In this document: one piece after another, positions 1 through 64,000 of the stretch
How the letters are laid out: each line of letters starts with the position of its first letter
How positions within the stretch are numbered: the first letter of the stretch is position 1
Position numbers and translations under genes: made by a program
Assembly: GCF_000379965.1 (NCBI RefSeq)
Contig: NZ_KB904327.1
Span: 682,001 to 746,000 of the forward strand
Source: Hoylesella nanceiensis DSM 19126 = JCM 15639
Lineage (GTDB): Bacteria > Bacteroidota > Bacteroidia > Bacteroidales > Bacteroidaceae
Length of the DNA stretch: 64,000 nt
Direction: 5' to 3'
The notes under the pieces: generated by a model
The model's input: only the letters and a program-made list of their open reading frames with translations
Told to the model about the DNA's origin: nothing
The model's database searches: none

Positions 1-699
1 GATATCATTTCGATTTTCTATGGTTTGATAAGAGATGCAAAGAGCAGCATCCATTTCAGTATTTTCCTTGATAGCTTTAGTGGGACAAGCGTCTAAACAC
101 AATCGACATCGTCCACATTTGCTTTCCATTGGCTCGTCATACTCTAACTCTACATCTAAGAATAGTTCTGCAAGGAAAAACATGCTACCAGCCTTTGGAA
201 TGATGAGTTGGCGATTTTTACCAATCCAACCCAAGCCTGCTTTAGCTGCCCAATAACGTTCTAGCACAGGAGCTGTGTCGCAAAAGATTCTAAATCGAGG
301 GTGTTCTGTTTGCAAAATTGGCTCACCTTCGGGCTCTGCAGGAACGAAATGAAGATTAGAAGCCAGCTGACGTAGCTTTGCTTTCACCACATCATGGTAG
401 TCGAGTCCATAGGCATAAGCAGCCAACTGATACTCGTCTTCAGGAATAAAAGAATGAGGCGTGTAATTAATAGCAAACGAAACGATACTTTTTAAGCCTG
501 GCATAAGTAGTCGAGGATCAAGTCGTTTCTCGGTATTGTTGTTCATATACTCCATACCTGCATACTTCTTATCCCCTAACCAACTACGAACATGCTCTTG
601 AGTAGCTTCATCTACTCGTTCAGCTCGTGCTATTCCACAGGCAAAAAAACCAAGACGTTGTGCCTCGGCTTTGATATCATTCGAAAGTTTTAAATTCAT
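1..699 (-). CDS. queG: Epoxyqueuosine reductase QueG, 3' part cut by the window edge
   Basis: The frame reads without a stop from the ATG at 699 to base 1 (233 residues). The core motif FCDTAPVLER (139-148) carries the presumed catalytic Asp141 and is followed by GWIGKN (157-162). A first 4Fe-4S cluster set CGRCRLCLDACP has cysteines 195, 198, 201 and 205, and Cys221 starts the second set. This is the QueG pattern: a cobalamin/Fe-S enzyme that reduces epoxyqueuosine to queuosine in tRNA. The rest of the second cluster and the C-terminus lie beyond the window. The first 23 bases overlap the end of the deacetylase gene, so the two are probably co-transcribed. Confidence 0.93.
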   Translation of the reverse strand, partial: MNLKLSNDIKAEAQRLGFFACGIARAERVDEATQEHVRSWLGDKKYAGMEYMNNNTEKRLDPRLLMPGLKSIVSFAINYTPHSFIPEDEYQLAAYAYGLDYHDVVKAKLRQLASNLHFVPAEPEGEPILQTEHPRFRIFCDTAPVLERYWAAKAGLGWIGKNRQLIIPKAGSMFFLAELFLDVELEYDEPMESKCGRCRLCLDACPTKAIKENTEMDAALCISYQTIENRNDI

Positions 700-1288
700 A
701 TCCTTGTGCCTTCAACCACTTTATAGCTTCGGGTAAAGCATATTTTAATTTCTCAATACTTTTCAAAGAGTCATGAAAAGTAATGATAGAGCCGTTTCGA
801 GCATATCGTTTTACATTGAGAAGAACGTCTTCTGCGGTCATCCATTTTGAATAATCACGAGTTACAAGGTCCCACATCACAATGCGATATTTACGTCCTA
901 ACCATGCATATTGGGTTAGTTTCATCCAACCATGTGGTGGTCTGAATAGGTGTGAACGTATATATGCGTTAGCCTTTTCGGTGTTGTAACTATACTCTTT
1001 GATCGAATGTCGGAACCCACTTATATGATTATAGGTGTGATTTCCTACCTGATGTCCTTCAGAAATAATTCTATCATACAGCTCTGGGTGCTTTCTTACG
1101 TTGTCGCCAACCATAAAGAAAGTAGCCTTAACCCCTTCTTCTTTCAGAATATCGAGTATAAAAGGAGTAGCTTCTGGTATGGGGCCATCGTCAAATGTCA
1201 AATAAACTGCATGCTCGTGCTTGTTCATTCGCCATGTTGCACGTGGATAAATCCACCTTAACCATTTTGCTGGCTGTTCTATAAACAT
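677..1288 (-). CDS. Polysaccharide deacetylase (NodB domain, CE4 family)
   Basis: A 203-residue single-domain protein with the NodB/CE4 motifs in order: TFDDGP (31-36, metal Asp34), HTYNH (84-88, metal histidines), RPPHG (116-120), an MWD segment (138-140) and FHDS (171-174, catalytic His). Members remove N- or O-acetyl groups from peptidoglycan or other polysaccharides. There is no signal peptide or membrane anchor, which is unusual for an envelope enzyme and is also seen in small intracellular relatives. Its 3' end overlaps the start of queG by 23 bp. The substrate cannot be read from sequence. Confidence 0.88.
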   Translation of the reverse strand: MFIEQPAKWLRWIYPRATWRMNKHEHAVYLTFDDGPIPEATPFILDILKEEGVKATFFMVGDNVRKHPELYDRIISEGHQVGNHTYNHISGFRHSIKEYSYNTEKANAYIRSHLFRPPHGWMKLTQYAWLGRKYRIVMWDLVTRDYSKWMTAEDVLLNVKRYARNGSIITFHDSLKSIEKLKYALPEAIKWLKAQGYEFKTFE

Positions 1289-1558
1289 ATATAATTATTT
1301 CTTGCTTTCTTGTTTTAGTACAACTCAAAGAATAAGATTTAGTACTAAAGCATTACGCCCTTTAGGGCAGAATGATGATTGTATCACTTTTAAGATTACA
1401 CCCATTTATATATAGGCTATCTCATTTCAACATTCACCTTGTATATACTAAAACCTAACTTGTTATTCCTGAGTATAAAAAGGTTGGTGATTCTAACAAG
1501 AAGGCTATTCTTTTGAGATACAAAGAACAACAACTTCGTGTTAGAATCATCAACTATA
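1289..1558. other. Intergenic gap with degenerate 22-bp repeat-like units
   Basis: This gap lies between the end of the DUF2723 gene and the start of the deacetylase gene. At 1349-1370 and 1371-1392 two consecutive 22-bp blocks begin AGCATTAC and AATGATG, like units of the repeat family described elsewhere in the window. The match is weak after the first half. A short GCCC-TTTA-GGGC hairpin sits at 1357-1368. No gene is visible. Confidence 0.35.
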
Positions 1559-4500
1559 TTAATTTGTTGAGTCGCTAACTGCAGTCATATCAGGTGCAGT
1601 TGGAGCGCCACCCCACATTTGAGAAGCGTTAGAACCCAATCGCTTTACAGCAATACTACGCATTGAAAGGAGGTCTTTTGCCCATCTTTCGGCAATCTTA
1701 CCATCAACCATTTCCATTACCTTGTAGGTATCTTCTAAGATAAGGAATTGTGTTGCAATATCGTTTTGTGATAAATAAAGCATGTTATCATTTAGTGATA
1801 GATACCAACCAAGATATTGATAAGCATCTTTCCACACTCCATTTAAGTATTCTGTTGCCTTTGCTTTGTTTCCAACAATTGCATAAGCACGACCTAACTC
1901 GCTTGCTCCACTGATGTAAGTAAGTGGTACATTGTATGCAGAAATTTCTTTGTCAGCCTTCTCAAGTACCTTTATTGCACGAGCCTTGTCGTTCTCTGCA
2001 ATTAGATGAGTTGCCAACTGAGCGAACAAACGACGATGAGTGTAACACATACGCATCACTGTTTCGTCGAGGTAAATACCCTTCTTAGATAGTCCGCCAT
2101 AACGATAACGAGTCATAAGGTTGCGATAAACCTTATCAGTGTCAAAGTTCTTAGCTCCTGGTTTGTTTGTTGTGAAAGGAGTAATGCGATTTGCAAGTCC
2201 TTCTGTTACAAAATTATCACCAAGATTCATATAGTTTTCTTGACCCACAGTACTTGCAACATAAACAGGACGAACCCAGTTACTGTTAGCGATAATCTCT
2301 AACATCATAAGGTCTCCCTTATACAATGCACGCTTACCTGCAAGCGAAATAACCATCTTATCGGGAATAGAATCGCCTTGAAGCATCATTCCACTGCGAC
2401 GAACAGCATCTTTATCTACTTTCACATAAAGTGTGTCTGTAGGAATAATTCGCATGTCTTTATCTTTTGAAAGTACCCAATATTTCATGATATTCTTCAC
2501 TTCAAATGGATCATCTCCAAAGCGTTGACGTGCTTCTTCGGGATGTTCTTTAAAGAATTGAAGTACTTGTGCTTTTGCAGATGGTTGTACTTCGATATAT
2601 GAATTGGTTCCTTCTACATAATCAAGACGTTTCCAAGAGATTGGAAGAGCTGGTGATTGGTAAGCTGGACGCTTCATTTGATCGATGTACCAATCGGTTT
2701 GTAGGTAGCTAAGATTACATACACGAGCATCTGTACGCTTTCCTTCTACTTCTTGATTATACCACAATGGGAAGGTATCGTTATCACCATTAGTGAAGAC
2801 AATTGGTGCACCTTCGTCTTGAAGAGTCATTAAATAGTTATCACCAAAGTCTCTACAAGTGTATCTTCCACTACGATCGTGGTCGTCCCATGTTTGAGAT
2901 ACCATTTGAATTGGCACCATCAATGCAAGTAAGCTGATGACTGCAGCAACAAGGGTATTATCTTTATTCAACTTACGAGTTAAAAGGTCGTATAGTGCTA
3001 TAACACCTAATCCGCACCAAATAGCAAATGCATAGAACGAACCTGCATAAGCATAATCTCGTTCACGAACCTGCATTGGAGTTTGGTTGAGGTAAATTAC
3101 AATAGCTAAACCTGTCATAAAGAAGAGGAAGAATACTACCCAGAACTGACGAATACCACGTTTTCCTTTATAAGCTTGCCAGAATAAACCAATCAAGCCC
3201 AATAAAAGTGGAAGACAATAGAATACGTTGTGCCCCTTGTTTTCTTTTAATGTATCAGGGAGTTTACTTTGATCGCCAAGACGCCAGTTATCAAACCAAC
3301 TGATACCTGTGATCCAGTTGCCATGCTCTAACTCGCCATTTCCTTGTATATCGTTTTGTCTTCCTGCGAAGTTCCACATGAAATAGCGCCAATACATAAA
3401 GTTGCACTGGTATGAAATGAAGAATCTTAGATTCTCTAATTGGGTTGGCATCTTCACCATCACACTCTCTCCGCAACGGTCATAAGGTGTTTCTGTGCCT
3501 TCTACTCCACCCATCCACGATTCATAAGCATCTGCATGAGATGAACTATACATACGTGGGAAGAGCATATTTTGTGCATATATGTACTTATCTTTGGTAC
3601 CTGCAACAAAATAAGCATCTTTTTCGTCTTTCGATTCTTTTTCTTTTCTTTGATAAATGGGTGCTCCCTTCTTTACACGAGGAATACACATACCATCTTT
3701 TACATCAAGAGCTGGCTGTGACTGATAAGCTTGTCCGTATAATAAAGGACGATCTCCGTATTGCTCACGGCTGAGATAGTTACCTAAAGTGAAGATATCT
3801 TCAGGAGAGTTCTGGTCCATTGGAGGGTTAGCAGACGAACGAATAACAATCAGTGCGTATGAAGAATAGCCAATCATAAGCATCAACATACAAAGAAGCA
3901 TTGTGTTCTTTATGCGCAAAGACACAAATGGAACTCTCTTTTTATCTACTGTTTTGCCATAGTTTAGAGCGAAATAAAGTACAACAAGCACAATGAATCC
4001 AATGATTGCTGCACTTATTCCATTGCCATAGAAAGGTATACCAAGCATTCCTACTGATGCAACAAAAAGTAAGTTGGCACGTTTTTCATTCTTACCTTGG
4101 TAAGTTTCATAAACTGCCCACACAACTGTTGCGATAAGAAGAATGATATAAATAATTTCACCTGTATTGAAAGGACAATGTAATACGTTTACGAAGAAAA
4201 GCTCGAAACAACCTCCAACAGTGATAATTCCAGGTACTACACCATATAACACTCCTGCAACAATAACAAAAGAAGCAAGTAGTGCTACCAAAGAACCTTT
4301 CACATCGATTGAAGGGAACTTACGATATGCATATACAAGGACAATTGCTGGAAGGCACAAGAGGTTTAGGAGGTGCACACCAATACTCAATCCTGTCATA
4401 TACATTATTAATATGAGCCATCTATCGCTATGTGGTTGGTCTGCTTGGTCTTCCCATTTTAGAATCATCCAAAATACGATTGCGGTGAAAGCAGACGAAT

Positions 4501-4945
4501 AAGCATATACTTCTGCCTCAACTGCTGAGAACCAAAAGGTATCACTAAAGGCATAAATAAGCGCACCCACAACCCCTGAAGCCTCAACGGCTATGAACTT
4601 AGCGGTGGTGAGTTCTTCCCAAGTATTGATAACTAACTTACGTGCAAGGTGTGTTATCGACCAGAATAGGAACAGAATTGTTGCTGCACTAAACAATGCA
4701 CTCATCACATTAACCATCTTTGCTACCTGAGAAGGGTCGCTAGTTAGCTGAGTGAATAGGTTAGCTGTAAGCATAAAGAAAGGTGCCCCTGGTGGGTGTC
4801 CGACTTCTAATTTATAACCTGTTGTAATGAATTCGGGACAATCCCAAAAGCTTGCTGTGGGTTCAATGGTTGAGCAATACACAAAGGCTGCAATAAAAAA
4901 TACAACCCAACCCAACGCATTGTCTACTAAACGATATTGTTTCAT
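1559..4945 (-). CDS. DUF2723 (TMEM260-like) membrane glycosyltransferase with TPR-like tail
   Basis: A 1128-residue protein. The N-terminal half has many hydrophobic segments and, near residues 28-52, the conserved acidic stretch around FWDCPEF followed by GHPPGAPFF, the hallmark of DUF2723. Related proteins are GT-C-fold enzymes using lipid-linked sugars, such as protein O-mannosyltransferase-like TMEM260. In Bacteroidota they are thought to act in envelope or protein glycosylation. The C-terminal 250 residues look soluble and TPR-like (alanine-rich helical pairs near 990-1090). The gene is monocistronic with its own strong promoter. Acceptor and sugar are unknown. Confidence 0.85.
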   Translation of the reverse strand: MKQYRLVDNALGWVVFFIAAFVYCSTIEPTASFWDCPEFITTGYKLEVGHPPGAPFFMLTANLFTQLTSDPSQVAKMVNVMSALFSAATILFLFWSITHLARKLVINTWEELTTAKFIAVEASGVVGALIYAFSDTFWFSAVEAEVYAYSSAFTAIVFWMILKWEDQADQPHSDRWLILIMYMTGLSIGVHLLNLLCLPAIVLVYAYRKFPSIDVKGSLVALLASFVIVAGVLYGVVPGIITVGGCFELFFVNVLHCPFNTGEIIYIILLIATVVWAVYETYQGKNEKRANLLFVASVGMLGIPFYGNGISAAIIGFIVLVVLYFALNYGKTVDKKRVPFVSLRIKNTMLLCMLMLMIGYSSYALIVIRSSANPPMDQNSPEDIFTLGNYLSREQYGDRPLLYGQAYQSQPALDVKDGMCIPRVKKGAPIYQRKEKESKDEKDAYFVAGTKDKYIYAQNMLFPRMYSSSHADAYESWMGGVEGTETPYDRCGESVMVKMPTQLENLRFFISYQCNFMYWRYFMWNFAGRQNDIQGNGELEHGNWITGISWFDNWRLGDQSKLPDTLKENKGHNVFYCLPLLLGLIGLFWQAYKGKRGIRQFWVVFFLFFMTGLAIVIYLNQTPMQVRERDYAYAGSFYAFAIWCGLGVIALYDLLTRKLNKDNTLVAAVISLLALMVPIQMVSQTWDDHDRSGRYTCRDFGDNYLMTLQDEGAPIVFTNGDNDTFPLWYNQEVEGKRTDARVCNLSYLQTDWYIDQMKRPAYQSPALPISWKRLDYVEGTNSYIEVQPSAKAQVLQFFKEHPEEARQRFGDDPFEVKNIMKYWVLSKDKDMRIIPTDTLYVKVDKDAVRRSGMMLQGDSIPDKMVISLAGKRALYKGDLMMLEIIANSNWVRPVYVASTVGQENYMNLGDNFVTEGLANRITPFTTNKPGAKNFDTDKVYRNLMTRYRYGGLSKKGIYLDETVMRMCYTHRRLFAQLATHLIAENDKARAIKVLEKADKEISAYNVPLTYISGASELGRAYAIVGNKAKATEYLNGVWKDAYQYLGWYLSLNDNMLYLSQNDIATQFLILEDTYKVMEMVDGKIAERWAKDLLSMRSIAVKRLGSNASQMWGGAPTAPDMTAVSDSTN

Positions 4946-4996
4946 TTCGCCTTTTAGTTTGTTAATTTAAGCGTTTCTCAAAATTATAATTTCTTG

Positions 4997-5027
4997 CAAA
5001 GTTAGGAAAAAGCAAATATAAAACAAA
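4997..5027 (-). promoter_or_regulatory. Bacteroidota promoter for the DUF2723 gene
   Basis: On the minus strand TTTG (5027-5024), a 19-bp spacer and TAACTTTG (5004-4997) give an exact -33/-7 match. The start codon is at 4945, so the leader is about 45 nt. Confidence 0.8.
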
Positions 5028-5353
5028 GTATTACATCGAGTTTTTAAACAAATATATTGGTTTTCACCTTATTTATATGTAAGAGTATGAGCTCGATGTG
5101 GGTTGAAAGGGGGAAGAAAAGAGGATATACTATTAAAATTAAATTATGAGAAAAGATATTCTATTACTACTTAAGCCTTAACAAAACGAATATACCAATA
5201 ACATTATAAATCCTAATTTATATTCTTTTTCTCCAGCCCAAAAGAACAAATATAAAAAACGCCTGATACTGGTTTACAACATCCAACATCCATAAAATAA
5301 CAAACATCTATAAACATTTAAAGGTTTTATGCTTCACAAATAGAGTCAATTCC

Positions 5354-5384
5354 TTTGATTATATTATTTTTTTCCGTATATTTG
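5354..5384 (+). promoter_or_regulatory. Promoter of the polysaccharide cluster
   Basis: TTTG (5354-5357), a 19-bp spacer and TATATTTG (5377-5384) match the Bacteroidota -33/-7 consensus exactly. Transcription would start near 5391, leaving a leader of about 270 nt before glf. No UpxY-type antiterminator gene is present. A copy of ATAGAGTCAA (5340-5349) ends 4 bp upstream of the -33 element. Confidence 0.82.
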
Positions 5385-5522
5385 CAAACGAAGAATTACT
5401 CAAGAGGTGTCTTCATATTCAAACAAAAGAACCAATAGAACAAAGCTTTAAACTAATGACTAGCACTATATCTGAGTAACAACACTTAGATTTAAATTCT
5501 AAGACATATATTCTACTCACTT

Positions 5523-5672
5523 ATGAGTGATATAATCAATTACTTGCTTTCAGATATACGTAACAAAAAGTTAGAAAAAAGAAGAAAAGTAACTAAAAAG
5601 ATAAGGGTAACATTATCTTCAAAACAAATAAAAAGTAGAAATTTCAATAAGAAGATACTATATGAAATATGA
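5523..5672 (+). CDS. Possible 49-residue basic leader peptide overlapping glf start
   Basis: An ATG at 5523 opens a 49-codon frame ending in TGA at 5670-5672, overlapping the first codons of glf (ATG 5662) by 11 bp in another frame. The product is very basic (a KKLEKRRKVTKK core) with no membrane segment or recognised domain. There is no Shine-Dalgarno site, which is normal here. It is the only notable ORF in the long leader. It could be a small gene, a leader peptide coupled to glf translation, or chance in AT-rich DNA. I favour doubt. Confidence 0.25.
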   Translation: MSDIINYLLSDIRNKKLEKRRKVTKKIRVTLSSKQIKSRNFNKKILYEI

Positions 5673-6786
5673 TTATTTAATTGTAGGCTCAGGTTTATTT
5701 GGTGCAACCTTTGCGTATTTTGCACATAAACAAGGTAAAAAATGTTTAGTTATAGACAAACGTCCACAACTAGGAGGAAATCTGTATTGCGAAGAAAAAG
5801 AAGGAATAAATATTCATAAATATGGCGCCCACATATTCCACACACACAGTAAACGAGTATGGGAATTTGTAAATTCATTGGTAGAATTTAATAGGTATAC
5901 AAATTCTCCTGTTGCAAATTATCTGGGACAATTATACAACTTGCCTTTTAATATGAACACATTTTATCAAATGTGGGGAACTAAAACACCAGAAGAAGCA
6001 AGTGCAAAAATTGAAGAACAAAGACAAGAAGCTCTAAAAAAGATAAATGAAGCAGGAATTAAAGAGCCTAGAAATCTAGAAGAACAAGCTCTTCTTCTTA
6101 TTGGGAAAGATATATACGAGAAACTAATTAAAGGTTATACAGAAAAGCAATGGGGAAGAAAATGCACTGATCTACCTGCATTTATAATAAAACGTCTCCC
6201 AGTCCGCTTTGTTTTCGACAACAATTATTTTAATGACAAATATCAAGGAATTCCTGTTGGAGGTTATAATAAACTGATCGATGCTCTATTAGAAGGTGTT
6301 GAGACTAAAGTCAATACAGACTATTTCGAAGATAGAGAATATTGGAATAATATTGCTGAAAAAATCGTATTTACAGGGAAAATTGATAAATATTTTGATT
6401 ATCAATTTGGAAAATTAGAGTATCGTACTGTTAGATTTGAGGAAGAAATCCTTGACGAGGCAAACTATCAAGGCAATGCGGTTGTTAATTATACTGAAAG
6501 CAATATTCCTTATACACGAATTATCGAACATAAACATTTTGAGAAGTTCGGTCAAGAGGTTTATGAAACAAATAAGACTGTCATTTCAAAAGAGTATTCA
6601 ACAGAATGGAAACCAGGCATGGAACCTTATTATCCTGTAAATGATGAGCGTAATACAAAACTATATCAAGAATATAAGAAATTGGCAGATAAAGAAACAA
6701 ACGTTGTATTTGGAGGTAGACTTGCTGAATACAAGTATTATGATATGGCTCCAATAATTGATCAAGTAATGAAAATGTTTGAATAA
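5662..6786 (+). CDS. glf: UDP-galactopyranose mutase
   Basis: A 374-residue flavoprotein. The FAD-binding Rossmann motif GSGLFG (9-14) is followed by the acidic end of beta-2 and GGNLY. The family motif YGAHIFHTH follows near residue 54, and the GIPVGGYNKLID segment lies near 211-222. It converts UDP-galactopyranose to UDP-galactofuranose in the cytoplasm. As the first gene of the cluster it implies galactofuranose in the polymer. The start at 5662 gives the canonical MKYDYLIVGSG N-terminus. The next gene begins 14 bp downstream. Confidence 0.95.
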   Translation: MKYDYLIVGSGLFGATFAYFAHKQGKKCLVIDKRPQLGGNLYCEEKEGINIHKYGAHIFHTHSKRVWEFVNSLVEFNRYTNSPVANYLGQLYNLPFNMNTFYQMWGTKTPEEASAKIEEQRQEALKKINEAGIKEPRNLEEQALLLIGKDIYEKLIKGYTEKQWGRKCTDLPAFIIKRLPVRFVFDNNYFNDKYQGIPVGGYNKLIDALLEGVETKVNTDYFEDREYWNNIAEKIVFTGKIDKYFDYQFGKLEYRTVRFEEEILDEANYQGNAVVNYTESNIPYTRIIEHKHFEKFGQEVYETNKTVISKEYSTEWKPGMEPYYPVNDERNTKLYQEYKKLADKETNVVFGGRLAEYKYYDMAPIIDQVMKMFE

Positions 6787-6800
6787 AATCAATAATCTTC

Positions 6801-8240
6801 ATGTCTCAACCTACACTCAAAAAGAATTTAATATTGAGTACTGCTTATGAAATACTTAATATTATTACCCCTTTCATTACAGCACCTTATATTGCACGAG
6901 TCTTAGGAGCTGATGGAATTGGTATTTATAGTTACACCAATTCCATACAACTATACTTTGCAATGTTTGCAGCTTTAGGCATTATGTCATACGGAAAGAG
7001 AGAGATTGCAAGGAATAGAGACAACATGCTTGAGAAAAGTCGTTTGTTTATTGAGTTAGAAATTCTGTTACTCTTTACAACTTCTATAATTCTTCTTGCA
7101 TGGTGTACATGGATTTTTATAACTCCAACATACAAGATATATTATCTAATTCTATCTTTTTCGTTATTAAATACTATTTTTGACATCTCCTGGTTTTATG
7201 CAGGCCTAGAAAGATTTCAATACATTGTTTATAGAAATACTTGTGTAAAAATTATTACTATCATCTTATTATTTACGATGATAAAAGAAGAGAGTGACCT
7301 TTGGAAGTATATTCTACTCGTAACAGGTTCCACATTTATAGGCTCTTTATCAATGTGGCTTCCTTTAAAAAGAGAAATAATATGGTTAAAGCCTAAATTA
7401 AAAAATATAAAGGTACACTTTAAAGAAACATTAGTATATTTCATTCCTGCAATTGCAACTTCAATATATACAATATTAAATAAAGTTCTTATTGGAGCAA
7501 TTACATCTAACCCAAGCGAAAATGGTTACTACGAACAAGCCACAAATATTATCAATATGGCAAAGTCAATAACCTTTTCCGCTTTAAATAGTGTATTAAC
7601 AGCTAGAGTTGCATATCTATTCATGCAAAATAAAATTACAGAAATCAAAGAAAGAATCAAAACGTCTATAGAGTTTATTCTTTTTATGGGCTTTGGATTA
7701 ACCTTTGGAATGATTGGTATCTCCAAGGTCTTTATTCCAATTTTCCTTGGACCTGGATATGATAAGACCGTAATTTTGTTACAACTTCTCTCTCCTATCA
7801 TACTCATTATAGGTATAAGTAATTGCCTAGGCTCCCACTATTATACTCCAGCTGGATATAGAGGAAGAAGTTCAAAGTATTTAATTGCAGGTTCTATTGC
7901 AAACTTAATTTTCAGTTTTTTGCTTATTCCAAATTTAATGAGTACAGGAGCTGTAATCAGTTCGCTTATTGCTGAATCACTTGTCACTATATTATATTTA
8001 AAATATTGTGATGGATTCTTAAGCTTTAAATTCCTTTTAAAGAGTAGTTGGAAAAAGCTACTTGCTGGTGGATTTATGCTTTTTGGAATGTATATAACAA
8101 TGCAAGTAATTAATAATAGATATATTGCATTAGGACTTATGTTTATGATTGGAGTCATAATATACATAGCTTCCTTATGGATTTTTAAAGACAAGTTTAT
8201 TAGAGTTATTGCATTAAACCTTATAAAAAAGAAATTATGA
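6801..8240 (+). CDS. wzx: Polysaccharide flippase, Wzx/RfbX type
   Basis: A 479-residue, strongly hydrophobic protein with about 12-14 membrane segments. Its N-terminus has the Wzx-type pattern (TAPYIARVLGADGIGIYSY near residues 27-45, then IMSYGKREIAR). Members flip undecaprenyl-pyrophosphate-linked repeat units across the inner membrane. Its stop overlaps the LicD start (ATGA), indicating coupling. With the EpsG-like protein downstream it makes a Wzx/Wzy-dependent pathway. Specificity cannot be told. Confidence 0.92.
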   Translation: MSQPTLKKNLILSTAYEILNIITPFITAPYIARVLGADGIGIYSYTNSIQLYFAMFAALGIMSYGKREIARNRDNMLEKSRLFIELEILLLFTTSIILLAWCTWIFITPTYKIYYLILSFSLLNTIFDISWFYAGLERFQYIVYRNTCVKIITIILLFTMIKEESDLWKYILLVTGSTFIGSLSMWLPLKREIIWLKPKLKNIKVHFKETLVYFIPAIATSIYTILNKVLIGAITSNPSENGYYEQATNIINMAKSITFSALNSVLTARVAYLFMQNKITEIKERIKTSIEFILFMGFGLTFGMIGISKVFIPIFLGPGYDKTVILLQLLSPIILIIGISNCLGSHYYTPAGYRGRSSKYLIAGSIANLIFSFLLIPNLMSTGAVISSLIAESLVTILYLKYCDGFLSFKFLLKSSWKKLLAGGFMLFGMYITMQVINNRYIALGLMFMIGVIIYIASLWIFKDKFIRVIALNLIKKKL

Positions 8241-9172
8241 TAAATTTAAAATTACATATTGACGAGTCATTTTATAAGGAAGAGACAAGGGATGGCTATA
8301 CTATTTCACCTGAAATGAAAAAGTTATGGGCTGTTGAACTAGATCTTTTAAATGAATTTATGAGCGTCTGTAAAAGAAATAATATTCGCTTTTCGGCTGA
8401 CGCTGGAACCATTTTGGGAGCTGTTCGACATAAAGGAATGATTCCTTGGGATGATGATATTGATGTTATGATGCTTAGAGAAGATTATGACAAGCTATGT
8501 AAAATTGCATCAAAAGAATTTACCTACCCCTATTTCTTTCAAACAGAAGATACTGACAAAGGCTCTTTAAGAGGTCATGCACAACTTAGGAATAGTGCTA
8601 CTACAGGCATCTTATACGCAGAAAAAGAATACAAATATAAATTTAACCAAGGTATTTTTATTGATATATTTCCTATAGAAAATCTTTCAGAAGACACGAA
8701 AGAAGTTGAACAACAGTGCAATCGAATTGCACTGTTAAGGAAGAAATATCTTAAATATGCCAATTGGACAGAAGAAAGATATGTACGCCCTCACAATAAG
8801 CTTAAAGCTTTTATAAAGAAAATATACTATATTCTTATGCAACCTTATGTAAGATACATTGAGAATCCTCATAAGATTTATAAGGAGTATGAGAAAGAAC
8901 TAACAAGATGTAAAGATACAAAGACATCAAAGATTTCAAAACTCGCATTAGGAAAATACGAAAATCGCCGCATATGGAATAGAAAAGATTTAGAAGAAAC
9001 AATCGAAGTTCCTTTTGAAATGCTAACAATTCCAATTCCTAAAGGCTACAAAAATATACTCGATACATTCTATGGGTCTTGGCAAGAATTTAAAATAGGC
9101 ACTTCAACTCATGGAGAGATTTTCTTTGATGTAAACAATTCATATCACAAATATATAAATGAAAAAGAATAA
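8237..9172 (+). CDS. LicD-family phosphotransferase
   Basis: A 311-residue protein with the LicD core GTILGAVRHKGMIPWDDDID (57-76), where the DDDID acidic cluster is the catalytic metal site of this nucleotidyltransferase-like fold. LicD proteins transfer phosphocholine, and the relatives fukutin and FKRP transfer ribitol-phosphate, from CDP-activated donors to glycans. No choline uptake or kinase gene is present. The TagD-like CTP transferase two genes downstream makes a CDP-polyol (glycerol) donor more likely. It overlaps both neighbours: 4 bp with wzx and 14 bp with the GDPD-like gene. Confidence 0.88.
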   Translation: MINLKLHIDESFYKEETRDGYTISPEMKKLWAVELDLLNEFMSVCKRNNIRFSADAGTILGAVRHKGMIPWDDDIDVMMLREDYDKLCKIASKEFTYPYFFQTEDTDKGSLRGHAQLRNSATTGILYAEKEYKYKFNQGIFIDIFPIENLSEDTKEVEQQCNRIALLRKKYLKYANWTEERYVRPHNKLKAFIKKIYYILMQPYVRYIENPHKIYKEYEKELTRCKDTKTSKISKLALGKYENRRIWNRKDLEETIEVPFEMLTIPIPKGYKNILDTFYGSWQEFKIGTSTHGEIFFDVNNSYHKYINEKE

Positions 9173-10151
9173 ATTAAAAATATTTCTTATACTCCTCTTC
9201 CTTATTTGCATAGGAGCTATATTCGTTAAGCGAGGTGATCAAATATATGAATATACTCTTAGTCTACGAAAAGACTTTGCAAGACAGAGAGAATATAAAA
9301 GAATGCATAATGAAGATGTTGACATATCTTCATTAAAGCCATTAATAGATGAGAAAGATGCATGGTATACAAAATACCATTATATCTGTCATGGTGGTGG
9401 AGGTATAGATGGAAAAAGCTATAGCAATTCACTAGAAGGAATGGAATTAGCCTATTCTAAAGGAAACAGAGTGTACGATTCAGATATGACTTTCACTAAA
9501 GATGGTGTTTTAATTTTACGACATTCGTGGAATGATAACCTTGAACAGACAAATGTTCCCATGGAGGAATCTAATTCTTTTGTAGATCAAAATGGACATA
9601 CCCAACATCTTCTTAAAGAAAAAGTAGTTATGTCCTATAAAGATTTTATGAGCAATAAGATATATAAAGAATTTACTCCTATGGATTGTAAAGCAGCCAT
9701 CAACTTCTTAAATACTCATAAAGATGCATACATCGCTCCAGATATGAAAGATGATCCAGTTCTTTCTTATACCTATCTTGTAGAAGAAGCTAAAAGACAA
9801 AATGCAATAGAGACACTAGATAGGATTATTGTCAACATCTATGAATATGCTTTATATGACAAGATCCTTAAAATATATCCGTTTAAAAACGTAACAATAA
9901 GGCAACACTATGTCCATCCAAACAATTACAATGAACTAATTGCTTTTTGCATAAAAAACAATATCCACGTTGTAAATGTTTCATCAAAATACGCTTATGA
10001 TGAAGGAATTAAACGAATTCAATCAAAGGGGATTCGTGTATTCATTGCTGTTGCGGATTATATATCAGACATGAAAGAATATAAAAAACTCGGATTTTCA
10101 GGAGCAGTAACAAACTGGTTAACAGAAGATAAGTGGAACTTGATAGAATAA
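9159..10151 (+). CDS. Membrane-anchored GDPD-like phosphodiesterase, divergent active site
   Basis: A 330-residue protein with one N-terminal membrane segment (about 7-23), so the body is probably periplasmic. It resembles the glycerophosphodiester phosphodiesterase / PI-PLC-like TIM barrel: His78-Gly-Gly where HRG is usual, SNSLEGM for ENTLxAF, YDSDMTFTKDG (Asp107 and Asp109) for ExD, and His122 in LRHS instead of HD. The usual Arg after the first His is missing, so substrate or activity may differ. The gene is packed between LicD and the cytidylyltransferase, suggesting a role in making, trimming or remodelling a phosphodiester-linked glycan substituent. Confidence 0.7.
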   Translation: MKKNKLKIFLILLFLICIGAIFVKRGDQIYEYTLSLRKDFARQREYKRMHNEDVDISSLKPLIDEKDAWYTKYHYICHGGGGIDGKSYSNSLEGMELAYSKGNRVYDSDMTFTKDGVLILRHSWNDNLEQTNVPMEESNSFVDQNGHTQHLLKEKVVMSYKDFMSNKIYKEFTPMDCKAAINFLNTHKDAYIAPDMKDDPVLSYTYLVEEAKRQNAIETLDRIIVNIYEYALYDKILKIYPFKNVTIRQHYVHPNNYNELIAFCIKNNIHVVNVSSKYAYDEGIKRIQSKGIRVFIAVADYISDMKEYKKLGFSGAVTNWLTEDKWNLIE

Positions 10152-10156
10152 TAATA

Positions 10157-10597
10157 ATGGAAAGAACAGAGAAAAAGATTATAGGATATACAACAGGCGT
10201 TTTTGATATGTTCCATATTGGGCATCTCAATATCCTAAAAAGAGCAAAAGAACAATGTGATTATCTCATTGTTGGAGTTTCTACTGATGAGGTTGTTGAG
10301 GAATATAAGAAAAAGACACCAATAATAAAATTTGAGGAGCGCATCGCAATTGTAGAAGCTATTAAATATGTTGATGAAGTTGTTCCTCAAACAACAATGG
10401 ATAAAATGGAAGCCTGGAAGCAACTAAAATTCGATGTTATGTTTCATGGCTCAGATTGGAAAGGAAGTGACATGTATAATCACATCATTGAAAAGTTCAA
10501 TAATGTTGGGGTTAAGGTTATTTTCTTACCTCACACTGAAGGAGTTTCATCTACTTTATTAACAGAAGTTCTTTACGATAAAAAAAATAGCAAATGA
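10157..10597 (+). CDS. tagD: Glycerol-3-phosphate cytidylyltransferase-like protein (TagD type)
   Basis: A 146-residue nucleotidyltransferase with TTGVFDMFHIGHLNILKRAK (12-31), where HIGH (20-23) binds CTP, and a C-terminal TEGVSST (127-133) resembling the RTEGIST motif of TagD. It should make a CDP-alcohol, most likely CDP-glycerol. An in-frame ATG at 10133 would add eight residues overlapping the previous gene. The ATG at 10157 gives the family-typical length. It overlaps the next gene by 4 bp. Related cytidylyltransferases use other phosphates, so the exact substrate is inferred. Confidence 0.85.
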   Translation: MERTEKKIIGYTTGVFDMFHIGHLNILKRAKEQCDYLIVGVSTDEVVEEYKKKTPIIKFEERIAIVEAIKYVDEVVPQTTMDKMEAWKQLKFDVMFHGSDWKGSDMYNHIIEKFNNVGVKVIFLPHTEGVSSTLLTEVLYDKKNSK

Positions 10598-11595
10598 AAA
10601 AGCTTTTAACTATAATCATCCCTTTATACAATGTTGAGAAATACATTAGAAAGTGTATTGAATCTATCATTGTACCTCAAGAATATTATAATGATTTAGA
10701 AGTTATAATAATAAATGATGGAACTCCAGATAACTCTGCAATCATAGCAAAAGAATACGAATCTAAGTATCCAGAATTCATAAAAGTAATTGACAAAGAA
10801 AATGGAGGCCATGGATCTACATGGAATTTAGGACTTCAAATGGCACAAGGAAAATATATTCGTTTCCTTGATAGCGACGATTGGTTTGATAAGGAAAACT
10901 TTATTACATTCTTAAATAAGCTAAGATCATCTAATAGTGATCTCATATTTACCAATGCAGTACATTTAAATATAAAAGATTTAAGCGTAATACAAAACAT
11001 AGATTTCTCACATACCTTAAAAGAAGACACAGAATATGATGCAGAAACAATTGTATGGAATGAGATTAGAGGAAGCGAATCACTAACAAATTTCCATACT
11101 TGTACATATAAAACAGAATTATTCAAACCTCTACTACCTCTTTTTTTAGAGAAGCAATCATACGATGATGCGATTCTATTCATCGCCCCTGTTATTGTTT
11201 GCAAAACAATTAGCTTTTTTGATCTTTTGATATATAACTATATCTTAGGATATAACAATCAAAGTATGTCTAAAGAGAATCTCAAAAAGAACTATCCTCA
11301 CTTCGAAAACTTGATTAAGTCTCAAAATAAAATGGTCAAAAAATATGAGCATACTTTATCTAAAACAAAGAAAGAAAAAGTTCATCAAGTACTAAGTACT
11401 ATGATTATGCAACATTTCGAGCGTCTTTCTTTTCTCCCTTATGATGAAGCTAAAAGTCAATTAAAAGAATGGACAAAGTATCTTAATACTCAAGTTGGTC
11501 AATATAAGCAATCAAAGAAGATGAAACTTTATAATTGTCTTCCATTTGCTCTATATAAAGGAATAATAGATATAACAAGCGCTATAAAAGCATAA
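10594..11595 (+). CDS. Glycosyltransferase family 2
   Basis: A 333-residue GT-A enzyme: LTIIIPLYNVEKYIRKCIES at the N-terminus (4-23), a nucleotide-binding IINDGTPDNS, and a DSDDW motif near residue 93 with the metal-binding DXD-like acids. It uses a nucleotide sugar to extend the lipid-linked repeat unit on the cytoplasmic side. It starts within the last codon of the cytidylyltransferase (ATGA overlap), so it may act in the same modification step. Donor and linkage are unknown. Confidence 0.87.
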   Translation: MKKLLTIIIPLYNVEKYIRKCIESIIVPQEYYNDLEVIIINDGTPDNSAIIAKEYESKYPEFIKVIDKENGGHGSTWNLGLQMAQGKYIRFLDSDDWFDKENFITFLNKLRSSNSDLIFTNAVHLNIKDLSVIQNIDFSHTLKEDTEYDAETIVWNEIRGSESLTNFHTCTYKTELFKPLLPLFLEKQSYDDAILFIAPVIVCKTISFFDLLIYNYILGYNNQSMSKENLKKNYPHFENLIKSQNKMVKKYEHTLSKTKKEKVHQVLSTMIMQHFERLSFLPYDEAKSQLKEWTKYLNTQVGQYKQSKKMKLYNCLPFALYKGIIDITSAIKA

Positions 11596-11667
11596 GTTAA
11601 ATAAATTATACTCACAATAAAAGATGTATTTATCTTTAAGAAGATATATACCCTCATAACATTATTT

Positions 11668-12645
11668 ATGTCTGTTGCAATATCAATCATCGTACCAATT
11701 TACAAGGTCGAAAAAACACTAAGAAGGGCTTTAGATAGCATCTTAGCACAAACCTTCACAAACTACGAATTAATTCTAGTTAATGATGGTTCACCCGATA
11801 ATTGTCCTGCAATCTGCGAAGAATATGCAGCAAAAGACCCACGCATAAAACTAATCAATAAAGAAAATGGCGGATTAAGTTCTGCACGTAATGCAGGATT
11901 AGCTATCGCAGAAGGCGAATATACCATTTTTATCGATTCCGATGATTATGTTGATGCAGAGGGATTAGACAAATTATATGCCACTGCTATAAATGAGAAT
12001 GCAGACATAACTATTTGCGATTTATACCAAGAAGACGAGTATTCACGTAAATATTTACAACAAAAGCCAACTTCTCTAGAGCCTACACAGATGCTAAAAG
12101 ATCTATTCCACCACATTGGGGGCTTTACAGTTAATAAGCTTATTCGTCGCTCTTTATATACAGAATTAGGCATTAGTTACCCCAATAACATTTATGGTTG
12201 CGAAGATCAGTATGTTATGGCTCAGTTCTTTAAGCACGATTTAAAAATAGCTTATTGTCCTGTTGCATTCTATCATTATATGTATAACGGCAATTCCTTA
12301 AGCCGACATTACGATAATAAGACTTATGACATGGACAAAGAGATTCTTACTATGTTCACAACTTTGTTAAAAGACTCTCCCGCTTTGCGGGATGCTTACA
12401 ATTGCTTATACAGATCAATTTTTACAAGAGCATTTTGGTTAGGAGGGCAATACTTTACGTCTAAGGAATTCAAGCAAGAGTTTAGTAGTTACAAAGCAAT
12501 TATACCTCAACTCAATGAGCCTCCTATCGTAAAAAAACTAATGTTTCTTGCATGCAATGGACATTATCGATTTGCTCATAAAACACTCAGGATGCTATTT
12601 TACGGCAAACGATTTTATAAAAGAATAAAGGCATCTATTTCATAA
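11668..12645 (+). CDS. Glycosyltransferase family 2
   Basis: A 325-residue GT2 protein with ISIIVPIYKVEKTLRRALDS (5-24), LVNDGSPDNC, GGLSSARNAGL and IDSDDYVDAEG (metal site), followed by a helical C-terminus of about 120 residues. This is the common EPS/O-antigen chain-building type. It is 72 bp from the preceding gene. Base composition is a little less AT-rich than the genes on either side, so it may have a separate history. Confidence 0.9.
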   Translation: MSVAISIIVPIYKVEKTLRRALDSILAQTFTNYELILVNDGSPDNCPAICEEYAAKDPRIKLINKENGGLSSARNAGLAIAEGEYTIFIDSDDYVDAEGLDKLYATAINENADITICDLYQEDEYSRKYLQQKPTSLEPTQMLKDLFHHIGGFTVNKLIRRSLYTELGISYPNNIYGCEDQYVMAQFFKHDLKIAYCPVAFYHYMYNGNSLSRHYDNKTYDMDKEILTMFTTLLKDSPALRDAYNCLYRSIFTRAFWLGGQYFTSKEFKQEFSSYKAIIPQLNEPPIVKKLMFLACNGHYRFAHKTLRMLFYGKRFYKRIKASIS

Positions 12646-12683
12646 TAGAAAGATTTCATTTAGAACATATAAAAACAAATAAA

Positions 12684-13742
12684 ATGATATATTTATCCAT
12701 TTTTATACAACAAATACTCTTTTATCTAGATCTGCTCATTCAAAAGAAAAGTAATAAAAAATTAATACTCATAATTTCATTAATTATAATTACACTCCTT
12801 ATTGCATTAAGACAGAACTTCCCTGATCAAGGGGCTTACGAAGATGCGTTTATTGTATCTCCCCCCATAACATCTTTCTCTATAGAAAATATTGAGATTG
12901 GATATGCGGAAACAGGATATTTATTTCTTGCATCTATTGTAAAAGCAATTATGAACAATGTCACATTCTATCTTTTCATGATGGGTGCGTTATCTATGTT
13001 TCTATTATATAAATCACTTAACACCTATTGCATTCTACCGCTAATAGGTCTAGCAAATTATGTTGGTCGTTTCCTTATCAATCGTGATTTTATTCAAATG
13101 AGATCATCCTTAGCCATTCTTTTAATCATATTTGCATCAAAATACTTATTAAAAAAACAATATATAAAATACTTATTAGTAATTTTACTTGCATACCAAT
13201 TCCACCACTTGGCATTTATTGCTATTCCATTTATCTTTATATATAGATATCAACCCTCAAATAAAATAATAATTATAAGCTTAATTATTGCAGCTGTCCT
13301 ATCTCAATTTGCAATGCAATCTATATCATCAATTGTTGAATCGTGGAGCCAAGACTTGAATTATGAAGTTTATACACAACAAGATTATGTAGCTAGTGCT
13401 TTAGGTCTTAAGAATCCAATGATTTATTGGCAAGTCTTTATTCTTGGACTTTTTATTTTAAAAGAAAAAGAAATTTCACAGCAAACCCCATATTACCATT
13501 TTTTTAAAAGTGGATATTTTTATTCTACTCTTATTCTAATTCTTTTCTGTAATTACACAGCTCTATCAGGTAGAACATCAACTTTGTTTGCAACATTTGA
13601 GATTTTTATAATACCTCTCATTATAAATAACAGTAAAAACATAAGCAAAAATCTTTTATCTCTTTTCTTTGCGATAATGTTTAGTTATTTCCTCTATGCC
13701 AAATATACAGAAACCATGCAAAGAATTCTATTAGAAATATAA
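12684..13742 (+). CDS. EpsG-family polysaccharide polymerase (Wzy role)
   Basis: A 352-residue, strongly hydrophobic protein with about 9-11 membrane segments. The early RQNFPDQGAYEDAF stretch (after the first two segments) and later RDFIQMRSSLA are typical of EpsG/Wzy-like polymerases. It would join repeat units delivered by Wzx on the periplasmic side. It is the only polymerase candidate in the cluster. Sequence conservation in this class is low, so the call rests on topology, motifs and location. Confidence 0.8.
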   Translation: MIYLSIFIQQILFYLDLLIQKKSNKKLILIISLIIITLLIALRQNFPDQGAYEDAFIVSPPITSFSIENIEIGYAETGYLFLASIVKAIMNNVTFYLFMMGALSMFLLYKSLNTYCILPLIGLANYVGRFLINRDFIQMRSSLAILLIIFASKYLLKKQYIKYLLVILLAYQFHHLAFIAIPFIFIYRYQPSNKIIIISLIIAAVLSQFAMQSISSIVESWSQDLNYEVYTQQDYVASALGLKNPMIYWQVFILGLFILKEKEISQQTPYYHFFKSGYFYSTLILILFCNYTALSGRTSTLFATFEIFIIPLIINNSKNISKNLLSLFFAIMFSYFLYAKYTETMQRILLEI

Positions 13743-13773
13743 TAAAGCCAATCAACATTAAAACATAAAACAT

Positions 13774-14934
13774 ATGAAAAAGATTTTATTAGTTTTCGGA
13801 ACTCGACCAGAAGCCATTAAAATGGCACCTTTAATAAAAGAATTACAAAAATATCCTGAACAAGTTAAGACCATTGTCTGCACAACTGGCCAACACAAAC
13901 AAATGCTAGAGCAAGTTCTTAACTTATTTGAGATTGAGGCAGATTATGATCTTTCAATAATGAAACAAGGACAAGATTTATACGATGTTACATCTAAAGT
14001 TTTATTAGGATTACGAGACATATTAAAAGAAGTAGCTCCAGATATTGTTTTGGTTCATGGAGATACAACAACAAGTACGGCTGCAGCCTTAGCTGCCTTC
14101 TATCAACAGATACCTATAGGCCATGTTGAAGCGGGTTTACGAACTTACGATACTTTAAATCCTTTCCCAGAAGAAATGAACCGCCAATTAACTGCTCGTT
14201 TAGCAAGTTTACACTTTTCACCAACAGAGAACAGTAAAAATAACCTATTACAAGAAGCTATACCTGCAGAAAATATTTTTATAACAGGAAACACAGGTAT
14301 AGACTCTTTACATTGGGTTTGTAATAAATTTGCAAATGACACAAATCTAACAACCGATATAAAAAAAGAATTACTAGGTGCAGGTTATGATATCTCACGG
14401 TTAAAAGATGGCAAAAAAATGGTATTAATAACAGGCCATAGAAGAGAAAACTTTGGCGAAGGTTTTATTAATATGTGCAAAGCAATCAAAACCCTAACGG
14501 AAAAATATCCTGAAATAGATTTTATTTACCCTATGCATTTAAATCCAAATGTACGAAATGCTATCAAAACTGTATTCAATGAAGAACAAACTGTAAAAAA
14601 TAATATGTTTTTCATTGAACCCCTAGAATACTTTACATTCATTCTACTAATGCAACATAGCTATTTAATACTAACAGATAGTGGTGGCATTCAAGAAGAA
14701 GCTCCAGGATTAGGAAAGCCTGTTCTTGTTATGAGAGAAACAACAGAACGTCCAGAGGCTGTAACTGCAGGAACTGTAAAACTCGTTGGAACTGATTACA
14801 AAAAAATAATAGACGAGACATCCTTATTAATAGACAGCCCAATAGAATATAAAAAAATGAGTAAAGCAATCAATCCGTATGGAGATGGCAAAGCTTGTAG
14901 TAGAATTGTTGAAATATTAAAAGAAAAAAGATGA
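13774..14934 (+). CDS. wecB: UDP-N-acetylglucosamine 2-epimerase, non-hydrolysing
   Basis: A 386-residue protein with the WecB signatures: FGTRPEAIKMAPL (8-20), HGDTTTS, GHVEAGLR, GHRRENFGEG, and the C-terminal DSGGIQEEAPGLGKPVLVMR with RPEA. It interconverts UDP-GlcNAc and UDP-ManNAc. No WecC dehydrogenase is nearby, so ManNAc rather than ManNAcA would enter the polymer unless the partner is elsewhere. It overlaps the next gene by 4 bp. A more divergent paralogue lies at 56461-57558. Confidence 0.95.
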   Translation: MKKILLVFGTRPEAIKMAPLIKELQKYPEQVKTIVCTTGQHKQMLEQVLNLFEIEADYDLSIMKQGQDLYDVTSKVLLGLRDILKEVAPDIVLVHGDTTTSTAAALAAFYQQIPIGHVEAGLRTYDTLNPFPEEMNRQLTARLASLHFSPTENSKNNLLQEAIPAENIFITGNTGIDSLHWVCNKFANDTNLTTDIKKELLGAGYDISRLKDGKKMVLITGHRRENFGEGFINMCKAIKTLTEKYPEIDFIYPMHLNPNVRNAIKTVFNEEQTVKNNMFFIEPLEYFTFILLMQHSYLILTDSGGIQEEAPGLGKPVLVMRETTERPEAVTAGTVKLVGTDYKKIIDETSLLIDSPIEYKKMSKAINPYGDGKACSRIVEILKEKR

Positions 14935-15653
14935 TACCTAAAATTATTCATTACTGTTGGTTTGGACGAGGAGAAAAACCAAAATTAGCTAAAAGATGTA
15001 TAGAATCATGGAAAGAATATTGTCCTGATTACGAAATAAAAGAATGGAATGAAGATAATTTTGATCTTGATTTATATCCTTACGCACGTGAAGCCTATGA
15101 TAATAGAAAATATGCATTCGTTACAGATGTAGTTCGGCTTTATGCTTTAGTTACAGAAGGCGGAGTATATATGGATACCGATGTTGAGGTCATAAGACCA
15201 ATAGATCGTTTCTTAAATCATCATGCTTTCTCTGGTTTTCAAGACTACGTAAGCTTCCCAACGGGAATTATGGCAAGTGAAAAAGGAAGCAAATGGGCAC
15301 TTGATAATCTTAATTATTATAACAATAGACACTTCATAAAAGAAGATGGAAGCCTTGATATTGAAAATACCAATGTCGAAGCTATAATGGAGGTGATGCA
15401 ACCCTATAATGTCAAAATAGATAATACATATCAAGATTTCGAGGGGTATTTCACACTCTATCCTAAAGAGTATTTTTGTCCTACAGAACATGTAAATGAT
15501 ATAAAGATCACAAAAAATACATATACAATACATCACTTTGCAGGTTCGTGGAACCCTTGGCATGTTAAATTAAAACGAAAAATTATCAGATTACTAGGAA
15601 AAAGATTGTGGAATTTTATCATTGCCATTAGAGACAATAAATCTAGTAAATAG
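14931..15653 (+). CDS. Glycosyltransferase, DXD sugar-binding family (GT32-like)
   Basis: A 240-residue protein beginning IPKIIHYCWFGRGEKPKLAK, with the KYAFVTDVVRLYALVTEGGVY...DTDVE region (about 62-87) that gives the Gly_transf_sug DXD motif. Such enzymes add a sugar to capsule or O-antigen units. A short basic helix near the C-terminus may associate with the membrane. It is start-stop coupled (ATGA) to wecB, suggesting it may use a sugar derived from the epimerase product; that is inference. Confidence 0.87.
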   Translation: MIPKIIHYCWFGRGEKPKLAKRCIESWKEYCPDYEIKEWNEDNFDLDLYPYAREAYDNRKYAFVTDVVRLYALVTEGGVYMDTDVEVIRPIDRFLNHHAFSGFQDYVSFPTGIMASEKGSKWALDNLNYYNNRHFIKEDGSLDIENTNVEAIMEVMQPYNVKIDNTYQDFEGYFTLYPKEYFCPTEHVNDIKITKNTYTIHHFAGSWNPWHVKLKRKIIRLLGKRLWNFIIAIRDNKSSK

Positions 15654-15679
15654 AAAATTACAACTTTAAAATAAAGTTT

Positions 15680-15767
15680 GAGATATAGAGTCAATTTATA
15701 AGAAAAAATCTATAAGAATATTTAGATAGCTTGACTCTATATCTCGTTCTAATTTATAAGAAAAAAT
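15680..15767. repeat. Interleaved 15-bp inverted and 17-bp direct repeats before the GT4 gene
   Basis: Arms GAGATATAGAGTCAA (15680-15694) and TTGACTCTATATCTC (15731-15745) are exact inverted copies with a 36-nt loop. AATTTATAAGAAAAAAT occurs twice, at 15693-15709 (in the loop) and 15751-15767 (just before the ATG at 15771). The structure fills the largest gap inside the cluster (15654-15770) and could act as an attenuator or RNA processing site. The arms contain the ATAGAGTCAA element also found at 5340 and 18032. Confidence 0.75.
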
Positions 15768-15770
15768 ACA

Positions 15771-16808
15771 ATGACAATTGCATTCATAACAAACCACTTA
15801 GGGCAAACAGGAGTTAATAATGTAATATTAGACCTTGTTAATCAGTTTCTTGAAAATGGGCACCAATGCTGCGTCTATCATCTAAAGACAACAGAAAGCC
15901 CTATGTCTTTTCCATGTGATACAAAAAGTATAGATAATAACATTTCTCAATATGATATTATTCACGCACATGGGTTAGGACCTATGTTGTGGGTTATGCG
16001 CAATAAGAAAAAGATTAGGAGTAAGAATATCCCAACTCCAAAGTTTGTAACAACACTGCATTGCTATTGCTGGGAAGACTTTACAGATACCTACTCTAGA
16101 ATCAAAGGCATTATCATGAGTATCATTTTCTTACTCACAGCACGTTCATTTGATAAAATTGTAGCTCTCAGTAAGCATATGATGCATTATTATGAACATT
16201 GGCTACCAAAAGAACGACTTACTTATGCTTACAATACTCGTCATATTATTAAGGCAGAATTAAGTGAGACCGAACAACAAGAACTATTAGGATTTAAAGG
16301 TAATTCAACACTCATAGGTATGAACTGCGTACTCCTTTATAGAAAAGGAATTGATGTAATGCTTAAAGCAATGACTTTGCTACCACCCCACTTTAAATTA
16401 TTTATCGCTGGAGATGGCAAAGAAAGAGACACATTTGAATCCCTTACAAAACAATATAAATTAGAGAAACGTGTGTATTTTGCTGGAAATAAGCCCTTAG
16501 CTCACCGATATCTACCCTATTATGATATTTATGCACTACCAAGTAGGTCAGAAGGGTTCCCTTTATCACTACTTGAGGCAGGCTTCTATAAATGTAAAAC
16601 CGTAGCATCTCAGCTCCCAGTTGTTCTGGAATGTTACAATGAAACAGAAATAAAGACCTTTAAAATGCCTTCAGAAGAAGCACTTAAAAATGCCATATTA
16701 GAAGCAGACAAGGATGAAAATATTTCTGAAAATATTTATCAATCGTTTATAAATAGATATTCTCCACAAGTATTCTACAATAAATATAATAAAATTTTTA
16801 CAGAATAA
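15771..16808 (+). CDS. Glycosyltransferase family 4
   Basis: A 345-residue GT-B enzyme. The N-terminal half has a Rossmann start IAFITNHLGQTGVNNVILDL and IIHAHGLG. The C-terminal half has LFIAGDGKERD, VYFAGN and the donor-binding PSRSEGFPLSLLEAG (about 262-276), where the glutamates bind the nucleotide sugar. It is a retaining transferase of the WaaG/PimA type. It is preceded by the repeat structure at 15680-15767, so its expression may be set separately from the upstream genes. Confidence 0.88.
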   Translation: MTIAFITNHLGQTGVNNVILDLVNQFLENGHQCCVYHLKTTESPMSFPCDTKSIDNNISQYDIIHAHGLGPMLWVMRNKKKIRSKNIPTPKFVTTLHCYCWEDFTDTYSRIKGIIMSIIFLLTARSFDKIVALSKHMMHYYEHWLPKERLTYAYNTRHIIKAELSETEQQELLGFKGNSTLIGMNCVLLYRKGIDVMLKAMTLLPPHFKLFIAGDGKERDTFESLTKQYKLEKRVYFAGNKPLAHRYLPYYDIYALPSRSEGFPLSLLEAGFYKCKTVASQLPVVLECYNETEIKTFKMPSEEALKNAILEADKDENISENIYQSFINRYSPQVFYNKYNKIFTE

Positions 16809-16862
16809 AATGATTAATACTCTATTTTTATTCTTTCATTAAAATAAGAAGAACAATATAAT

Positions 16863-17726
16863 ATGATTACAATATTCACCCCAACTTACAATAGAGCTTA
16901 TTCTTTACCACGTTTATACGAATCATTAAAGAAGCAAACCTATAACAATTTTGAGTGGGTTCTTGTTAATGATGGTAGTACTGATAATACAGATGAGATC
17001 GTAAAACCATGGTTAAATGACAATCTTATCACTATAAATTATATCAAACAAGAAAATGGTGGTAAGCATAGGGCTATCAATAAAGGCGTAGAAGTTGCCA
17101 AAGGTGATTATTTCTTCATTGTTGACAGTGATGATTTTCTACCAGAGGACAGTTTAGAAATAATTCAACAGTATATTAAAGAGATTAATGATAATCCACT
17201 ATTTGCTGGAGTTTGTGGAACTAGATGCTATCCTAATAATGAAAGAATCGGCGGTTCTTTTCCTTATGAGGTATTAGATACCGATAGTGTTTCATTTAGA
17301 ATACATTATAAAATAAAAGGAGATATGGCAGAAGTCTGGAAAACATCCATATTGAAAGAATTTCCTTTTCCAGAGTTTAAAGATGAGAAATTTGTAACAG
17401 AAGCTGTTGTCTGGAATGAAATTGCAAAGAAATATAAACTAAGATACTTTAATAAGGGTATTTATAATTGTGAATATCTAGAAGATGGACTGACAAGAAA
17501 TATACGAAAGCATCATCGCAATTCCCCAAAAGCATCGCAACTTTTCTATTCAGAAATTATAAAAGATAATAGATTTGACAAAATTACTCGTATTAAAAGT
17601 GCCATTAATTTCTGGAGATATTCTATTAATACAATAGGAAAAAATTCAATTCCTCTATGGGTCTTTTTATTTTATCCTATAGGACTTCTATTTTATCTTA
17701 AAGATATAAGTACAACAAAGAAATAA
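16863..17726 (+). CDS. Glycosyltransferase family 2 (last gene of the cluster)
   Basis: A 287-residue GT2 protein: ITIFTPTYNRAYSLPRLYES (2-21), LVNDGSTDNT, ENGGKHRAINKGV and VDSDDFLPED (metal site). A C-terminal hydrophobic patch (about 256-280) may bind the membrane. It lies 54 bp after the GT4 gene. A good intrinsic terminator follows at 17926-17964, marking the end of the cluster. Confidence 0.88.
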   Translation: MITIFTPTYNRAYSLPRLYESLKKQTYNNFEWVLVNDGSTDNTDEIVKPWLNDNLITINYIKQENGGKHRAINKGVEVAKGDYFFIVDSDDFLPEDSLEIIQQYIKEINDNPLFAGVCGTRCYPNNERIGGSFPYEVLDTDSVSFRIHYKIKGDMAEVWKTSILKEFPFPEFKDEKFVTEAVVWNEIAKKYKLRYFNKGIYNCEYLEDGLTRNIRKHHRNSPKASQLFYSEIIKDNRFDKITRIKSAINFWRYSINTIGKNSIPLWVFLFYPIGLLFYLKDISTTKK

Positions 17727-17793
17727 AAAAGAATATAAGAATTACCTTTTTCTTCATTTTAAGACTTTTATATTGTAAAAATAACTTACTAAA

Positions 17794-17925
17794 GCCTTAT
17801 TATTACATGCAAATTCTCAATGCAATTACCTCTCAAAAGCAATACTTTTAGAAGTTAAAAGAGTTGCTTTTAGTAGGAAATAACAATACTATTGAAGGGT
17901 AAGGCGATAGTATAACAAAATAAAG
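17794..17925 (+). repeat. 22-bp tandem repeat array A (about six units)
   Basis: Units start at 17816, 17838, 17860, 17882 and 17904, each exactly 22 bp. A degenerate unit precedes them at 17794. The best unit begins AGCAATACTTTTA (17838). Palindromic junctions such as TAAAAG-agttg-CTTTTA are visible around 17856-17872. Confidence 0.75.
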
Positions 17926-17964
17926 GAGCGATGCAAATAATGATTTTGTATTGCTCTTCTTTTT
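17926..17964 (+). terminator. Intrinsic terminator of the polysaccharide cluster
   Basis: Stem GAGCGATGCAAA (17926-17937) pairs with TTTGTATTGCTC (17945-17956), with two G-U pairs and a 7-nt loop, followed by TTCTTTTT. It directly abuts repeat array A. Confidence 0.7.
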
Positions 17965-18102
17965 ATACTTCAATTAAAGAGGTTCTAAAAGATTGGGAAT
18001 ACGAAGTTCAAAGAAAAATGATTCGTATGAAATAGAGTCAAAACATACTGTAATAGCATACTCAACTCACTTAGGAAAAGAGGAAAAATAAGGAATAAAA
18101 GA

Positions 18103-18149
18103 AAAGCGAATCTAAAACAAAATAATTTTACTTGCTTTAGATTCGCTTT
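18103..18149 (-). terminator. Terminator downstream of glmM
   Basis: Perfect 14-bp arms AAAGCGAATCTAAA (18103-18116) and TTTAGATTCGCTTT (18136-18149). Read on the minus strand the hairpin is followed by a T-rich run. It may work in both directions between the converging units. Confidence 0.78.
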
Positions 18150-18247
18150 ATTATGATGTGTTTTTAAGATCATTCTCAGTGCATCATAATATTACTCATA
18201 CACTAATTTTAAACGACCTTTAAACCGTGTTACATTCACTTTTGCAC

Positions 18248-19633
18248 TTATTGTGCCATACTTTTCACCACAGCAATAAGCTTTTCACCAAGTTCTTCTG
18301 CCTCTTTTAAAGTAGAAGCTTCGCTATAAACACGAATAATTGGCTCAGTGTTACTCTTGCGAAGATGTACCCATGAATTAGCAAAGTTAATCTTTACACC
18401 ATCAATATCGATGATTTCCTCATTGCTATACACTTCTTTTACCTTTGCAAGGATAGCATCTATATCTGCAGTTGGAGTAAGATCGATTCTGTTTTTCGCC
18501 ATGAAATACTCAGGATAGCTTGCCTTTAACTCGCTAGCTGTACAGCCTTTATGAGCTAAGTGTGACAAGAAAAGGGCAACACCAACAAGTGCATCACGAC
18601 CATAATGGCTCTCAGGATAAATAACTCCACCATTACCTTCACCACCAATAACAGCATTTACATTCTTCATTTGAGTGGTAACGTTCACCTCTCCCACAGC
18701 TGCTGCGGTGTATTTGCCACCATGTCGTTCAGTAACATCACGCAAAGCACGAGTTGAGCTGAGGTTAGAGACAGTGTTTCCTGGTGTTTTTGACAATACA
18801 TAATCAGCAACACTAACAAGTGTATACTCTTCTCCAAACATCTCTCCGTCCTCTGAAATAAATACCAAACGATCGACATCTGGGTCTACTACAATACCAA
18901 GATCATAGCCACCTTTAGCCATTTCTCCCATAATCTCGCCAAGGTTCTTTGCCAATGGCTCTGGATTGTGAGCAAAATCACCTGTTGGTTCACCATTAAG
19001 TACCTTATATTCAACACCTAAAGCATCTAAGAATTGAGGCATAATAATACCTCCAACAGAATTCACTGCATCGACAAGTACTTTAAAATGTGCATTTTTT
19101 ATAGCCTCACGATCAACAAGTTTCAAATTAAGAACACTGTCGATGTGACGTTGATTGAATGAATTATCTTCTGTATATTTACCCAAGTTGTCTACCGAAG
19201 CATATTCAAAGTCTTCTCTTTCAGCAATAGCTAAAACCTCTTCTCCATCTGCTGCGGTTAAGAATTCACCCTTTTCATTTAGCAGTTTCAAAGCGTTCCA
19301 CTGACGAGGGTTGTGACTTGCTGTAATAATAATACCTCCAGCAGCTTGTTCCATTGTAACTGCAAGCTCGGTAGTTGGGGTGGTTGCCATACCTATGTTT
19401 ACGACATCATAGCCAATACCCATAAGTGTTCCACACACAATGTTACGAACCATGTCGCCAGAAATACGTCCATCACGTCCAACAACAATGGTATTGCTCT
19501 TACTTTTACCGCTTCTACGAATGAAAGTGGCATAAGCTGAGGTAAATTTCACGATATCTAAAGGGTTAAGAGTATCACCTGGCTTTCCTCCGATCGTTCC
19601 TCTTATACCCGAAATGGATTTAATAAGTGTCAT
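18248..19633 (-). CDS. glmM: Phosphoglucosamine mutase
   Basis: A 461-residue alpha-D-phosphohexomutase. The active-site phosphoserine is in TASHNP (104-109, Ser106), the metal loop is DPDVDR (about 246-251), and the sugar-binding EGNGGV and C-terminal phosphate-binding RKSNTEPIIRVY are present. The form without the usual N-terminal extension, starting SISGIRGTIGG, is the GlmM type of Bacteroidota. It makes glucosamine-1-phosphate for UDP-GlcNAc, feeding peptidoglycan, LPS and the wecB reactions. It is followed within 40 bp upstream by the DUF4827 gene and probably co-transcribed with it. Confidence 0.9.
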   Translation of the reverse strand: MTLIKSISGIRGTIGGKPGDTLNPLDIVKFTSAYATFIRRSGKSKSNTIVVGRDGRISGDMVRNIVCGTLMGIGYDVVNIGMATTPTTELAVTMEQAAGGIIITASHNPRQWNALKLLNEKGEFLTAADGEEVLAIAEREDFEYASVDNLGKYTEDNSFNQRHIDSVLNLKLVDREAIKNAHFKVLVDAVNSVGGIIMPQFLDALGVEYKVLNGEPTGDFAHNPEPLAKNLGEIMGEMAKGGYDLGIVVDPDVDRLVFISEDGEMFGEEYTLVSVADYVLSKTPGNTVSNLSSTRALRDVTERHGGKYTAAAVGEVNVTTQMKNVNAVIGGEGNGGVIYPESHYGRDALVGVALFLSHLAHKGCTASELKASYPEYFMAKNRIDLTPTADIDAILAKVKEVYSNEEIIDIDGVKINFANSWVHLRKSNTEPIIRVYSEASTLKEAEELGEKLIAVVKSMAQ

Positions 19634-19670
19634 AAATTATAATAATTGTGTTAGTAATCAATATTAGTTA

Positions 19671-20315
19671 TTATTTACCTCGCTGATAAGTAACGGTATA
19701 GAAACAAGGATAAACACGCTGAGATGCGTTTGATTGTCCTTCAGAATGAGGTACAATAAGGTTCACTTTAGCTAAATTATCGCTATCATTAACCAATCTT
19801 CCAAGCTTAATATATGCTAAAGGTACAAGCCAACCGTTAGGAACTGATGTACTATTGTATATACGTGCCATTAAACTTGAACCGCTATCGAACGATGCGC
19901 TGTATGTAGAATAATAACGACGAACTGTCATTTTATCTACCAATGAAGCAAAAGCCATATCTAAGTTTGAAGATTGTAATGAGTCTGTTAATAGGTTAAT
20001 CTCCTTATAACGGCACAACACGGTTGCACTTTCGTTATGCTTAAGAATCTCTCCCACTCCTCTATTAACAATTTGCATATATACTCCTGTGTTTTTAAAC
20101 AACACATATTCATTCTTTGAAACGTCTGTTACTGTGTCATTTGCAAGGAACTCCTCTTCAGAAATAACCTTAATATTGTTATCTCTTATATACTTTGAGA
20201 TGGCAGAACGCTCACGTTCTTTCTGATCTGCATAAGTGTCAGAGTCTTTACACGAAAAAAGTGTGGCAATGCTACACAACAATACTGCTAATAAAGTGAT
20301 ATTTCTTATTTTCAT
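19671..20315 (-). CDS. DUF4827 lipoprotein
   Basis: A 214-residue lipoprotein: short basic N-terminus, hydrophobic stretch and lipobox ending at Cys22 (ATLFSC). The body has the DUF4827 pattern (VISEEEFLANDTVTDVS early, VLCRYKEINL midway, GWLVPLAYIKLGR late), a family with an FKBP-like appearance found next to glmM in related genomes. The function is not established. It precedes glmM on the same strand with 37 bp between them. Confidence 0.8.
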   Translation of the reverse strand: MKIRNITLLAVLLCSIATLFSCKDSDTYADQKERERSAISKYIRDNNIKVISEEEFLANDTVTDVSKNEYVLFKNTGVYMQIVNRGVGEILKHNESATVLCRYKEINLLTDSLQSSNLDMAFASLVDKMTVRRYYSTYSASFDSGSSLMARIYNSTSVPNGWLVPLAYIKLGRLVNDSDNLAKVNLIVPHSEGQSNASQRVYPCFYTVTYQRGK

Positions 20316-20358
20316 TAATATATAAATTTAATTGCGTTCTTTATGTTCATTGACGCCA

Positions 20359-20403
20359 TTGCACTGCAAAATGAGTGCAACAACAGCTTTATTTGCAAAG
20401 TTA
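20359..20403 (-). promoter_or_regulatory. -7 element and a dyad upstream of the DUF4827-glmM pair
   Basis: TAACTTTG (20403-20396) fits the -7 box, but no good -33 TTTG lies 19 bp upstream. Just inside the leader, TTGCACT (20359-20365) and AGTGCAA (20374-20380) form a 7-bp dyad with an 8-nt loop. Confidence 0.5.
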
Positions 20404-20462
20404 AGAAAAAGAAAAGAGAGTGAGAAAGAATATTTCTCTTTTTACGTTTTTTATGCGCCAAT

Positions 20463-20506
20463 TATTAAATAATGCCCCTCTAAAAGTATAACTTTTATAG
20501 AATTAG
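20463..20506 (+). repeat. Two degenerate 22-bp repeat units at the DUF1304 3' end
   Basis: AGTATAACTTTTATAG and following bases (20485-20506) fit the repeat consensus at most positions and include the DUF1304 stop codon. The block before it (20463-20484) ends in TCTAAA as other units do. TAAAAGT-ATA-ACTTTTA forms a small perfect hairpin here. Confidence 0.4.
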
Positions 20507-20857
20507 AAGAGATAAAAATGCCAAGAAGGGCAAAAATCCTTGCTTAATTAATATCTTCCAGCTACTTGTTAGTGCCCCATAAATTGCAACAAGAACACAA
20601 TATACAAGTAGAATGCAAGATAATTCTTTTCCGTTTTCAGAGCAAAAAGCACTATAAAGTAAGGCAAGGGCAATGAGCCCATTATAGACTCCTTGGTTCT
20701 TCATAAGTGTTGTAAAATGCTTTTCTCTCAATACATCTTGAGGAATATTGAACACTTTCGATGTCTTTGCCGATGAAGTTGCAATGGTTTCGAGATACAT
20801 AATATAAAGAAAGAGTAATGAAACCAAAGCGATTAATACTTGACTTATGATGTGCAT
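20495..20857 (-). CDS. DUF1304 membrane protein
   Basis: A 120-residue protein with four predicted membrane helices: residues about 5-22, 57-70, 78-94 and 100-119. The pattern MYLET in helix 1, then KNQGVYNGLIALAL, matches DUF1304 small membrane proteins, whose role is unknown. It stands alone on the minus strand between the DHH phosphoesterase gene and DUF4827. Its last codons overlap a degenerate repeat unit. Confidence 0.82.
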   Translation of the reverse strand: MHIISQVLIALVSLLFLYIMYLETIATSSAKTSKVFNIPQDVLREKHFTTLMKNQGVYNGLIALALLYSAFCSENGKELSCILLVYCVLVAIYGALTSSWKILIKQGFLPFLAFLSLLIL

Positions 20858-20976
20858 AGTGCTGTTTTATTATTTTCTATTTTAATTAGCTACAAGATTG
20901 GTTTTTCTTTTACATCAACATTCAACACAAAAGAATTCTCTCTTGCTGCGGTTTATGAAACTAACCAACTTAAAGA

Positions 20977-20992
20977 AGAGCATTTATGCTCT
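20977..20992 (-). terminator. Small hairpin downstream of the DHH phosphoesterase gene
   Basis: AGAGCAT-TT-ATGCTCT is a perfect 7-bp stem with a 2-nt loop, 9 bp past the stop at 21001. The following minus-strand bases are only moderately T-rich, so it is a weak terminator candidate. Confidence 0.45.
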
Positions 20993-21000
20993 ACAACTGC

Positions 21001-22038
21001 TTATTTTAAGAGGTGAGCATAATGCTCAATTGCACGACGAGTGATGTCCACCGCCTCTTCAATAGTGCAGTTTAAGCGACCTCCACTTGCATTTAAATGG
21101 CCTCCACCATTATAAAATTGTGCTGCCATTTCATTACATGGGAAGTTATCAACAGAACGAAGACTAACTAAAATTGTATTCTCTTTCAAACTATCTTCAC
21201 GCAAAGCAATAGATAGTTTCATTCCTTTTATCTTCAAAGGCTCGTTCACTAAACCCTCTGCATCACCCTTTGTGAAATGGAAATTATCCATATCTTCTCG
21301 AGTAATAGCGAAATATGAGGCATGGAAATCATCTAAAACATTGAGTTTTTGACACATCATATAACCTCTAAAACGTATTGCCCAAGCACTATAATTGTTA
21401 TAGACGTTGCGATAGATCTTATCTTTATCGAAGCCTTTTGTTAGCAACTGACTGATAATAAAGAATATTTCGGGATAAGAAGAGTTGTAAGTAAATCCTC
21501 CTGTGTCTGTCATCATTCCACAATAGATCGCTACGGCACAATGCTTTTCAATGGCATCAAAATAATTCATCTGCCATATCAAGCGGAAAACGATCTCACT
21601 TGTACTGCTAATTGCTGGATTAGAGATGCACAATAGAGTATCCATTGAAGGATTTAAATGGTGATCTATCATTATTTTAGGGGCTTTGCATGCCTCTAAA
21701 GCATCTTTCATCTCCTCTACTCTACTTGCAGTATTGTAGTCTAAACAGAATACTAAGTTGGCAGAATCAAAGAGTTCGTTTACTTTTTCAGGGTGTTTAT
21801 CGTGTCTAACAACCTTTTCTACATGAGGAAGCCAACGCAAAAAATCGGGGAAAGCGTCGGGAACAACAACAGAAACATTCTTCTTAAAGCATGTAGTTAA
21901 AAAGTCGTACCAAGCCAAAGACGATCCTAAAGCATCCCCATCAGGACTTTTATGGCAGGTAATAACAATATTATCGGCACTTTCTATGGCATTTCTCAGG
22001 GTATTAATCTCTATCTCGTTTAGTAAATTTATATTCAT
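21001..22038 (-). CDS. DHH-family phosphoesterase (NrnA-like)
   Basis: A 345-residue protein with the DHH/DHHA1 layout. CHKSPDGDALGSS (28-40) supplies metal ligands, FCLDYN has Asp100, IDHH (124-127) is the DHH motif, and GGGHLNASGG (about 316-325) is the DHHA1 substrate motif. NrnA proteins hydrolyse nano-RNA and 3'-phosphoadenosine 5'-phosphate, and related members act on cyclic dinucleotide products. Length and motif spacing fit NrnA rather than RecJ. The gene appears to be transcribed alone. Confidence 0.9.
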   Translation of the reverse strand: MNINLLNEIEINTLRNAIESADNIVITCHKSPDGDALGSSLAWYDFLTTCFKKNVSVVVPDAFPDFLRWLPHVEKVVRHDKHPEKVNELFDSANLVFCLDYNTASRVEEMKDALEACKAPKIMIDHHLNPSMDTLLCISNPAISSTSEIVFRLIWQMNYFDAIEKHCAVAIYCGMMTDTGGFTYNSSYPEIFFIISQLLTKGFDKDKIYRNVYNNYSAWAIRFRGYMMCQKLNVLDDFHASYFAITREDMDNFHFTKGDAEGLVNEPLKIKGMKLSIALREDSLKENTILVSLRSVDNFPCNEMAAQFYNGGGHLNASGGRLNCTIEEAVDITRRAIEHYAHLLK

Positions 22039-22123
22039 ATTTTAACCTTATTCTTTTGTACCGAAAGAAGTCTTAGAGATGAATCGTTTATCAACTACTC
22101 ATCTCTAAGAATCTTATTATCAT

Positions 22124-23035
22124 TTAAAATAACTTGTTAGGATATACTCCTTCGTTAACAAGAGCTTGGATTCTATCAACAGTTGCTTGTCTGTCGGCAG
22201 AATAAGTCACTCCAAACCACTTACTTGTAGTGTCTAGTACTTTTACGGTTGAAGTGCCTTTGTTCACCAATTCATTTACCATTAAAGGAATAAAGAATTC
22301 TGCTTTAGGGTTAGCTTGGTTCTTTGGATCGCTTAAGAATTGTTTGAAATAAGCATCGCTATGTGCAAAATAATCTGGAGTAAAGCCCCACATGTTCATA
22401 GAAACAGGAGTATTATCTTCAATTGCTACCCATTCTCCGTTCTCATCTTTATACGATACTTTTCCATCAACACGCATAATTTCTGTGCGTTCTACAACAG
22501 TTGTAAGTAAGTCGTTTTCATCTTTAGAACAAACACCACGTGCAACGGTTCCATTTTCACTAAGAGTGTTACCTACACGGAAGCCAACCATAGCGTAAGT
22601 GTTTGTTGAATTGTCTGGAAGATCAGCTAAGAACTTACCGATAACCATAAAAGAGTCACGATTATAGAAGTCATCACAGTTGATAACACAGAATGGTTCA
22701 TGAATCAAATCCTTAGCCATCATCACTGCATGGTTTGTTCCCCATGGCTTTTCACGGCCTTCTGGCACTGTAAAACCTTCAGGAAGTGCATCTAATGATT
22801 GGTAGCATACCTCTGTAGGAATGTGTCCTTCATACTTAGAAAGCACCTTTTCACGGAATTCTTGTTCAAAATCCTTACGAATAACGAATACGATTTTACC
22901 GAATCCAGCCTTGATTGCATCATAAATAGAATAGTCCATGATGGTCTCTCCATTAGGACCTAATCCATCAAGTTGCTTCAATCCGCCGTAACGGCTGCCC
23001 ATACCTGCAGCCAAAAGAACTAATGTTGGTTTCAT
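22124..23035 (-). CDS. Sugar-1-phosphate nucleotidyltransferase family protein
   Basis: A 303-residue protein with the nucleotidyltransferase start LVLLAAGMGSRYGGLKQLDG (5-24) and an NCDDFYN metal-binding segment (about 119-125). It most resembles the NTP-transferase family near UTP-glucose-1-phosphate uridylyltransferases but lacks a clear substrate signature. It probably makes an NDP-sugar or similar activated phosphate. No sugar pathway gene sits next to it, so the substrate stays open. Confidence 0.8.
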   Translation of the reverse strand: MKPTLVLLAAGMGSRYGGLKQLDGLGPNGETIMDYSIYDAIKAGFGKIVFVIRKDFEQEFREKVLSKYEGHIPTEVCYQSLDALPEGFTVPEGREKPWGTNHAVMMAKDLIHEPFCVINCDDFYNRDSFMVIGKFLADLPDNSTNTYAMVGFRVGNTLSENGTVARGVCSKDENDLLTTVVERTEIMRVDGKVSYKDENGEWVAIEDNTPVSMNMWGFTPDYFAHSDAYFKQFLSDPKNQANPKAEFFIPLMVNELVNKGTSTVKVLDTTSKWFGVTYSADRQATVDRIQALVNEGVYPNKLF

Positions 23036-23148
23036 AAAAATATGATTTAAAGGGTTATTAATTAATTTATTATTGTTTATTTCTTTATCTATACTATTTT
23101 ATTATATCACTCATTTCGAGTTGAAAGTTCTACTTTAAGCCTCTATTC

Positions 23149-25470
23149 TTAGAATGGATAACCGATGGCAAAATTCAAATTCTGACCTTCTTTGAAACTC
23201 TTTATATTGTAGAAACCCGAAGAATAAGGTGTATGTAACGCCACTCCCCAGTCTACTCGAATAACAAGGAACTGCATATCATACCGAATTCCAAGTCCTG
23301 TTCCTAACGCCATCTGTTTAAATACATTCTTTATTTTAAATGTAGAGTTGGTTCTATAATCTTCTGTTAGAGCCCAAACGTTACCTGCATCTAAGAATAA
23401 TGCGCCATAGAAGTTACCTATAAGATGTCTTCTATACTCTAAATTGGCTAAGAATTTGATATCGCCTGTCTGGTCAAGATATGATGTTTGCGTCTGATCT
23501 ACATGATAAGCACCTGGTCCTATCGTACGAATATTGAACGCTCTGACGCTATTTGCACCTCCAACATAGAATTGTTCGCTGTATGGAGCGATTGATGAAT
23601 TACCATAACTCCATATACATCCAGCATTGATATGGCCCACAAGCGAGCTTTTCTCATTGAATTTCCATGTTTTTGTGAAGTCGGTTTCTACCTTAAGGAA
23701 TTGAGCATAAGGGTTTTTAAACATCTTCTTATTCTTCTTATTCCACTGATATCCACCTGTAAGGTAGCCTAAAGAAATAAGGTTTCCTGCCTCACTAAAA
23801 GCCAATTGCCATCGTATAGGATTCTGAAAGAAGCTTGGACTGTTATAAGTATAGGCGAAATACATCTTTGGTATGAACTTATCTTGCATGGTATATTGCA
23901 GATATGTGCTCTTACTTACAATATCTTTGAACTTCTGAGTGCTCTTTGCCATATAGTCGAACTGCACAATTAAAGGACTAAACTCGAAAGATGACTTTAC
24001 AGAAGTTTGCCAATTAAAAGTCAATTCGCCTGAAACGATGTGGCGTTTAAAGTATCCTGCCCTATTAACAATATCCGAAGACATCTTAATTATTGATGTA
24101 GGCGGACGATATAGCTTATGTTGTTTCACCAAAGGAAGGAACAATTTGGGTACTCTTAACGACAAATCACCTCCATAACTATAAGAATTGAAGCCCGTTG
24201 AGTTTCCTTCTGACGAGTGACCTGTTTGCCATTCATAGTTACCATGTAAGTTAAACTCCACTATTTCACCTCTTCTAAAGGCATTACGCTTAGCAAAACC
24301 AAGTACGACAGCAGGGCCTAAACGTCCTGTTGTCTTTCCTTTTACATTGGTTTCAATAAAGAAATCATAGGGTTTATCTAACACTGCTTGAATTAACATG
24401 TCCATTGTTTTAGACTTACTAGCTGTATCTAAGGGAGCAAAGTTAATATCAACACTGTTGAATATACCTAAAGATCCAAGGCGATTAAGCGACTCTGTGT
24501 AATTACTATCATCGTATTTCTGACCTGGGAAAAGGCGTAATTCACGCAAAATAACCTTTGGACGCACTCTAGGACGATTTCCATTGAAAAACACTTTGTA
24601 GTGAGCATAGGTCATTGAATCGGTTAATTGTTCCTCTGCAGAGGTCTTAATAGCTAGCAATGCCTTACCTATGCGCCAAGAATCTAATGTTCCTTTGCTC
24701 AAACTATCCACCAATTGCACTCTGGTTAACACCTTTCCTGGTACAGAAACGGTATCAGCAAGGAAAGTTGTGTAATCTTGTTTATAGTAATAAAGACCTT
24801 TATAACGGAATGTTTTATAAATCCTTTCTCGTTGTTCTTCTAACTTTGAGACGTCAAAAATATCGCCTTTATGCAAAAGAATAGCTCCATTAAGGCTCTT
24901 TAAGTAATTCATTTCTCTCTCAGGAAAGCCTACAAACTCTACTGAATCTATTCTAAATAAAGGTCCAGGTGTGACATTATAAGCCACTTTTGCCTTTTTT
25001 ACATTCTCTGTTGATTCGATATTATAATCTACTTCACCACGAAGATAACCATGAGAGCGCAACACTTGTTGTGCAACAGAAGCACGCAAAGCAGGGTTTA
25101 CATTAGCTATTAACACAGGCTTTTTACCAAATGTCTTTGTAATCCACTTACTTAATCCACTCTTCTTTGTACTAAACTCATTCCAAATCCATAGTCCTAT
25201 GGGGAAAGGAGAACGCAAAGAACTACTTCCAAACAATGCTCCATTAGGCTGAGTAGCTAACGCTTCTTCTATTTCTTCTTGCACTGTTACGAAGTGTTTG
25301 GCATCTTCGTTCTTCTCATAGTTTATCTTTGAGATTCCAACAAAAAGTTGTTCATCTTGTGGAATACTTTTAGTTGTAGAACAAGATGTAAGGATTAAGC
25401 CCCCTATTAATAATAGGTGGAAACCCAAACGATATGTTTTGAAATATTCTTTTAGTGCTTTATATATCAT
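23149..25470 (-). CDS. tamL: TamL: lipoprotein of the TamA/BamA (Omp85) family
   Basis: A 773-residue protein with a lipobox ending at Cys30 (GGLILTSC), a POTRA-like periplasmic region (about 40-350) and a C-terminal 16-strand-type barrel region ending in phenylalanine (AIGYPF), as outer-membrane barrels do. The barrel motif VGGANSVRAFNIRTIGPG (about 635-652) is the Omp85 VRGF-like loop. In Bacteroidota a lipidated TamA homologue pairs with TamB in outer-membrane assembly. The start overlaps the tamB stop by one base, so they form one operon. Confidence 0.88.
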   Translation of the reverse strand: MIYKALKEYFKTYRLGFHLLLIGGLILTSCSTTKSIPQDEQLFVGISKINYEKNEDAKHFVTVQEEIEEALATQPNGALFGSSSLRSPFPIGLWIWNEFSTKKSGLSKWITKTFGKKPVLIANVNPALRASVAQQVLRSHGYLRGEVDYNIESTENVKKAKVAYNVTPGPLFRIDSVEFVGFPEREMNYLKSLNGAILLHKGDIFDVSKLEEQRERIYKTFRYKGLYYYKQDYTTFLADTVSVPGKVLTRVQLVDSLSKGTLDSWRIGKALLAIKTSAEEQLTDSMTYAHYKVFFNGNRPRVRPKVILRELRLFPGQKYDDSNYTESLNRLGSLGIFNSVDINFAPLDTASKSKTMDMLIQAVLDKPYDFFIETNVKGKTTGRLGPAVVLGFAKRNAFRRGEIVEFNLHGNYEWQTGHSSEGNSTGFNSYSYGGDLSLRVPKLFLPLVKQHKLYRPPTSIIKMSSDIVNRAGYFKRHIVSGELTFNWQTSVKSSFEFSPLIVQFDYMAKSTQKFKDIVSKSTYLQYTMQDKFIPKMYFAYTYNSPSFFQNPIRWQLAFSEAGNLISLGYLTGGYQWNKKNKKMFKNPYAQFLKVETDFTKTWKFNEKSSLVGHINAGCIWSYGNSSIAPYSEQFYVGGANSVRAFNIRTIGPGAYHVDQTQTSYLDQTGDIKFLANLEYRRHLIGNFYGALFLDAGNVWALTEDYRTNSTFKIKNVFKQMALGTGLGIRYDMQFLVIRVDWGVALHTPYSSGFYNIKSFKEGQNLNFAIGYPF

Positions 25471-28400
25471 TATTTTACTTCTTTTGTTGGTTGAGTAACT
25501 GCGGGAATACTATCATTCTCTACGACATTATTTTTCTTTTCCTTAGTTTTAAAACGGAAGATGTCTTGGAAATGTTGTAGTTTTCGTCTCCACAAGAAGC
25601 CCACTTCATATTCTCCAATATAACCATCAAGCCAATCATACGAGTCACGTTTATAGTAACCTTTAAGGTATTTATTTGAGTTAGGATTCAAACGATATTC
25701 TACAGTGATGTTATCTAAGAAGGTATCTTTTGTACCTTCGACGTTTGTTCCACCCGAAGAGAAGCTTCCTCCGACAATCACATTTAATCTATTATCAAGG
25801 AATCGTTTTGCAAACTTAACCGAATAATTGGTTCGTGTACTTCCCGAAGCATCATTACTATTATCCATATTGAAGCTCATATCAAAGGTTTTCAATGCAC
25901 TTCCTGTGATAGCATTAATCTGTGACTGCAAGAAAGAGTTTAAAGATGAACTCATTGAGAAGTTATTTGAGGCTCCACCATATAAGTATTGACCTGTGGT
26001 TAGCATTGTTACTGCAATCTTTCCACGCTCTTCTTTACTCATTGCTTGTAGCTGATTAGCGATATCTGTATCCTCTTGACAAGACACAATGAACTCTAAT
26101 CCCATATTCTTTAGGGTGTTTGTCACCTTCACTCCACAATTAAATAGCACCGCTCTCTTAGCTCCTTCTTGAGTAGTAACAGTAGCTTTGTTTTGCTCTG
26201 TCGCTGTAATTTGAATTGTTGGGTTCATTGCTTCTCCTTTAAATTCAACATAACTACCTTCATCAATGATAAAGGTTTTCAAAGGAATTACAGGCAAAGA
26301 ATATTTCATTTCACCACTTCTAATAGTATAACGGCCATTTAATTGAATTTCATTTGCATTACTATATCTCATTCGAAGCTCTCCACCTCCAATCAAATCT
26401 ACATAGTTTGAATGGTCAGTATTGAGATCACAACGCACATGAGCATCATTATCTACATTGATTCTAAGATCCATTTCTAATCCATTTACAGTAGGTTTCT
26501 TCACCACTTGACCTTTTTTCTCTCTAAAATCAACGAATGTTACGAGTCCTTCAAAGCGGTTATCGTTATTCAATGGAGAATCTAATAGGATGTAAGTCAT
26601 ACTTGTTGAACCTAATACATCTAACGTTCCTCGCATCTTTAATTGCGATAATGGACCTGCAACAGAACCTGCAAAGTTCACCCATGCCTTACCAAATGCA
26701 AGTGATTTTCCATTATCTTCAGCATCTATCAATAGATAATTATTGGCTTTCATCTTTAGATTGAGCTTCATATTATCTAGATCTGAGAAATCAAAATAAC
26801 CCGAAGTTAAGAGCGGTTCTTCGTTATGTGAATAGAAATTGAAATTCTCGAAGAGTAAATTACTTCCCACAATGCGTACTGGGTCATCGTCCATTTTAAG
26901 CTCAATACCATAAGGAACACTTACAAGATAAGCGGAATCAAGATATACCTCACCATTTACATTTGGCTTATCAGGCGTTCCTTTCACTGCAAGAGTACCA
27001 TCTGCATAACCCTTTAGACCTACTATCTGATCTGGAATAAATCCATTTACGATAGATAAAGGTGTGTGTTGCAAAGACAAGTTCACATCTAACGCATCTT
27101 TCTTGGTTGGATTATAAGAACCCTCTACAATTGCAATTTCTTGATTATCACGCATCAAGCGGCCATCAACAGCATGACTTCCATCTGACAAAGGCATATA
27201 AACTAGCTCTGTAGAAAGATTGCCCAAAGGACTATTTTCATAGACCATTCGATCTATTTTCATAGACGATGACACTGAAATAGATTTATCCTTTTTCATA
27301 AAATGCAAGTCGCCATTCAGCATTCCCTGCATCTTTGGCATGAAAGGCATGATGCTTAACATCTGCGCAACATCAAAATCTTGAAGCGAAAGAGTTACGT
27401 CTTGCATTCCATCTTCACTTTCATTGTTGCTATATATGTGAATACCTGTTTTGTCTTTAGCCAACAATGCCACATCTGCATATATGGTTTGCGTATCAGA
27501 TATATAAACATAATTGCTGTCATTCACGGCAAATTCTTTATAACCAAGAATAACATTCTTATCTTTTATACTCGCTCTTACGCCCTTAGGTTCTATCTCT
27601 CCTTGCAAACCTAATGCCAAAGCAAGTTTGTTTTTAGAGTCATATAACTTCGTATTGAGCGTTAAATCTTTATTCAACACACTACCATCAAAGAGCGCAT
27701 TAAATACATATTGAGGGTTTCCAGGAGCATTTCGCACCTGAGCAGTGTACTTCAATTGGTTATCTTGCGACACCATATAAAATCGAACCGTATCGATTTG
27801 GTTAGCTTGCGCATAGATATCATATATTTCTGCACTACCATTTAAGCCCATAGAAGGCGATGCCTGCATATCAATATTGGCCGAACCAATCTTATAACCA
27901 TAACGTTTTAAGATTTTCATAAACATGTTATTCGGTCCTGTGGTAAGGTTGATATGTGCTAAAGGCAGCTTCTTTTGTATCTGAAGATAATCGAACTGCT
28001 TATTACGGATCTGCTTTTGAACTATGGATGATAAAGCATTACCTTGTTTCAGTAGATATTTATAGCCTCCTTTTGCATTCAATTGTAACTGAAAATCGCC
28101 ACAAGAAACATTTGCATAAGTAGAATCACGACGTGTTACAGCATTAAAAACAACGTGTTGAGGGTGATAATCTTTCGTACTATCACGTACAATAATATTA
28201 TCTACATCACCAAATGCCTTATAATTGTCTTTTAAATCGGTTGTTAATCCCACTCTACCTCTAAATCCAACAGTAAGAGGTTCATTCACAATACGAAGCT
28301 TATACAAATCGGCTTTAGAGAGATTGCATACCGCTGTGGCATCAACCAATCGCTTACTCATCAACGCATCTGCATCGATTGTACCAAAAAGCAATTCGTT

Positions 28401-30104
28401 TTTACTATCAACAAACACCTTTGCCCTACCATTTTTGATAGTTGCATTGGCTTTTACATTATTAAGTTTATAGTGATTATAAGCAAATTGTTCTATTGCC
28501 GCACTGAGGTCTAAGCGTGTTTTAGGAGAAAATACATCGGTTCCACTTCCTTTAAAGGCTAGATTTCCGCTAAAAGGTTGAAGTCCTAAGCTTGGCATTA
28601 GGCGTTGCAATTGCAATTGATGTGCTTTAACTTGCGCATCATAGGTCATACTTTTGGTATCAACAAACGCCTTACCGCTGATTTGTCCCACTCCTTCCTT
28701 CACATAAAAGGTGGTGTTATAGCGTGAACCATTTATCTTAACATGACTATCTAAGGTCATATTCTGAGGCATTCTCACAACGTTTGTAACCGAAGAAGGT
28801 AAGAAAGAGGTAATAAAGTCGAGATTATAACTATTGCCACTCAACACAATATCACCCACAAGGTTGTTGGGTTGATTTACATTTGCAAGGAAACCACTTG
28901 CTTTCAACTTGAAAGCTGACACCATTTGAGCATTTAATGAAGCAATAGTTACATGCTTCATATTACCTCGCACATTACCTGTTATAACCAAAGGATGGGT
29001 TGGAAAGCGTTGAATTGCTGCCGAGTTAGCAGGACCAAGATAGGCAATGAGGTCGGGTTTAGCAATACTTGCATTCAAAGCAAGATTCAACTTACCTGGA
29101 TTACGCTCATCAAAAGCATTTAAATCCATAGTCATTTGTGCCTTTAACTTTGAATATGGCGTCTCTAAAAAGAAGTTTGGAAGCTGCATGTGCATACTAT
29201 CCATTGCAAAAGAACCACCCGCACGTTGTATCTTTAAGCCACTTTTATCTTGTAAAGTGCAATAAATGATTTTTAGATTCAATTTCTCTGGGTTATAAGA
29301 AAAAGAATCTACACCTATTGCTATTTGTGATAATTGAAGATGATTATAGTCGAATCCTCTTTTAACTGTTTCAAAAGGACGATCGTATTTCACTGCACCT
29401 TCTTTCCAATCCAATTGTCTTACTGAATAGCTTTTACGCAAAAGATCGAACAAACCACCTATTACTTCAGCATCAGTTATTTGAGCTTTTACAAATAAAC
29501 TATCGTGTGGCATACGCAATTGCACATTGGTTCGCTTCATCTTGAGGTTCAACAGCTTTATTTTCCACTCGTTTTTGGTTGTTGAAGTGTCGGGGGGGAC
29601 ACTGTCGTTCATATGCACTTTAACATTTGCATCTTCTAAAACAGCAGTGTTTATCAAGGCAAGTTTATTGCGAAGGTCTATTCCTTTACTTGAAATAAGC
29701 AAGTTTTTCACCACTCCACTCACTCTTGCTTCATCTACAAATGTGGTGGTATTAAAGTTTACTCCTTCGAGTTTAAGTTGCTCAACCTCTATATTTTCTT
29801 TTAATAATGGCAGTAGTTCTACATCAACCAACATATTTTTAACATTGGCAACGGTATCTTTTCGTGTAGAAATACTATCGTTTTGCTGTAATACCTTTAG
29901 GTTTTCTACGCCTAAATGCAATGGGAATACTAGCTTAACACTCTCAACAGAGATGTCTAAGCCTGTTTTTTCAGATGCAACCTGCACCACTTTAGCTACT
30001 GCCCAACGCTGTACTGGTGGGCAATATAAAAGGATTGATAATATAAGAAATAGTGCGATGGGAGTTAATAATACAACCAACACCCAACGAATATATTTTT
30101 TCAT
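25470..30104 (-). CDS. tamB: TamB-like translocation/assembly module protein (DUF490)
   Basis: A 1544-residue protein with one N-terminal membrane anchor (about 7-28), followed by AsmA-like sequence (DISVESVKL, VENLKVL) and a long beta-rich repeat region. The C-terminal 400 residues are the DUF490 domain, with GGELRMRYSNANEIQLNGRY and SVKFAKRFLDNRLNVIVGGS. TamB-type proteins form a periplasm-spanning groove linked to lipid transport and outer-membrane protein assembly. It is directly upstream of tamL. The possible promoter at 30161-30154 (TTACTTTG) is weak. Confidence 0.9.
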   Translation of the reverse strand: MKKYIRWVLVVLLTPIALFLILSILLYCPPVQRWAVAKVVQVASEKTGLDISVESVKLVFPLHLGVENLKVLQQNDSISTRKDTVANVKNMLVDVELLPLLKENIEVEQLKLEGVNFNTTTFVDEARVSGVVKNLLISSKGIDLRNKLALINTAVLEDANVKVHMNDSVPPDTSTTKNEWKIKLLNLKMKRTNVQLRMPHDSLFVKAQITDAEVIGGLFDLLRKSYSVRQLDWKEGAVKYDRPFETVKRGFDYNHLQLSQIAIGVDSFSYNPEKLNLKIIYCTLQDKSGLKIQRAGGSFAMDSMHMQLPNFFLETPYSKLKAQMTMDLNAFDERNPGKLNLALNASIAKPDLIAYLGPANSAAIQRFPTHPLVITGNVRGNMKHVTIASLNAQMVSAFKLKASGFLANVNQPNNLVGDIVLSGNSYNLDFITSFLPSSVTNVVRMPQNMTLDSHVKINGSRYNTTFYVKEGVGQISGKAFVDTKSMTYDAQVKAHQLQLQRLMPSLGLQPFSGNLAFKGSGTDVFSPKTRLDLSAAIEQFAYNHYKLNNVKANATIKNGRAKVFVDSKNELLFGTIDADALMSKRLVDATAVCNLSKADLYKLRIVNEPLTVGFRGRVGLTTDLKDNYKAFGDVDNIIVRDSTKDYHPQHVVFNAVTRRDSTYANVSCGDFQLQLNAKGGYKYLLKQGNALSSIVQKQIRNKQFDYLQIQKKLPLAHINLTTGPNNMFMKILKRYGYKIGSANIDMQASPSMGLNGSAEIYDIYAQANQIDTVRFYMVSQDNQLKYTAQVRNAPGNPQYVFNALFDGSVLNKDLTLNTKLYDSKNKLALALGLQGEIEPKGVRASIKDKNVILGYKEFAVNDSNYVYISDTQTIYADVALLAKDKTGIHIYSNNESEDGMQDVTLSLQDFDVAQMLSIMPFMPKMQGMLNGDLHFMKKDKSISVSSSMKIDRMVYENSPLGNLSTELVYMPLSDGSHAVDGRLMRDNQEIAIVEGSYNPTKKDALDVNLSLQHTPLSIVNGFIPDQIVGLKGYADGTLAVKGTPDKPNVNGEVYLDSAYLVSVPYGIELKMDDDPVRIVGSNLLFENFNFYSHNEEPLLTSGYFDFSDLDNMKLNLKMKANNYLLIDAEDNGKSLAFGKAWVNFAGSVAGPLSQLKMRGTLDVLGSTSMTYILLDSPLNNDNRFEGLVTFVDFREKKGQVVKKPTVNGLEMDLRINVDNDAHVRCDLNTDHSNYVDLIGGGELRMRYSNANEIQLNGRYTIRSGEMKYSLPVIPLKTFIIDEGSYVEFKGEAMNPTIQITATEQNKATVTTQEGAKRAVLFNCGVKVTNTLKNMGLEFIVSCQEDTDIANQLQAMSKEERGKIAVTMLTTGQYLYGGASNNFSMSSSLNSFLQSQINAITGSALKTFDMSFNMDNSNDASGSTRTNYSVKFAKRFLDNRLNVIVGGSFSSGGTNVEGTKDTFLDNITVEYRLNPNSNKYLKGYYKRDSYDWLDGYIGEYEVGFLWRRKLQHFQDIFRFKTKEKKNNVVENDSIPAVTQPTKEVK

Positions 30105-30233
30105 AATAGAATTTCAAAAATAGTTCTGCGCTAGGTCATAGCGAATTTAACTGCAAAGTAAGCTATTTTTTCTGAATTCTGCTATAAAATTATATCTTAT
30201 TTTTCATTTCTCACCTATTTATATATAAAGAAA

Positions 30234-30277
30234 AACTCCTTTTACTTCTATCGTTTATTATAGAAATAAAAGGAGTT
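30234..30277 (-). terminator. Terminator downstream of the fimbrillin-like gene
   Basis: AACTCCTTTTA (30234-30244) pairs with TAAAAGGAGTT (30267-30277). After one mismatch TTCTAT pairs with ATAGAA. On the minus strand a TTTTTCTTT run follows, giving a strong intrinsic terminator. Confidence 0.85.
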
Positions 30278-30298
30278 CTATTTATAAAGATCAAAAAA

Positions 30299-31969
30299 TT
30301 ACTTGTAAGTAATAAATGCTCTTACTTGTGTTCCTGTGAAAGAATTATTACTTGTTTTCTTTCCTTTTGAGGCACTACCAAAAGTGAATCCACTACTATT
30401 TGCTGTTACAGTCCAAGCATTTGCAATTCCAGGATTTTGCTGTTCATCAGAAGTCCAATACCAAGTCTCTAGTGGTGTTCCGCCAGCTTGTGTAAAAGCA
30501 GCACGCACGATACTATAAGTCCAACTATAGTTCTTGCCCATTGCATTTGTAACAACAGATTCATTTTGATTGCTTAATGATGTAAGTGCCACTTTCCATT
30601 GGCCCACACTAGGTAAGAACCACTTCTTACCTGCAACTCCAGAAGTATAATGTCCTGCTGCATAAAAAGCTGGATAAAGTGATTGAGCATCTCCTTTTAC
30701 TACCTTTTCATAAGTACTTCCCAAGCTTGATGATAGGTCCCAAGTTTGTGAAGAACCAGTGTATTGATTGATAGCCTGACCTAAACCTGTGTTACTATTT
30801 GCATAAATGTATGATGTTTTCTTTCCTCTTGGTAATTCATTCCATGTATAATTTGCACCATTTCCTGCACTTTTCAATGCGATTGCTAAACCTCTAGACT
30901 CATCTACAACGATAGCTACAGGGTTCTTTGTGATATTCGCAAGAAGAGTACCTGTTGTTCCATCGCTGAAAAGATAGGTCTTCTTATAGTATAATTTCAC
31001 TTTAAAGATATAAGAATCACCTGCAGCGAAAGTAATTGCAGAGCTAAAGCTTAAAGGAATTGATACATTTGAAAGATTCTTTTCATATAAGCTACCACTA
31101 TTGATCTTAACATTTAAATCAGAAGGTGTTGCACCTGGATAGGTGTAAGCATAAGTATTAGCAGTTCCATACCATGTATAGCCCGATTCTATACCTGACT
31201 CTAATTGTCCGTTAAGAGTGTTTGACGCACTATAAGATGCATTATCGTGAGTATAAGCTTTTGTTGCTGGATCGTAATAAACCTTGCTTGGCTTTGTTGT
31301 TCCAGTCTTAGAAACAACAGAGAAGCTTGTTGTTCCGTTGAATGGAGCCCATGTTTGGAACTTCACTTTAAAGCGTGCACCAAGACGTTTCATTGCAAAG
31401 CTTACTGTTTGCTTACGTCCAGTACCAATAGTTTCTGTTTGTGTTGCCATCATTGCAGACTCGGGTTTGCTACTAACAAACTTACCACCAGAATATGATA
31501 CATCATCATTATGAGCAACAAAATCATAATTTCCAGCATCAAGTAACATATAACCTTGTGATCCTGAAGCTGCAGTAAATCTACCGCCAGAGAACTTTCC
31601 TTTGATAGAAGCTTTCAAAACTCCTGATTGGAAAGCATAAATAGTATAGTTTGAGTTGCTAATTGCTCTTGTTGCTTGTGCTTTAGTAACTTGTTCTTTC
31701 TCTGCTTCTACAACAGCTTCGATACCATTACCTAAATCAACAATTTTGCTCTTAACTGCTGATTGTACACCACGAGTTGCTACTTCTTTATCTGCTCCGA
31801 AATCTTCTGCAGTAAAGTTAAATACAACTCCTTTATCACTATCACCTGAAGCACTTCCATTTGAATTTGAACCGTTATCTAAAACGTCGCTATTGTTACT
31901 GCTACATGAGCACAATAGGCCAAATGCAAGCGCAAAAAGAGTGCGGAATGTCATTCTTTTTTTATTCAT
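30299..31969 (-). CDS. Fimbrillin-like lipoprotein with a C-terminal FISUMP/DUF1566-like domain
   Basis: A 556-residue lipoprotein (lipobox near Cys22, FGLLCSCSS). Residues about 95-370 resemble Bacteroidota fimbrillin/Mfa-type pilus proteins: ATRAISNSNYTIYAF, YMLLDAGNYDFVAHN and an SFAMKRLGARFKVKF repeat-domain start. From about 380 on it changes to WFLPSVGQWKVAL, ETWYWTSDEQ and VRAFITYK, the pattern of DUF1566/FISUMP-type domains related to C-type-lectin-like folds. It may be a pilus tip or surface adhesin. It stands alone behind a strong promoter, and no fimbrial operon partners are present. Confidence 0.78.
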   Translation of the reverse strand: MNKKRMTFRTLFALAFGLLCSCSSNNSDVLDNGSNSNGSASGDSDKGVVFNFTAEDFGADKEVATRGVQSAVKSKIVDLGNGIEAVVEAEKEQVTKAQATRAISNSNYTIYAFQSGVLKASIKGKFSGGRFTAASGSQGYMLLDAGNYDFVAHNDDVSYSGGKFVSSKPESAMMATQTETIGTGRKQTVSFAMKRLGARFKVKFQTWAPFNGTTSFSVVSKTGTTKPSKVYYDPATKAYTHDNASYSASNTLNGQLESGIESGYTWYGTANTYAYTYPGATPSDLNVKINSGSLYEKNLSNVSIPLSFSSAITFAAGDSYIFKVKLYYKKTYLFSDGTTGTLLANITKNPVAIVVDESRGLAIALKSAGNGANYTWNELPRGKKTSYIYANSNTGLGQAINQYTGSSQTWDLSSSLGSTYEKVVKGDAQSLYPAFYAAGHYTSGVAGKKWFLPSVGQWKVALTSLSNQNESVVTNAMGKNYSWTYSIVRAAFTQAGGTPLETWYWTSDEQQNPGIANAWTVTANSSGFTFGSASKGKKTSNNSFTGTQVRAFITYK

Positions 31970-32153
31970 TGTTGTCTAAAAATTTATTTTTTACTACTGT
32001 TAAATCTTTTTTACAGTACTACATAGTTTTCTTTTATTGATTATTTCTTATGTATACTAAATCTAAAAACTATAAAAATTTTAACGGTTTTCACCTAACT
32101 TTATTATCCTAATCATTTCAGTTCTTCTTCATTATCTATACAATAAGAGATTG

Positions 32154-32184
32154 CAAAACTACACATTTATCTTGTAACAACAAA
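32154..32184 (-). promoter_or_regulatory. Promoter of the fimbrillin-like gene
   Basis: TTTG (32184-32181), 19 bp and TAGTTTTG (32161-32154) on the minus strand match the consensus exactly. The leader is about 180 nt. Confidence 0.8.
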
Positions 32185-32192
32185 ATTTTAGA

Positions 32193-32225
32193 TGTATTTA
32201 GATGATAAAAGTCAATCTAAATACA
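32193..32225. promoter_or_regulatory. Operator-like dyad upstream of the fimbrillin promoter
   Basis: TGTATTTAGAT (32193-32203) and ATCTAAATACA (32215-32225) are perfect 11-bp inverted copies separated by 11 bp. The dyad ends 8 bp upstream of the -33 element, the usual place for an activator or repressor site. Confidence 0.6.
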
Positions 32226-32352
32226 CTAATCAATGATATAGATTAATTATTTTCACTTTCTTAAGTAATTTAAAAGCATCTTTTTTCAATGCTTTCTATA
32301 ACTATTTATAGTATAGTATGAAAAGAATACCACTTTATATCTACCTTTAAGC

Positions 32353-32484
32353 TCCAATAATATCCCATCCTAATAGCAATGTTTATTCGCCTCATTTTCT
32401 ATGCTTTTAACATCTAAACACATCGCTATTGTAATGTAATAGCAATACTTTTAAAACAATACTATATAACAATCAGTAAATAAA
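32353..32484 (+). repeat. 22-bp tandem repeat array B (six units)
   Basis: Units start at 32353, 32375, 32397, 32419, 32441 and 32463, all in register at 22 bp. The clearest are 32375 (AGCAATG), 32397 (CTATGCTTTTA) and 32441 (AGCAATACTTTTA). GCTATT-gtaatgt-AATAGC at 32425-32443 shows the dyad nature of the junctions. Confidence 0.75.
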
Positions 32485-32680
32485 TGCTTTAACATCAAAA
32501 GATACAGGCACAAAGAATAAGCCCTGAATCGATAAGAGACAGAGAAAAATGAGATAAAATCAAAGTGAGAGTAGGATTTTACTAAGATATCAACTACATT
32601 AAACTAAAAGATTATGAAGTTGATTTCATCATTCTAAACAAACACCTTTTGAGAAGAAAAAGAATAAAAAAGGATTCTGA

Positions 32681-32923
32681 TTAATAGCACTTTTTGCAAG
32701 GACGTCGTCCTTTTGCACGTGCTTGCGCCTCTGTTAACGACACGATTGAACCCGAACAACGACTTAAGCCACTACAATTGGTGGTGGCATGAAATACTTG
32801 CGCTTTGGGACCTGTACATATATAAACCTTTGTTGCTTGCGCTTTGATGACAGGTTTATGGTGAACTTGAAACCAAGGAGTAGTTAACAATAGAGCCAAT
32901 GGAATACTTTTGAGTAGTAGCAT
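32681..32923 (-). CDS. Small secreted Cys/His-rich protein
   Basis: An 80-residue protein with a signal-peptide-like N-terminus (MLLLKSIPLALLLTTPW). The body has the pattern VYICTG, FHATTNC, LSRC and GRRPCKKCY (Cys36, His45, Cys50, Cys56, Cys76, Cys79), which looks like a small metal-binding or disulfide domain seen at the ends of many Bacteroidota proteins. A longer frame starts at 32992, but a -7 box (TACCTTTG, 32963-32956) lies inside it, so the ATG at 32923 is preferred. The role is unknown. Confidence 0.68.
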   Translation of the reverse strand: MLLLKSIPLALLLTTPWFQVHHKPVIKAQATKVYICTGPKAQVFHATTNCSGLSRCSGSIVSLTEAQARAKGRRPCKKCY

Positions 32924-32999
32924 AGTTTTATTTGATAAATAAGTAATTATAAAAGCAAAGGTATGTGTTAGTGTTTTATACTGAAGGGGCACCGCCCTT

Positions 33000-33668
33000 T
33001 TATGGTGCTATCGCCCTCCATAGGTTATCATCAGGCAAAGGAGCCTCTACAACGATAGGTTCTTTAGATACGGGATGAATAAATTCTATTCGACGTGCTA
33101 ATAGAGAAATACTTGCATCTGGATTGCTTCTAGGTGCACCATACTTAAGATCTCCTTTAATAACACAGCCCATATGCGCCAATTGGCAACGTATTTGATG
33201 ATGTCTTCCTGTGAGAAGAGCCACCTCTAACAAGGCATATCGCTCACTTTTAGAAATAAGTTGGTAGTTAAGAATAGCCTTCTTACTATTAGGTTTCTCT
33301 TTATCGTAAGCGTAACTCTTGTTTTGTTTCTCGTTACGAACTAACCAATTAACAAGCGTTCCTTGCTCTTCTTTAGGCATATTGGCTGTTATTGCCCAAT
33401 AGGTTTTATGCACTTCGCCCTTACTAAACATCGTATTAAGACGTGACAAGGCTTTTGAGGTTTTAGCAAAGACCACTATTCCAGCTACAGGACGATCTAA
33501 ACGATGCACCACTCCTACAAAAACATTGCCTGGCTTAGCATACTTTTCTTTAATATAAGCCTTAACAATATCGCTTAAGGGGGTATCACCTGTCTTGTCG
33601 CCTTGCACAATTTCACCACTAGATTTGTGCACAATAATAATGTGATTGTCTTCGTAAAGAACCTGCAT
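33000..33668 (-). CDS. RluA-family pseudouridine synthase
   Basis: A 222-residue protein from the ATG at 33668. An in-frame upstream ATG at 33695 adds nine residues with no family match. HRLDRPVAG (about 55-63) holds the catalytic Asp, and LTGRHHQIRCQLAH is the conserved C-terminal RNA-binding motif. There is no S4 domain, so it is like the short RluA/RluC-type or TruC-like enzymes that modify rRNA or tRNA uridines. The target is not readable from sequence. Confidence 0.9.
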   Translation of the reverse strand: MQVLYEDNHIIIVHKSSGEIVQGDKTGDTPLSDIVKAYIKEKYAKPGNVFVGVVHRLDRPVAGIVVFAKTSKALSRLNTMFSKGEVHKTYWAITANMPKEEQGTLVNWLVRNEKQNKSYAYDKEKPNSKKAILNYQLISKSERYALLEVALLTGRHHQIRCQLAHMGCVIKGDLKYGAPRSNPDASISLLARRIEFIHPVSKEPIVVEAPLPDDNLWRAIAP

Positions 33669-33768
33669 AAAATGCTTCTTTGAGTTAAATAACAACGTAT
33701 TAAGATACTACTCCATTCCACTTGCAAGTAAAAAGGAGCATTATTGATTTGAAAGAATGGTATAAAAA

Positions 33769-33845
33769 CAAAGTGAATTATTAACGCTTACTATCTTAGT
33801 TGCTCCCGAGAGGAGTAGATTTGCAAGTATTAAGAATTCACTTTG
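33769..33845. repeat. 11-bp inverted repeat between fabG and the pseudouridine synthase gene
   Basis: CAAAGTGAATT (33769-33779) and AATTCACTTTG (33835-33845) are exact inverted copies 55 bp apart. A small CTCC/GGAG hairpin sits between them. The pair lies just past the fabG stop (33859) and could bound a long-loop terminator. Confidence 0.5.
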
Positions 33846-33858
33846 CTGATTATTATCA

Positions 33859-34605
33859 TTACATATTCATGCCACCATCAACCTGAATCACTTGTCCGCT
33901 GATGTAACTAGACATGTCTGAAGCCAAGAATAGAGCACAAGAAGCGATATCTTCTACTGTACCACCACGGCGAAGAGGTATCTTGCTTGTCCATTCTTTA
34001 CGTACTTCGTCGCTCAATGCTTGTGTCATTGCAGTGTCGATGAAGCCTGGAGCAATTGCATTTGCACGCACTCCCTTAGGTCCCATCTCTTGAGCTACAC
34101 TCTTAGCAAGTGCAATCATAGCTGCTTTTGATGCTGCATAGTTTGCTTGTCCTGCATTACCATGCACACCAACAACGCTTGCCATGTTGATGATTGAACC
34201 ACCACGTTGACGCATCATGATTGGAGTACAAGCATGAATGAAGTTAAATGCACTCTTAAGATTCACGCCAATAACGGCATCCCATTGTGCTTCTGTCATA
34301 CGAAGCATTAATCCGTCTTTTGTGATTCCTGCATTATTAACCAAAATATCGATTGAACCAAATTCTTCTTTCACTTGATTTACAACCTGAGCAGATTGTT
34401 CAAAATCGGCAGCATTGCTAGCATAACCCTTAGCTTTTACGCCTAATGCAAGAAGTTCTTCTTCGGTTTGTTTACCATTTTCATCTATTACAAGGTCTGT
34501 AAACGCTACATTTGCGCCTTCTGCGGCAAACTTTAAAGCTATTGCCTTACCAATACCACGAGCTGCTCCTGTTACTAAAGCAGTCTTACCTGTTAATAAT
34601 CCCAT
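33859..34605 (-). CDS. fabG: 3-oxoacyl-[acyl-carrier-protein] reductase
   Basis: A 248-residue short-chain dehydrogenase. The cofactor motif TGAARGIG is at 12-19, NNAG at 90-93, and the catalytic set is Ser143, Tyr156 and Lys160 (YAASK). The ending SSYISGQVIQVDGGMNM is typical of FabG. It reduces beta-ketoacyl-ACP with NADPH in fatty-acid elongation. A TetR regulator gene lies 81 bp upstream on the same strand, perhaps in one unit. Confidence 0.93.
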   Translation of the reverse strand: MGLLTGKTALVTGAARGIGKAIALKFAAEGANVAFTDLVIDENGKQTEEELLALGVKAKGYASNAADFEQSAQVVNQVKEEFGSIDILVNNAGITKDGLMLRMTEAQWDAVIGVNLKSAFNFIHACTPIMMRQRGGSIINMASVVGVHGNAGQANYAASKAAMIALAKSVAQEMGPKGVRANAIAPGFIDTAMTQALSDEVRKEWTSKIPLRRGGTVEDIASCALFLASDMSSYISGQVIQVDGGMNM

Positions 34606-34686
34606 GTTTTGATGTTGTTTATTATTAATACTATTATATGTTCTTTATTAAAGAATCAATATTGTTTATTTATTAATTAGCTTGAT

Positions 34687-35283
34687 TTAAAGAATTAATC
34701 CCGACTTACCCAAGGCTCCATACACTACCTTAGCAACCAAAGGCTTACTGCTTTCGGCTGTTAATCCATGACCTAATCGCCCGTAAATGAAGGGCACCTC
34801 AAGTCCTTTAATACAATAATGAGTGATGTCTGCCACAAGTTCTACGTTTTCAATATCGAACTCTCCTTCGGCTTTTCCTTCGGCATAAACCTTTCGAAAT
34901 AATTCTATTTCGTCTTCATCAAATTTCTTTCGAACCTTTTCTACCATCCAAATATTTCGAAAGAACTCTGCTCTAAGATTTCCATTGCGCACAACTGTCT
35001 CTTTAATCATACTTAAGTGTGTGTAGATAAGCTCAATAATCTTATCTTGAGGACGCATTTTCATTGCTGCCACCTCATCTAATCGGTCAGATAAACGCTC
35101 TAACTCTGATTCGATAACAGCGTAGTAAACATCGTCTTTCTTACTAAAATAAGTGTAAAGAGTGCGTCGCCCTTTTCCAGAAGCAACTGCAATATCATTC
35201 ATTGTGGTGTTGGCTATACCGTTTTTAGCAAACAGCTGTCGGGCAACATCAACCAATTTTTGCCGTGTTTTAGATATTGACAT
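34687..35283 (-). CDS. TetR/AcrR-family transcriptional regulator
   Basis: A 198-residue protein from the ATG at 35283. An upstream ATG at 35316 would place an odd extension within about 10 nt of the predicted transcription start. The N-terminal TetR helix-turn-helix reads RQKLVDVARQLFAKNGIANTTMNDIAVASGKGRRTLYTYFSKKDD. The ligand domain is not informative. With fabG immediately downstream, control of fatty-acid synthesis is plausible but inferred. A -7 box TACTTTTG lies at 35340-35333. Confidence 0.88.
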   Translation of the reverse strand: MSISKTRQKLVDVARQLFAKNGIANTTMNDIAVASGKGRRTLYTYFSKKDDVYYAVIESELERLSDRLDEVAAMKMRPQDKIIELIYTHLSMIKETVVRNGNLRAEFFRNIWMVEKVRKKFDEDEIELFRKVYAEGKAEGEFDIENVELVADITHYCIKGLEVPFIYGRLGHGLTAESSKPLVAKVVYGALGKSGLIL

Positions 35284-35447
35284 AATACTTTTCTTAATGT
35301 TTAATATTGCTTGCACAATGTTCTCTTATGTGCAAAAGTATAATAATTATTTGAACCCCGCAACATGTTTGGGTGTTTTTATTGTAAAGTAACAATTCGA
35401 AAACTCCCTTACGAATAAGCATTAAGAATGAAAAGGAGACAGAAAAA

Positions 35448-35481
35448 GGCAGACTACAACTTTTAAAAGCTATAATCTGCC
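35448..35481 (-). terminator. Terminator of the galactose operon
   Basis: GGCAGA (35448-35453) pairs with TCTGCC (35476-35481), with weaker pairing inside (CTTTTAAAAG). On the minus strand it is followed by TTTTTCTGTCTCC. It is about 180 nt past the galK stop. Confidence 0.6.
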
Positions 35482-35505
35482 ATTGGTATAAATGCTTTAT
35501 TATTT

Positions 35506-35543
35506 GAAAATGACAATTACACTAATGTATAATTGCCATTTTC
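35506..35543. terminator. Hairpin downstream of galK
   Basis: GAAAATG (35506-35512) pairs with CATTTTC (35537-35543). After one mismatch CAATTA pairs with TAATTG, around a 10-nt loop. No good T-run follows on either strand, so it may be an RNA-stability structure rather than a terminator. Confidence 0.45.
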
Positions 35544-35576
35544 TTTGTCTATAACCTCGATATATAATTTTGTTAT

Positions 35577-35664
35577 AATGATGCTTTTATATCGCAATAG
35601 TAATGCTTTTAGGGCATAACAGCAATACTTTTACATCGTAATTACTACTCTTTTATATCTTGAT
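35577..35664 (+). repeat. 22-bp tandem repeat array C (four units) abutting galK
   Basis: Units start at 35577, 35599, 35621 and 35643. The middle two open with AGTAATGCTTTTA and AGCAATACTTTTA. The array ends on the last base of the galK stop codon (35664-35666, minus strand). Confidence 0.8.
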
Positions 35665-36824
35665 TATGATATTTTTCTTGAGCCTTCGCTAATTACAACG
35701 TCGTAAACACCAGGTGTTTTACCATATTTTGCTTCATATTTTGCTTTAGCATCTGCAATAAACTTGTCGTAAAGTTCTTCCTTTACAAGGTTGATTGTGC
35801 AGCCTCCGAAGCCTCCACCCATGATTCTACTACCTGTAACTCCGTTCTCTTTAGCCACTTCATTGAGGTAATCTAGCTCTTCACAAGATACTTCATATTC
35901 TTTGCTTAGGCCATGATGAGTTTCATACATCTTAGCTCCTACTGTCTCATAGTCACCTTTTTCAAGTGCATCGCATACTGCAAGAACTCTGTCTTTCTCA
36001 CCTAATACGAAATGAGCACGTTTATAATCTTCTTCAGAAACATTAGCTTTCACTGATTCAAGCATATCCCAATCAGCGTCACGAAGGGTTTCAATCACCT
36101 TATCAGCATATTTCTTTTGAAGCTCTGCCACTACATTTTCACAGCTTTGACGACGCTTGTTGTATGCAGAAGAAGCCAACTCGTGTTTTACTTTTGAATC
36201 AACAAGTACTAAACGGTAGCCCTTTGGATCGAATGGGAAATATTCAAATTCTCTTGAACGACAATCTAGTCGCATCAATTTTCCTTCTTTTCCAAATACA
36301 CTTGCAAACTGATCCATGATTCCGCACTTAACACCTACATAATTATGTTCGGTTGCTTGACCTGCCAAAACCATATCCCACTTAGCAACTTTGTTATCTC
36401 CGAAAAGATCATTCAAAGCAAAAGCGAAACAACTTTCAAGTGCTGCAGATGATGACATACCTGCTCCTAAGGGCACATCTCCAGAGAATGCTGTGTTGAA
36501 ACCTTTTACATCAACACCTAGTTTGCGCATTTCTTGAACAATACCATAGATATATTTTGCCCATGAAGTATGTGGACCTTCAGGATCTGTTACTTTAAAT
36601 TCAACACGGTCTTTAAGGTCTATTGAGTAACACATTACCGTATCAGTGCCATTGGGGCGCACTTCTGCCATAATACCTTTATCTACTGCACCTGGAAAAA
36701 CAAATCCTCCGTTATAATCGGTGTGCTCTCCAATAAGGTTAATACGACCTGGTGAAGCATAAATATTACCTGTCTTTCCATCAAAATGTTTGATGAATCT
36801 ACTTCTTACGTGTTCGATGTCCAT
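35664..36824 (-). CDS. galK: Galactokinase
   Basis: A 386-residue GHMP kinase from the ATG at 36824, which gives the family start MDIEHVRSRFIKHF. A longer frame to 36881 would translate the hairpin at 36859-36886. The galactokinase signature GRINLIGEHTDYNGG is near residue 24, the ATP loop GAGMSSSAALE follows, and the C-terminal motif is GGGFGGCTINL. It phosphorylates galactose at C1 in the Leloir pathway. It is the third gene of galM-transporter-galK. galT and galE are not in the window. Confidence 0.96.
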   Translation of the reverse strand: MDIEHVRSRFIKHFDGKTGNIYASPGRINLIGEHTDYNGGFVFPGAVDKGIMAEVRPNGTDTVMCYSIDLKDRVEFKVTDPEGPHTSWAKYIYGIVQEMRKLGVDVKGFNTAFSGDVPLGAGMSSSAALESCFAFALNDLFGDNKVAKWDMVLAGQATEHNYVGVKCGIMDQFASVFGKEGKLMRLDCRSREFEYFPFDPKGYRLVLVDSKVKHELASSAYNKRRQSCENVVAELQKKYADKVIETLRDADWDMLESVKANVSEEDYKRAHFVLGEKDRVLAVCDALEKGDYETVGAKMYETHHGLSKEYEVSCEELDYLNEVAKENGVTGSRIMGGGFGGCTINLVKEELYDKFIADAKAKYEAKYGKTPGVYDVVISEGSRKIS

Positions 36825-36858
36825 ACTTACTTGTATTAAAGGGGTTAACGATAATAGT

Positions 36859-36886
36859 GAACCTTGCCCACAAAAAGGCAAGGTTC
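36859..36886 (-). promoter_or_regulatory. Intercistronic hairpin between the sugar transporter gene and galK
   Basis: GAACCTTGCC (36859-36868) and GGCAAGGTTC (36877-36886) form a perfect 10-bp stem with an 8-nt loop and no T-run. It probably protects or separates the two cistrons rather than ending transcription. Confidence 0.6.
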
Positions 36887-36899
36887 ATTATATTTTTAA

Positions 36900-38213
36900 T
36901 TAAACTGGAATATCTTTATTGATGTTCTTGCTTCCGATGATTGCATAGAAGAAGAGGTAAGCTAAACCTGCTAGAGGTACGATATATGAAATCAAATAGC
37001 CTGATTTATCTGCGATGAAAGATTGGATAAGTGGCAAAACTCCTCCACCTACTACCATCATCATGAAGATACCTGATGCAGCTGCTGTATATTTACCTAA
37101 TCCTTCTGTTGCAAGGTTGAAGATTGAAGACCACATTACTGATGTACACAAACCGCAAAGAACAAGTAGAAGTGCAGCAACAGGAACGGTTGTCATTTGG
37201 AATGACTCACCTGTAAACACTGGCATAAGCATTGTTGTAGACTTACCTAAAACGATTGCAGCAACTACAAGAATCATACCTACGCATGATGTTGTAACCA
37301 TCATAGTCTTACTTGATACAAGGTTTGCAATGAAACCTGCTGTAAAACGACCTACAAGCATCAAGAACCAGTATGTAGCAGCAACGGTTCCTGCGATAGA
37401 AGCTGCGTTACCTAAGATACCACCACCCTTTTCTGTTGTATCAGAAAGGTAGAAAATAAGTGTTCCTGGGATACCAACTTCGATACCAACATATAGGAAA
37501 ATACCAATTGCACCAAGTACAAAGTGGCGGAATGACCATGGACTTGCCTCGAATACTGTTGATTCTGTTACAGAACCACCTTCTGGATCTGAGATAGGAA
37601 TGAACAAAAGAACAACGAAAGCCAATGCGAATACAGCCATTGCGATGTATAAAACCATGTTAACGTCTGCTATTTGTGTGCTTGCAGTTACTGTACCAAT
37701 CAATGCTCCTACGAAGATTGGAGTCAAAGTACCTGTCAAAGAGTTAAGTGTACCACCGATAAGGTTAAGTTGGTTACCACGGTTTCCACCACCACCGAGT
37801 AGGTTAAGCATTGGGTTTACAACAGTATTAAGGATACATACAGAGAAACCTGCGATGAATGCACCTAATAGATAAATTGTGAAACCTGTGTAGTTAGAAG
37901 ATGAACCGATAGCTCCTGAAAGGAATTGTACAAACACTCCCACGAAACCAAAAGCGATACCAACTAATGCAGTCTTCTTATAACCAATCTTTGTTAATAG
38001 TTTTCCAGCAGGAATACCCATAAAAAGATAAGCCAAGAAGTTCATAGCATTACCTAACATACCTACGACGTTAGCACTTTCTCCTTGGAAAGCACCTTTC
38101 CAAATTACACCAATTGGTGCTGCTAAGTTTGTCACAAACGAAATCATTGCATACAAAAACATCATTGTGATAATAGCAATGATGCTTCCTTGTTGCTTCT
38201 TTACTTTTTCCAT
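36900..38213 (-). CDS. Glucose/galactose MFS transporter (FHS family, GluP-like)
   Basis: A 437-residue, 12-helix MFS protein. The N-terminus after KKQQGSIIAIITMMFLYAMISFVTN, LMGIPAGKLLTKIGYKKTALVG between helices 2 and 3, and the large non-polar composition match the FHS sugar:proton symporters (FucP/GluP). The galM-galK context makes galactose and glucose the likely substrates. It is 160 bp downstream of galM and 75 bp upstream of the galK start. Confidence 0.87.
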   Translation of the reverse strand: MEKVKKQQGSIIAIITMMFLYAMISFVTNLAAPIGVIWKGAFQGESANVVGMLGNAMNFLAYLFMGIPAGKLLTKIGYKKTALVGIAFGFVGVFVQFLSGAIGSSSNYTGFTIYLLGAFIAGFSVCILNTVVNPMLNLLGGGGNRGNQLNLIGGTLNSLTGTLTPIFVGALIGTVTASTQIADVNMVLYIAMAVFALAFVVLLFIPISDPEGGSVTESTVFEASPWSFRHFVLGAIGIFLYVGIEVGIPGTLIFYLSDTTEKGGGILGNAASIAGTVAATYWFLMLVGRFTAGFIANLVSSKTMMVTTSCVGMILVVAAIVLGKSTTMLMPVFTGESFQMTTVPVAALLLVLCGLCTSVMWSSIFNLATEGLGKYTAAASGIFMMMVVGGGVLPLIQSFIADKSGYLISYIVPLAGLAYLFFYAIIGSKNINKDIPV

Positions 38214-38372
38214 TTTCTAGTTATTTATTTATTATTTTTTATTTCTTAGTTGCTTATTCTACATTATTTATAAGTCGCAAAACACTTTATAGCAGTTGTT
38301 TCTGCCAAAAGACTAAGTTCTGCAACATTATATTATAATGAGAACTTTCGATAAAAAGCTTTATATCTCCGT

Positions 38373-39467
38373 TTATTTCTCTACTCCGAATTTATAGATT
38401 GTTTTTTGTTTATATTGCTCTCCTGGACGTAATACAACAGAAGGGAAATATGAATGATTAGGAGTATCGGGGAAATGTTGTGCTTCAAAGCACACTGCAC
38501 TGCGTCGTGGATAAGTTGCACCATGTTGCCCTGCGAATCCATCTGCCCAGTTATCAGAATAGAACTGCACACCAGGTTCTGTTGTATACACTTCCATTGT
38601 GCGTCCTGAAACAGGTTCTTTAATTTTTGCAGCAAAGCTCAACTCGCCTTCTTCCTTTTTGTTTAGAACAAAACAATGGTCGTAACCTGCACCATTCTTT
38701 ATTTGTTCATGATCTGCATCGATGTCTTTTCCAACTGCCTTTGGCGTTCTAAAGTCAAAAGGAGTTCTCTCAACAAAACGTATTTCACCTGTTGGAATAG
38801 ATGTTTCATCGATTGGAAGATAATAGTTTGCATTGATTTCGCACTCTAAGGTGTCGATAGTTGGAGTTGGATTTCCAATACCTGTTAATGAAAAGAATCC
38901 ATGACTTGTAAGGTTAATAATGGTCTTTTTATTGGTAGTTGCCATATATTCAATAACCAATTCATCATCATTTGTGAAGGTATATATCACAGTTATTTTC
39001 ACTTCACCAGAGTAACCTTCTTCACCATAAGGACTAATATACTTCAATACCAATGTATGATTATTCATTTGAAGTGCGTCCCATACTTTTGCATTAAAGC
39101 CAGTTTTTCCTCCGTGTAGAGAGTTAGGACCATTATTAATATGCAAGAAGTATTCCTTTTTATCTAATTGGAAACGACCTTTTGCAATACGATTTCCATA
39201 TCGTCCAATCAATGTAGACAAATAAGGTTCAGGCGAATTCATTAAACTTTGGATACTATCATGACTCTGAATAACATTGGCATGATTTCCATTTTTATCG
39301 GGTACCATAATAGAAACAATTGCACCCCCATAATTGCTTATGGCAACTTCGTTTCCATTCTCATTAGTCAAAAGAAACAAATCAGTCTCTTTGCCGTCAA
39401 TAGTGGTTTGAAAGTCTGAGCGTTTCAAGCCACAAAGATATTCTTTTGCTGCTGTGTTCATCATCAA
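38373..39467 (-). CDS. galM: Aldose 1-epimerase (galactose mutarotase)
   Basis: A 364-residue beta-sandwich enzyme. Markers are the substrate His in NGPNSLHGG (about 113-121), the second His in LTSHGFFSL (about 187-195), YDHCF with the substrate-binding Asp, and the catalytic Glu region AVCFEAQHFPDTPNH near the C-terminus. It interconverts alpha and beta anomers of galactose before GalK. It has no signal peptide, so it is cytoplasmic. Its C-terminal third closely resembles the epimerase half of the fusion protein at 61817-63913. Confidence 0.93.
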   Translation of the reverse strand: MMMNTAAKEYLCGLKRSDFQTTIDGKETDLFLLTNENGNEVAISNYGGAIVSIMVPDKNGNHANVIQSHDSIQSLMNSPEPYLSTLIGRYGNRIAKGRFQLDKKEYFLHINNGPNSLHGGKTGFNAKVWDALQMNNHTLVLKYISPYGEEGYSGEVKITVIYTFTNDDELVIEYMATTNKKTIINLTSHGFFSLTGIGNPTPTIDTLECEINANYYLPIDETSIPTGEIRFVERTPFDFRTPKAVGKDIDADHEQIKNGAGYDHCFVLNKKEEGELSFAAKIKEPVSGRTMEVYTTEPGVQFYSDNWADGFAGQHGATYPRRSAVCFEAQHFPDTPNHSYFPSVVLRPGEQYKQKTIYKFGVEK

Positions 39468-39488
39468 TTGTTTAGCTTAACATTTATG

Positions 39489-39520
39489 CAAAGTAAACGA
39501 AAAAAAACGAATAGAACAAA
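39489..39520 (-). promoter_or_regulatory. Promoter of the galactose operon
   Basis: TTTG (39520-39517), a 20-bp spacer and TTACTTTG (39496-39489), one mismatch to the -7 consensus. The galM start at 39467 is about 30 nt downstream of the expected start point. Confidence 0.6.
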
Positions 39521-39722
39521 TGAACACCTAAAAATTTACACTCCCTCAAAGGTTAAAAACATATAAATTAAAGGATAAAAAACCTCTTCTCGTGATTTAT
39601 GATAAGTTTTTTAACTTATATCTATACAAATTTAATTGGAGGTATACCACATACGTCAGGGCAAAATGGAAACAAGTCTTCATATTTCCACTTCACAAAA
39701 GACCTACACAACGATTCATATT

Positions 39723-41042
39723 TTATTCTGTTACCACCTCTTTGCGCACACTTCCATCGCTATATTTCACGATATTAACTCCCTTTTGAGGTGTTAGAAT
39801 GCAACATCCATCAATGGTATAGCGTGCAACTTCTATTGTATTGGTCTGCTTTAGGGATAAAGGAGTGATTGAAGTTGCTGTAGCATCATCAATACTACAT
39901 TTTGCAGCATTCTCTATTTGTCCTGTTTGTAGATTTATCAACAACACACAAACACTCAACTTCGCCTTATCTTGTATGATTGTCTTTCGAGAGATATTAC
40001 GAAATACATACTCGTGACTTTGTGTTTCATTCGCAATAATTGGAGTTTGAATATAACCTCTTAAAGGATAAGTCACCCCTTCGGCAGCTATTGCAACCGA
40101 ATTATTCACATAACCTCTTAATTCATAAGGGGAATTGATAAAGAAATCGAGTTCTTTTGTTATCCCACTATCAACAGTTCTACCCGAATAAGCATTGGCT
40201 TGTGCCCAAGAAGGGTGCGACATTCCATCTTCTATCAACACATAAGCAAAGCCATAAGGCGCATCTTCACGATCTAAACAAAATGTTACACGAGGAATAA
40301 CAGTAATATTCTCTTTTTCAGTATCCCACTTTGCCGATATTTCGATATCCATATCTGCCCCTTTTGTCTTTTCTTCCTCGAACTCTGCATTAGCTTTATG
40401 ATAAGGCAAGAATAGATTTCGATTCATTACAAGTGTGGGTCTACTTGAATAATCTCGTGCTTTACTGGCATAATCTTGGCAATGTAACGCATCACGAGAA
40501 GTGTGAACGACAATTCCTATAACGTCATTAGGATAAATATTCAACAGATTTTCCATCAAAGCAAGGCCTCGAGGACAATATTGACACGACATTCGGGTGT
40601 ATTCTTCTACCACAATTCTGCGGTGAGGGACTTTCTTTACGGTCTGCCTTGGAAAGGTTATAGATTTTATCGAAGCACTATTTGGTTGGCCATTTACTTT
40701 CGTAATGGCCAATTCTAACGTTGTTTTAGATATCTCATGATATGGAGGTACGTCTATTTCTACAGTTACTCCCTCCATTTTTTCTAATGATTTGGGAAAG
40801 TTGTAAACTTTGGTTTGAATGACTTTTCCGTCAAATGACAAGCTATATTCAAAAGACTGAATGCTAGAAGCACCATGATTGGTTACCAACACTGGGCATT
40901 TTGCACTTGTTTCATAGAGTGAAACATATACTTTTCGATCGATAGTAGATGGAGAAAGACTATAATTTTCTGCAGAAAGAGATCCTGCATAACAAACGAG
41001 TGCAATGATTGTCAAAAGTTGTATGTAAATTCTTTTTATCAT
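39723..41042 (-). CDS. Secreted Omp28-like thioredoxin-fold protein with a T9SS-like tail
   Basis: A 439-residue secreted protein from the ATG at 41042 (signal peptide 1-24, AGSLSA/E). Residues about 140-240 hold a thioredoxin-like domain with Cys153 and Cys156 in MSCQYCPRGLALME, as in Omp28-type proteins. A beta-rich region follows. The last 30 residues (VARYTIDGCCILTPQKGVNI, then VKYSDGSVRKE) look like the type A C-terminal sorting domain used by the Bacteroidota type IX secretion system. It may be surface-exposed or released; the function is unknown. Confidence 0.7.
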   Translation of the reverse strand: MIKRIYIQLLTIIALVCYAGSLSAENYSLSPSTIDRKVYVSLYETSAKCPVLVTNHGASSIQSFEYSLSFDGKVIQTKVYNFPKSLEKMEGVTVEIDVPPYHEISKTTLELAITKVNGQPNSASIKSITFPRQTVKKVPHRRIVVEEYTRMSCQYCPRGLALMENLLNIYPNDVIGIVVHTSRDALHCQDYASKARDYSSRPTLVMNRNLFLPYHKANAEFEEEKTKGADMDIEISAKWDTEKENITVIPRVTFCLDREDAPYGFAYVLIEDGMSHPSWAQANAYSGRTVDSGITKELDFFINSPYELRGYVNNSVAIAAEGVTYPLRGYIQTPIIANETQSHEYVFRNISRKTIIQDKAKLSVCVLLINLQTGQIENAAKCSIDDATATSITPLSLKQTNTIEVARYTIDGCCILTPQKGVNIVKYSDGSVRKEVVTE

Positions 41043-41527
41043 AAAGTGTAAATATCTGTGTTTAGAAGGCATCTATAAATAATACATTTTCTTATCATAA
41101 AGCAAGAGCATCAAGTCTCGTCTGTATCTAAGATCCTTATAACAAGGGTACAAAATTATAAAAAAAAGAGAAAACAACAAAGGAGAAACAGAGTAACAGA
41201 GTTGCTTTAAAGAATAAAACAACATTATTCTTTAGAGGGACTTGCCTATAAAGGAATAGGATTTCTGCTCCACTCAAGCGCTTTAAATGATCCTTATTCT
41301 GTTGATTAACTTGAAAATAGGTTCGGGCTATTCTGTTTATATCATACAGACACGCCTTTTTCCCAAAGAAGAGAAAAGCAATTGAAAACAGAAGAATACT
41401 TTCTAGAGAACAAAAGGATTGATTTTACAATTCAAAAGTAATGCTATTACCTTGCAAAAGCATTGCCATTGCAGGGTAATAGCATTGAGTTGAATGAGTA
41501 AATAAAACGCAAGTAAAAATGAATTGC
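41043..41527. other. Intergenic region with repeat array D
   Basis: This 485-bp gap between folC and the Omp28-like gene has no gene. Repeat array D (41394-41503) occupies its folC-proximal end and includes the strong hairpin 41441-41487. Nothing else stands out in 41043-41393. I found no clear promoter for the Omp28-like gene. Confidence 0.65.
41394..41503 (+). repeat. 22-bp tandem repeat array D (five units) with an 18-bp hairpin
   Basis: Units start at 41394, 41416, 41438, 41460 and 41482. Inside, AATGCTATTACCTTGCAA (41441-41458) and TTGCAGGGTAATAGCATT (41470-41487) pair over 18 positions with a single G-U and an 11-nt loop. The array ends 24 bp from the folC stop. Confidence 0.82.
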
Positions 41528-42829
41528 TTATTGCTTTAACCATAGTTGAGATATTAATACCTCGGAAATGATGTAATTACTGCCACCAATAAACAAACAA
41601 TCATCGTTCTTCATAGTAGAGAGTGCTGCGCAACAAGCCTCCTCCACCGTAGGATAAGAAGTGCCTTTAAGTCCTCTCAATTTTGCTTTTTGCTCCACAA
41701 CATGTTCTGATAATGCCCGTTTACAAGAGGCTTTAGTAAAATAGTAGACGGCTTTTTCTGGTAAAAGTTGTATAACAGCATCGATGTCTTTATCGTCCAC
41801 CATTCCAAAAACGATGTGTAGTTGACTACAATCTAATTCGTTTAGCTGTTTAGAAAGAGAGTTCCAAGCTGCCTCATTGTGACCAGTATCACAGAGAATG
41901 TAAGGAGTTTGCGATAGAGTTTGCCAACGCCCTGCAAGTCCCGTCAATGTTTCGACATGCTTGAATCCCTCTTTCACATGATCAGTAGCTATGTCGAATC
42001 CAAGTAATTGCAACTCTTTCACCGCTGTTAAGATGGTGTTTGAGTTCTTCACCTGATAGCTTCCTTTTAGCTGTCCTTCAACTATTCCAAAGTGTTTTGT
42101 TGTATATTCCCATGCTTTATCTGCATTTTGAACATAAGAAGTCACTTCGGGTTGATCTTCCGCAAGGATCAATTTGGCATTTTCCTCTAACGCTTTCGCC
42201 TTAAATACAGGTAATGTTTCGTCGTTATACTCCCCTATCACAACGGGTGTTTGATGTTTTATCACTCCAGCTTTCTCACTTGCTATCTTCGATAAAGAAT
42301 CTCCAAGGAGCGCAACATGATCGAGTCCAATATTGGTTATCACCGACAACACGGGCGAAATGATATTGGTGCAGTCGAGTCTTCCACCCAATCCCACTTC
42401 AATAACAGCCACGTCCACCTCGCTATCGGCAAAATATTTAAAGGCAAGAGCTGTTGTTAATTCAAAAAAAGAAGGGTGAAGAGGTTCGAAAAAAGAAGCA
42501 TTTTGATGTACAAAATCCACTACATAATCTTCTGAAATACATTCGCCATTCACTCTTATACGCTCTTTAAAATCAACAAGATGCGGCGAAGTGTAGAGCC
42601 CAACACGATATCCTGCGCTCTGTAAGATAGCAGCTAAGGTATGAGAACACGAGCCTTTGCCATTCGTTCCCGCAACATGTATGGTTCGATAGTTACGGTG
42701 CGGGTGATTGAAATGCTTATCGAGCGACTCCGAATTAAATAATCCTGGCTTATAAGCACTGTTTCCTACCTTCTCGAAAACAGGCATACTGTTAAACAAA
42801 TATTCAATTGTTTCTTGATATGTTCTCAT
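41528..42829 (-). CDS. folC: Bifunctional folylpolyglutamate/dihydrofolate synthase
   Basis: A 433-residue Mur-ligase-fold enzyme. HVAGTNGKGSCSHTLA (about 51-66) is the ATP-binding motif, GLGGRLDCTN and the central DHVALLG follow, and the C-terminal LCDTGHNEAAW is the FolC marker. It adds glutamate to dihydropteroate and folates. The ATG at 42829 is chosen; a TTG four codons upstream is also in frame. It sits downstream of grpE-dnaJ and is bracketed by repeat arrays D and E. Confidence 0.93.
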   Translation of the reverse strand: MRTYQETIEYLFNSMPVFEKVGNSAYKPGLFNSESLDKHFNHPHRNYRTIHVAGTNGKGSCSHTLAAILQSAGYRVGLYTSPHLVDFKERIRVNGECISEDYVVDFVHQNASFFEPLHPSFFELTTALAFKYFADSEVDVAVIEVGLGGRLDCTNIISPVLSVITNIGLDHVALLGDSLSKIASEKAGVIKHQTPVVIGEYNDETLPVFKAKALEENAKLILAEDQPEVTSYVQNADKAWEYTTKHFGIVEGQLKGSYQVKNSNTILTAVKELQLLGFDIATDHVKEGFKHVETLTGLAGRWQTLSQTPYILCDTGHNEAAWNSLSKQLNELDCSQLHIVFGMVDDKDIDAVIQLLPEKAVYYFTKASCKRALSEHVVEQKAKLRGLKGTSYPTVEEACCAALSTMKNDDCLFIGGSNYIISEVLISQLWLKQ

Positions 42830-42866
42830 TTTTTCGTGCAAAATAATGGGGTATTAGGAATGTCTA

Positions 42867-42952
42867 TTTATCAAAATAAAGGTGTAAAAAGGTCCTATTG
42901 CATGCAAACACATACCATTTACACTGCAATGAACTACCTTTCTACACCTTTA
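42867..42952 (+). repeat. 22-bp repeat array E forming a long palindrome between dnaJ and folC
   Basis: Units lie at 42867-42888, 42889-42908 (20 bp), 42909-42930 and 42931-42952. Outer arms 42877-42892 and 42937-42952 (TAAAGGTGTA... against ...TACACCTTTA) match at 15 of 16 positions. An inner ATTGCA/TGCAAT pair (42897-42902, 42925-42930) extends the fold. It may also serve as the dnaJ 3' structure. Confidence 0.65.
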
Positions 42953-42978
42953 TCGATTAATAACTTATAGATAAGTGA

Positions 42979-44151
42979 TTAACTAAAATAGTTTTTAAAG
43001 CGTTCAAAAATTGACTTTTTTGTATCATCATCGCCTTTAAAATTATCGCTATCCGCAAATTGCTCGATAGCTTTTTTCTCATCTTTTGATAATGTCTTAG
43101 GTACGTAAACACTGATGTTTACCACTAAGTCGCCTGTATCGTTGCCATAACCTTGTACTGCGGGCAAACCTTTTCCACGCAAACGAAGGGTCTTTCCTGG
43201 CTGTGTTCCTGGCTCAATCTTTATCTTTACCTTTGTATTCTCAATTGTTGGAATTTCTATTTCTCCACCAAGAGCTGCCATTGGGAATGTAAGTAGAAGA
43301 TTATAGATGATGTCTTGTCCGTCACGCACAAAGGTATTGTTTTGCTCTTCGGCAATATATACCTGAATGTTTCCTGCTACTCCGTTTCTTGGACCAGCGT
43401 TTCCTTTTCCAGGAACATTAACAACCATACCTTCTGCAACGCCCTTTGGAATATTGATTTCAACCACTTCTTCGCCTTTCACAACACCCATTCCATGGCA
43501 TTCGTGACATTTATCCTTGATAACAACACCCTCTCCGTGACATTGAGGACACTCTGCTTGGGTCTGCATCATACCAAACATGGTGCGAGTTGTTTGCATA
43601 ACAGCTCCACTACCATTACAATTAGGACAAACATCTGCTTCTTTGCCGTTCTCAGTGCCATGTCCATGACAGTGATTACAAACGACATCTTTCTTTACTT
43701 TGAACTTCTTGGTAACTCCTTCTGCAACTTCTTGTAGAGAAAGACTCACCTTTAATCTTAAATCTGCGCCTTTATATTGTGGACGTTGTGGACCTCTTGA
43801 ACCAAAACCACCAAATCCTTCAAAGCCTCCAAAACCCGAATGACCTCCGAAAACATCACCGAACATAGAGAAAATATCGTCCATTGAGAAGCCTTGTCCA
43901 CCGCCAAAGCCTTCTCCAAAACCACCTCCTGGAGCATTAAAGCCAAACTGATCGTATTGCTTTCTCTTCTGTTCATCGTGCAATACGTCATAAGCCTCAG
44001 CAGCTTCTTTAAACTTTTCTTCTGCTTCTGGATTGTCGGGATTTCTATCTGGATGGTATTTTATAGCTAACTTTCTATATGCTTTCTTTATTTCATCAGC
44101 CGAAGCGCCTTTATCAACACCAAGAACTTCGTAGTAATCTCTTTTTGCCAC
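42979..44151 (-). CDS. dnaJ: Chaperone DnaJ
   Basis: A 390-residue type I Hsp40. The J domain has [13 protein letters not shown] (about 26-38) with HPD. A glycine/phenylalanine-rich linker spans about 75-120. Four zinc motifs follow in order: [24 protein letters not shown] and CHECHGMG. The substrate-binding C-terminal domains complete the family length. It stimulates DnaK ATPase activity. It lies 41 bp downstream of grpE in the same operon. Confidence 0.97.
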
Positions 44152-44192
44152 AAGTTAATTCTCCTATTTTCTTTAATATAACAATACGTGAA

Positions 44193-44771
44193 TTATTGAC
44201 CAACCGCCACTTTGGCATGACGAATAACCTTATCATTCAAGGTATAACCTGTTTGAACACAGTCGATAACTTTTCCTTTCTTATCGTCTCCCATACCTGG
44301 AACCATCGCAACGGCTTCATGATAATCTACATCAAAATCAGCATCATTGGTTTCAATTTTCTTTACTCCAATGCTGTCTAACTGCTTGATAAACTTGTTA
44401 TAAATAAGCTCCCAGCCTTCTTCTACCGCTGTAATATCTTTTGCTTTTCCCGCATTTGCGATCGCTCTTTCCATATCATCAAGGATTGGAAGGAATGTTG
44501 TTACGGTTTTCTCGCTACCGTTTAAGATAAGTTCTGTCTTCTCTTTTAGAGTACGTTTCTTATAATTATCGAACTCAGCAACGGTTCTTAAGTACTTATC
44601 TTTAAGCGTTTCGAGCTCTGCTTTTAATGTGTCTACAGTCTCTACAGACTCTCCCTGAGAGGTAGTTTCATTACATTCATTTTGTGAATCTGCTGTATTT
44701 GTAGTTTCTTCAGCATTTAAAGACTCCTTATCAAGAGTCTCTTTTTCTGTATTTTGTCCTTTATTACTCAT
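44193..44771 (-). CDS. grpE: Nucleotide exchange factor GrpE
   Basis: A 192-residue protein: acidic, low-complexity N-terminus (1-50), long coiled coil (about 50-95), DNYKKRTLKEKTEL, and the C-terminal beta domain with DVDYHEAVAMVPGMGDDKKG and VIDCVQTGYTLNDKVIRHAKVAVG split around the family GY-L motif. It releases ADP from DnaK. It is co-transcribed with dnaJ. A small CAAGC-AAAAA-GCTTG hairpin at 44801-44815 lies in the upstream region. No CIRCE element is visible. Confidence 0.96.
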   Translation of the reverse strand: MSNKGQNTEKETLDKESLNAEETTNTADSQNECNETTSQGESVETVDTLKAELETLKDKYLRTVAEFDNYKKRTLKEKTELILNGSEKTVTTFLPILDDMERAIANAGKAKDITAVEEGWELIYNKFIKQLDSIGVKKIETNDADFDVDYHEAVAMVPGMGDDKKGKVIDCVQTGYTLNDKVIRHAKVAVGQ

Positions 44772-44826
44772 GTGATTGATTATTTTTATTTAGCTATTCA
44801 CAAGCAAAAAGCTTGCCAAAAACATA

Positions 44827-44852
44827 AAAGGAGCCCTTTTACAGGCTCCTTT
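44827..44852 (-). terminator. Terminator downstream of the ABC-F gene
   Basis: AAAGGAGCC (44827-44835) and GGCTCCTTT (44844-44852) form a perfect 9-bp stem with an 8-nt loop. On the minus strand it is followed by T-rich sequence. Confidence 0.82.
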
Positions 44853-44892
44853 CATAAAATATTGTATATCTACTATCAAGTTAAGTCACTGA

Positions 44893-46515
<1,623 letters not shown>

Positions 46516-46618
46516 TTATCTTATAATATATATTCGGGTGCAAAGGTAATAATTTTTATTGGGATGTCCCAGAGGTAACTATTTTATTTTAAGGGTTTTC
46601 CAATTCTGACCTAACAAA

Positions 46619-47035
46619 TTAGCCTTTTATTCGCTGATAAGCTAATCTTGGACTTCCATCTGCTAGAAAAATGATTCCACAATACACAAACCCATTCTTT
46701 TCTAACAACCTTTGCATTATTTTATTGTCGTGATGTGTATCGATTCTTATATTAGAATAATGCTCAGAGGCATAAAAAAGTATTTCCTTAAACACTCCTT
46801 TTGCCTCGCCATTAGATGCTATTCGATGTAAAACACCATAGGTATCATTGTTCAACCAGCTTCCTTCTGCAATGGAGTTATATGTAGGATCCGGTCCATC
46901 TATCATTACAAAATAAGCAACTGCTTTATTTTCTCGAAGTAAGAGATAGCCATTACCACTACGGATGTCAGATAATAACACATCAATAGAAGGATAACCA
47001 TCTACCCATTGATTAACATTACCCGATGCTTTCAT
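46619..47035 (-). CDS. GNAT-family N-acetyltransferase
   Basis: A 138-residue protein with the GNAT fold: KAVAYFVMIDGPDPTYNSI in the beta-4 region, VLHRIASNGEAKGVFKEILFYA for the acetyl-CoA loop and helix (the usual QxxGxG/A is degenerate), and the C-terminal IDTHHDNKIMQRLLEKNGFVYCG typical of small cytosolic acetyltransferases. The substrate is unknown. It appears to be a single gene between the ABC-F and PBP genes. Confidence 0.82.
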   Translation of the reverse strand: MKASGNVNQWVDGYPSIDVLLSDIRSGNGYLLLRENKAVAYFVMIDGPDPTYNSIAEGSWLNNDTYGVLHRIASNGEAKGVFKEILFYASEHYSNIRIDTHHDNKIMQRLLEKNGFVYCGIIFLADGSPRLAYQRIKG

Positions 47036-47053
47036 CAGCTCTCAAGCCTTAGT

Positions 47054-47075
47054 AACAATACTTTTGATTTCTAAT
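47054..47075 (+). repeat. Solo 22-bp repeat unit
   Basis: One unit opening AACAATACTTTTG and ending TTCTAAT matches the family consensus at about 19 of 22 positions. It lies upstream of the GNAT gene. Confidence 0.55.
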
Positions 47076-47153
47076 AAATCACTTTCTATTGCCTTCCTTA
47101 TCATTATCTTGGATTAAGCCTCACACCTATTCTATATACTGGGCAAAGCTTTT

Positions 47154-49466
47154 CTACTCGTACACCTCATCTATTCCAAACTCATCATATCCCTGTTCAC
47201 TATTATAACACGGGTCAAAATTAGCTGGAAGATCAAAAGTTGCATTAATATCATAGCCCAATGCCTTATCAGCATACACCTTTTTCATGAAGTAGGCCCA
47301 TATAGGTAGAGCCATAGTAGCACCTTGTCCCATTGAAGTTGAATCGAAGTGGATATCTCTATCATCTCCTCCTACCCAACAACCACTCACCAACTGCGGT
47401 GTAAAGCCAATGAACCATGCGTCTGAGTTTCTGTTTGTTGTACCAGTTTTTCCTCCGATTTCGTTCTTCAATCCGAACTTATAACGCAAGCGTCCAGCTG
47501 TACCTTCGTTCACTACTGCTTGTAAAAGGACAAGCATTTTATTAGCACTTTCTGCGTTAATTACCTCGTTCATGCGTGGTTGGAAGCGTGCAATGACGTT
47601 TCCTTGATTGTCTTCTATACGTGTTACGAATAGTGGAGAAATATGAATTCCATTATTAACGAAGGCTGTGTAAGCACTAACCATTTCACCAACAGAGGCC
47701 TCACAAGGACCTAAAGCTAAAGACATAGAAGGGTGAATATCAGGATTATCAATACCAAAGCTATGAAGTATGTCTACAAACTGATTGGGATTGAGTTTAC
47801 TCATCAAGTAAGCTGATATCCAGTTGTTACTCTGTGCGAGTCCCCACTTTAAGGTAACGAGCTGTCCATAACGGCTTTTACTACCATTTTTTGGCGTCCA
47901 TGGCTTACCTGCCACCATGTAAGTCTGTTGCACATTCATCACCTTATCACAAGGACTAAAACCATTTTCCATAGCCAAAGCATACAAGAAAGGTTTAATG
48001 GTCGAACCAATTTGGCGACGACCACCCATCACCATGTCATACATAAAGTGGTTATAATTCATTCCACCCACGTAAGCTTTCACCTGACCAGTTAATCCGT
48101 CCATACTCATAAAGCCTGTTCTTAAGAACGACTTCACGTAACGAATAGAGTCCATAGGCGTCATAACGGTATCGATGTCACCATGATAAGAGAATAAAGT
48201 CATATCGACTTTCGTTCTAAAGGATTGTTTGATCTCATCTTCAGATAAGCCTTTAGATTTCAGCACTCGATATCTTTCACTCTGAACCATAGCTCTATGC
48301 ATAATCTCTCGTACCTGTTTAGATGTAAGATTATCAGAGAAAGGAGCATTGCGCTTTGATTTATTAGCACGATTAAATGCTGGTTGCAAATTCTTGGCTA
48401 CTTGCGCAAACACCGCTTCTTCTGCATATTTCTGCATGCGGCTATCTATTGTGGTCATGATTTTCAGACCATCTGTATAGATGTTGTATGGTTTTCCATC
48501 ACGTTTAAAATTCTTATTACACCAACCATACAAGGGATCGTTATTCCAAGCGATTGAATCTATCACATATTGGCGTTTATTCCAAGCTGGATAATCATTC
48601 AAATCAGGACGTCGAGCCATCATATATTGTCTCAAGAACTCTCTGAAATAAGTCGCAATACCATCTTTATGGTCTACTCGATGGAAGTCTAACACAAGCT
48701 TTTCATCGCACAATTGATTGTATTCTGCAGTAGATAAATAACCCGCTTTTTGCATCTGCGACAACACAACATTGCGTCTATTCAAACATCTTTCGGGATA
48801 TCTTACAGGATTAAAGAGAGATGGATTCTTACACAAACCAATCAAAGTAGCAGCCTCAACCACCGACAATTCGTTTGGTTCCTTATTAAAATAGGTATTA
48901 GAAGCTGTCTTTATACCTACCGAGTTATGCAAGAAATCAAAGTAATTTAAATACAATGCAATGAGTTCCTCTTTGGTATAGTTACGCTCTAACTTCACAG
49001 CAATAACCCATTCGATAGGCTTTTGCAACAAACGTTCTAAGCTACTGTGTGCAACATCACTATACAACTGTTTTGCTAACTGCTGAGTTATGGTCGAACC
49101 ACCACCTGCATTCTCTTGTCCTAGTATTCCTCTCTTCACTATTGCTCGTCCAAGAGCATAGAAATCAATACCCGAATGTTCATAAAAACGGGCATCTTCA
49201 GTTGCTACTAGTGCTTTAACAAGATATGGAGACAAGTTAGAATAAGGCACACAGATACGGTTTTCTCTATTGAGATTCCATGTTCCCATAACCTTACCAT
49301 CTGCGGTATAAACCTGAGTTGCATATCTACTTATTGGATTTTGTAAATCTTCTAGGGGTGGCATGTAGCCAATCCAGCCAAACCAAATAGCTGTAAAGGC
49401 CAAAGATGTGACAAGAATTGATCCTACCAACAATGCCCATAATATACGTACAATTGCTTTTCGCAT
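47154..49466 (-). CDS. mrcA: Penicillin-binding protein 1A (transglycosylase/transpeptidase)
   Basis: A 770-residue class A PBP from the ATG at 49466. An upstream in-frame ATG at 49493 falls inside the -7 box. The N-terminal membrane anchor is at about 7-30. The GT51 domain has [20 protein letters not shown] and [15 protein letters not shown]. The transpeptidase has [15 protein letters not shown] (catalytic Ser of SxxK), an SNN-type motif and [18 protein letters not shown] (KTG). It polymerises and cross-links peptidoglycan in the periplasm. It is divergent from pyrB. Confidence 0.94.
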
Positions 49467-49490
49467 GTTGTTTAATATAAAAAATATGTG

Positions 49491-49498
49491 CAAAAGTA
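49491..49498 (-). promoter_or_regulatory. -7 element for the PBP1A gene
   Basis: TACTTTTG on the minus strand fits TAnnTTTG; no TTTG lies at the -33 position. It is 25 bp from the ATG at 49466 and helps fix that start. Confidence 0.5.
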
Positions 49499-49584
49499 CA
49501 TATTTCTTTTCAAATAAAGATGCTATCCATAAAATTATGATTACCTTTAGTGCTCAAATAAATATCATCTATTCAAATCGTATT

Positions 49585-50532
49585 ATGGCAAAGAATGATT
49601 TTGTTACAATTGCAGATTTATCAAGAGATGAGATCCTTCATCTCATAGAATTAGCCTCTTTGTTCGAGAAACACCCAAACAGAGAGCTTTTAAAAGGTAA
49701 AATTGTTGCTACACTTTTCTATGAACCATCAACAAGAACACGCCTTAGTTTCGAAACAGCAGCCAACAGATTAGGCGGAAAGGTAATCGGTTTTTCTGAC
49801 GCTAAAGCTTCAAGTGTTGCCAAAGGAGAAACCCTTAAAGACACCATTCTTATGGTATCGAACTATGCCGATATCATTGTTATGCGTCACTTCCTAGAAG
49901 GTGCAGCACTATATGCAGCCGAAGTAGCTCCTGTTCCTATTGTGAATGCTGGCGATGGCTCGCACATGCATCCCTCACAGTGCCTTCTCGACCTCTACTC
50001 TATTTACAAAACGCAAGGCACTCTCGATAATCTCAACATCTATTTAGTAGGAGATTTGAAATATGGAAGAACGGTTCACTCGCTCATCACAGCCATGAAA
50101 CATTTCAACCCAACCTTTCATTTCATTGCTCCCAAAGAGCTTTCAATGCCTAACGAGTATAAGCTTTATTGCCAAAAGCATAACATTAAGTATTTTGAGT
50201 ACTACAATTTCGACGAAGATGTCATCGCCAATGCCGACATTATCTATATGACACGAGTTCAGAAGGAACGTTTCTCTGACCTCATGGAATATGAAAAGGT
50301 GAAAAACGTGTATATTCTTAAGAATGATATGCTTGGAAAAGCAAAAGAGAACATGAAGATTTTGCATCCACTTCCACGTGTAAACGAAATTGAATATGCG
50401 GTAGATGACAACCCTCATGCATATTACATTCAACAAGCTCAGAATGGTCTTTACGCACGAGAAGCTATCTTTGCCCATGTTTTGGGATACACTTTAGAAG
50501 ATATAAAAAATGACCCTACAATTCTTAAATAA
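49585..50532 (+). CDS. pyrB: Aspartate carbamoyltransferase catalytic subunit
   Basis: A 315-residue protein starting [18 protein letters not shown] at 49585. The open frame extends upstream to 49408, but that part overlaps the PBP gene and has no family match. [13 protein letters not shown] holds the carbamoyl-phosphate-binding [31 protein letters not shown] and [10 protein letters not shown] follow in the ATCase order. It catalyses the first committed step of pyrimidine synthesis. Its stop overlaps the pyrI start region. Confidence 0.97.
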
Positions 50533-50537
50533 TGATT

Positions 50538-50990
50538 ATGAAAAAAGAACGACTTGTTGCCGCTATTGAAAACGGTACTGTTATCGACCATATTCCTGCC
50601 GAAAAAACTTATCAAGTGGTTAGTCTTCTAGGCTTAGAGCACACTCTTTCGCCTGTAACTATTGGCTACAACTATCCTTCGAGCAGATTAGGAACAAAAG
50701 GAATTGTAAAGATTTCAAATAAATTCTTTACCGATGAAGAAATCAACCGCTTATCGGTTATTGCACCAAAGATTATCCTTAACACCATTCACAACTTTGA
50801 AGTTACTCAAAAGAGAATGGTAGAAACACCTGATGTTCTACGTGGAATAATTAAATGTAACAATCCAAAGTGTATCACCAACAATGAACCAATGTCTACA
50901 ATATTCCACACTACTGGTGAAGATAAGCAGATTTTAAGATGCCATTATTGTGATATGGAACAAAATATCAATGAAGTTGAGTTGGTTTAA
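50538..50990 (+). CDS. pyrI: Aspartate carbamoyltransferase regulatory subunit
   Basis: A 150-residue protein beginning MKKERLVAAIENGTVIDHIP at 50538. An ATG at 50532, overlapping the pyrB stop, would add two residues. The nucleotide-binding allosteric domain is followed by a zinc domain with CNNPKC and, 20-odd residues on, CHYC, giving the four ligands. It carries feedback control of the ATCase holoenzyme. It forms a tight operon with pyrB and is followed by a strong terminator. Confidence 0.96.
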   Translation: MKKERLVAAIENGTVIDHIPAEKTYQVVSLLGLEHTLSPVTIGYNYPSSRLGTKGIVKISNKFFTDEEINRLSVIAPKIILNTIHNFEVTQKRMVETPDVLRGIIKCNNPKCITNNEPMSTIFHTTGEDKQILRCHYCDMEQNINEVELV

Positions 50991-51026
50991 ACAAACCTTC
51001 ACAAGGTTATTGTATTATAATATAAT

Positions 51027-51055
51027 AAGGAGAGACGTTGGTTCTCTCCTTTTTT
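51027..51055 (+). terminator. Terminator of pyrBI
   Basis: AAGGAGAGA (51027-51035) pairs with TCTCTCCTT (51043-51051) around a 7-nt loop, followed by a T-run to 51055. Confidence 0.88.
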
Positions 51056-51073
51056 AGGACCAGTATATAACAA

Positions 51074-51108
51074 AAAAGAGTTACTTCTATGTTAGAAATA
51101 ACTCTTTT
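51074..51108 (-). terminator. Bidirectional hairpin downstream of tRNA-Cys
   Basis: AAAAGAGTTA (51074-51083) pairs with TAACTCTTTT (51099-51108). After one mismatch TTCTA pairs with TAGAA around a 3-nt loop. It lies 7 bp past the tRNA 3' end. Confidence 0.82.
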
Positions 51109-51115
51109 AAAGGAG

Positions 51116-51186
51116 AGGCATCTAGCAGAGTCGAACTGCTCTACACGGTTTTGCAGACCGTTACCTAACCGATCGGCCAAGATGCC
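51116..51186 (-). tRNA. tRNA-Cys (anticodon GCA)
   Basis: Seventy-one nucleotides on the minus strand, 51186 to 51116. The acceptor stem GGCATCT (51186-51180) pairs with AGATGCC. The anticodon loop CTGCAAA has GCA at 51154-51152. The T arm contains GTTCGAC. Residue 73 is U, as usual for tRNA-Cys. CCA is not encoded. Confidence 0.95.
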
Positions 51187-51204
51187 ATATCTTTTATGCG
51201 AGTG

Positions 51205-51235
51205 CAAAGATATACTTTTTATCTGACTCTACAAA
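51205..51235 (-). promoter_or_regulatory. Promoter of tRNA-Cys
   Basis: TTTG (51235-51232), 19 bp and TATCTTTG (51212-51205) match the consensus exactly, about 20 bp before the mature tRNA 5' end. Confidence 0.82.
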
Positions 51236-51244
51236 ATTTTCGCT

Positions 51245-51433
51245 TCATTTTTTAACAGAACAACTACTTTTAGAGTGTTTTATTGCCTTTGCCTGCTCTA
51301 TTTTATTGTGCAAATCGCAGCCTGTACAACCTTCGCAACCTGTTTTTTTTCTTGTAAAACTCTTGTAAAGATGCACCACAACATAGCCTAACGCTATGGC
51401 AACAACTATAAAAACAATTACATATTGTATCAT
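51245..51433 (-). CDS. FeoB-associated Cys-rich membrane protein
   Basis: A 62-residue protein: one membrane helix (4-23), then a short basic stretch and GCEGCTGCDLHNKIEQ with clustered cysteines 33, 36 and 39, plus Cys58. This is the pattern of the small Cys-rich peptide often encoded beside feoB. Here no feoA or feoB is nearby; glyA is upstream and tRNA-Cys downstream. The role is not known; iron handling near the inner membrane is inferred from the family name only. Confidence 0.82.
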   Translation of the reverse strand: MIQYVIVFIVVAIALGYVVVHLYKSFTRKKTGCEGCTGCDLHNKIEQAKAIKHSKSSCSVKK

Positions 51434-51498
51434 ATAAAAGAAATATAGGGGCTGTAAAACCGCCCCTATACCATATCTATTATTATGCGATTTCTATA

Positions 51499-52779
51499 TT
51501 AATAAGCGAATAAAGGATAATCTTTCATTGTAGCATTAACCTTTTCTCTCACCATCTTAATCACTCTTTCGTCTTCAGGATTATTCAATACTTGCTCAAT
51601 TAATTCAGCAATAAGCACCATTAAATCCTCTTTTGCACCACGTGTTGTGATAGCTGGAGTACCTAAACGAATTCCCGATGTTTGGAAAGCAGAACGAGAA
51701 TCGAATGGAACCATATTCTTATTAGCAGTGATATCAGCCTCAACAAGTGCCTTTTCTGCTACCTTTCCTGTTAAATCAGGATATTTAGAACGAAGATCAA
51801 CCAACATAGAGTGGTTATCTGTACCACCACTTATGATACCAAATCCACGTCCAATAAGCTCATCAGCTAATACCTTTGCATTCTTTTTCACTTGCAAAGC
51901 ATATTCTTTCCATGATGGTTGAAGGTTCTCATAGAATCCAACAGCCTTAGCACCGATAACGTGTTCAAGTGGTCCACCTTGTATTCCAGGGAATACAGAC
52001 GAGTTAATGATTTGGCTCATCATCTTCACTTCACCCTTAGGAGTAGTTAATCCCCAAGGATTCTCAAAGTCTTTACCCATCAAAATAACACCTCCACGTG
52101 GTCCACGCAGTGTCTTATGAGTTGTTGAAGTTACGATGTGTGCATATTGAACAGGATTATCTAGCAAACCTGCAGCAATTAAACCAGCTGGGTGAGCCAT
52201 ATCTACTACAAGGATTGCACCTACTGCATCGGCAATCTCACGCATGCGTTTGTAATCCCATTCACGACTATAAGCCGAACCACCACCTATAATTAACTTT
52301 GGTTTATGTTGATGAGCAAGACGCTCCATTTCATCATAATCAACACGTCCAGTTTCTTCATTTACATTATAACCAATAGGATTATAAAGCAAACCAGATG
52401 TGTTTACAGCACTTCCGTGGCTCAAGTGACCTCCATGTGCAAGGTTTAAACCCATAAAGGTGTCACCTGGTTTAAGAACAGAAAGGAACACTGCTTGGTT
52501 AGCTTGCGCTCCTGAGTGAGGTTGAACATTAGCAAACTCGGCACCAAAAAGTTGTTTAACTCGTTCAATTGCAAGTGTTTCAACTTGGTCTACTACTTCA
52601 CAACCACCATAATAACGGCGTCCTGGTAGTCCTTCGGCATACTTATTAGTTAAATAAGAGCCCATTGCTGCCATCACTTCGTCACTAACAAAGTTTTCTG
52701 AAGCAATAAGTTCAACTCCTTTTAATTGTCTTTGATGCTCTAATTTGATAAGATCGAAAATCTGATTATCTCTTTCCAT
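51499..52779 (-). CDS. glyA: Serine hydroxymethyltransferase
   Basis: A 426-residue PLP enzyme. [10 protein letters not shown] is at about 22-31, [18 protein letters not shown] at 47-64 and [11 protein letters not shown] around 120. The PLP lysine is in [15 protein letters not shown] (about 221-235). The C-terminal [13 protein letters not shown] is present. It interconverts serine and glycine with tetrahydrofolate. A -7 box TACATTTG lies at 52835-52828. It is 65 bp upstream of the Cys-rich peptide gene. Confidence 0.97.
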
Positions 52780-52881
52780 TGTGCTGATATATTAAAATAA
52801 GACTGATAATTCATTTGAATTACGTTGCAAATGTAATCAAAAAAAGTGAGAATTATGCCACTTCAACTTTTAATTTCTCTA

Positions 52882-54177
52882 TTATATTTTTATAGGGATA
52901 GCCAAAATAAACTCCGTTAAATCGGCTTTGGTTGCATGAGCCTTTACTTGTGCACCAAGAGTGAGGTTCTTTAACTTATTGAAAGTGTAGTAAATACCCA
53001 CATGTTCGTAGTAGGGTTTCTCTATAATTGAGGCATTTTCTCCCATTGCTCGATAGAGATAATAGCCCAATGCTACAGACAATGAGAGATTATTATAGAA
53101 AACTTGATGCTTTGCTGCTATACCAACCGACCATCGACTATGCTTCATTGCTATGCCATGACTTTGATCTAACTCTCTCACTCTATTGGCATAAGTACCA
53201 TAAAATACATCAACTCCCACTCCAGAAGCCCATCTTTGCGCATAACGATACATCAAATCGCTACGAAACGAACAAGCTGTATAAAACTTAAAGTTTCCTG
53301 TTCGATATTCAGGGTCAGTGGGTTGTGTTCCGAATTGTGTTCTCTGCCATTCTTCATTAAGTGTCTTTCCACCTAAGCCAAAGGTAAACTGAGTGTAGAA
53401 ATAGGGCTTAAAACGCTTTTGAATGGTATCTTTTGAATGATTGAGAATGACTTTTCGCTCGGGAGAATACACTAATCCGAGCATTGGACCGAAATAGTTT
53501 GCGCCCTTATTAGGGCGATTAAGTGCGCCATTACTATGGTGAAAGAAATCCAAGCCTGCTCTTATTCCCCATTTATCATCAAGATAATAGGTTGCTTTTA
53601 GAGCCGAGCCAAAATAGATAAGCAAGTGAGAACCAATAAATTCATTATCTGCATTGGTTAGTTTGTCGTATTTTTTTAGTGCATAAGCCACTCCAAAATT
53701 CAACTGATAAGCAAAATCCCAATGCTTTGTTCGATAAATAGGACGATAGAAAAAGCCATAAACACTGGCTATACTACCTAACTTTGAGTGGTAATTCACA
53801 GGCTCTAACAATCCCCAGTCGCTATCTTTTTCACGGTGCATGGTTACATTCGACATCGTATAGCGCATGGCAACACCCAGTGTTGGATAGTTATAATCAC
53901 TCGAATAGCTATTGCTATCTTTAGGAAGTGCGGTATAATGATAAGCCATTTCGACAGACATGGTATTGCGCTTTTTTAGCCATTTGCGCACATACTCATC
54001 TAAAACCAATACTTTTGCAGGTTCTACCGACACCGAAAAGCCATGATTAGAAGCCACACTATCTTTATTTTCCGCTTTTAAATATAAAGGAATTACGAAG
54101 AGAGATATACATAATAATAGAACAAGTTGATATCTCTTACGACATAACGGGAAATAAAGGAGTGAGCTATTCATCAT
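52882..54177 (-). CDS. PagL-like lipid A deacylase (acyloxyacyl hydrolase family)
   Basis: A 431-residue outer-membrane barrel candidate with a long signal region (about 15-36) ending LKAEN. The PagL marker FFHHSNGALNRPNKGANYFG (211-230) holds the catalytic His-x-Ser-Asn group (His213/214, Ser215, Asn216). PagL removes the 3-O-linked acyl chain of lipid A. This form is more than twice the length of proteobacterial PagL, as is usual in Bacteroidota, with extra strands at both ends. The substrate is inferred. Confidence 0.76.
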   Translation of the reverse strand: MMNSSLLYFPLCRKRYQLVLLLCISLFVIPLYLKAENKDSVASNHGFSVSVEPAKVLVLDEYVRKWLKKRNTMSVEMAYHYTALPKDSNSYSSDYNYPTLGVAMRYTMSNVTMHREKDSDWGLLEPVNYHSKLGSIASVYGFFYRPIYRTKHWDFAYQLNFGVAYALKKYDKLTNADNEFIGSHLLIYFGSALKATYYLDDKWGIRAGLDFFHHSNGALNRPNKGANYFGPMLGLVYSPERKVILNHSKDTIQKRFKPYFYTQFTFGLGGKTLNEEWQRTQFGTQPTDPEYRTGNFKFYTACSFRSDLMYRYAQRWASGVGVDVFYGTYANRVRELDQSHGIAMKHSRWSVGIAAKHQVFYNNLSLSVALGYYLYRAMGENASIIEKPYYEHVGIYYTFNKLKNLTLGAQVKAHATKADLTEFILAIPIKI

Positions 54178-54194
54178 ACTTTTGAAATCAAATA

Positions 54195-55568
54195 CTAAGA
54201 TGTGGTGGTGTTATGGTGCATATTTTGAGTTTGAATGTCCATTTCTTTAAAGGTCATTCGCACCACTGGAACTGATATTAAGAATGCCAACAGGTCGCTA
54301 ATAGCCTGACACATCTCTACTCCTTGTAGCTGAAAGAGACGTGGAAGAATTAATATCAAAGGAATAAAGAACAATCCACTTCGTGCAGACGCCAACAAAT
54401 TAGCTCTCCACGGCTTACGAATTGTTTGTAAAAGCATATTACTAACAATAGTAAAACTTAAAAGGGGCAACACCGAAAGCTGCCATTTCAATGCCTCACA
54501 CCCTATTGCAACCACTTCAGCATCACGTCTAAACAGGTCTATAATCTCAACAGGAAAACACCAACCTGCACACGACAATAATAAAAGGAAGATGAAACAA
54601 ACTTTCATCGAGAACCAAAACCCTTGTTTTACTCGTTGATATTGTTGTGCTCCATAGTTGAAACCACAGAAAGGTTGAAAGCCTTGTCCAAAGCCAATAA
54701 CGGCTGCAAGTACCATCATTGTACATCTACTTACAATAGACATTGCTGCAATTGCAACGTCTCCATACGCACTTGCGGCAGTATTGAGTAATATCATTGC
54801 AATACAAGCCAAGCCTTGACGTGACAAAGAGGGTGTTCCTCCTGCAATAATTTCTTTAAAGAGGGCTACTTTGGGGGTAAAATTGCGCCACGAGTATCTT
54901 ATATTTCCCCCTAAATAGGTCATTCTTAATAAGATAAGGAAACTAACAAACTGACCTATTACTGTTGCAAGTGCAGCACCTGCAACGCCCATATCAAAAA
55001 CAAAAATAAACAAAGGATCGAGCAACACATTCACTATTGCGCCTGAAAGAATGCCCCATAAAGCCAAACGTGCATTGCCCTGAAAACGCATTTGGTTGTT
55101 CATTGTTAACGAAGAGGTGAAGAAAGGCGTTCCAAGTAACGATATTCCAAGATATTGTTCGGTGTAAGGTAGAATGGTTGGAGTACTTCCTAACCACAAA
55201 GACAGGGGTGTTATGCACGCTTCTCCAATCAAAAGAACAGCTATACCCAATGTAAATGAGAGGAAAAAGCCCGTAGATGCCATACGTTGTGCATTATCAT
55301 GGCGTTGCGCTCCCAATTCTCTTGAGATATAATTTCCTGATCCATGCCCAAAGAAAAAGCCTATTGCCTGCACAAAAAACATAACAGAAAACACTACACC
55401 CACAGCTGCTGTGGCTTGAGTGCTGAGCTTTCCGACAAAGAAAGTATCGGCAATATTATAAAATCCTGTTATGAGCATAATCACAATAGAGGGCAATGCC
55501 ATCTTGATTATTGCACGAGAAACAGGTGCTTGCGTTAATAACTGATAGTTGTTACTTTCTTTTTTCAA
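54195..55568 (-). CDS. MATE family efflux transporter
   Basis: A 457-residue protein with 12 membrane helices. The N-terminal half has LPSIVIMLITGFYNIADTFF (29-48) and the conserved GHGSGNYISRELG. The second half repeats the fold, with GFGQGFQPFCGFNYGAQQY (about 291-309). MATE proteins export drugs or metabolites using sodium or proton gradients. It starts 121 bp after the SIMPL gene and is 17 bp from the PagL-like gene, with which it may be co-transcribed. Confidence 0.9.
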   Translation of the reverse strand: MKKESNNYQLLTQAPVSRAIIKMALPSIVIMLITGFYNIADTFFVGKLSTQATAAVGVVFSVMFFVQAIGFFFGHGSGNYISRELGAQRHDNAQRMASTGFFLSFTLGIAVLLIGEACITPLSLWLGSTPTILPYTEQYLGISLLGTPFFTSSLTMNNQMRFQGNARLALWGILSGAIVNVLLDPLFIFVFDMGVAGAALATVIGQFVSFLILLRMTYLGGNIRYSWRNFTPKVALFKEIIAGGTPSLSRQGLACIAMILLNTAASAYGDVAIAAMSIVSRCTMMVLAAVIGFGQGFQPFCGFNYGAQQYQRVKQGFWFSMKVCFIFLLLLSCAGWCFPVEIIDLFRRDAEVVAIGCEALKWQLSVLPLLSFTIVSNMLLQTIRKPWRANLLASARSGLFFIPLILILPRLFQLQGVEMCQAISDLLAFLISVPVVRMTFKEMDIQTQNMHHNTTTS

Positions 55569-55590
55569 TGGTGCTAAAATCTTATCATAT

Positions 55591-55628
55591 AATAAGGCGA
55601 ACCCAACTAAGTGGTATTTCGCCTTATT
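55591..55628 (-). terminator. Hairpin downstream of the SIMPL gene
   Basis: AATAAGGCGAA (55591-55601) and TTCGCCTTATT (55618-55628) form a perfect 11-bp stem with a 16-nt loop. It lies between the SIMPL stop and the MATE start. Confidence 0.65.
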
Positions 55629-55689
55629 TTATATTTCCATATTAATCTTTTATCTTACTTAAAAGATGTTGTTTAGTCTTTTATTTCTC

Positions 55690-56406
55690 TTAATCTTTAA
55701 GTGAATAAGTGATGGTTGTAACCACTCTTACCTTCTTTATTTCTGGTGTATTCTCATCTCTGTCTTCGATTGAGAATTGACCTTGGTCAGCAGAAACAAT
55801 CTTATTCAACTTACTCTTACTATTCTTTGCAAACTGATCTGCAGCCAATTGCGCATTAGCAATAGCCTCCTCGAGCATTTTGGGCTTCATATCTTTGAAA
55901 GAAATATACTCGTATGAGATACTATTTTCATAATCATCGCTAAGTACTGCAATTCCTTCTTGAAGCAATTTACCACGTGCTTTCAAAGCTGCTTGAACCA
56001 CTTTTACATTGCGAGAGATAACTGTTACAACCGAAGTCATATTATATCTATTTACAATTCGAGATGGATCGTAAGCATCTACCACATTATCATCTACCTT
56101 TGGAGCATTGATAGTGATTTCATTTTCTTTTATTCCATGTTGCATAAGGAATTGCTTAATCTTTTGTTGTGTACGTTCTACCCTCTCATAAAGATCACTT
56201 AAATCGTTTCCTGCATCCTTTGTTACAATGGGCCAAGTCACTTTATCTGCCTCAACTTCACGTTCAGAAAGTCCCTTAACGGTTACTCTTCTATCACGAT
56301 TTGTAAAATTGTCGATGCCAGCTTTTAAGCTCAAGCCCAAGACAATAATAGCAATTGCAAGTATTGCAGGCCCTGCAACACCTAAAATTAAACGCTGTCT
56401 GTTCAT
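55690..56406 (-). CDS. SIMPL-domain (DUF541) protein
   Basis: A 238-residue protein with one N-terminal membrane segment (about 8-27) and a periplasmic body. VTVKGLSEREVEADKVTW (41-58) is the SIMPL domain start. The YNMTSVVTVISRNVKVVQAAL and ANAQLAADQFAKNSKSKL segments complete it. SIMPL proteins are widespread periplasmic proteins of poorly defined function. It lies 54 bp downstream of the wecB paralogue and may share its transcript. Confidence 0.85.
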   Translation of the reverse strand: MNRQRLILGVAGPAILAIAIIVLGLSLKAGIDNFTNRDRRVTVKGLSEREVEADKVTWPIVTKDAGNDLSDLYERVERTQQKIKQFLMQHGIKENEITINAPKVDDNVVDAYDPSRIVNRYNMTSVVTVISRNVKVVQAALKARGKLLQEGIAVLSDDYENSISYEYISFKDMKPKMLEEAIANAQLAADQFAKNSKSKLNKIVSADQGQFSIEDRDENTPEIKKVRVVTTITYSLKD

Positions 56407-56460
56407 AATTTTCTACTTAATTAATTGGTTAACTATTCTGTTTTTCTATGTATATACACT

Positions 56461-57558
56461 TTAGGCAGTGGTTAAAAGAATACGAACGATGCGATCGGCA
56501 CTACGTCCGTCCCATCGATCAGGAATACCACTGTGTTTCCATTTATCGCTAACCATATCGTTTAGATATTGGTTTAATAATTCTACATCATCACCCACAA
56601 GGACGTTTGTACCCACTTTCACGGTTTCGATGTGTTCGGTATAGCTGTTAAGAGTGATACAAGGAACACCATTAAAGGTTGCTTCTTCTGCCACATTACC
56701 TGAGTCTGTAATCACACCACACGCATTTTTTGCCAAGAAAGCAAATGAAAGATAAGACAAAGGCTCAACAACTCGAATAGAATCAGCGCATGAATGTTCG
56801 CTAATCCATTTGTTTACAACCTTTGCAGCATCGTCTCTGAGAGGAGCAATGACTGTCTTCTTATCTGCAACTTTCAACAAAGCAGTTAGTACTTCGTCTA
56901 CTTTCTTCTCGTCTTTGATAAGCGCTTTGCGGTTAAGAGTGAATAAAAGATAGTTCTTTTCTTTCAAATTCAATTCTTCTAAAAGATGAGATGTAGATGT
57001 TCTTGTGTGATTAAAGCGAAGAGTGTCCATCAAAATATTACCTACCATGTAGATATTTGATGAGTCTACTCCCTCTTTAATAGCAACACTATTACCGCCA
57101 ATACCAGCTGTAAACAAGTAATCGCTCAAACCATCGATAACCAATCGGTTGATTTCCTTAGGCATATTGATATCGAAACTGCGTGTTCCTGCAACCAAAT
57201 GTGCAAGTTTAATGCCTTGTTTTTTGGTGACAATTGCAGCAGCAAGTGTTGAAGCAAGGTCGTCAACAACAATCACTACATCGGTTTTATGCTGTGTTAA
57301 ATAAGTTTCGAAAGCAGACATTACACGGCCTGTAAGCTCATTTAAGTTCTCACAAACAACATCAAGATACACGTTGGGCTGTTCTATTTGAAGGTCATCA
57401 AATAGAGTTGGCTCTAAAGTTTCATCGCTTTTAGAACCTGTGTATACTAATTCGAAAGCTACTTGCTCTCCGTTTTCCTGGAATCTCTTTATAGAATGAA
57501 TGATAGGTGCTACCTTTATAAAATTAGGACGAGCGCCTGCCACAATGCAAATATTCAT
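56461..57558 (-). CDS. UDP-N-acetylglucosamine 2-epimerase family protein (second copy)
   Basis: A 365-residue member of the WecB fold: ICIVAGARPNFIKVAPIIHS at the N-terminus (AGARPN in place of FGTRPE), VVIVVDDLASTLAAA where HGDT is usual, and the C-terminal DSGNVAEEATFNGVPCITL with a shortened tail. The replaced HGDT motif and other changes suggest a different activity or substrate from the wecB at 13774. It is isolated from glycosyltransferases. It has a promoter with one mismatch. Confidence 0.8.
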   Translation of the reverse strand: MNICIVAGARPNFIKVAPIIHSIKRFQENGEQVAFELVYTGSKSDETLEPTLFDDLQIEQPNVYLDVVCENLNELTGRVMSAFETYLTQHKTDVVIVVDDLASTLAAAIVTKKQGIKLAHLVAGTRSFDINMPKEINRLVIDGLSDYLFTAGIGGNSVAIKEGVDSSNIYMVGNILMDTLRFNHTRTSTSHLLEELNLKEKNYLLFTLNRKALIKDEKKVDEVLTALLKVADKKTVIAPLRDDAAKVVNKWISEHSCADSIRVVEPLSYLSFAFLAKNACGVITDSGNVAEEATFNGVPCITLNSYTEHIETVKVGTNVLVGDDVELLNQYLNDMVSDKWKHSGIPDRWDGRSADRIVRILLTTA

Positions 57559-57591
57559 CTTTTATTCTTTTATTGTATTTCGATATACAGG

Positions 57592-57622
57592 CAAAGTAAC
57601 AAAAATAAATTGAAACTTCAAA
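57592..57622 (-). promoter_or_regulatory. Promoter of the second wecB-like gene
   Basis: TTTG (57622-57619), 19 bp and TTACTTTG (57599-57592) on the minus strand, one mismatch in the -7 box. The start codon is at 57558. Confidence 0.65.
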
Positions 57623-57682
57623 ACTTTTAAGTTGATGTTTTTTATTTATCACATCAAATTTTGATGCGCCTTAAATAAGATG

Positions 57683-57814
57683 AATAATGTATTGCGTTTA
57701 CAAAGGAATTGTGAGGTGATTATAAAAGGAATGCTTTTAGGGTGTAAAAGGATTGATATTACACTCTAAAAGCATTGTAATTATAGCTCAATAGCATTGT
57801 TTTTAGCCCACTCC
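57683..57814 (+). repeat. 22-bp tandem repeat array F (six units) with an 18-bp hairpin, entering a gene
   Basis: Units start at 57683, 57705, 57727, 57749, 57771 and 57793. AATGCTTTTAGGGTGTAA (57730-57747) pairs with TTACACTCTAAAAGCATT (57759-57776) over 18 positions with one G-U and an 11-nt loop. The last two units cover the stop and last ten codons of the sulfatase maturase gene. Confidence 0.82.
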
Positions 57815-59010
57815 ATCACATTACTTGGTGGGCGACCTGCTTCATATTCGGCTTTCATAAAGTCCATATAAGGTGCAACATGCGCAAAGAAACGCTTATA
57901 GCCCTTACACAAATAGTTGAGACCTGGCATGCCATAGCAATCGGTTATGAATCTATTTTTAGGACATTCGCCATTACATGCAAACATATAGGGGCACTCT
58001 TTGCATTGTTTAGGCAACAAATTGTGTTTGTTTTTACCAAAGGTTAGTTGCTGAGGACTATACATCATTTCTGTAAGCGTTTTGTCTTTGATGTTTCCTA
58101 ACTTATATTCTGGAAACACAAAGTGGTCGCATGCATACACATCTCCATTGTGTTCCATCACTCCTGCGTGTCCACATGTGCGTGCAAGGGTGCATATACT
58201 TGGAGTAACTCCTACCCAATTGGCTAACGTTGCATCGAAAAGTTGAACATAATAGTCGCCTACATCTTCTTTAATCCACTCATCAAAAATAGCGCAAAGG
58301 AAGGCTCCCCACTGCTCGGCACTAACCGAATAAGACGTAACCCGTAGATCTTTATCTTTTAAAGAGGCAAGATGTCTGCCATCTGTGTGTTGTATTTGGC
58401 GTTCAACAATTGGAGTGAACTGAATGAAATGACAACCAATGTTTTTAAAGAAGTTGTAGAATTCGATGGGATGATCGGCATTTTGATTGTTAACAACAGC
58501 CATTGCATTCCATTCTACACCATGTTTGTTAAGCAATTCTATTCCTCTCATCACCTCATCAAAGGTATCCTTGCCACGAGGTGTGGTGCGATAGAGGTTG
58601 TGCATGGCTGCTGTTCCATCAATAGAAAGCCCAATTAAAAAGTCATTATCTTTAAAGAAACGACACCAGTCATCAGTTATAAGGGTTCCATTGGTTTGTA
58701 AGCTATTTTGAATATCATATCCTTTGCCATACTTTTGTTGTAACTTCAGTGCCTTTTCGTAGAATGATATAGGACGAAGAAGGGGTTCACCGCCATGCCA
58801 AGTGAAGGACACTTGGGGCTGAGTTTGCGACAAGAGATATTGTTGAATAAACTTTTCGAGGAGCGTTTCGTCCATCCACATACTCTTATTACTTGCATAT
58901 AAGAACTGCTTTTCTAAGTAATAACAATATTTACACGATAAATTACAGCTACTGCCAACAGGCTTTAGCATCACATAAAGTGGTTTGGCGAAGGGTGCGT
59001 ATGTATTCAA
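57781..59010 (-). CDS. Anaerobic sulfatase-maturating enzyme (radical SAM/SPASM)
   Basis: A 409-residue protein. The radical SAM motif CNLSCKYCY has Cys22, 26 and 29. FTWHGGEPLLRP follows, then LSIDG. The SPASM region has CTLARTCGHAGVMEHNGDVY, CDHF and CKECPYMFACNGECP, for two auxiliary 4Fe-4S clusters. Such enzymes oxidise the active-site Ser or Cys of sulfatases to formylglycine. The serine-type sulfatase immediately upstream is the obvious partner. The last ten codons are made of 22-bp repeat sequence. Confidence 0.92.
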   Translation of the reverse strand: MNTYAPFAKPLYVMLKPVGSSCNLSCKYCYYLEKQFLYASNKSMWMDETLLEKFIQQYLLSQTQPQVSFTWHGGEPLLRPISFYEKALKLQQKYGKGYDIQNSLQTNGTLITDDWCRFFKDNDFLIGLSIDGTAAMHNLYRTTPRGKDTFDEVMRGIELLNKHGVEWNAMAVVNNQNADHPIEFYNFFKNIGCHFIQFTPIVERQIQHTDGRHLASLKDKDLRVTSYSVSAEQWGAFLCAIFDEWIKEDVGDYYVQLFDATLANWVGVTPSICTLARTCGHAGVMEHNGDVYACDHFVFPEYKLGNIKDKTLTEMMYSPQQLTFGKNKHNLLPKQCKECPYMFACNGECPKNRFITDCYGMPGLNYLCKGYKRFFAHVAPYMDFMKAEYEAGRPPSNVMEWAKNNAIEL

Positions 59011-59147
59011 AACGTATGGTTTTACGTTATATCACAAAGAGAGGTCAAGATGTTTATAAAACAAACCCTACTCTTTGGGAATATAAAGGGTATTTATTTT
59101 TAATGTTTTTGTTAAATAGAAGCAACTGAAATGCCTTATAATGTGGA

Positions 59148-59235
59148 GCACTTCTTATTACTTCACTATGCAAAGATAATAAGAAGTGCCGTTGATGCCA
59201 TAGAAAATAATAAGTAATTTACGTCATCTTATTAT
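59148..59235 (-). promoter_or_regulatory. Hairpins and -7 box between the sulfatase and maturase genes
   Basis: GCACTTCTTATTA (59148-59160) and TAATAAGAAGTGC (59177-59189) form a perfect 13-bp stem. A -7 box TATCTTTG (59178-59171) sits in its loop and arm. A second 8-bp stem ATAATAAG/CTTATTAT (59207-59214, 59228-59235) precedes it. They could combine sulfatase termination with a maturase promoter. Confidence 0.5.
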
Positions 59236-59273
59236 ATAAGAGCACCCCACTCTATTTGTTTTTACATTCTTTT

Positions 59274-60830
59274 TTATTTCTTACTACGTTCTCTTCGTAA
59301 GATGTTTTGCATATCGTAAACCACTTGTGGGTGGTCTTTTGCTACGTTCTTTTCTTCGAAATTAGATGCTTGCATATCGAAAAGCTGTGGCTGAGCGTTA
59401 TTACCTGTTTCGATTTTAGGTCCCCATTGAATCATCTTTGGCCCATCACTTGGTTCGATATACTTCCATTTTTGAGTTCTAACTGATAATACTCGGGTAT
59501 TACTTTGCTCTAGAACCCACTCACGAGCATTTGTTTTTTCACCTAAAAGATTAGACAAGTGGTTTTCACTATCAAAGGCACTTCCCTTTGGTAGACGTGC
59601 TCCTACAAGATGAGCAAATGATGCAAGCCAATCAATCTGCGACAAAAGAACATCTGACTCTTGATTCTTTGCAACCTTATTCTTCCATGAAACAATTACA
59701 GGAACGGCTGTTCCGCCTTCAAAAGAGCTGTATTTATTGCCTCTGAAAGGTCCTGCTGGGCTATGTCCGTTAAGCAATTCTTCTGCTCTATCTTGATAAC
59801 CATCATCTACAACGGGTCCATTGTCACTACTAATAACGATGAGTGTGTTATCTAAAAGATGATATTTCTCTAGTGCTTTCACGATTTCTCCTACCGACCA
59901 GTCGAACTGTGCAATAGCATCTCCACGCACTCCCATTTTGTTTTTGCCTCTAAATCGATCGTGAGGGAAGCGTGGAACGTGTACATCATTGGTAGCAAAA
60001 TACATAAAGAAGGGCTTTTCTCTATTTTCAGAGATAAACTTAATGGCATGGGTTGTTATGCTATCGGCAATGTTTTCGTCTTTCCAAAGAGCCTTTCCAC
60101 CGCCTTTCATGTAACCAATTCGACCGATACCATTCACAATACTCATATCGTGTCCGTGACTAGACTTTTGATTATACAACAATTCAGGATTATCTTTTCC
60201 TGTTGGTTCGCCCTCGAAATTACGATAATAGTTCACCTCTATAGGCGCATTTTCATCATAATTTGCTACTTTTCCATTCTCTATAAAAACGCAAGGAACA
60301 CGATCGGCAGTGGCTGCCATAATGTAATGATAATCGAAACCGATATCACCTAGAGCCGAAGGAAGTGGCGCATTCCAATCTTGTTGACCTGTTTTATCTC
60401 CTAAACCCAAATGCCATTTGCCTATTGCGCATGTTGTATAACCTGCACTTTTAAACATATCGGCCATTGTAAACTGCTCTGGTCGAATAATCATACCTGC
60501 ATTTCCTGGCGCAACATCGGTGTCTTTACGTCGCCAAGCATATTCGCCTGTGAGTAAAGAATAACGAGATGGGGTACTTGTTGACGCTGTTGCATGGGCA
60601 TTTGTAAAACGAATACCATTTTTTGCTAGCTTATTTACATTGGGAGTTTGTATATTTTTGGCTCCATAACACTCTAAATCACCATATCCAAGGTCGTCTG
60701 CATAAATCAAAATAACATTGGGTTTACTGGTATTTTTGTTCTTTTGCTCTTTAGATTCTTTTGCTTGTGCTGTTAAAGCCACTAAAAGTGCGGGAGAAAG
60801 AGCATAGGTTATTTGGGCTATTTTCTTCAT
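59274..60830 (-). CDS. Sulfatase, serine type (S1 family)
   Basis: A 518-residue secreted enzyme (signal peptide 1-23). The metal-binding VILIYADDLGYGD (39-51) has Asp45 and Asp46. The formylglycine motif is Ser-type, STPSR (85-89), followed by LLTGEYAWR. GKWHLG and VISSDNGP supply further active-site residues. It removes sulfate esters, probably from host or dietary glycans such as mucin or glycosaminoglycans. The Ser form requires a radical-SAM maturase, which is encoded next to it. A -7 box TATCTTTG lies at 60929-60922. Confidence 0.93.
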   Translation of the reverse strand: MKKIAQITYALSPALLVALTAQAKESKEQKNKNTSKPNVILIYADDLGYGDLECYGAKNIQTPNVNKLAKNGIRFTNAHATASTSTPSRYSLLTGEYAWRRKDTDVAPGNAGMIIRPEQFTMADMFKSAGYTTCAIGKWHLGLGDKTGQQDWNAPLPSALGDIGFDYHYIMAATADRVPCVFIENGKVANYDENAPIEVNYYRNFEGEPTGKDNPELLYNQKSSHGHDMSIVNGIGRIGYMKGGGKALWKDENIADSITTHAIKFISENREKPFFMYFATNDVHVPRFPHDRFRGKNKMGVRGDAIAQFDWSVGEIVKALEKYHLLDNTLIVISSDNGPVVDDGYQDRAEELLNGHSPAGPFRGNKYSSFEGGTAVPVIVSWKNKVAKNQESDVLLSQIDWLASFAHLVGARLPKGSAFDSENHLSNLLGEKTNAREWVLEQSNTRVLSVRTQKWKYIEPSDGPKMIQWGPKIETGNNAQPQLFDMQASNFEEKNVAKDHPQVVYDMQNILRRERSKK

Positions 60831-60970
60831 TGTATAGGATTTTTCTTTATTAAAACAATGCCAATGTTTTATTATTAATGTAGTAATACTATCTGTATTT
60901 CTCTACTAAAGGAATACATTGCAAAGATAATAAATCTTTTCTTTAGAAGGCATTCTAACGTAAAAATTCA

Positions 60971-60978
60971 TAACTTTG
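60971..60978 (+). promoter_or_regulatory. -7 element for the exonuclease gene
   Basis: TAACTTTG fits the -7 consensus, 27 bp before the ATG at 61005. No TTTG lies 19 bp upstream. It is divergent from the sulfatase -7 box at 60922-60929. Confidence 0.5.
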
Positions 60979-61004
60979 TAGATTATAATTGCATTTTACA
61001 CGTC

Positions 61005-61496
61005 ATGAAAGATTTTGTAGCGATAGATTTTGAAACTGCTAACAGTGAAAGAAGCAGCGTTTGTTCGATTGGAATTGTGATTGTTAGAGATGGAGTAATT
61101 ACTGATTCGTTCTATTCTACTATTCAACCTGAACCCAACTATTATTCATATTGGTGCACTAAAGTGCATGGACTCACTAAAAGTGACACGGAAGAGTCGC
61201 CTTGCTTTCACGAGATTTGGAAGCAAATTGAACCTAAGATTGGCGATTTGCCCTTTGTTGCACACAATAGTAGATTTGATGAGAGCTGTCTTAAAGCGGT
61301 ATTTAAGGTGTATCAAATGGATTATCCCGATTACACTTTCTTCGATACACTTAGTGCTGCACGTCGAATACTCCCCCATTTACCTAACCATCAGTTGCAT
61401 ACTGTTGCTCAAGAATGTGGCTATTGCTTAGATAATCACCATCATGCTCTTGCCGACGCCGAAGCTTGTGCCCACATCGCCCTGCAAATTCTGTAA
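61005..61496 (+). CDS. DnaQ-like DEDDh 3'-5' exonuclease
   Basis: A 163-residue single-domain protein. FVAIDFETAN (4-13) has the DxE pair, FVAHNSRFDESCL supplies the third Asp, and HHALADAEACAHIA supplies the HxxxxD, so all DEDDh residues are present. It is the size of the proofreading domain alone, as in stand-alone exonucleases of Bacteroidota. The substrate may be DNA or RNA. It is the only plus-strand gene in this part of the window. Confidence 0.9.
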   Translation: MKDFVAIDFETANSERSSVCSIGIVIVRDGVITDSFYSTIQPEPNYYSYWCTKVHGLTKSDTEESPCFHEIWKQIEPKIGDLPFVAHNSRFDESCLKAVFKVYQMDYPDYTFFDTLSAARRILPHLPNHQLHTVAQECGYCLDNHHHALADAEACAHIALQIL

Positions 61497-61816
61497 GGGA
61501 AAGGTATGATAGTTGTCGGAAGGAAGGTAGAATTAAGTAACAAATTCAGCTACTAATGTATTTCTTTTTTCAGCTTTCACAGTTTATTTTCATTATTTAT
61601 AAATACAGGAAATTCTACCCAAGAAAGCTAACATAGCCCTACTTGAGTAGAATTATCCACTAAACACTTAAACACATACAATAGTTATAACCTTATTTGA
61701 ATATCACTTTGTATCAAAAAATCTAATTCGTTATCACTACGATTCTCTTTATTCTAAGTCTTTTCAATAAATTAAAACTTTCGATTTGCTTTTTACATTA
61801 TATCTATAAAACGTTA
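61497..61816. other. Convergent intergenic region with an inverted repeat
   Basis: This 320-bp gap lies between the converging exonuclease and GH43 fusion genes. GGTAGAATT (61526-61534) and AATTCTACC (61611-61619) are perfect inverted copies 76 bp apart, and AGTAGAATTA recurs near 61645. No gene, strong terminator or repeat array is visible. Confidence 0.5.
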
Positions 61817-63913
61817 TCAGCGTGTTGAAAATTTATATATTGTATGACTTTTATATACTTCTCCAGGACTAAGCCAAGTACTTGGCCAGTTATTATGATT
61901 AGGACTATCAGGATAATGTTGTGTTTCTAAGCACACTGCAGAATGTTTTGGATAGCGATAACCATGCTTTCCTGCAAAAGATGCATCAAGAAAGTTACCT
62001 GTGTAGACCTGTATTCCAGGTTCATTGGTAAATACTTGCAACATGATTCCTGTCTGAGGGCTATATAATGAAGCTGCAACCTTATGCTCATCAGGTCGTC
62101 CGTTATTCCAAGTATTTAAGCACCAGTTATGATCAAAGCCATGTGCATTACGTGTCATAGCAAAAGATTGGTTATTGATATCTTTACTTAATGGTGTTGG
62201 TTTACGAAAATCCATAGGTGTACCATTTACCTTTAGTATTTTACCCGTAGGCATATAGGTCGTATCTGCGGGTGTATAATAATTAGAATTGATATAAAGG
62301 AATTGATTTTCTCCATGCAAAGAAGGATTTCCATTAAGATTAAAATATGAGTGATTTGTCATATTTATAACCGTTTTCTTATCTGTGGTTGCCTCATAAC
62401 GAATATCAATTGCATTATTTGCTGTAAGTGTATAAAACACTTTTGCAGAGATTGTACCAGGGAAACTATTATCCCCATCGGGAGAAACAAGACTCATTTC
62501 TATTGTAGAATCATTCAATTGCTTACCATCATACACTTGGTATTGCCATCCTTTAAATCCTCCATGTAGACAATGTCCAAAATTATTCTGAGGTAATTGT
62601 ATTGTTTTTCCATCTATAGTAATGCGACCTTGATTGATTCGATTGGCATAACGTCCGATAGCTGCACCAAAATCAGAACCAAAATTTTGATAATCTGCAT
62701 ATTGCATAATATTATCATAGCCTAAAACAACATCTTGTAGAACTCCCTTTCTATCTGGAACCATAATTGAAACTATACGAGCACCAAAATTTGTAATACA
62801 TACTTCCATACCATTACGATTCACTAGTGTATAAAGCCGTGTTTCTTTTCCATCTACACTAGCATTAAAGTTATTAGGATTTAAGCCTGAGCGTGTTATA
62901 ACACTATTGTTTTTTGTACTGATTGAAGGAAGAATATCTGCATTAGAATTTGAATTATCTACGACCAAAGGCCATCCATCAGCCCAAACAATATGACTAA
63001 GCCATACCATACGACCAGCATCTGGATCTGTACTTTTAAATCCATGATAAATCATATAGTCATTCCCTTTATCATCTGTAACCAATGATGAGTTGTGTCC
63101 AGGACCAATAATACTATTATTTTTATTTAATAACACCTCATAATGGTTATCAAGTAAACTCTTACCTGATTTATCAACATATGGTCCAAAGAGATTTTTT
63201 GAACGTCCAACAGTTACTTTATATGTACTACGTACTCCTTCACAGCATGTTCCTGATGAACCAAATAAATAATAAAATCCTCCTTTTCGTTTGATATTAG
63301 TAGCCTCCATAAATGTTCCTGCAATCTTTTGAGGCTTACTTCCTTGCTTTATATGTAAACCATCATTTGTTAGTTCAACACCATAAATACCACGGAAAGA
63401 TCCAAAGAAAAGATATTTCTTTCCCCCTTCCTCTATATAAAAAGGATCAATACAATTTTGGATTCCTATTTGTTTACTTGTAAATAAACATCCTTGATCG
63501 GTAAATGGTCCAGAAGGAGAATTACTTATAGCAAGTCCAATACCTGCATCCCATTCTCCACCCCATACTGATTTAGAATAGTATAAATAATACTTTCCAT
63601 TCACTCGTTGTATATCAGGAGCCCAGATTCCTCCTTTAGGGAGCCATTTGGGTCTTGAGGTATCTGTAAAAGCAGTTCCGACTTGTTTCCAATCCACTAA
63701 ATTCAAAGAATGAAATATGGGAACATTATGGATATCTTCTGTTGCATAGAGATAAAAGCTTCCATCTTCAGCACGTATTACTGTAGGATCTGGCGCACTA
63801 GTTTCTATCACAGGATTTTTATAAGTCACAGTTTGCGAATATAAAACCTGAGGTAATAGCGGCAAGAATGTACTCATTGCCGTTGTCAAGATTGTTTTTG
63901 TTAATTTTTTCAT
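61817..63913 (-). CDS. Fusion: GH43 arabinanase-like domain plus aldose 1-epimerase
   Basis: A 698-residue secreted protein (signal peptide 1-26). Residues 30-325 are GH43, with the catalytic base Asp42 in SAPDPT, transition-state Asp156 in CIDPFY and acid Glu203 in FMEATN. The arabinanase-like TCCEGVRSTY (222-231) and GPGH with metal His273 are present. Residues about 345-698 are a complete aldose epimerase with NFGHCLHGG, NHSYFNL, DHNWCLN and CLETQHYPDSPNH. The enzyme probably releases arabinose or arabino-oligosaccharide and mutarotates the product. It is start-stop coupled to the upstream regulator gene. Confidence 0.9.
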   Translation of the reverse strand: MKKLTKTILTTAMSTFLPLLPQVLYSQTVTYKNPVIETSAPDPTVIRAEDGSFYLYATEDIHNVPIFHSLNLVDWKQVGTAFTDTSRPKWLPKGGIWAPDIQRVNGKYYLYYSKSVWGGEWDAGIGLAISNSPSGPFTDQGCLFTSKQIGIQNCIDPFYIEEGGKKYLFFGSFRGIYGVELTNDGLHIKQGSKPQKIAGTFMEATNIKRKGGFYYLFGSSGTCCEGVRSTYKVTVGRSKNLFGPYVDKSGKSLLDNHYEVLLNKNNSIIGPGHNSSLVTDDKGNDYMIYHGFKSTDPDAGRMVWLSHIVWADGWPLVVDNSNSNADILPSISTKNNSVITRSGLNPNNFNASVDGKETRLYTLVNRNGMEVCITNFGARIVSIMVPDRKGVLQDVVLGYDNIMQYADYQNFGSDFGAAIGRYANRINQGRITIDGKTIQLPQNNFGHCLHGGFKGWQYQVYDGKQLNDSTIEMSLVSPDGDNSFPGTISAKVFYTLTANNAIDIRYEATTDKKTVINMTNHSYFNLNGNPSLHGENQFLYINSNYYTPADTTYMPTGKILKVNGTPMDFRKPTPLSKDINNQSFAMTRNAHGFDHNWCLNTWNNGRPDEHKVAASLYSPQTGIMLQVFTNEPGIQVYTGNFLDASFAGKHGYRYPKHSAVCLETQHYPDSPNHNNWPSTWLSPGEVYKSHTIYKFSTR

Positions 63914-64000
63914 TGTTCTTTATTAAATTCTTTAGGTAATATTCCAAATTGTTCATAGAAGCACTTTGTGAAATAACTAGGGCTTGAAAATCCTACACTA
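63910..64000 (-). CDS. AraC-type regulator C-terminus, probably a hybrid two-component sensor (cut by window edge)
   Basis: The last 29 codons read VGFSSPSYFTKCFYEQFG and then ILPKEFNKEQ, the second helix-turn-helix of AraC-type DNA-binding domains. The SPSYFTKCF form is typical of Bacteroidota hybrid two-component (HTCS) regulators of glycan use. The TGA (63912-63910) overlaps the ATG of the GH43 fusion (63913-63911). The rest lies beyond the window, so HTCS as opposed to a plain AraC protein is inferred. Confidence 0.8.
   Translation of the reverse strand, partial: SVGFSSPSYFTKCFYEQFGILPKEFNKEQ

Follow-up and report, generated by a model that had tools for sequence, protein, structure and literature searches.

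Quartets of palindromes, fairly evenly spaced along the Hoylesella nanceiensis chromosome, as putative protein-binding elements

The window, that is, the whole stretch of 64,000 nucleotides analysed here, begins with a polysaccharide cluster from which quartets are absent. Further on it carries five quartets, each a row of four palindromes, among genes for proteins that include a glycosyltransferase-like, a galactokinase-like, a Mur-ligase-like and a radical-SAM/SPASM-like product (Table 1). An earlier note on this DNA had claimed six arrays of 4-6 units each. Five of these were confirmed, with scores of 50 to 73 bits, and most arrays consist of four palindromes, whereas the stretch at 42867-42952 does not belong to the family: no quartet in it scores above -19.7, a value reached or exceeded at 125 non-array positions of the window, itself included. 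The single units listed besides the arrays turned out to be at chance level: the best palindrome scored 8.8 bits for the solo unit (47054), and the degenerate units scored 4.1 bits (1349) and 11.7 bits (20485). In shuffled copies of 844 kb, single palindromes of at least 14 bits occurred 13.5 times, and no quartet of at least 20 bits was found in shuffled DNA (three segments, each shuffled once).

Table 1. Positions, scores and gene context of the five quartets in the window
Quartet	Position	Strand	Palindromes	Score (bits)	Scores of units outside	Gene context
1	17811..17895	none	17811-17829, 17833-17851, 17855-17873, 17877-17895	51.0	-8.2 and -10.8	convergent gap; glycosyltransferase-like gene (+) ends at 17726, phosphoglucomutase/phosphomannomutase-like gene (-) ends at 18248
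2	32370..32454	none	32370-32388, 32392-32410, 32414-32432, 32436-32454	52.0	-9.1 and -11.0	
3	35572..35656	none	35572-35590, 35594-35612, 35616-35634, 35638-35656	50.3		directly beyond a galactokinase-like gene (-) with its 3' end at 35664
4	41410..41494	none	41410-41428, 41432-41450, 41454-41472, 41476-41494	69.1		34 bp beyond a Mur-ligase-like gene (-) with its 3' end at 41528
5	57722..57806	none	57722-57740, 57744-57762, 57766-57784, 57788-57806	72.9		radical-SAM/SPASM-like gene (-), 57781-59010, overlapped at its 3' end

A quartet consists of four 19-bp palindromes (RYAAWAGC-AWT-GCTWTTRY) linked by three free bases and measures 85 bp overall. The palindrome centres are exactly 22 bp apart, so that the period previously described as almost exact is in fact exact. 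Because the unit is a palindrome, the element has no strand, and the common plus-strand orientation ascribed to the arrays is meaningless. The description of the arrays as rows of dyads spaced two helical turns apart was upheld, and so was their distinction from CRISPR, as the separators are only 3 bp long and there are no unique spacers. The mean scores of units -2 to +5 over the 104 quartets found in 844 kb of the 2.65-Mb genome were -9.8, -8.3, 14.0, 16.0, 15.7, 14.6, -8.9 and -9.6, and the unit immediately outside the quartet, on either side, almost never matched. Eight half-sites were present in 36 of 61 arrays, and in 35 of those 36 the ends were core-centred. When 35 arrays were aligned, the information outside the four palindromes was at background level and no conserved flank, leader, tail or terminal inverted repeat was seen around them. 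The 312 separators use 57 of the 64 possible triplets. Outside quartets, 7 palindromes of at least 18 bits were found in 844 kb, compared to 0.5 in shuffled DNA, and the sites inside quartets number 416. The main features of the family were beyond a window-level view: its units come in fours, its elements are evenly spaced and its core differs from species to species.

The proposal of a genome-wide dispersed family was borne out. With up to two mismatches to the earlier consensus, the genome gave 93 forward and 114 reverse matches (0 and 0 for the reversed control), and a two-unit search gave 362 matches against none for its reversed control. The earlier note would have been refuted by a genome scan with no excess over background, and this outcome did not occur. 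Scaled from the 844-kb sample, the whole genome is estimated to hold about 330 quartets, one per 7-8 kb or so, and 99 of the 104 quartets were assigned to an intergenic gap. None of 101 intervals was shorter than 2.1 kb, whereas 18.5 were expected from random gaps. The coefficient of variation (CV) of the intervals was 0.485 (36 arrays) and 0.439 (25 arrays), compared to 0.81-0.90 for random intergenic gaps. In the full 844-kb sample it was 0.64, less even than in these first samples, partly because of long holes and of weaker arrays dropped by the quartet caller. In the related genome G004, 12 arrays had a CV of 0.31 (P 0.0001 versus uniform placing). Quartets are absent from a 32-kb stretch bearing McrBC, GmrSD and RHS genes. 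A bias for or against ori or ter could not be demonstrated, and around the GC-skew switch (about C1:360 kb) the density appears normal.

Among gaps of at least 100 bp, quartets are held by 29/58 convergent, 57/189 tandem and 13/65 divergent ones, and convergent gaps are favoured over divergent gaps (Fisher P 0.0006). Of the 36 arrays in tandem gaps of the first 444 kb, 25 lie closer to the upstream stop. Both observations would be accounted for if quartets and a dedicated protein formed road-blocks at gene ends, which stop RNA polymerase or insulate transcription units, and the non-random gap type, being also expected from a role in transcription, counts against an architectural one. However, thirteen quartets lie in divergent gaps, half of the convergent gaps are empty, and the even spacing without short intervals is unexpected for gene-end devices. 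Moreover, arrays were missing in relatives where both flanking genes had been kept, as described below. We consider road-blocks unlikely.

Array positions were compared between relatives with a one-sided anchor, i.e. aligned DNA on one side (28 loci shown). An array was present at about the same place in L115, L081, L057, L043, L120 and L094 and missing at the matching place in L063, L044, L093 and L105, and G004 lacked it at two places in L160; as the loci were chosen for holding arrays, these counts are not unbiased rates. Quartet 3 has counterparts in MAG SUG860 (L115), where the array adjoins the same galactokinase-like gene, and in Cattle_2_mag_37 (L081), where it adjoins DNA matching the other side (window 33860-35283). 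One own gene has a quartet 352 bp upstream (C1:672665), and its orthologue in G004 (66% identity) is preceded, at a distance of about 320 bp, by the array at L143:18978-19065, which has a different core. Some arrays do keep their neighbour gene in relatives. The two-flank test yielded five comparable cases out of 99 arrays (in one of them, a flank match amounts to only 36%), and in all five, which concern three own arrays, the flanking genes were still neighbours in a relative without the array. This suggests that the spacing is kept and not the neighbour gene. In one aligned gap between otherwise adjacent genes, the array is present in the own genome and missing in the relative.

Such presence or absence between adjacent genes, like the many dispersed copies, could also be produced by a mobile element that is not autonomous, or by a minisatellite in expansion. 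Against this speak the even spacing, the variety of separators and the lack of a conserved flank or terminal repeat. In addition, units within an array are no more identical than units of different arrays, save for a slight excess at columns 0 and 21, and the Y1 transposase domain (Y1_Tnp, PF01797) had no match in the own genome (G000), whereas 5 of 14 control genomes matched. Mobility or expansion thus appears very unlikely. A minisatellite in particular was rejected on the four units of most arrays and the lack of a general excess of identity within them, and RAYT was ruled out on the missing Y1_Tnp match. A viral origin was likewise rejected, since IMG/VR contigs contained no exact match to the form with the frame AAWAGC-NNN-GCTWTT, the one form scanned.

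The palindrome could fold into a hairpin with a stem of 8 bp and a loop of 3 nt, and many arrays come after genes, as would be the case for an RNA hairpin or an intrinsic terminator located in a 3′ untranslated region. Transcript 3′-end structures had indeed been listed among the candidate roles. Yet among 22 mirror pairs tested for covariation between half-sites, a z of about 2 was reached in just two cases, both at distance 10 (about one or the other centre), and the others were near 0 or negative. Real elements (90 of at least 45 bits) had a mean folding energy of -17.7 kcal/mol and folded worse than elements with re-dealt halves (-18.6 kcal/mol, sd of means 0.37). At gathering scores, the sole Rfam match in the window was a tRNA. 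The lack of covariation and a folding no better than that of re-dealt halves point to a DNA-protein site and not an RNA; selection for an RNA hairpin was not supported, an intrinsic terminator was rejected, and RNA-based explanations are highly improbable. Halves that are symmetric yet independent fit a protein dimer.

Among named genomes, at least 106 matching stretches were obtained, and every listed one belongs to Prevotella, Hoylesella or Prevotellaceae. The own-core two-unit pattern matched in 4 of 40 genomes and, under strict filters, the own-core profile R1 matched in 9 of 121 family genomes, the own genome included in both cases; R1 gave 74 matches in the own genome, 20 in G043 and one to three in each of the remaining seven. 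The 22-bp architecture with a different core was found in several species of the same genus and in three samples of other genera. The eight-half-site form was the commonest in G004 (13/20), Cattle_2_mag_37 (16/21), SUG860 (7/9) and P. brunnea (8/19), counted in part of each genome. The count of four was looser in G016, G010 and G045, where eight core-centred half-sites occurred in 2/8, 1/7 and 2/6 arrays, respectively. G003 (4-5 arrays with an apparently alternating unit) and G138 (3 short arrays of near-alike units) were counted as weak. No clear arrays were seen in the same-family samples G041, G047, G050, G051 and G054 or in 60 kb each of the other-family samples G031, G029, G030 and G025, and 180 kb of G009, of the same genus, gave only low-complexity 22-bp matches. 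G009 carries 7-bp tandem arrays.

Species-specific cores would suit marks of self-recognition, by which quartets tag the core DNA of their own species, whether for uptake, for repair or for a defence system, in the manner of DNA uptake sequences. The absence of quartets from both gene clusters examined and the viral contigs without an exact match to the one form are in line with this, and uptake sequences are significantly evenly spaced according to Karlin et al., as related in PMC1939737. However, the passages concerned in PMC1939737 present uptake sequences as single, non-palindromic and located to 35-65% in reading frames, whereas nearly all quartets lie in gaps and their sites mostly come in fours. 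We regard this explanation as distinctly unlikely.

Candidate binding proteins were also considered. HTH_ParB matched once in each of 11 genomes out of 13, the own included, and G045 and G029 showed a weak partial second match; a Noc-like ParB paralogue was rejected, as the own genome has no second HTH_ParB protein. An Lrp/AsnC octamer is appealing in that its four dimers suit four sites. The comparison covered 30 extracted frames, with G045a and G012c left out (wrong strand) and G009a and G042b forming a third group. The recognition helix VSGAAIHQR is the same in the one own Lrp/AsnC protein and in the orthologues of G004, G010, G016, G043, G045 and G046. A helix that is identical across different cores means that these orthologues do not explain the core change, and the Lrp/AsnC octamer was not supported as the binder.

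Binding of a nucleoid protein, one of the roles suggested earlier, fits the data best. We give about an even chance to the explanation that quartets are binding elements of a fast-evolving chromosome-architecture protein. In its favour are the quartet anatomy, the even spacing, the symmetric yet independent halves, the two gene clusters without quartets, the viral contigs without an exact match to the one form and the five two-flank cases. Against it are the non-random gap type, the lower evenness of the 844-kb sample, the looser count of four in G016, G010 and G045, the low-complexity matches of G009 and the arrays that keep their neighbour gene. Each 19-bp palindrome would be the site for one homodimer of a dedicated binder, and the step of 22 bp, or two helical turns, would bring four dimers to the same face of the helix, where they would form one eight-subunit complex. 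An estimated 330 elements occur between the genes of the core chromosome at fairly even steps of 7-8 kb, and the bound complexes may anchor or bridge the DNA at regular points and so help to fold the chromosome. This nucleoid-organising role would be similar to that of MatP/matS but chromosome-wide. If the DNA-reading part of the binder evolves fast, all elements of one species would change together. More tentatively, and with somewhat less than an even chance, quartets may represent a new class of element: hundreds of even quartets with putative eight-subunit complexes as loop anchors every 7-8 kb along the core chromosome, in which site and reader change together between species, as do the DNA of eukaryotic centromeres and the proteins that bind it.

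The open-access literature searched yielded no account of a bacterial system in which four-site elements are spread evenly over the whole chromosome. If the architectural reading is true, the sequence would directly give the loop anchors, and models of nucleoid folding could be tested by deletion or insertion of quartets. With a core that changes between species inside a kept frame, quartets would offer a natural series for the study of a protein that changes together with hundreds of sites, and they may help to tell native from acquired DNA in these bacteria.

For known dispersed sites, the parts of PMC3116907 and PMC4726725 concerned give numbers of 23 for matS, which lies in Ter, about 70 for NBS and 24-52 for SBS, with NBS and SBS under-represented near Ter. 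Quartets, whose binding is putative, resemble the MatP/matS, Noc/NBS and SlmA/SBS systems in being dispersed palindromic sites with many copies per chromosome. Unlike these, quartet sites are mostly in fours, form an estimated 330 elements at fairly even distances and have cores that differ by species. With REP/BIME elements, described in the part of PMC2817692 concerned as high-copy, intergenic and palindromic, quartets share these three properties. They differ from REP/BIME with RAYT in the lack of Y1_Tnp in the genome, the non-covarying halves, the mostly four units, the 22-bp step and the even spacing. REP stems are kept by compensatory change, a feature that the covariation and folding tests did not find in quartets. 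Plasmid-origin iterons also have units of about 22 bp, or two helical turns, with several in a row, but these are direct repeats at one origin, whereas quartets consist of palindromes at hundreds of chromosomal places. A relation to elements of Porphyromonas had been raised. The BrickBuilt MITE of Porphyromonas gingivalis has a 23-nt unit (AGAYCATARTATCCTCTCRTRTG), a leader, a tail and terminal inverted repeats (PMC4596501, in the part concerned). Quartets, too, are rows of short units located between the genes of a Bacteroidales species, but with a 22-bp unit of another consensus and none of these flanking parts, and the relation was rejected as unit and flanks differ. Finally, quartets are similar to the DNA uptake sequences of Haemophilus and Neisseria in being high-copy, species-specific and evenly spaced, the last of which has been reported by some for uptake sequences, and differ from them in being palindromic, mostly in fours and nearly always placed in gaps.

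The arrays are built of 8-bp half-sites, RYAAWAGC and GCTWTTRY, in alternation, with 3-bp separators that are alternately AWT and free. Eight half-sites were present in 36 of 61 arrays, and in 35 of these the ends were placed such that four complete AWT-centred palindromes resulted (an 85-bp element, here called the quartet). When 104 quartets were scored, the four positions had mean palindrome scores of 14.0, 16.0, 15.7 and 14.6 bits, each exceeding 8 bits in 85-94% of cases. The next units outside averaged -8.3 and -8.9 bits and exceeded 8 bits in at most 2%. AA and TT, 6 and 7 bases off centre, were kept in 96-98%. Palindromes outside quartets numbered 30 at 14 bits or more (13.5 in shuffled DNA) and 7 at 18 bits or more (0.5 in shuffled DNA), compared to 416 sites within quartets. 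This suggests that the unit is the quartet rather than the single palindrome.

A 22-column symmetric profile was learnt from 444 kb, and with it 62 rows were obtained at a threshold of 16, one being a single unit. As a control, a 284-kb part was shuffled five times; at 16 no shuffle yielded a row, and at 18 a single row appeared in one of the five. With the four-palindrome score, the 104 quartets were detected in 844 kb of the own genome (2.65 Mb, 12 contigs; G+C of the window 36%), and no quartet of at least 20 bits was found in one shuffled copy per segment. The resulting number of about 330 quartets per genome is a rough figure, since the sampling was not random, certain stretches being picked as dense and others as sparse. 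A two-unit pattern matched 362 places in the own genome (reversed control, 0) and at least 106 stretches from named genomes; the titles of all those listed were Prevotella, Hoylesella or Prevotellaceae.

Coordinates of sampled segments and features (C, contigs of the own genome; L, stretches sampled from genomes)
Location	Feature	Observation
C1:282001-746000, C2:280001-500000, C5:180001-340000	844-kb sample
C1:682001-746000	Window
Window 61817-63913	Single open frame	N-terminal part matches arabinan endo-1,5-alpha-L-arabinosidase, C-terminal part galactose-1-epimerase
C2:368000-400000 (L246, L247)	Quartet-free hole, 32 kb	McrBC, GmrSD-type restriction, RHS/DUF285, patatin-like (several of 8 proteins searched)
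C1:567-596 kb	Hole	Two weaker three-unit arrays missed by the quartet caller
~C1:360 kb	GC-skew switch	Quartet density not reduced around it
C8:45706-45906	AsnC_trans_reg match	Single in own genome; two or three in other same-genus genomes searched
L180 from 8489, L181 from 8674	Second 22-bp palindromic unit of G045	CCAAAGTATAATACTTTGG-like, beside TCAAACACTAGTGTTTGA arrays
L141 from about 2400, 6000, 17826	22-bp arrays of G003	Unit types GGAAACGCCCTTC / AAAGAGAGCCTCTCT, seemingly alternating
L146:844, L147:8729 (examples)	Long head-to-tail arrays of G009	7-bp unit GTCAACT / GTCAATT / GTCACCT

If RNA hairpins mattered, changes on one side should be matched on the opposite side. Covariation of mirror pairs reached a z of about 2 in 2 of 22 and was around zero or negative in the others. 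The mean folding energy was -17.7 kcal/mol for real elements (n=90, at least 45 bits) and -18.6 kcal/mol when right halves were re-dealt (sd of means 0.37). Symmetry without pairing fits the demands of a protein dimer. As to duplication, units of the same array resembled each other no more than units taken across all arrays did, a slight excess at two columns being the exception, and 57 of 64 triplets were used among 312 free separators. Quartets probably act as DNA, not RNA, and probably did not arise by duplication.

A period-22 search was run on samples of other genomes, independently of the own-genome motif. Within the genus it recovered arrays with the cores GCAAAAGGCNGCCTTTTGC (G004, 21 arrays in 180 kb), GTAAAAGRTNAYCTTTTAC (G010, 8 in 160 kb), TGTAATNTGANNCANATTACA (G016, 8 in 120 kb) and AAAAGCTNAGCTTTT (G043, 3 in 100 kb); the same samples yielded 0-3 rows when shuffled or when searched at periods 20, 21, 23 and 25. 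Many strong arrays were still detected, with lower scores, at period 23 in the own genome and at periods 21 and 23 in the relative Cattle_2_mag_37. Other genera of the family had the cores TCAAACACTAGTGTTTGA (G045, 6 arrays in 100 kb) and AACNTACGTANGTT (G042, 5 in 54 kb), and G046 had 3 arrays in 100 kb. The core of P. brunnea is TGCAAAAGCTWAGCTTTTGCA, and among the units listed those of Cattle_2_mag_37 are mostly CAAAAGCTATGCTTTTG or its complement. The profiles were symmetrised while learnt; in the clear cases the raw profiles showed symmetry with r 0.81-0.98. Four core-centred palindromes were the most frequent form in G004, P. brunnea, Cattle_2_mag_37 and SUG860. This did not hold for G016, G010 and G045, whose arrays were in many cases longer. 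Because the unit types of G003 seem to alternate, its true period may be 44 bp. Clear 22-bp arrays were not found in the sampled stretches of G009 (same genus).

For three own arrays, the array was absent in all five cases where both flanking genes were still adjacent in a relative. For instance, two genes, presumably frr and rsgA, are separated by 206 bp with a quartet in the own genome; in Cattle_2_mag_37 the distance is 3 bp and in P. brunnea 80 bp. With a one-side anchor, several relatives had an array at roughly the same place, including one case in G004 with its different core. From these mixed results it follows that individual array places turn over, being gained and lost, and that spacing and form persist.

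Quartets lay in tandem (57), convergent (29) and divergent (13) gaps, with 5 of the 104 not assigned to any gap by a simple ORF caller; the available gaps of at least 100 bp were 189, 58 and 65, respectively. Spacing was more even than chance, with a CV of 0.485 (36 arrays) and 0.439 (25 arrays) versus 0.81-0.90 when equal numbers were placed in random gaps. On the 844 kb the CV was 0.64 (0.94 expected), and 0 of 101 intervals were below 2.1 kb (18.5 expected) and 10 below 3.5 kb (32.8 expected). In G004, 12 arrays in 100 kb had a CV of 0.31 (P 0.0001 versus uniform placing, without gap control). The polysaccharide-gene cluster at the window start is one long hole without quartets, and the hole on C2 is likely a defence island. 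Judged by its sign, the GC-skew switch is more likely the terminus than the origin.

We think that four homodimers of one protein may sit on the quartet, on one DNA face, and quartets could form a chromosome-wide system of anchors or bridges. Such a system would fit because spacing is even, the identity of the particular gene does not seem to matter, divergent gaps are avoided and the two examined clusters are without quartets. The strongest rival is that quartets act as road-blocks to transcription. Cores that differ between species imply a reader, the putative recognising protein, with changing DNA contacts. Lrp/AsnC orthologues were rejected as their DNA contacts do not change where cores differ, and a Noc-like second ParB as the own genome has none. 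The VSRAAIHQR-type Lrp/AsnC is apparently missing from the own genome.

In searches of open-access literature, no description of this element was found. Palindromic candidate RNAs are reported in Bacteroidetes in PMC8040213, where the majority of such candidates are predicted to be terminators.
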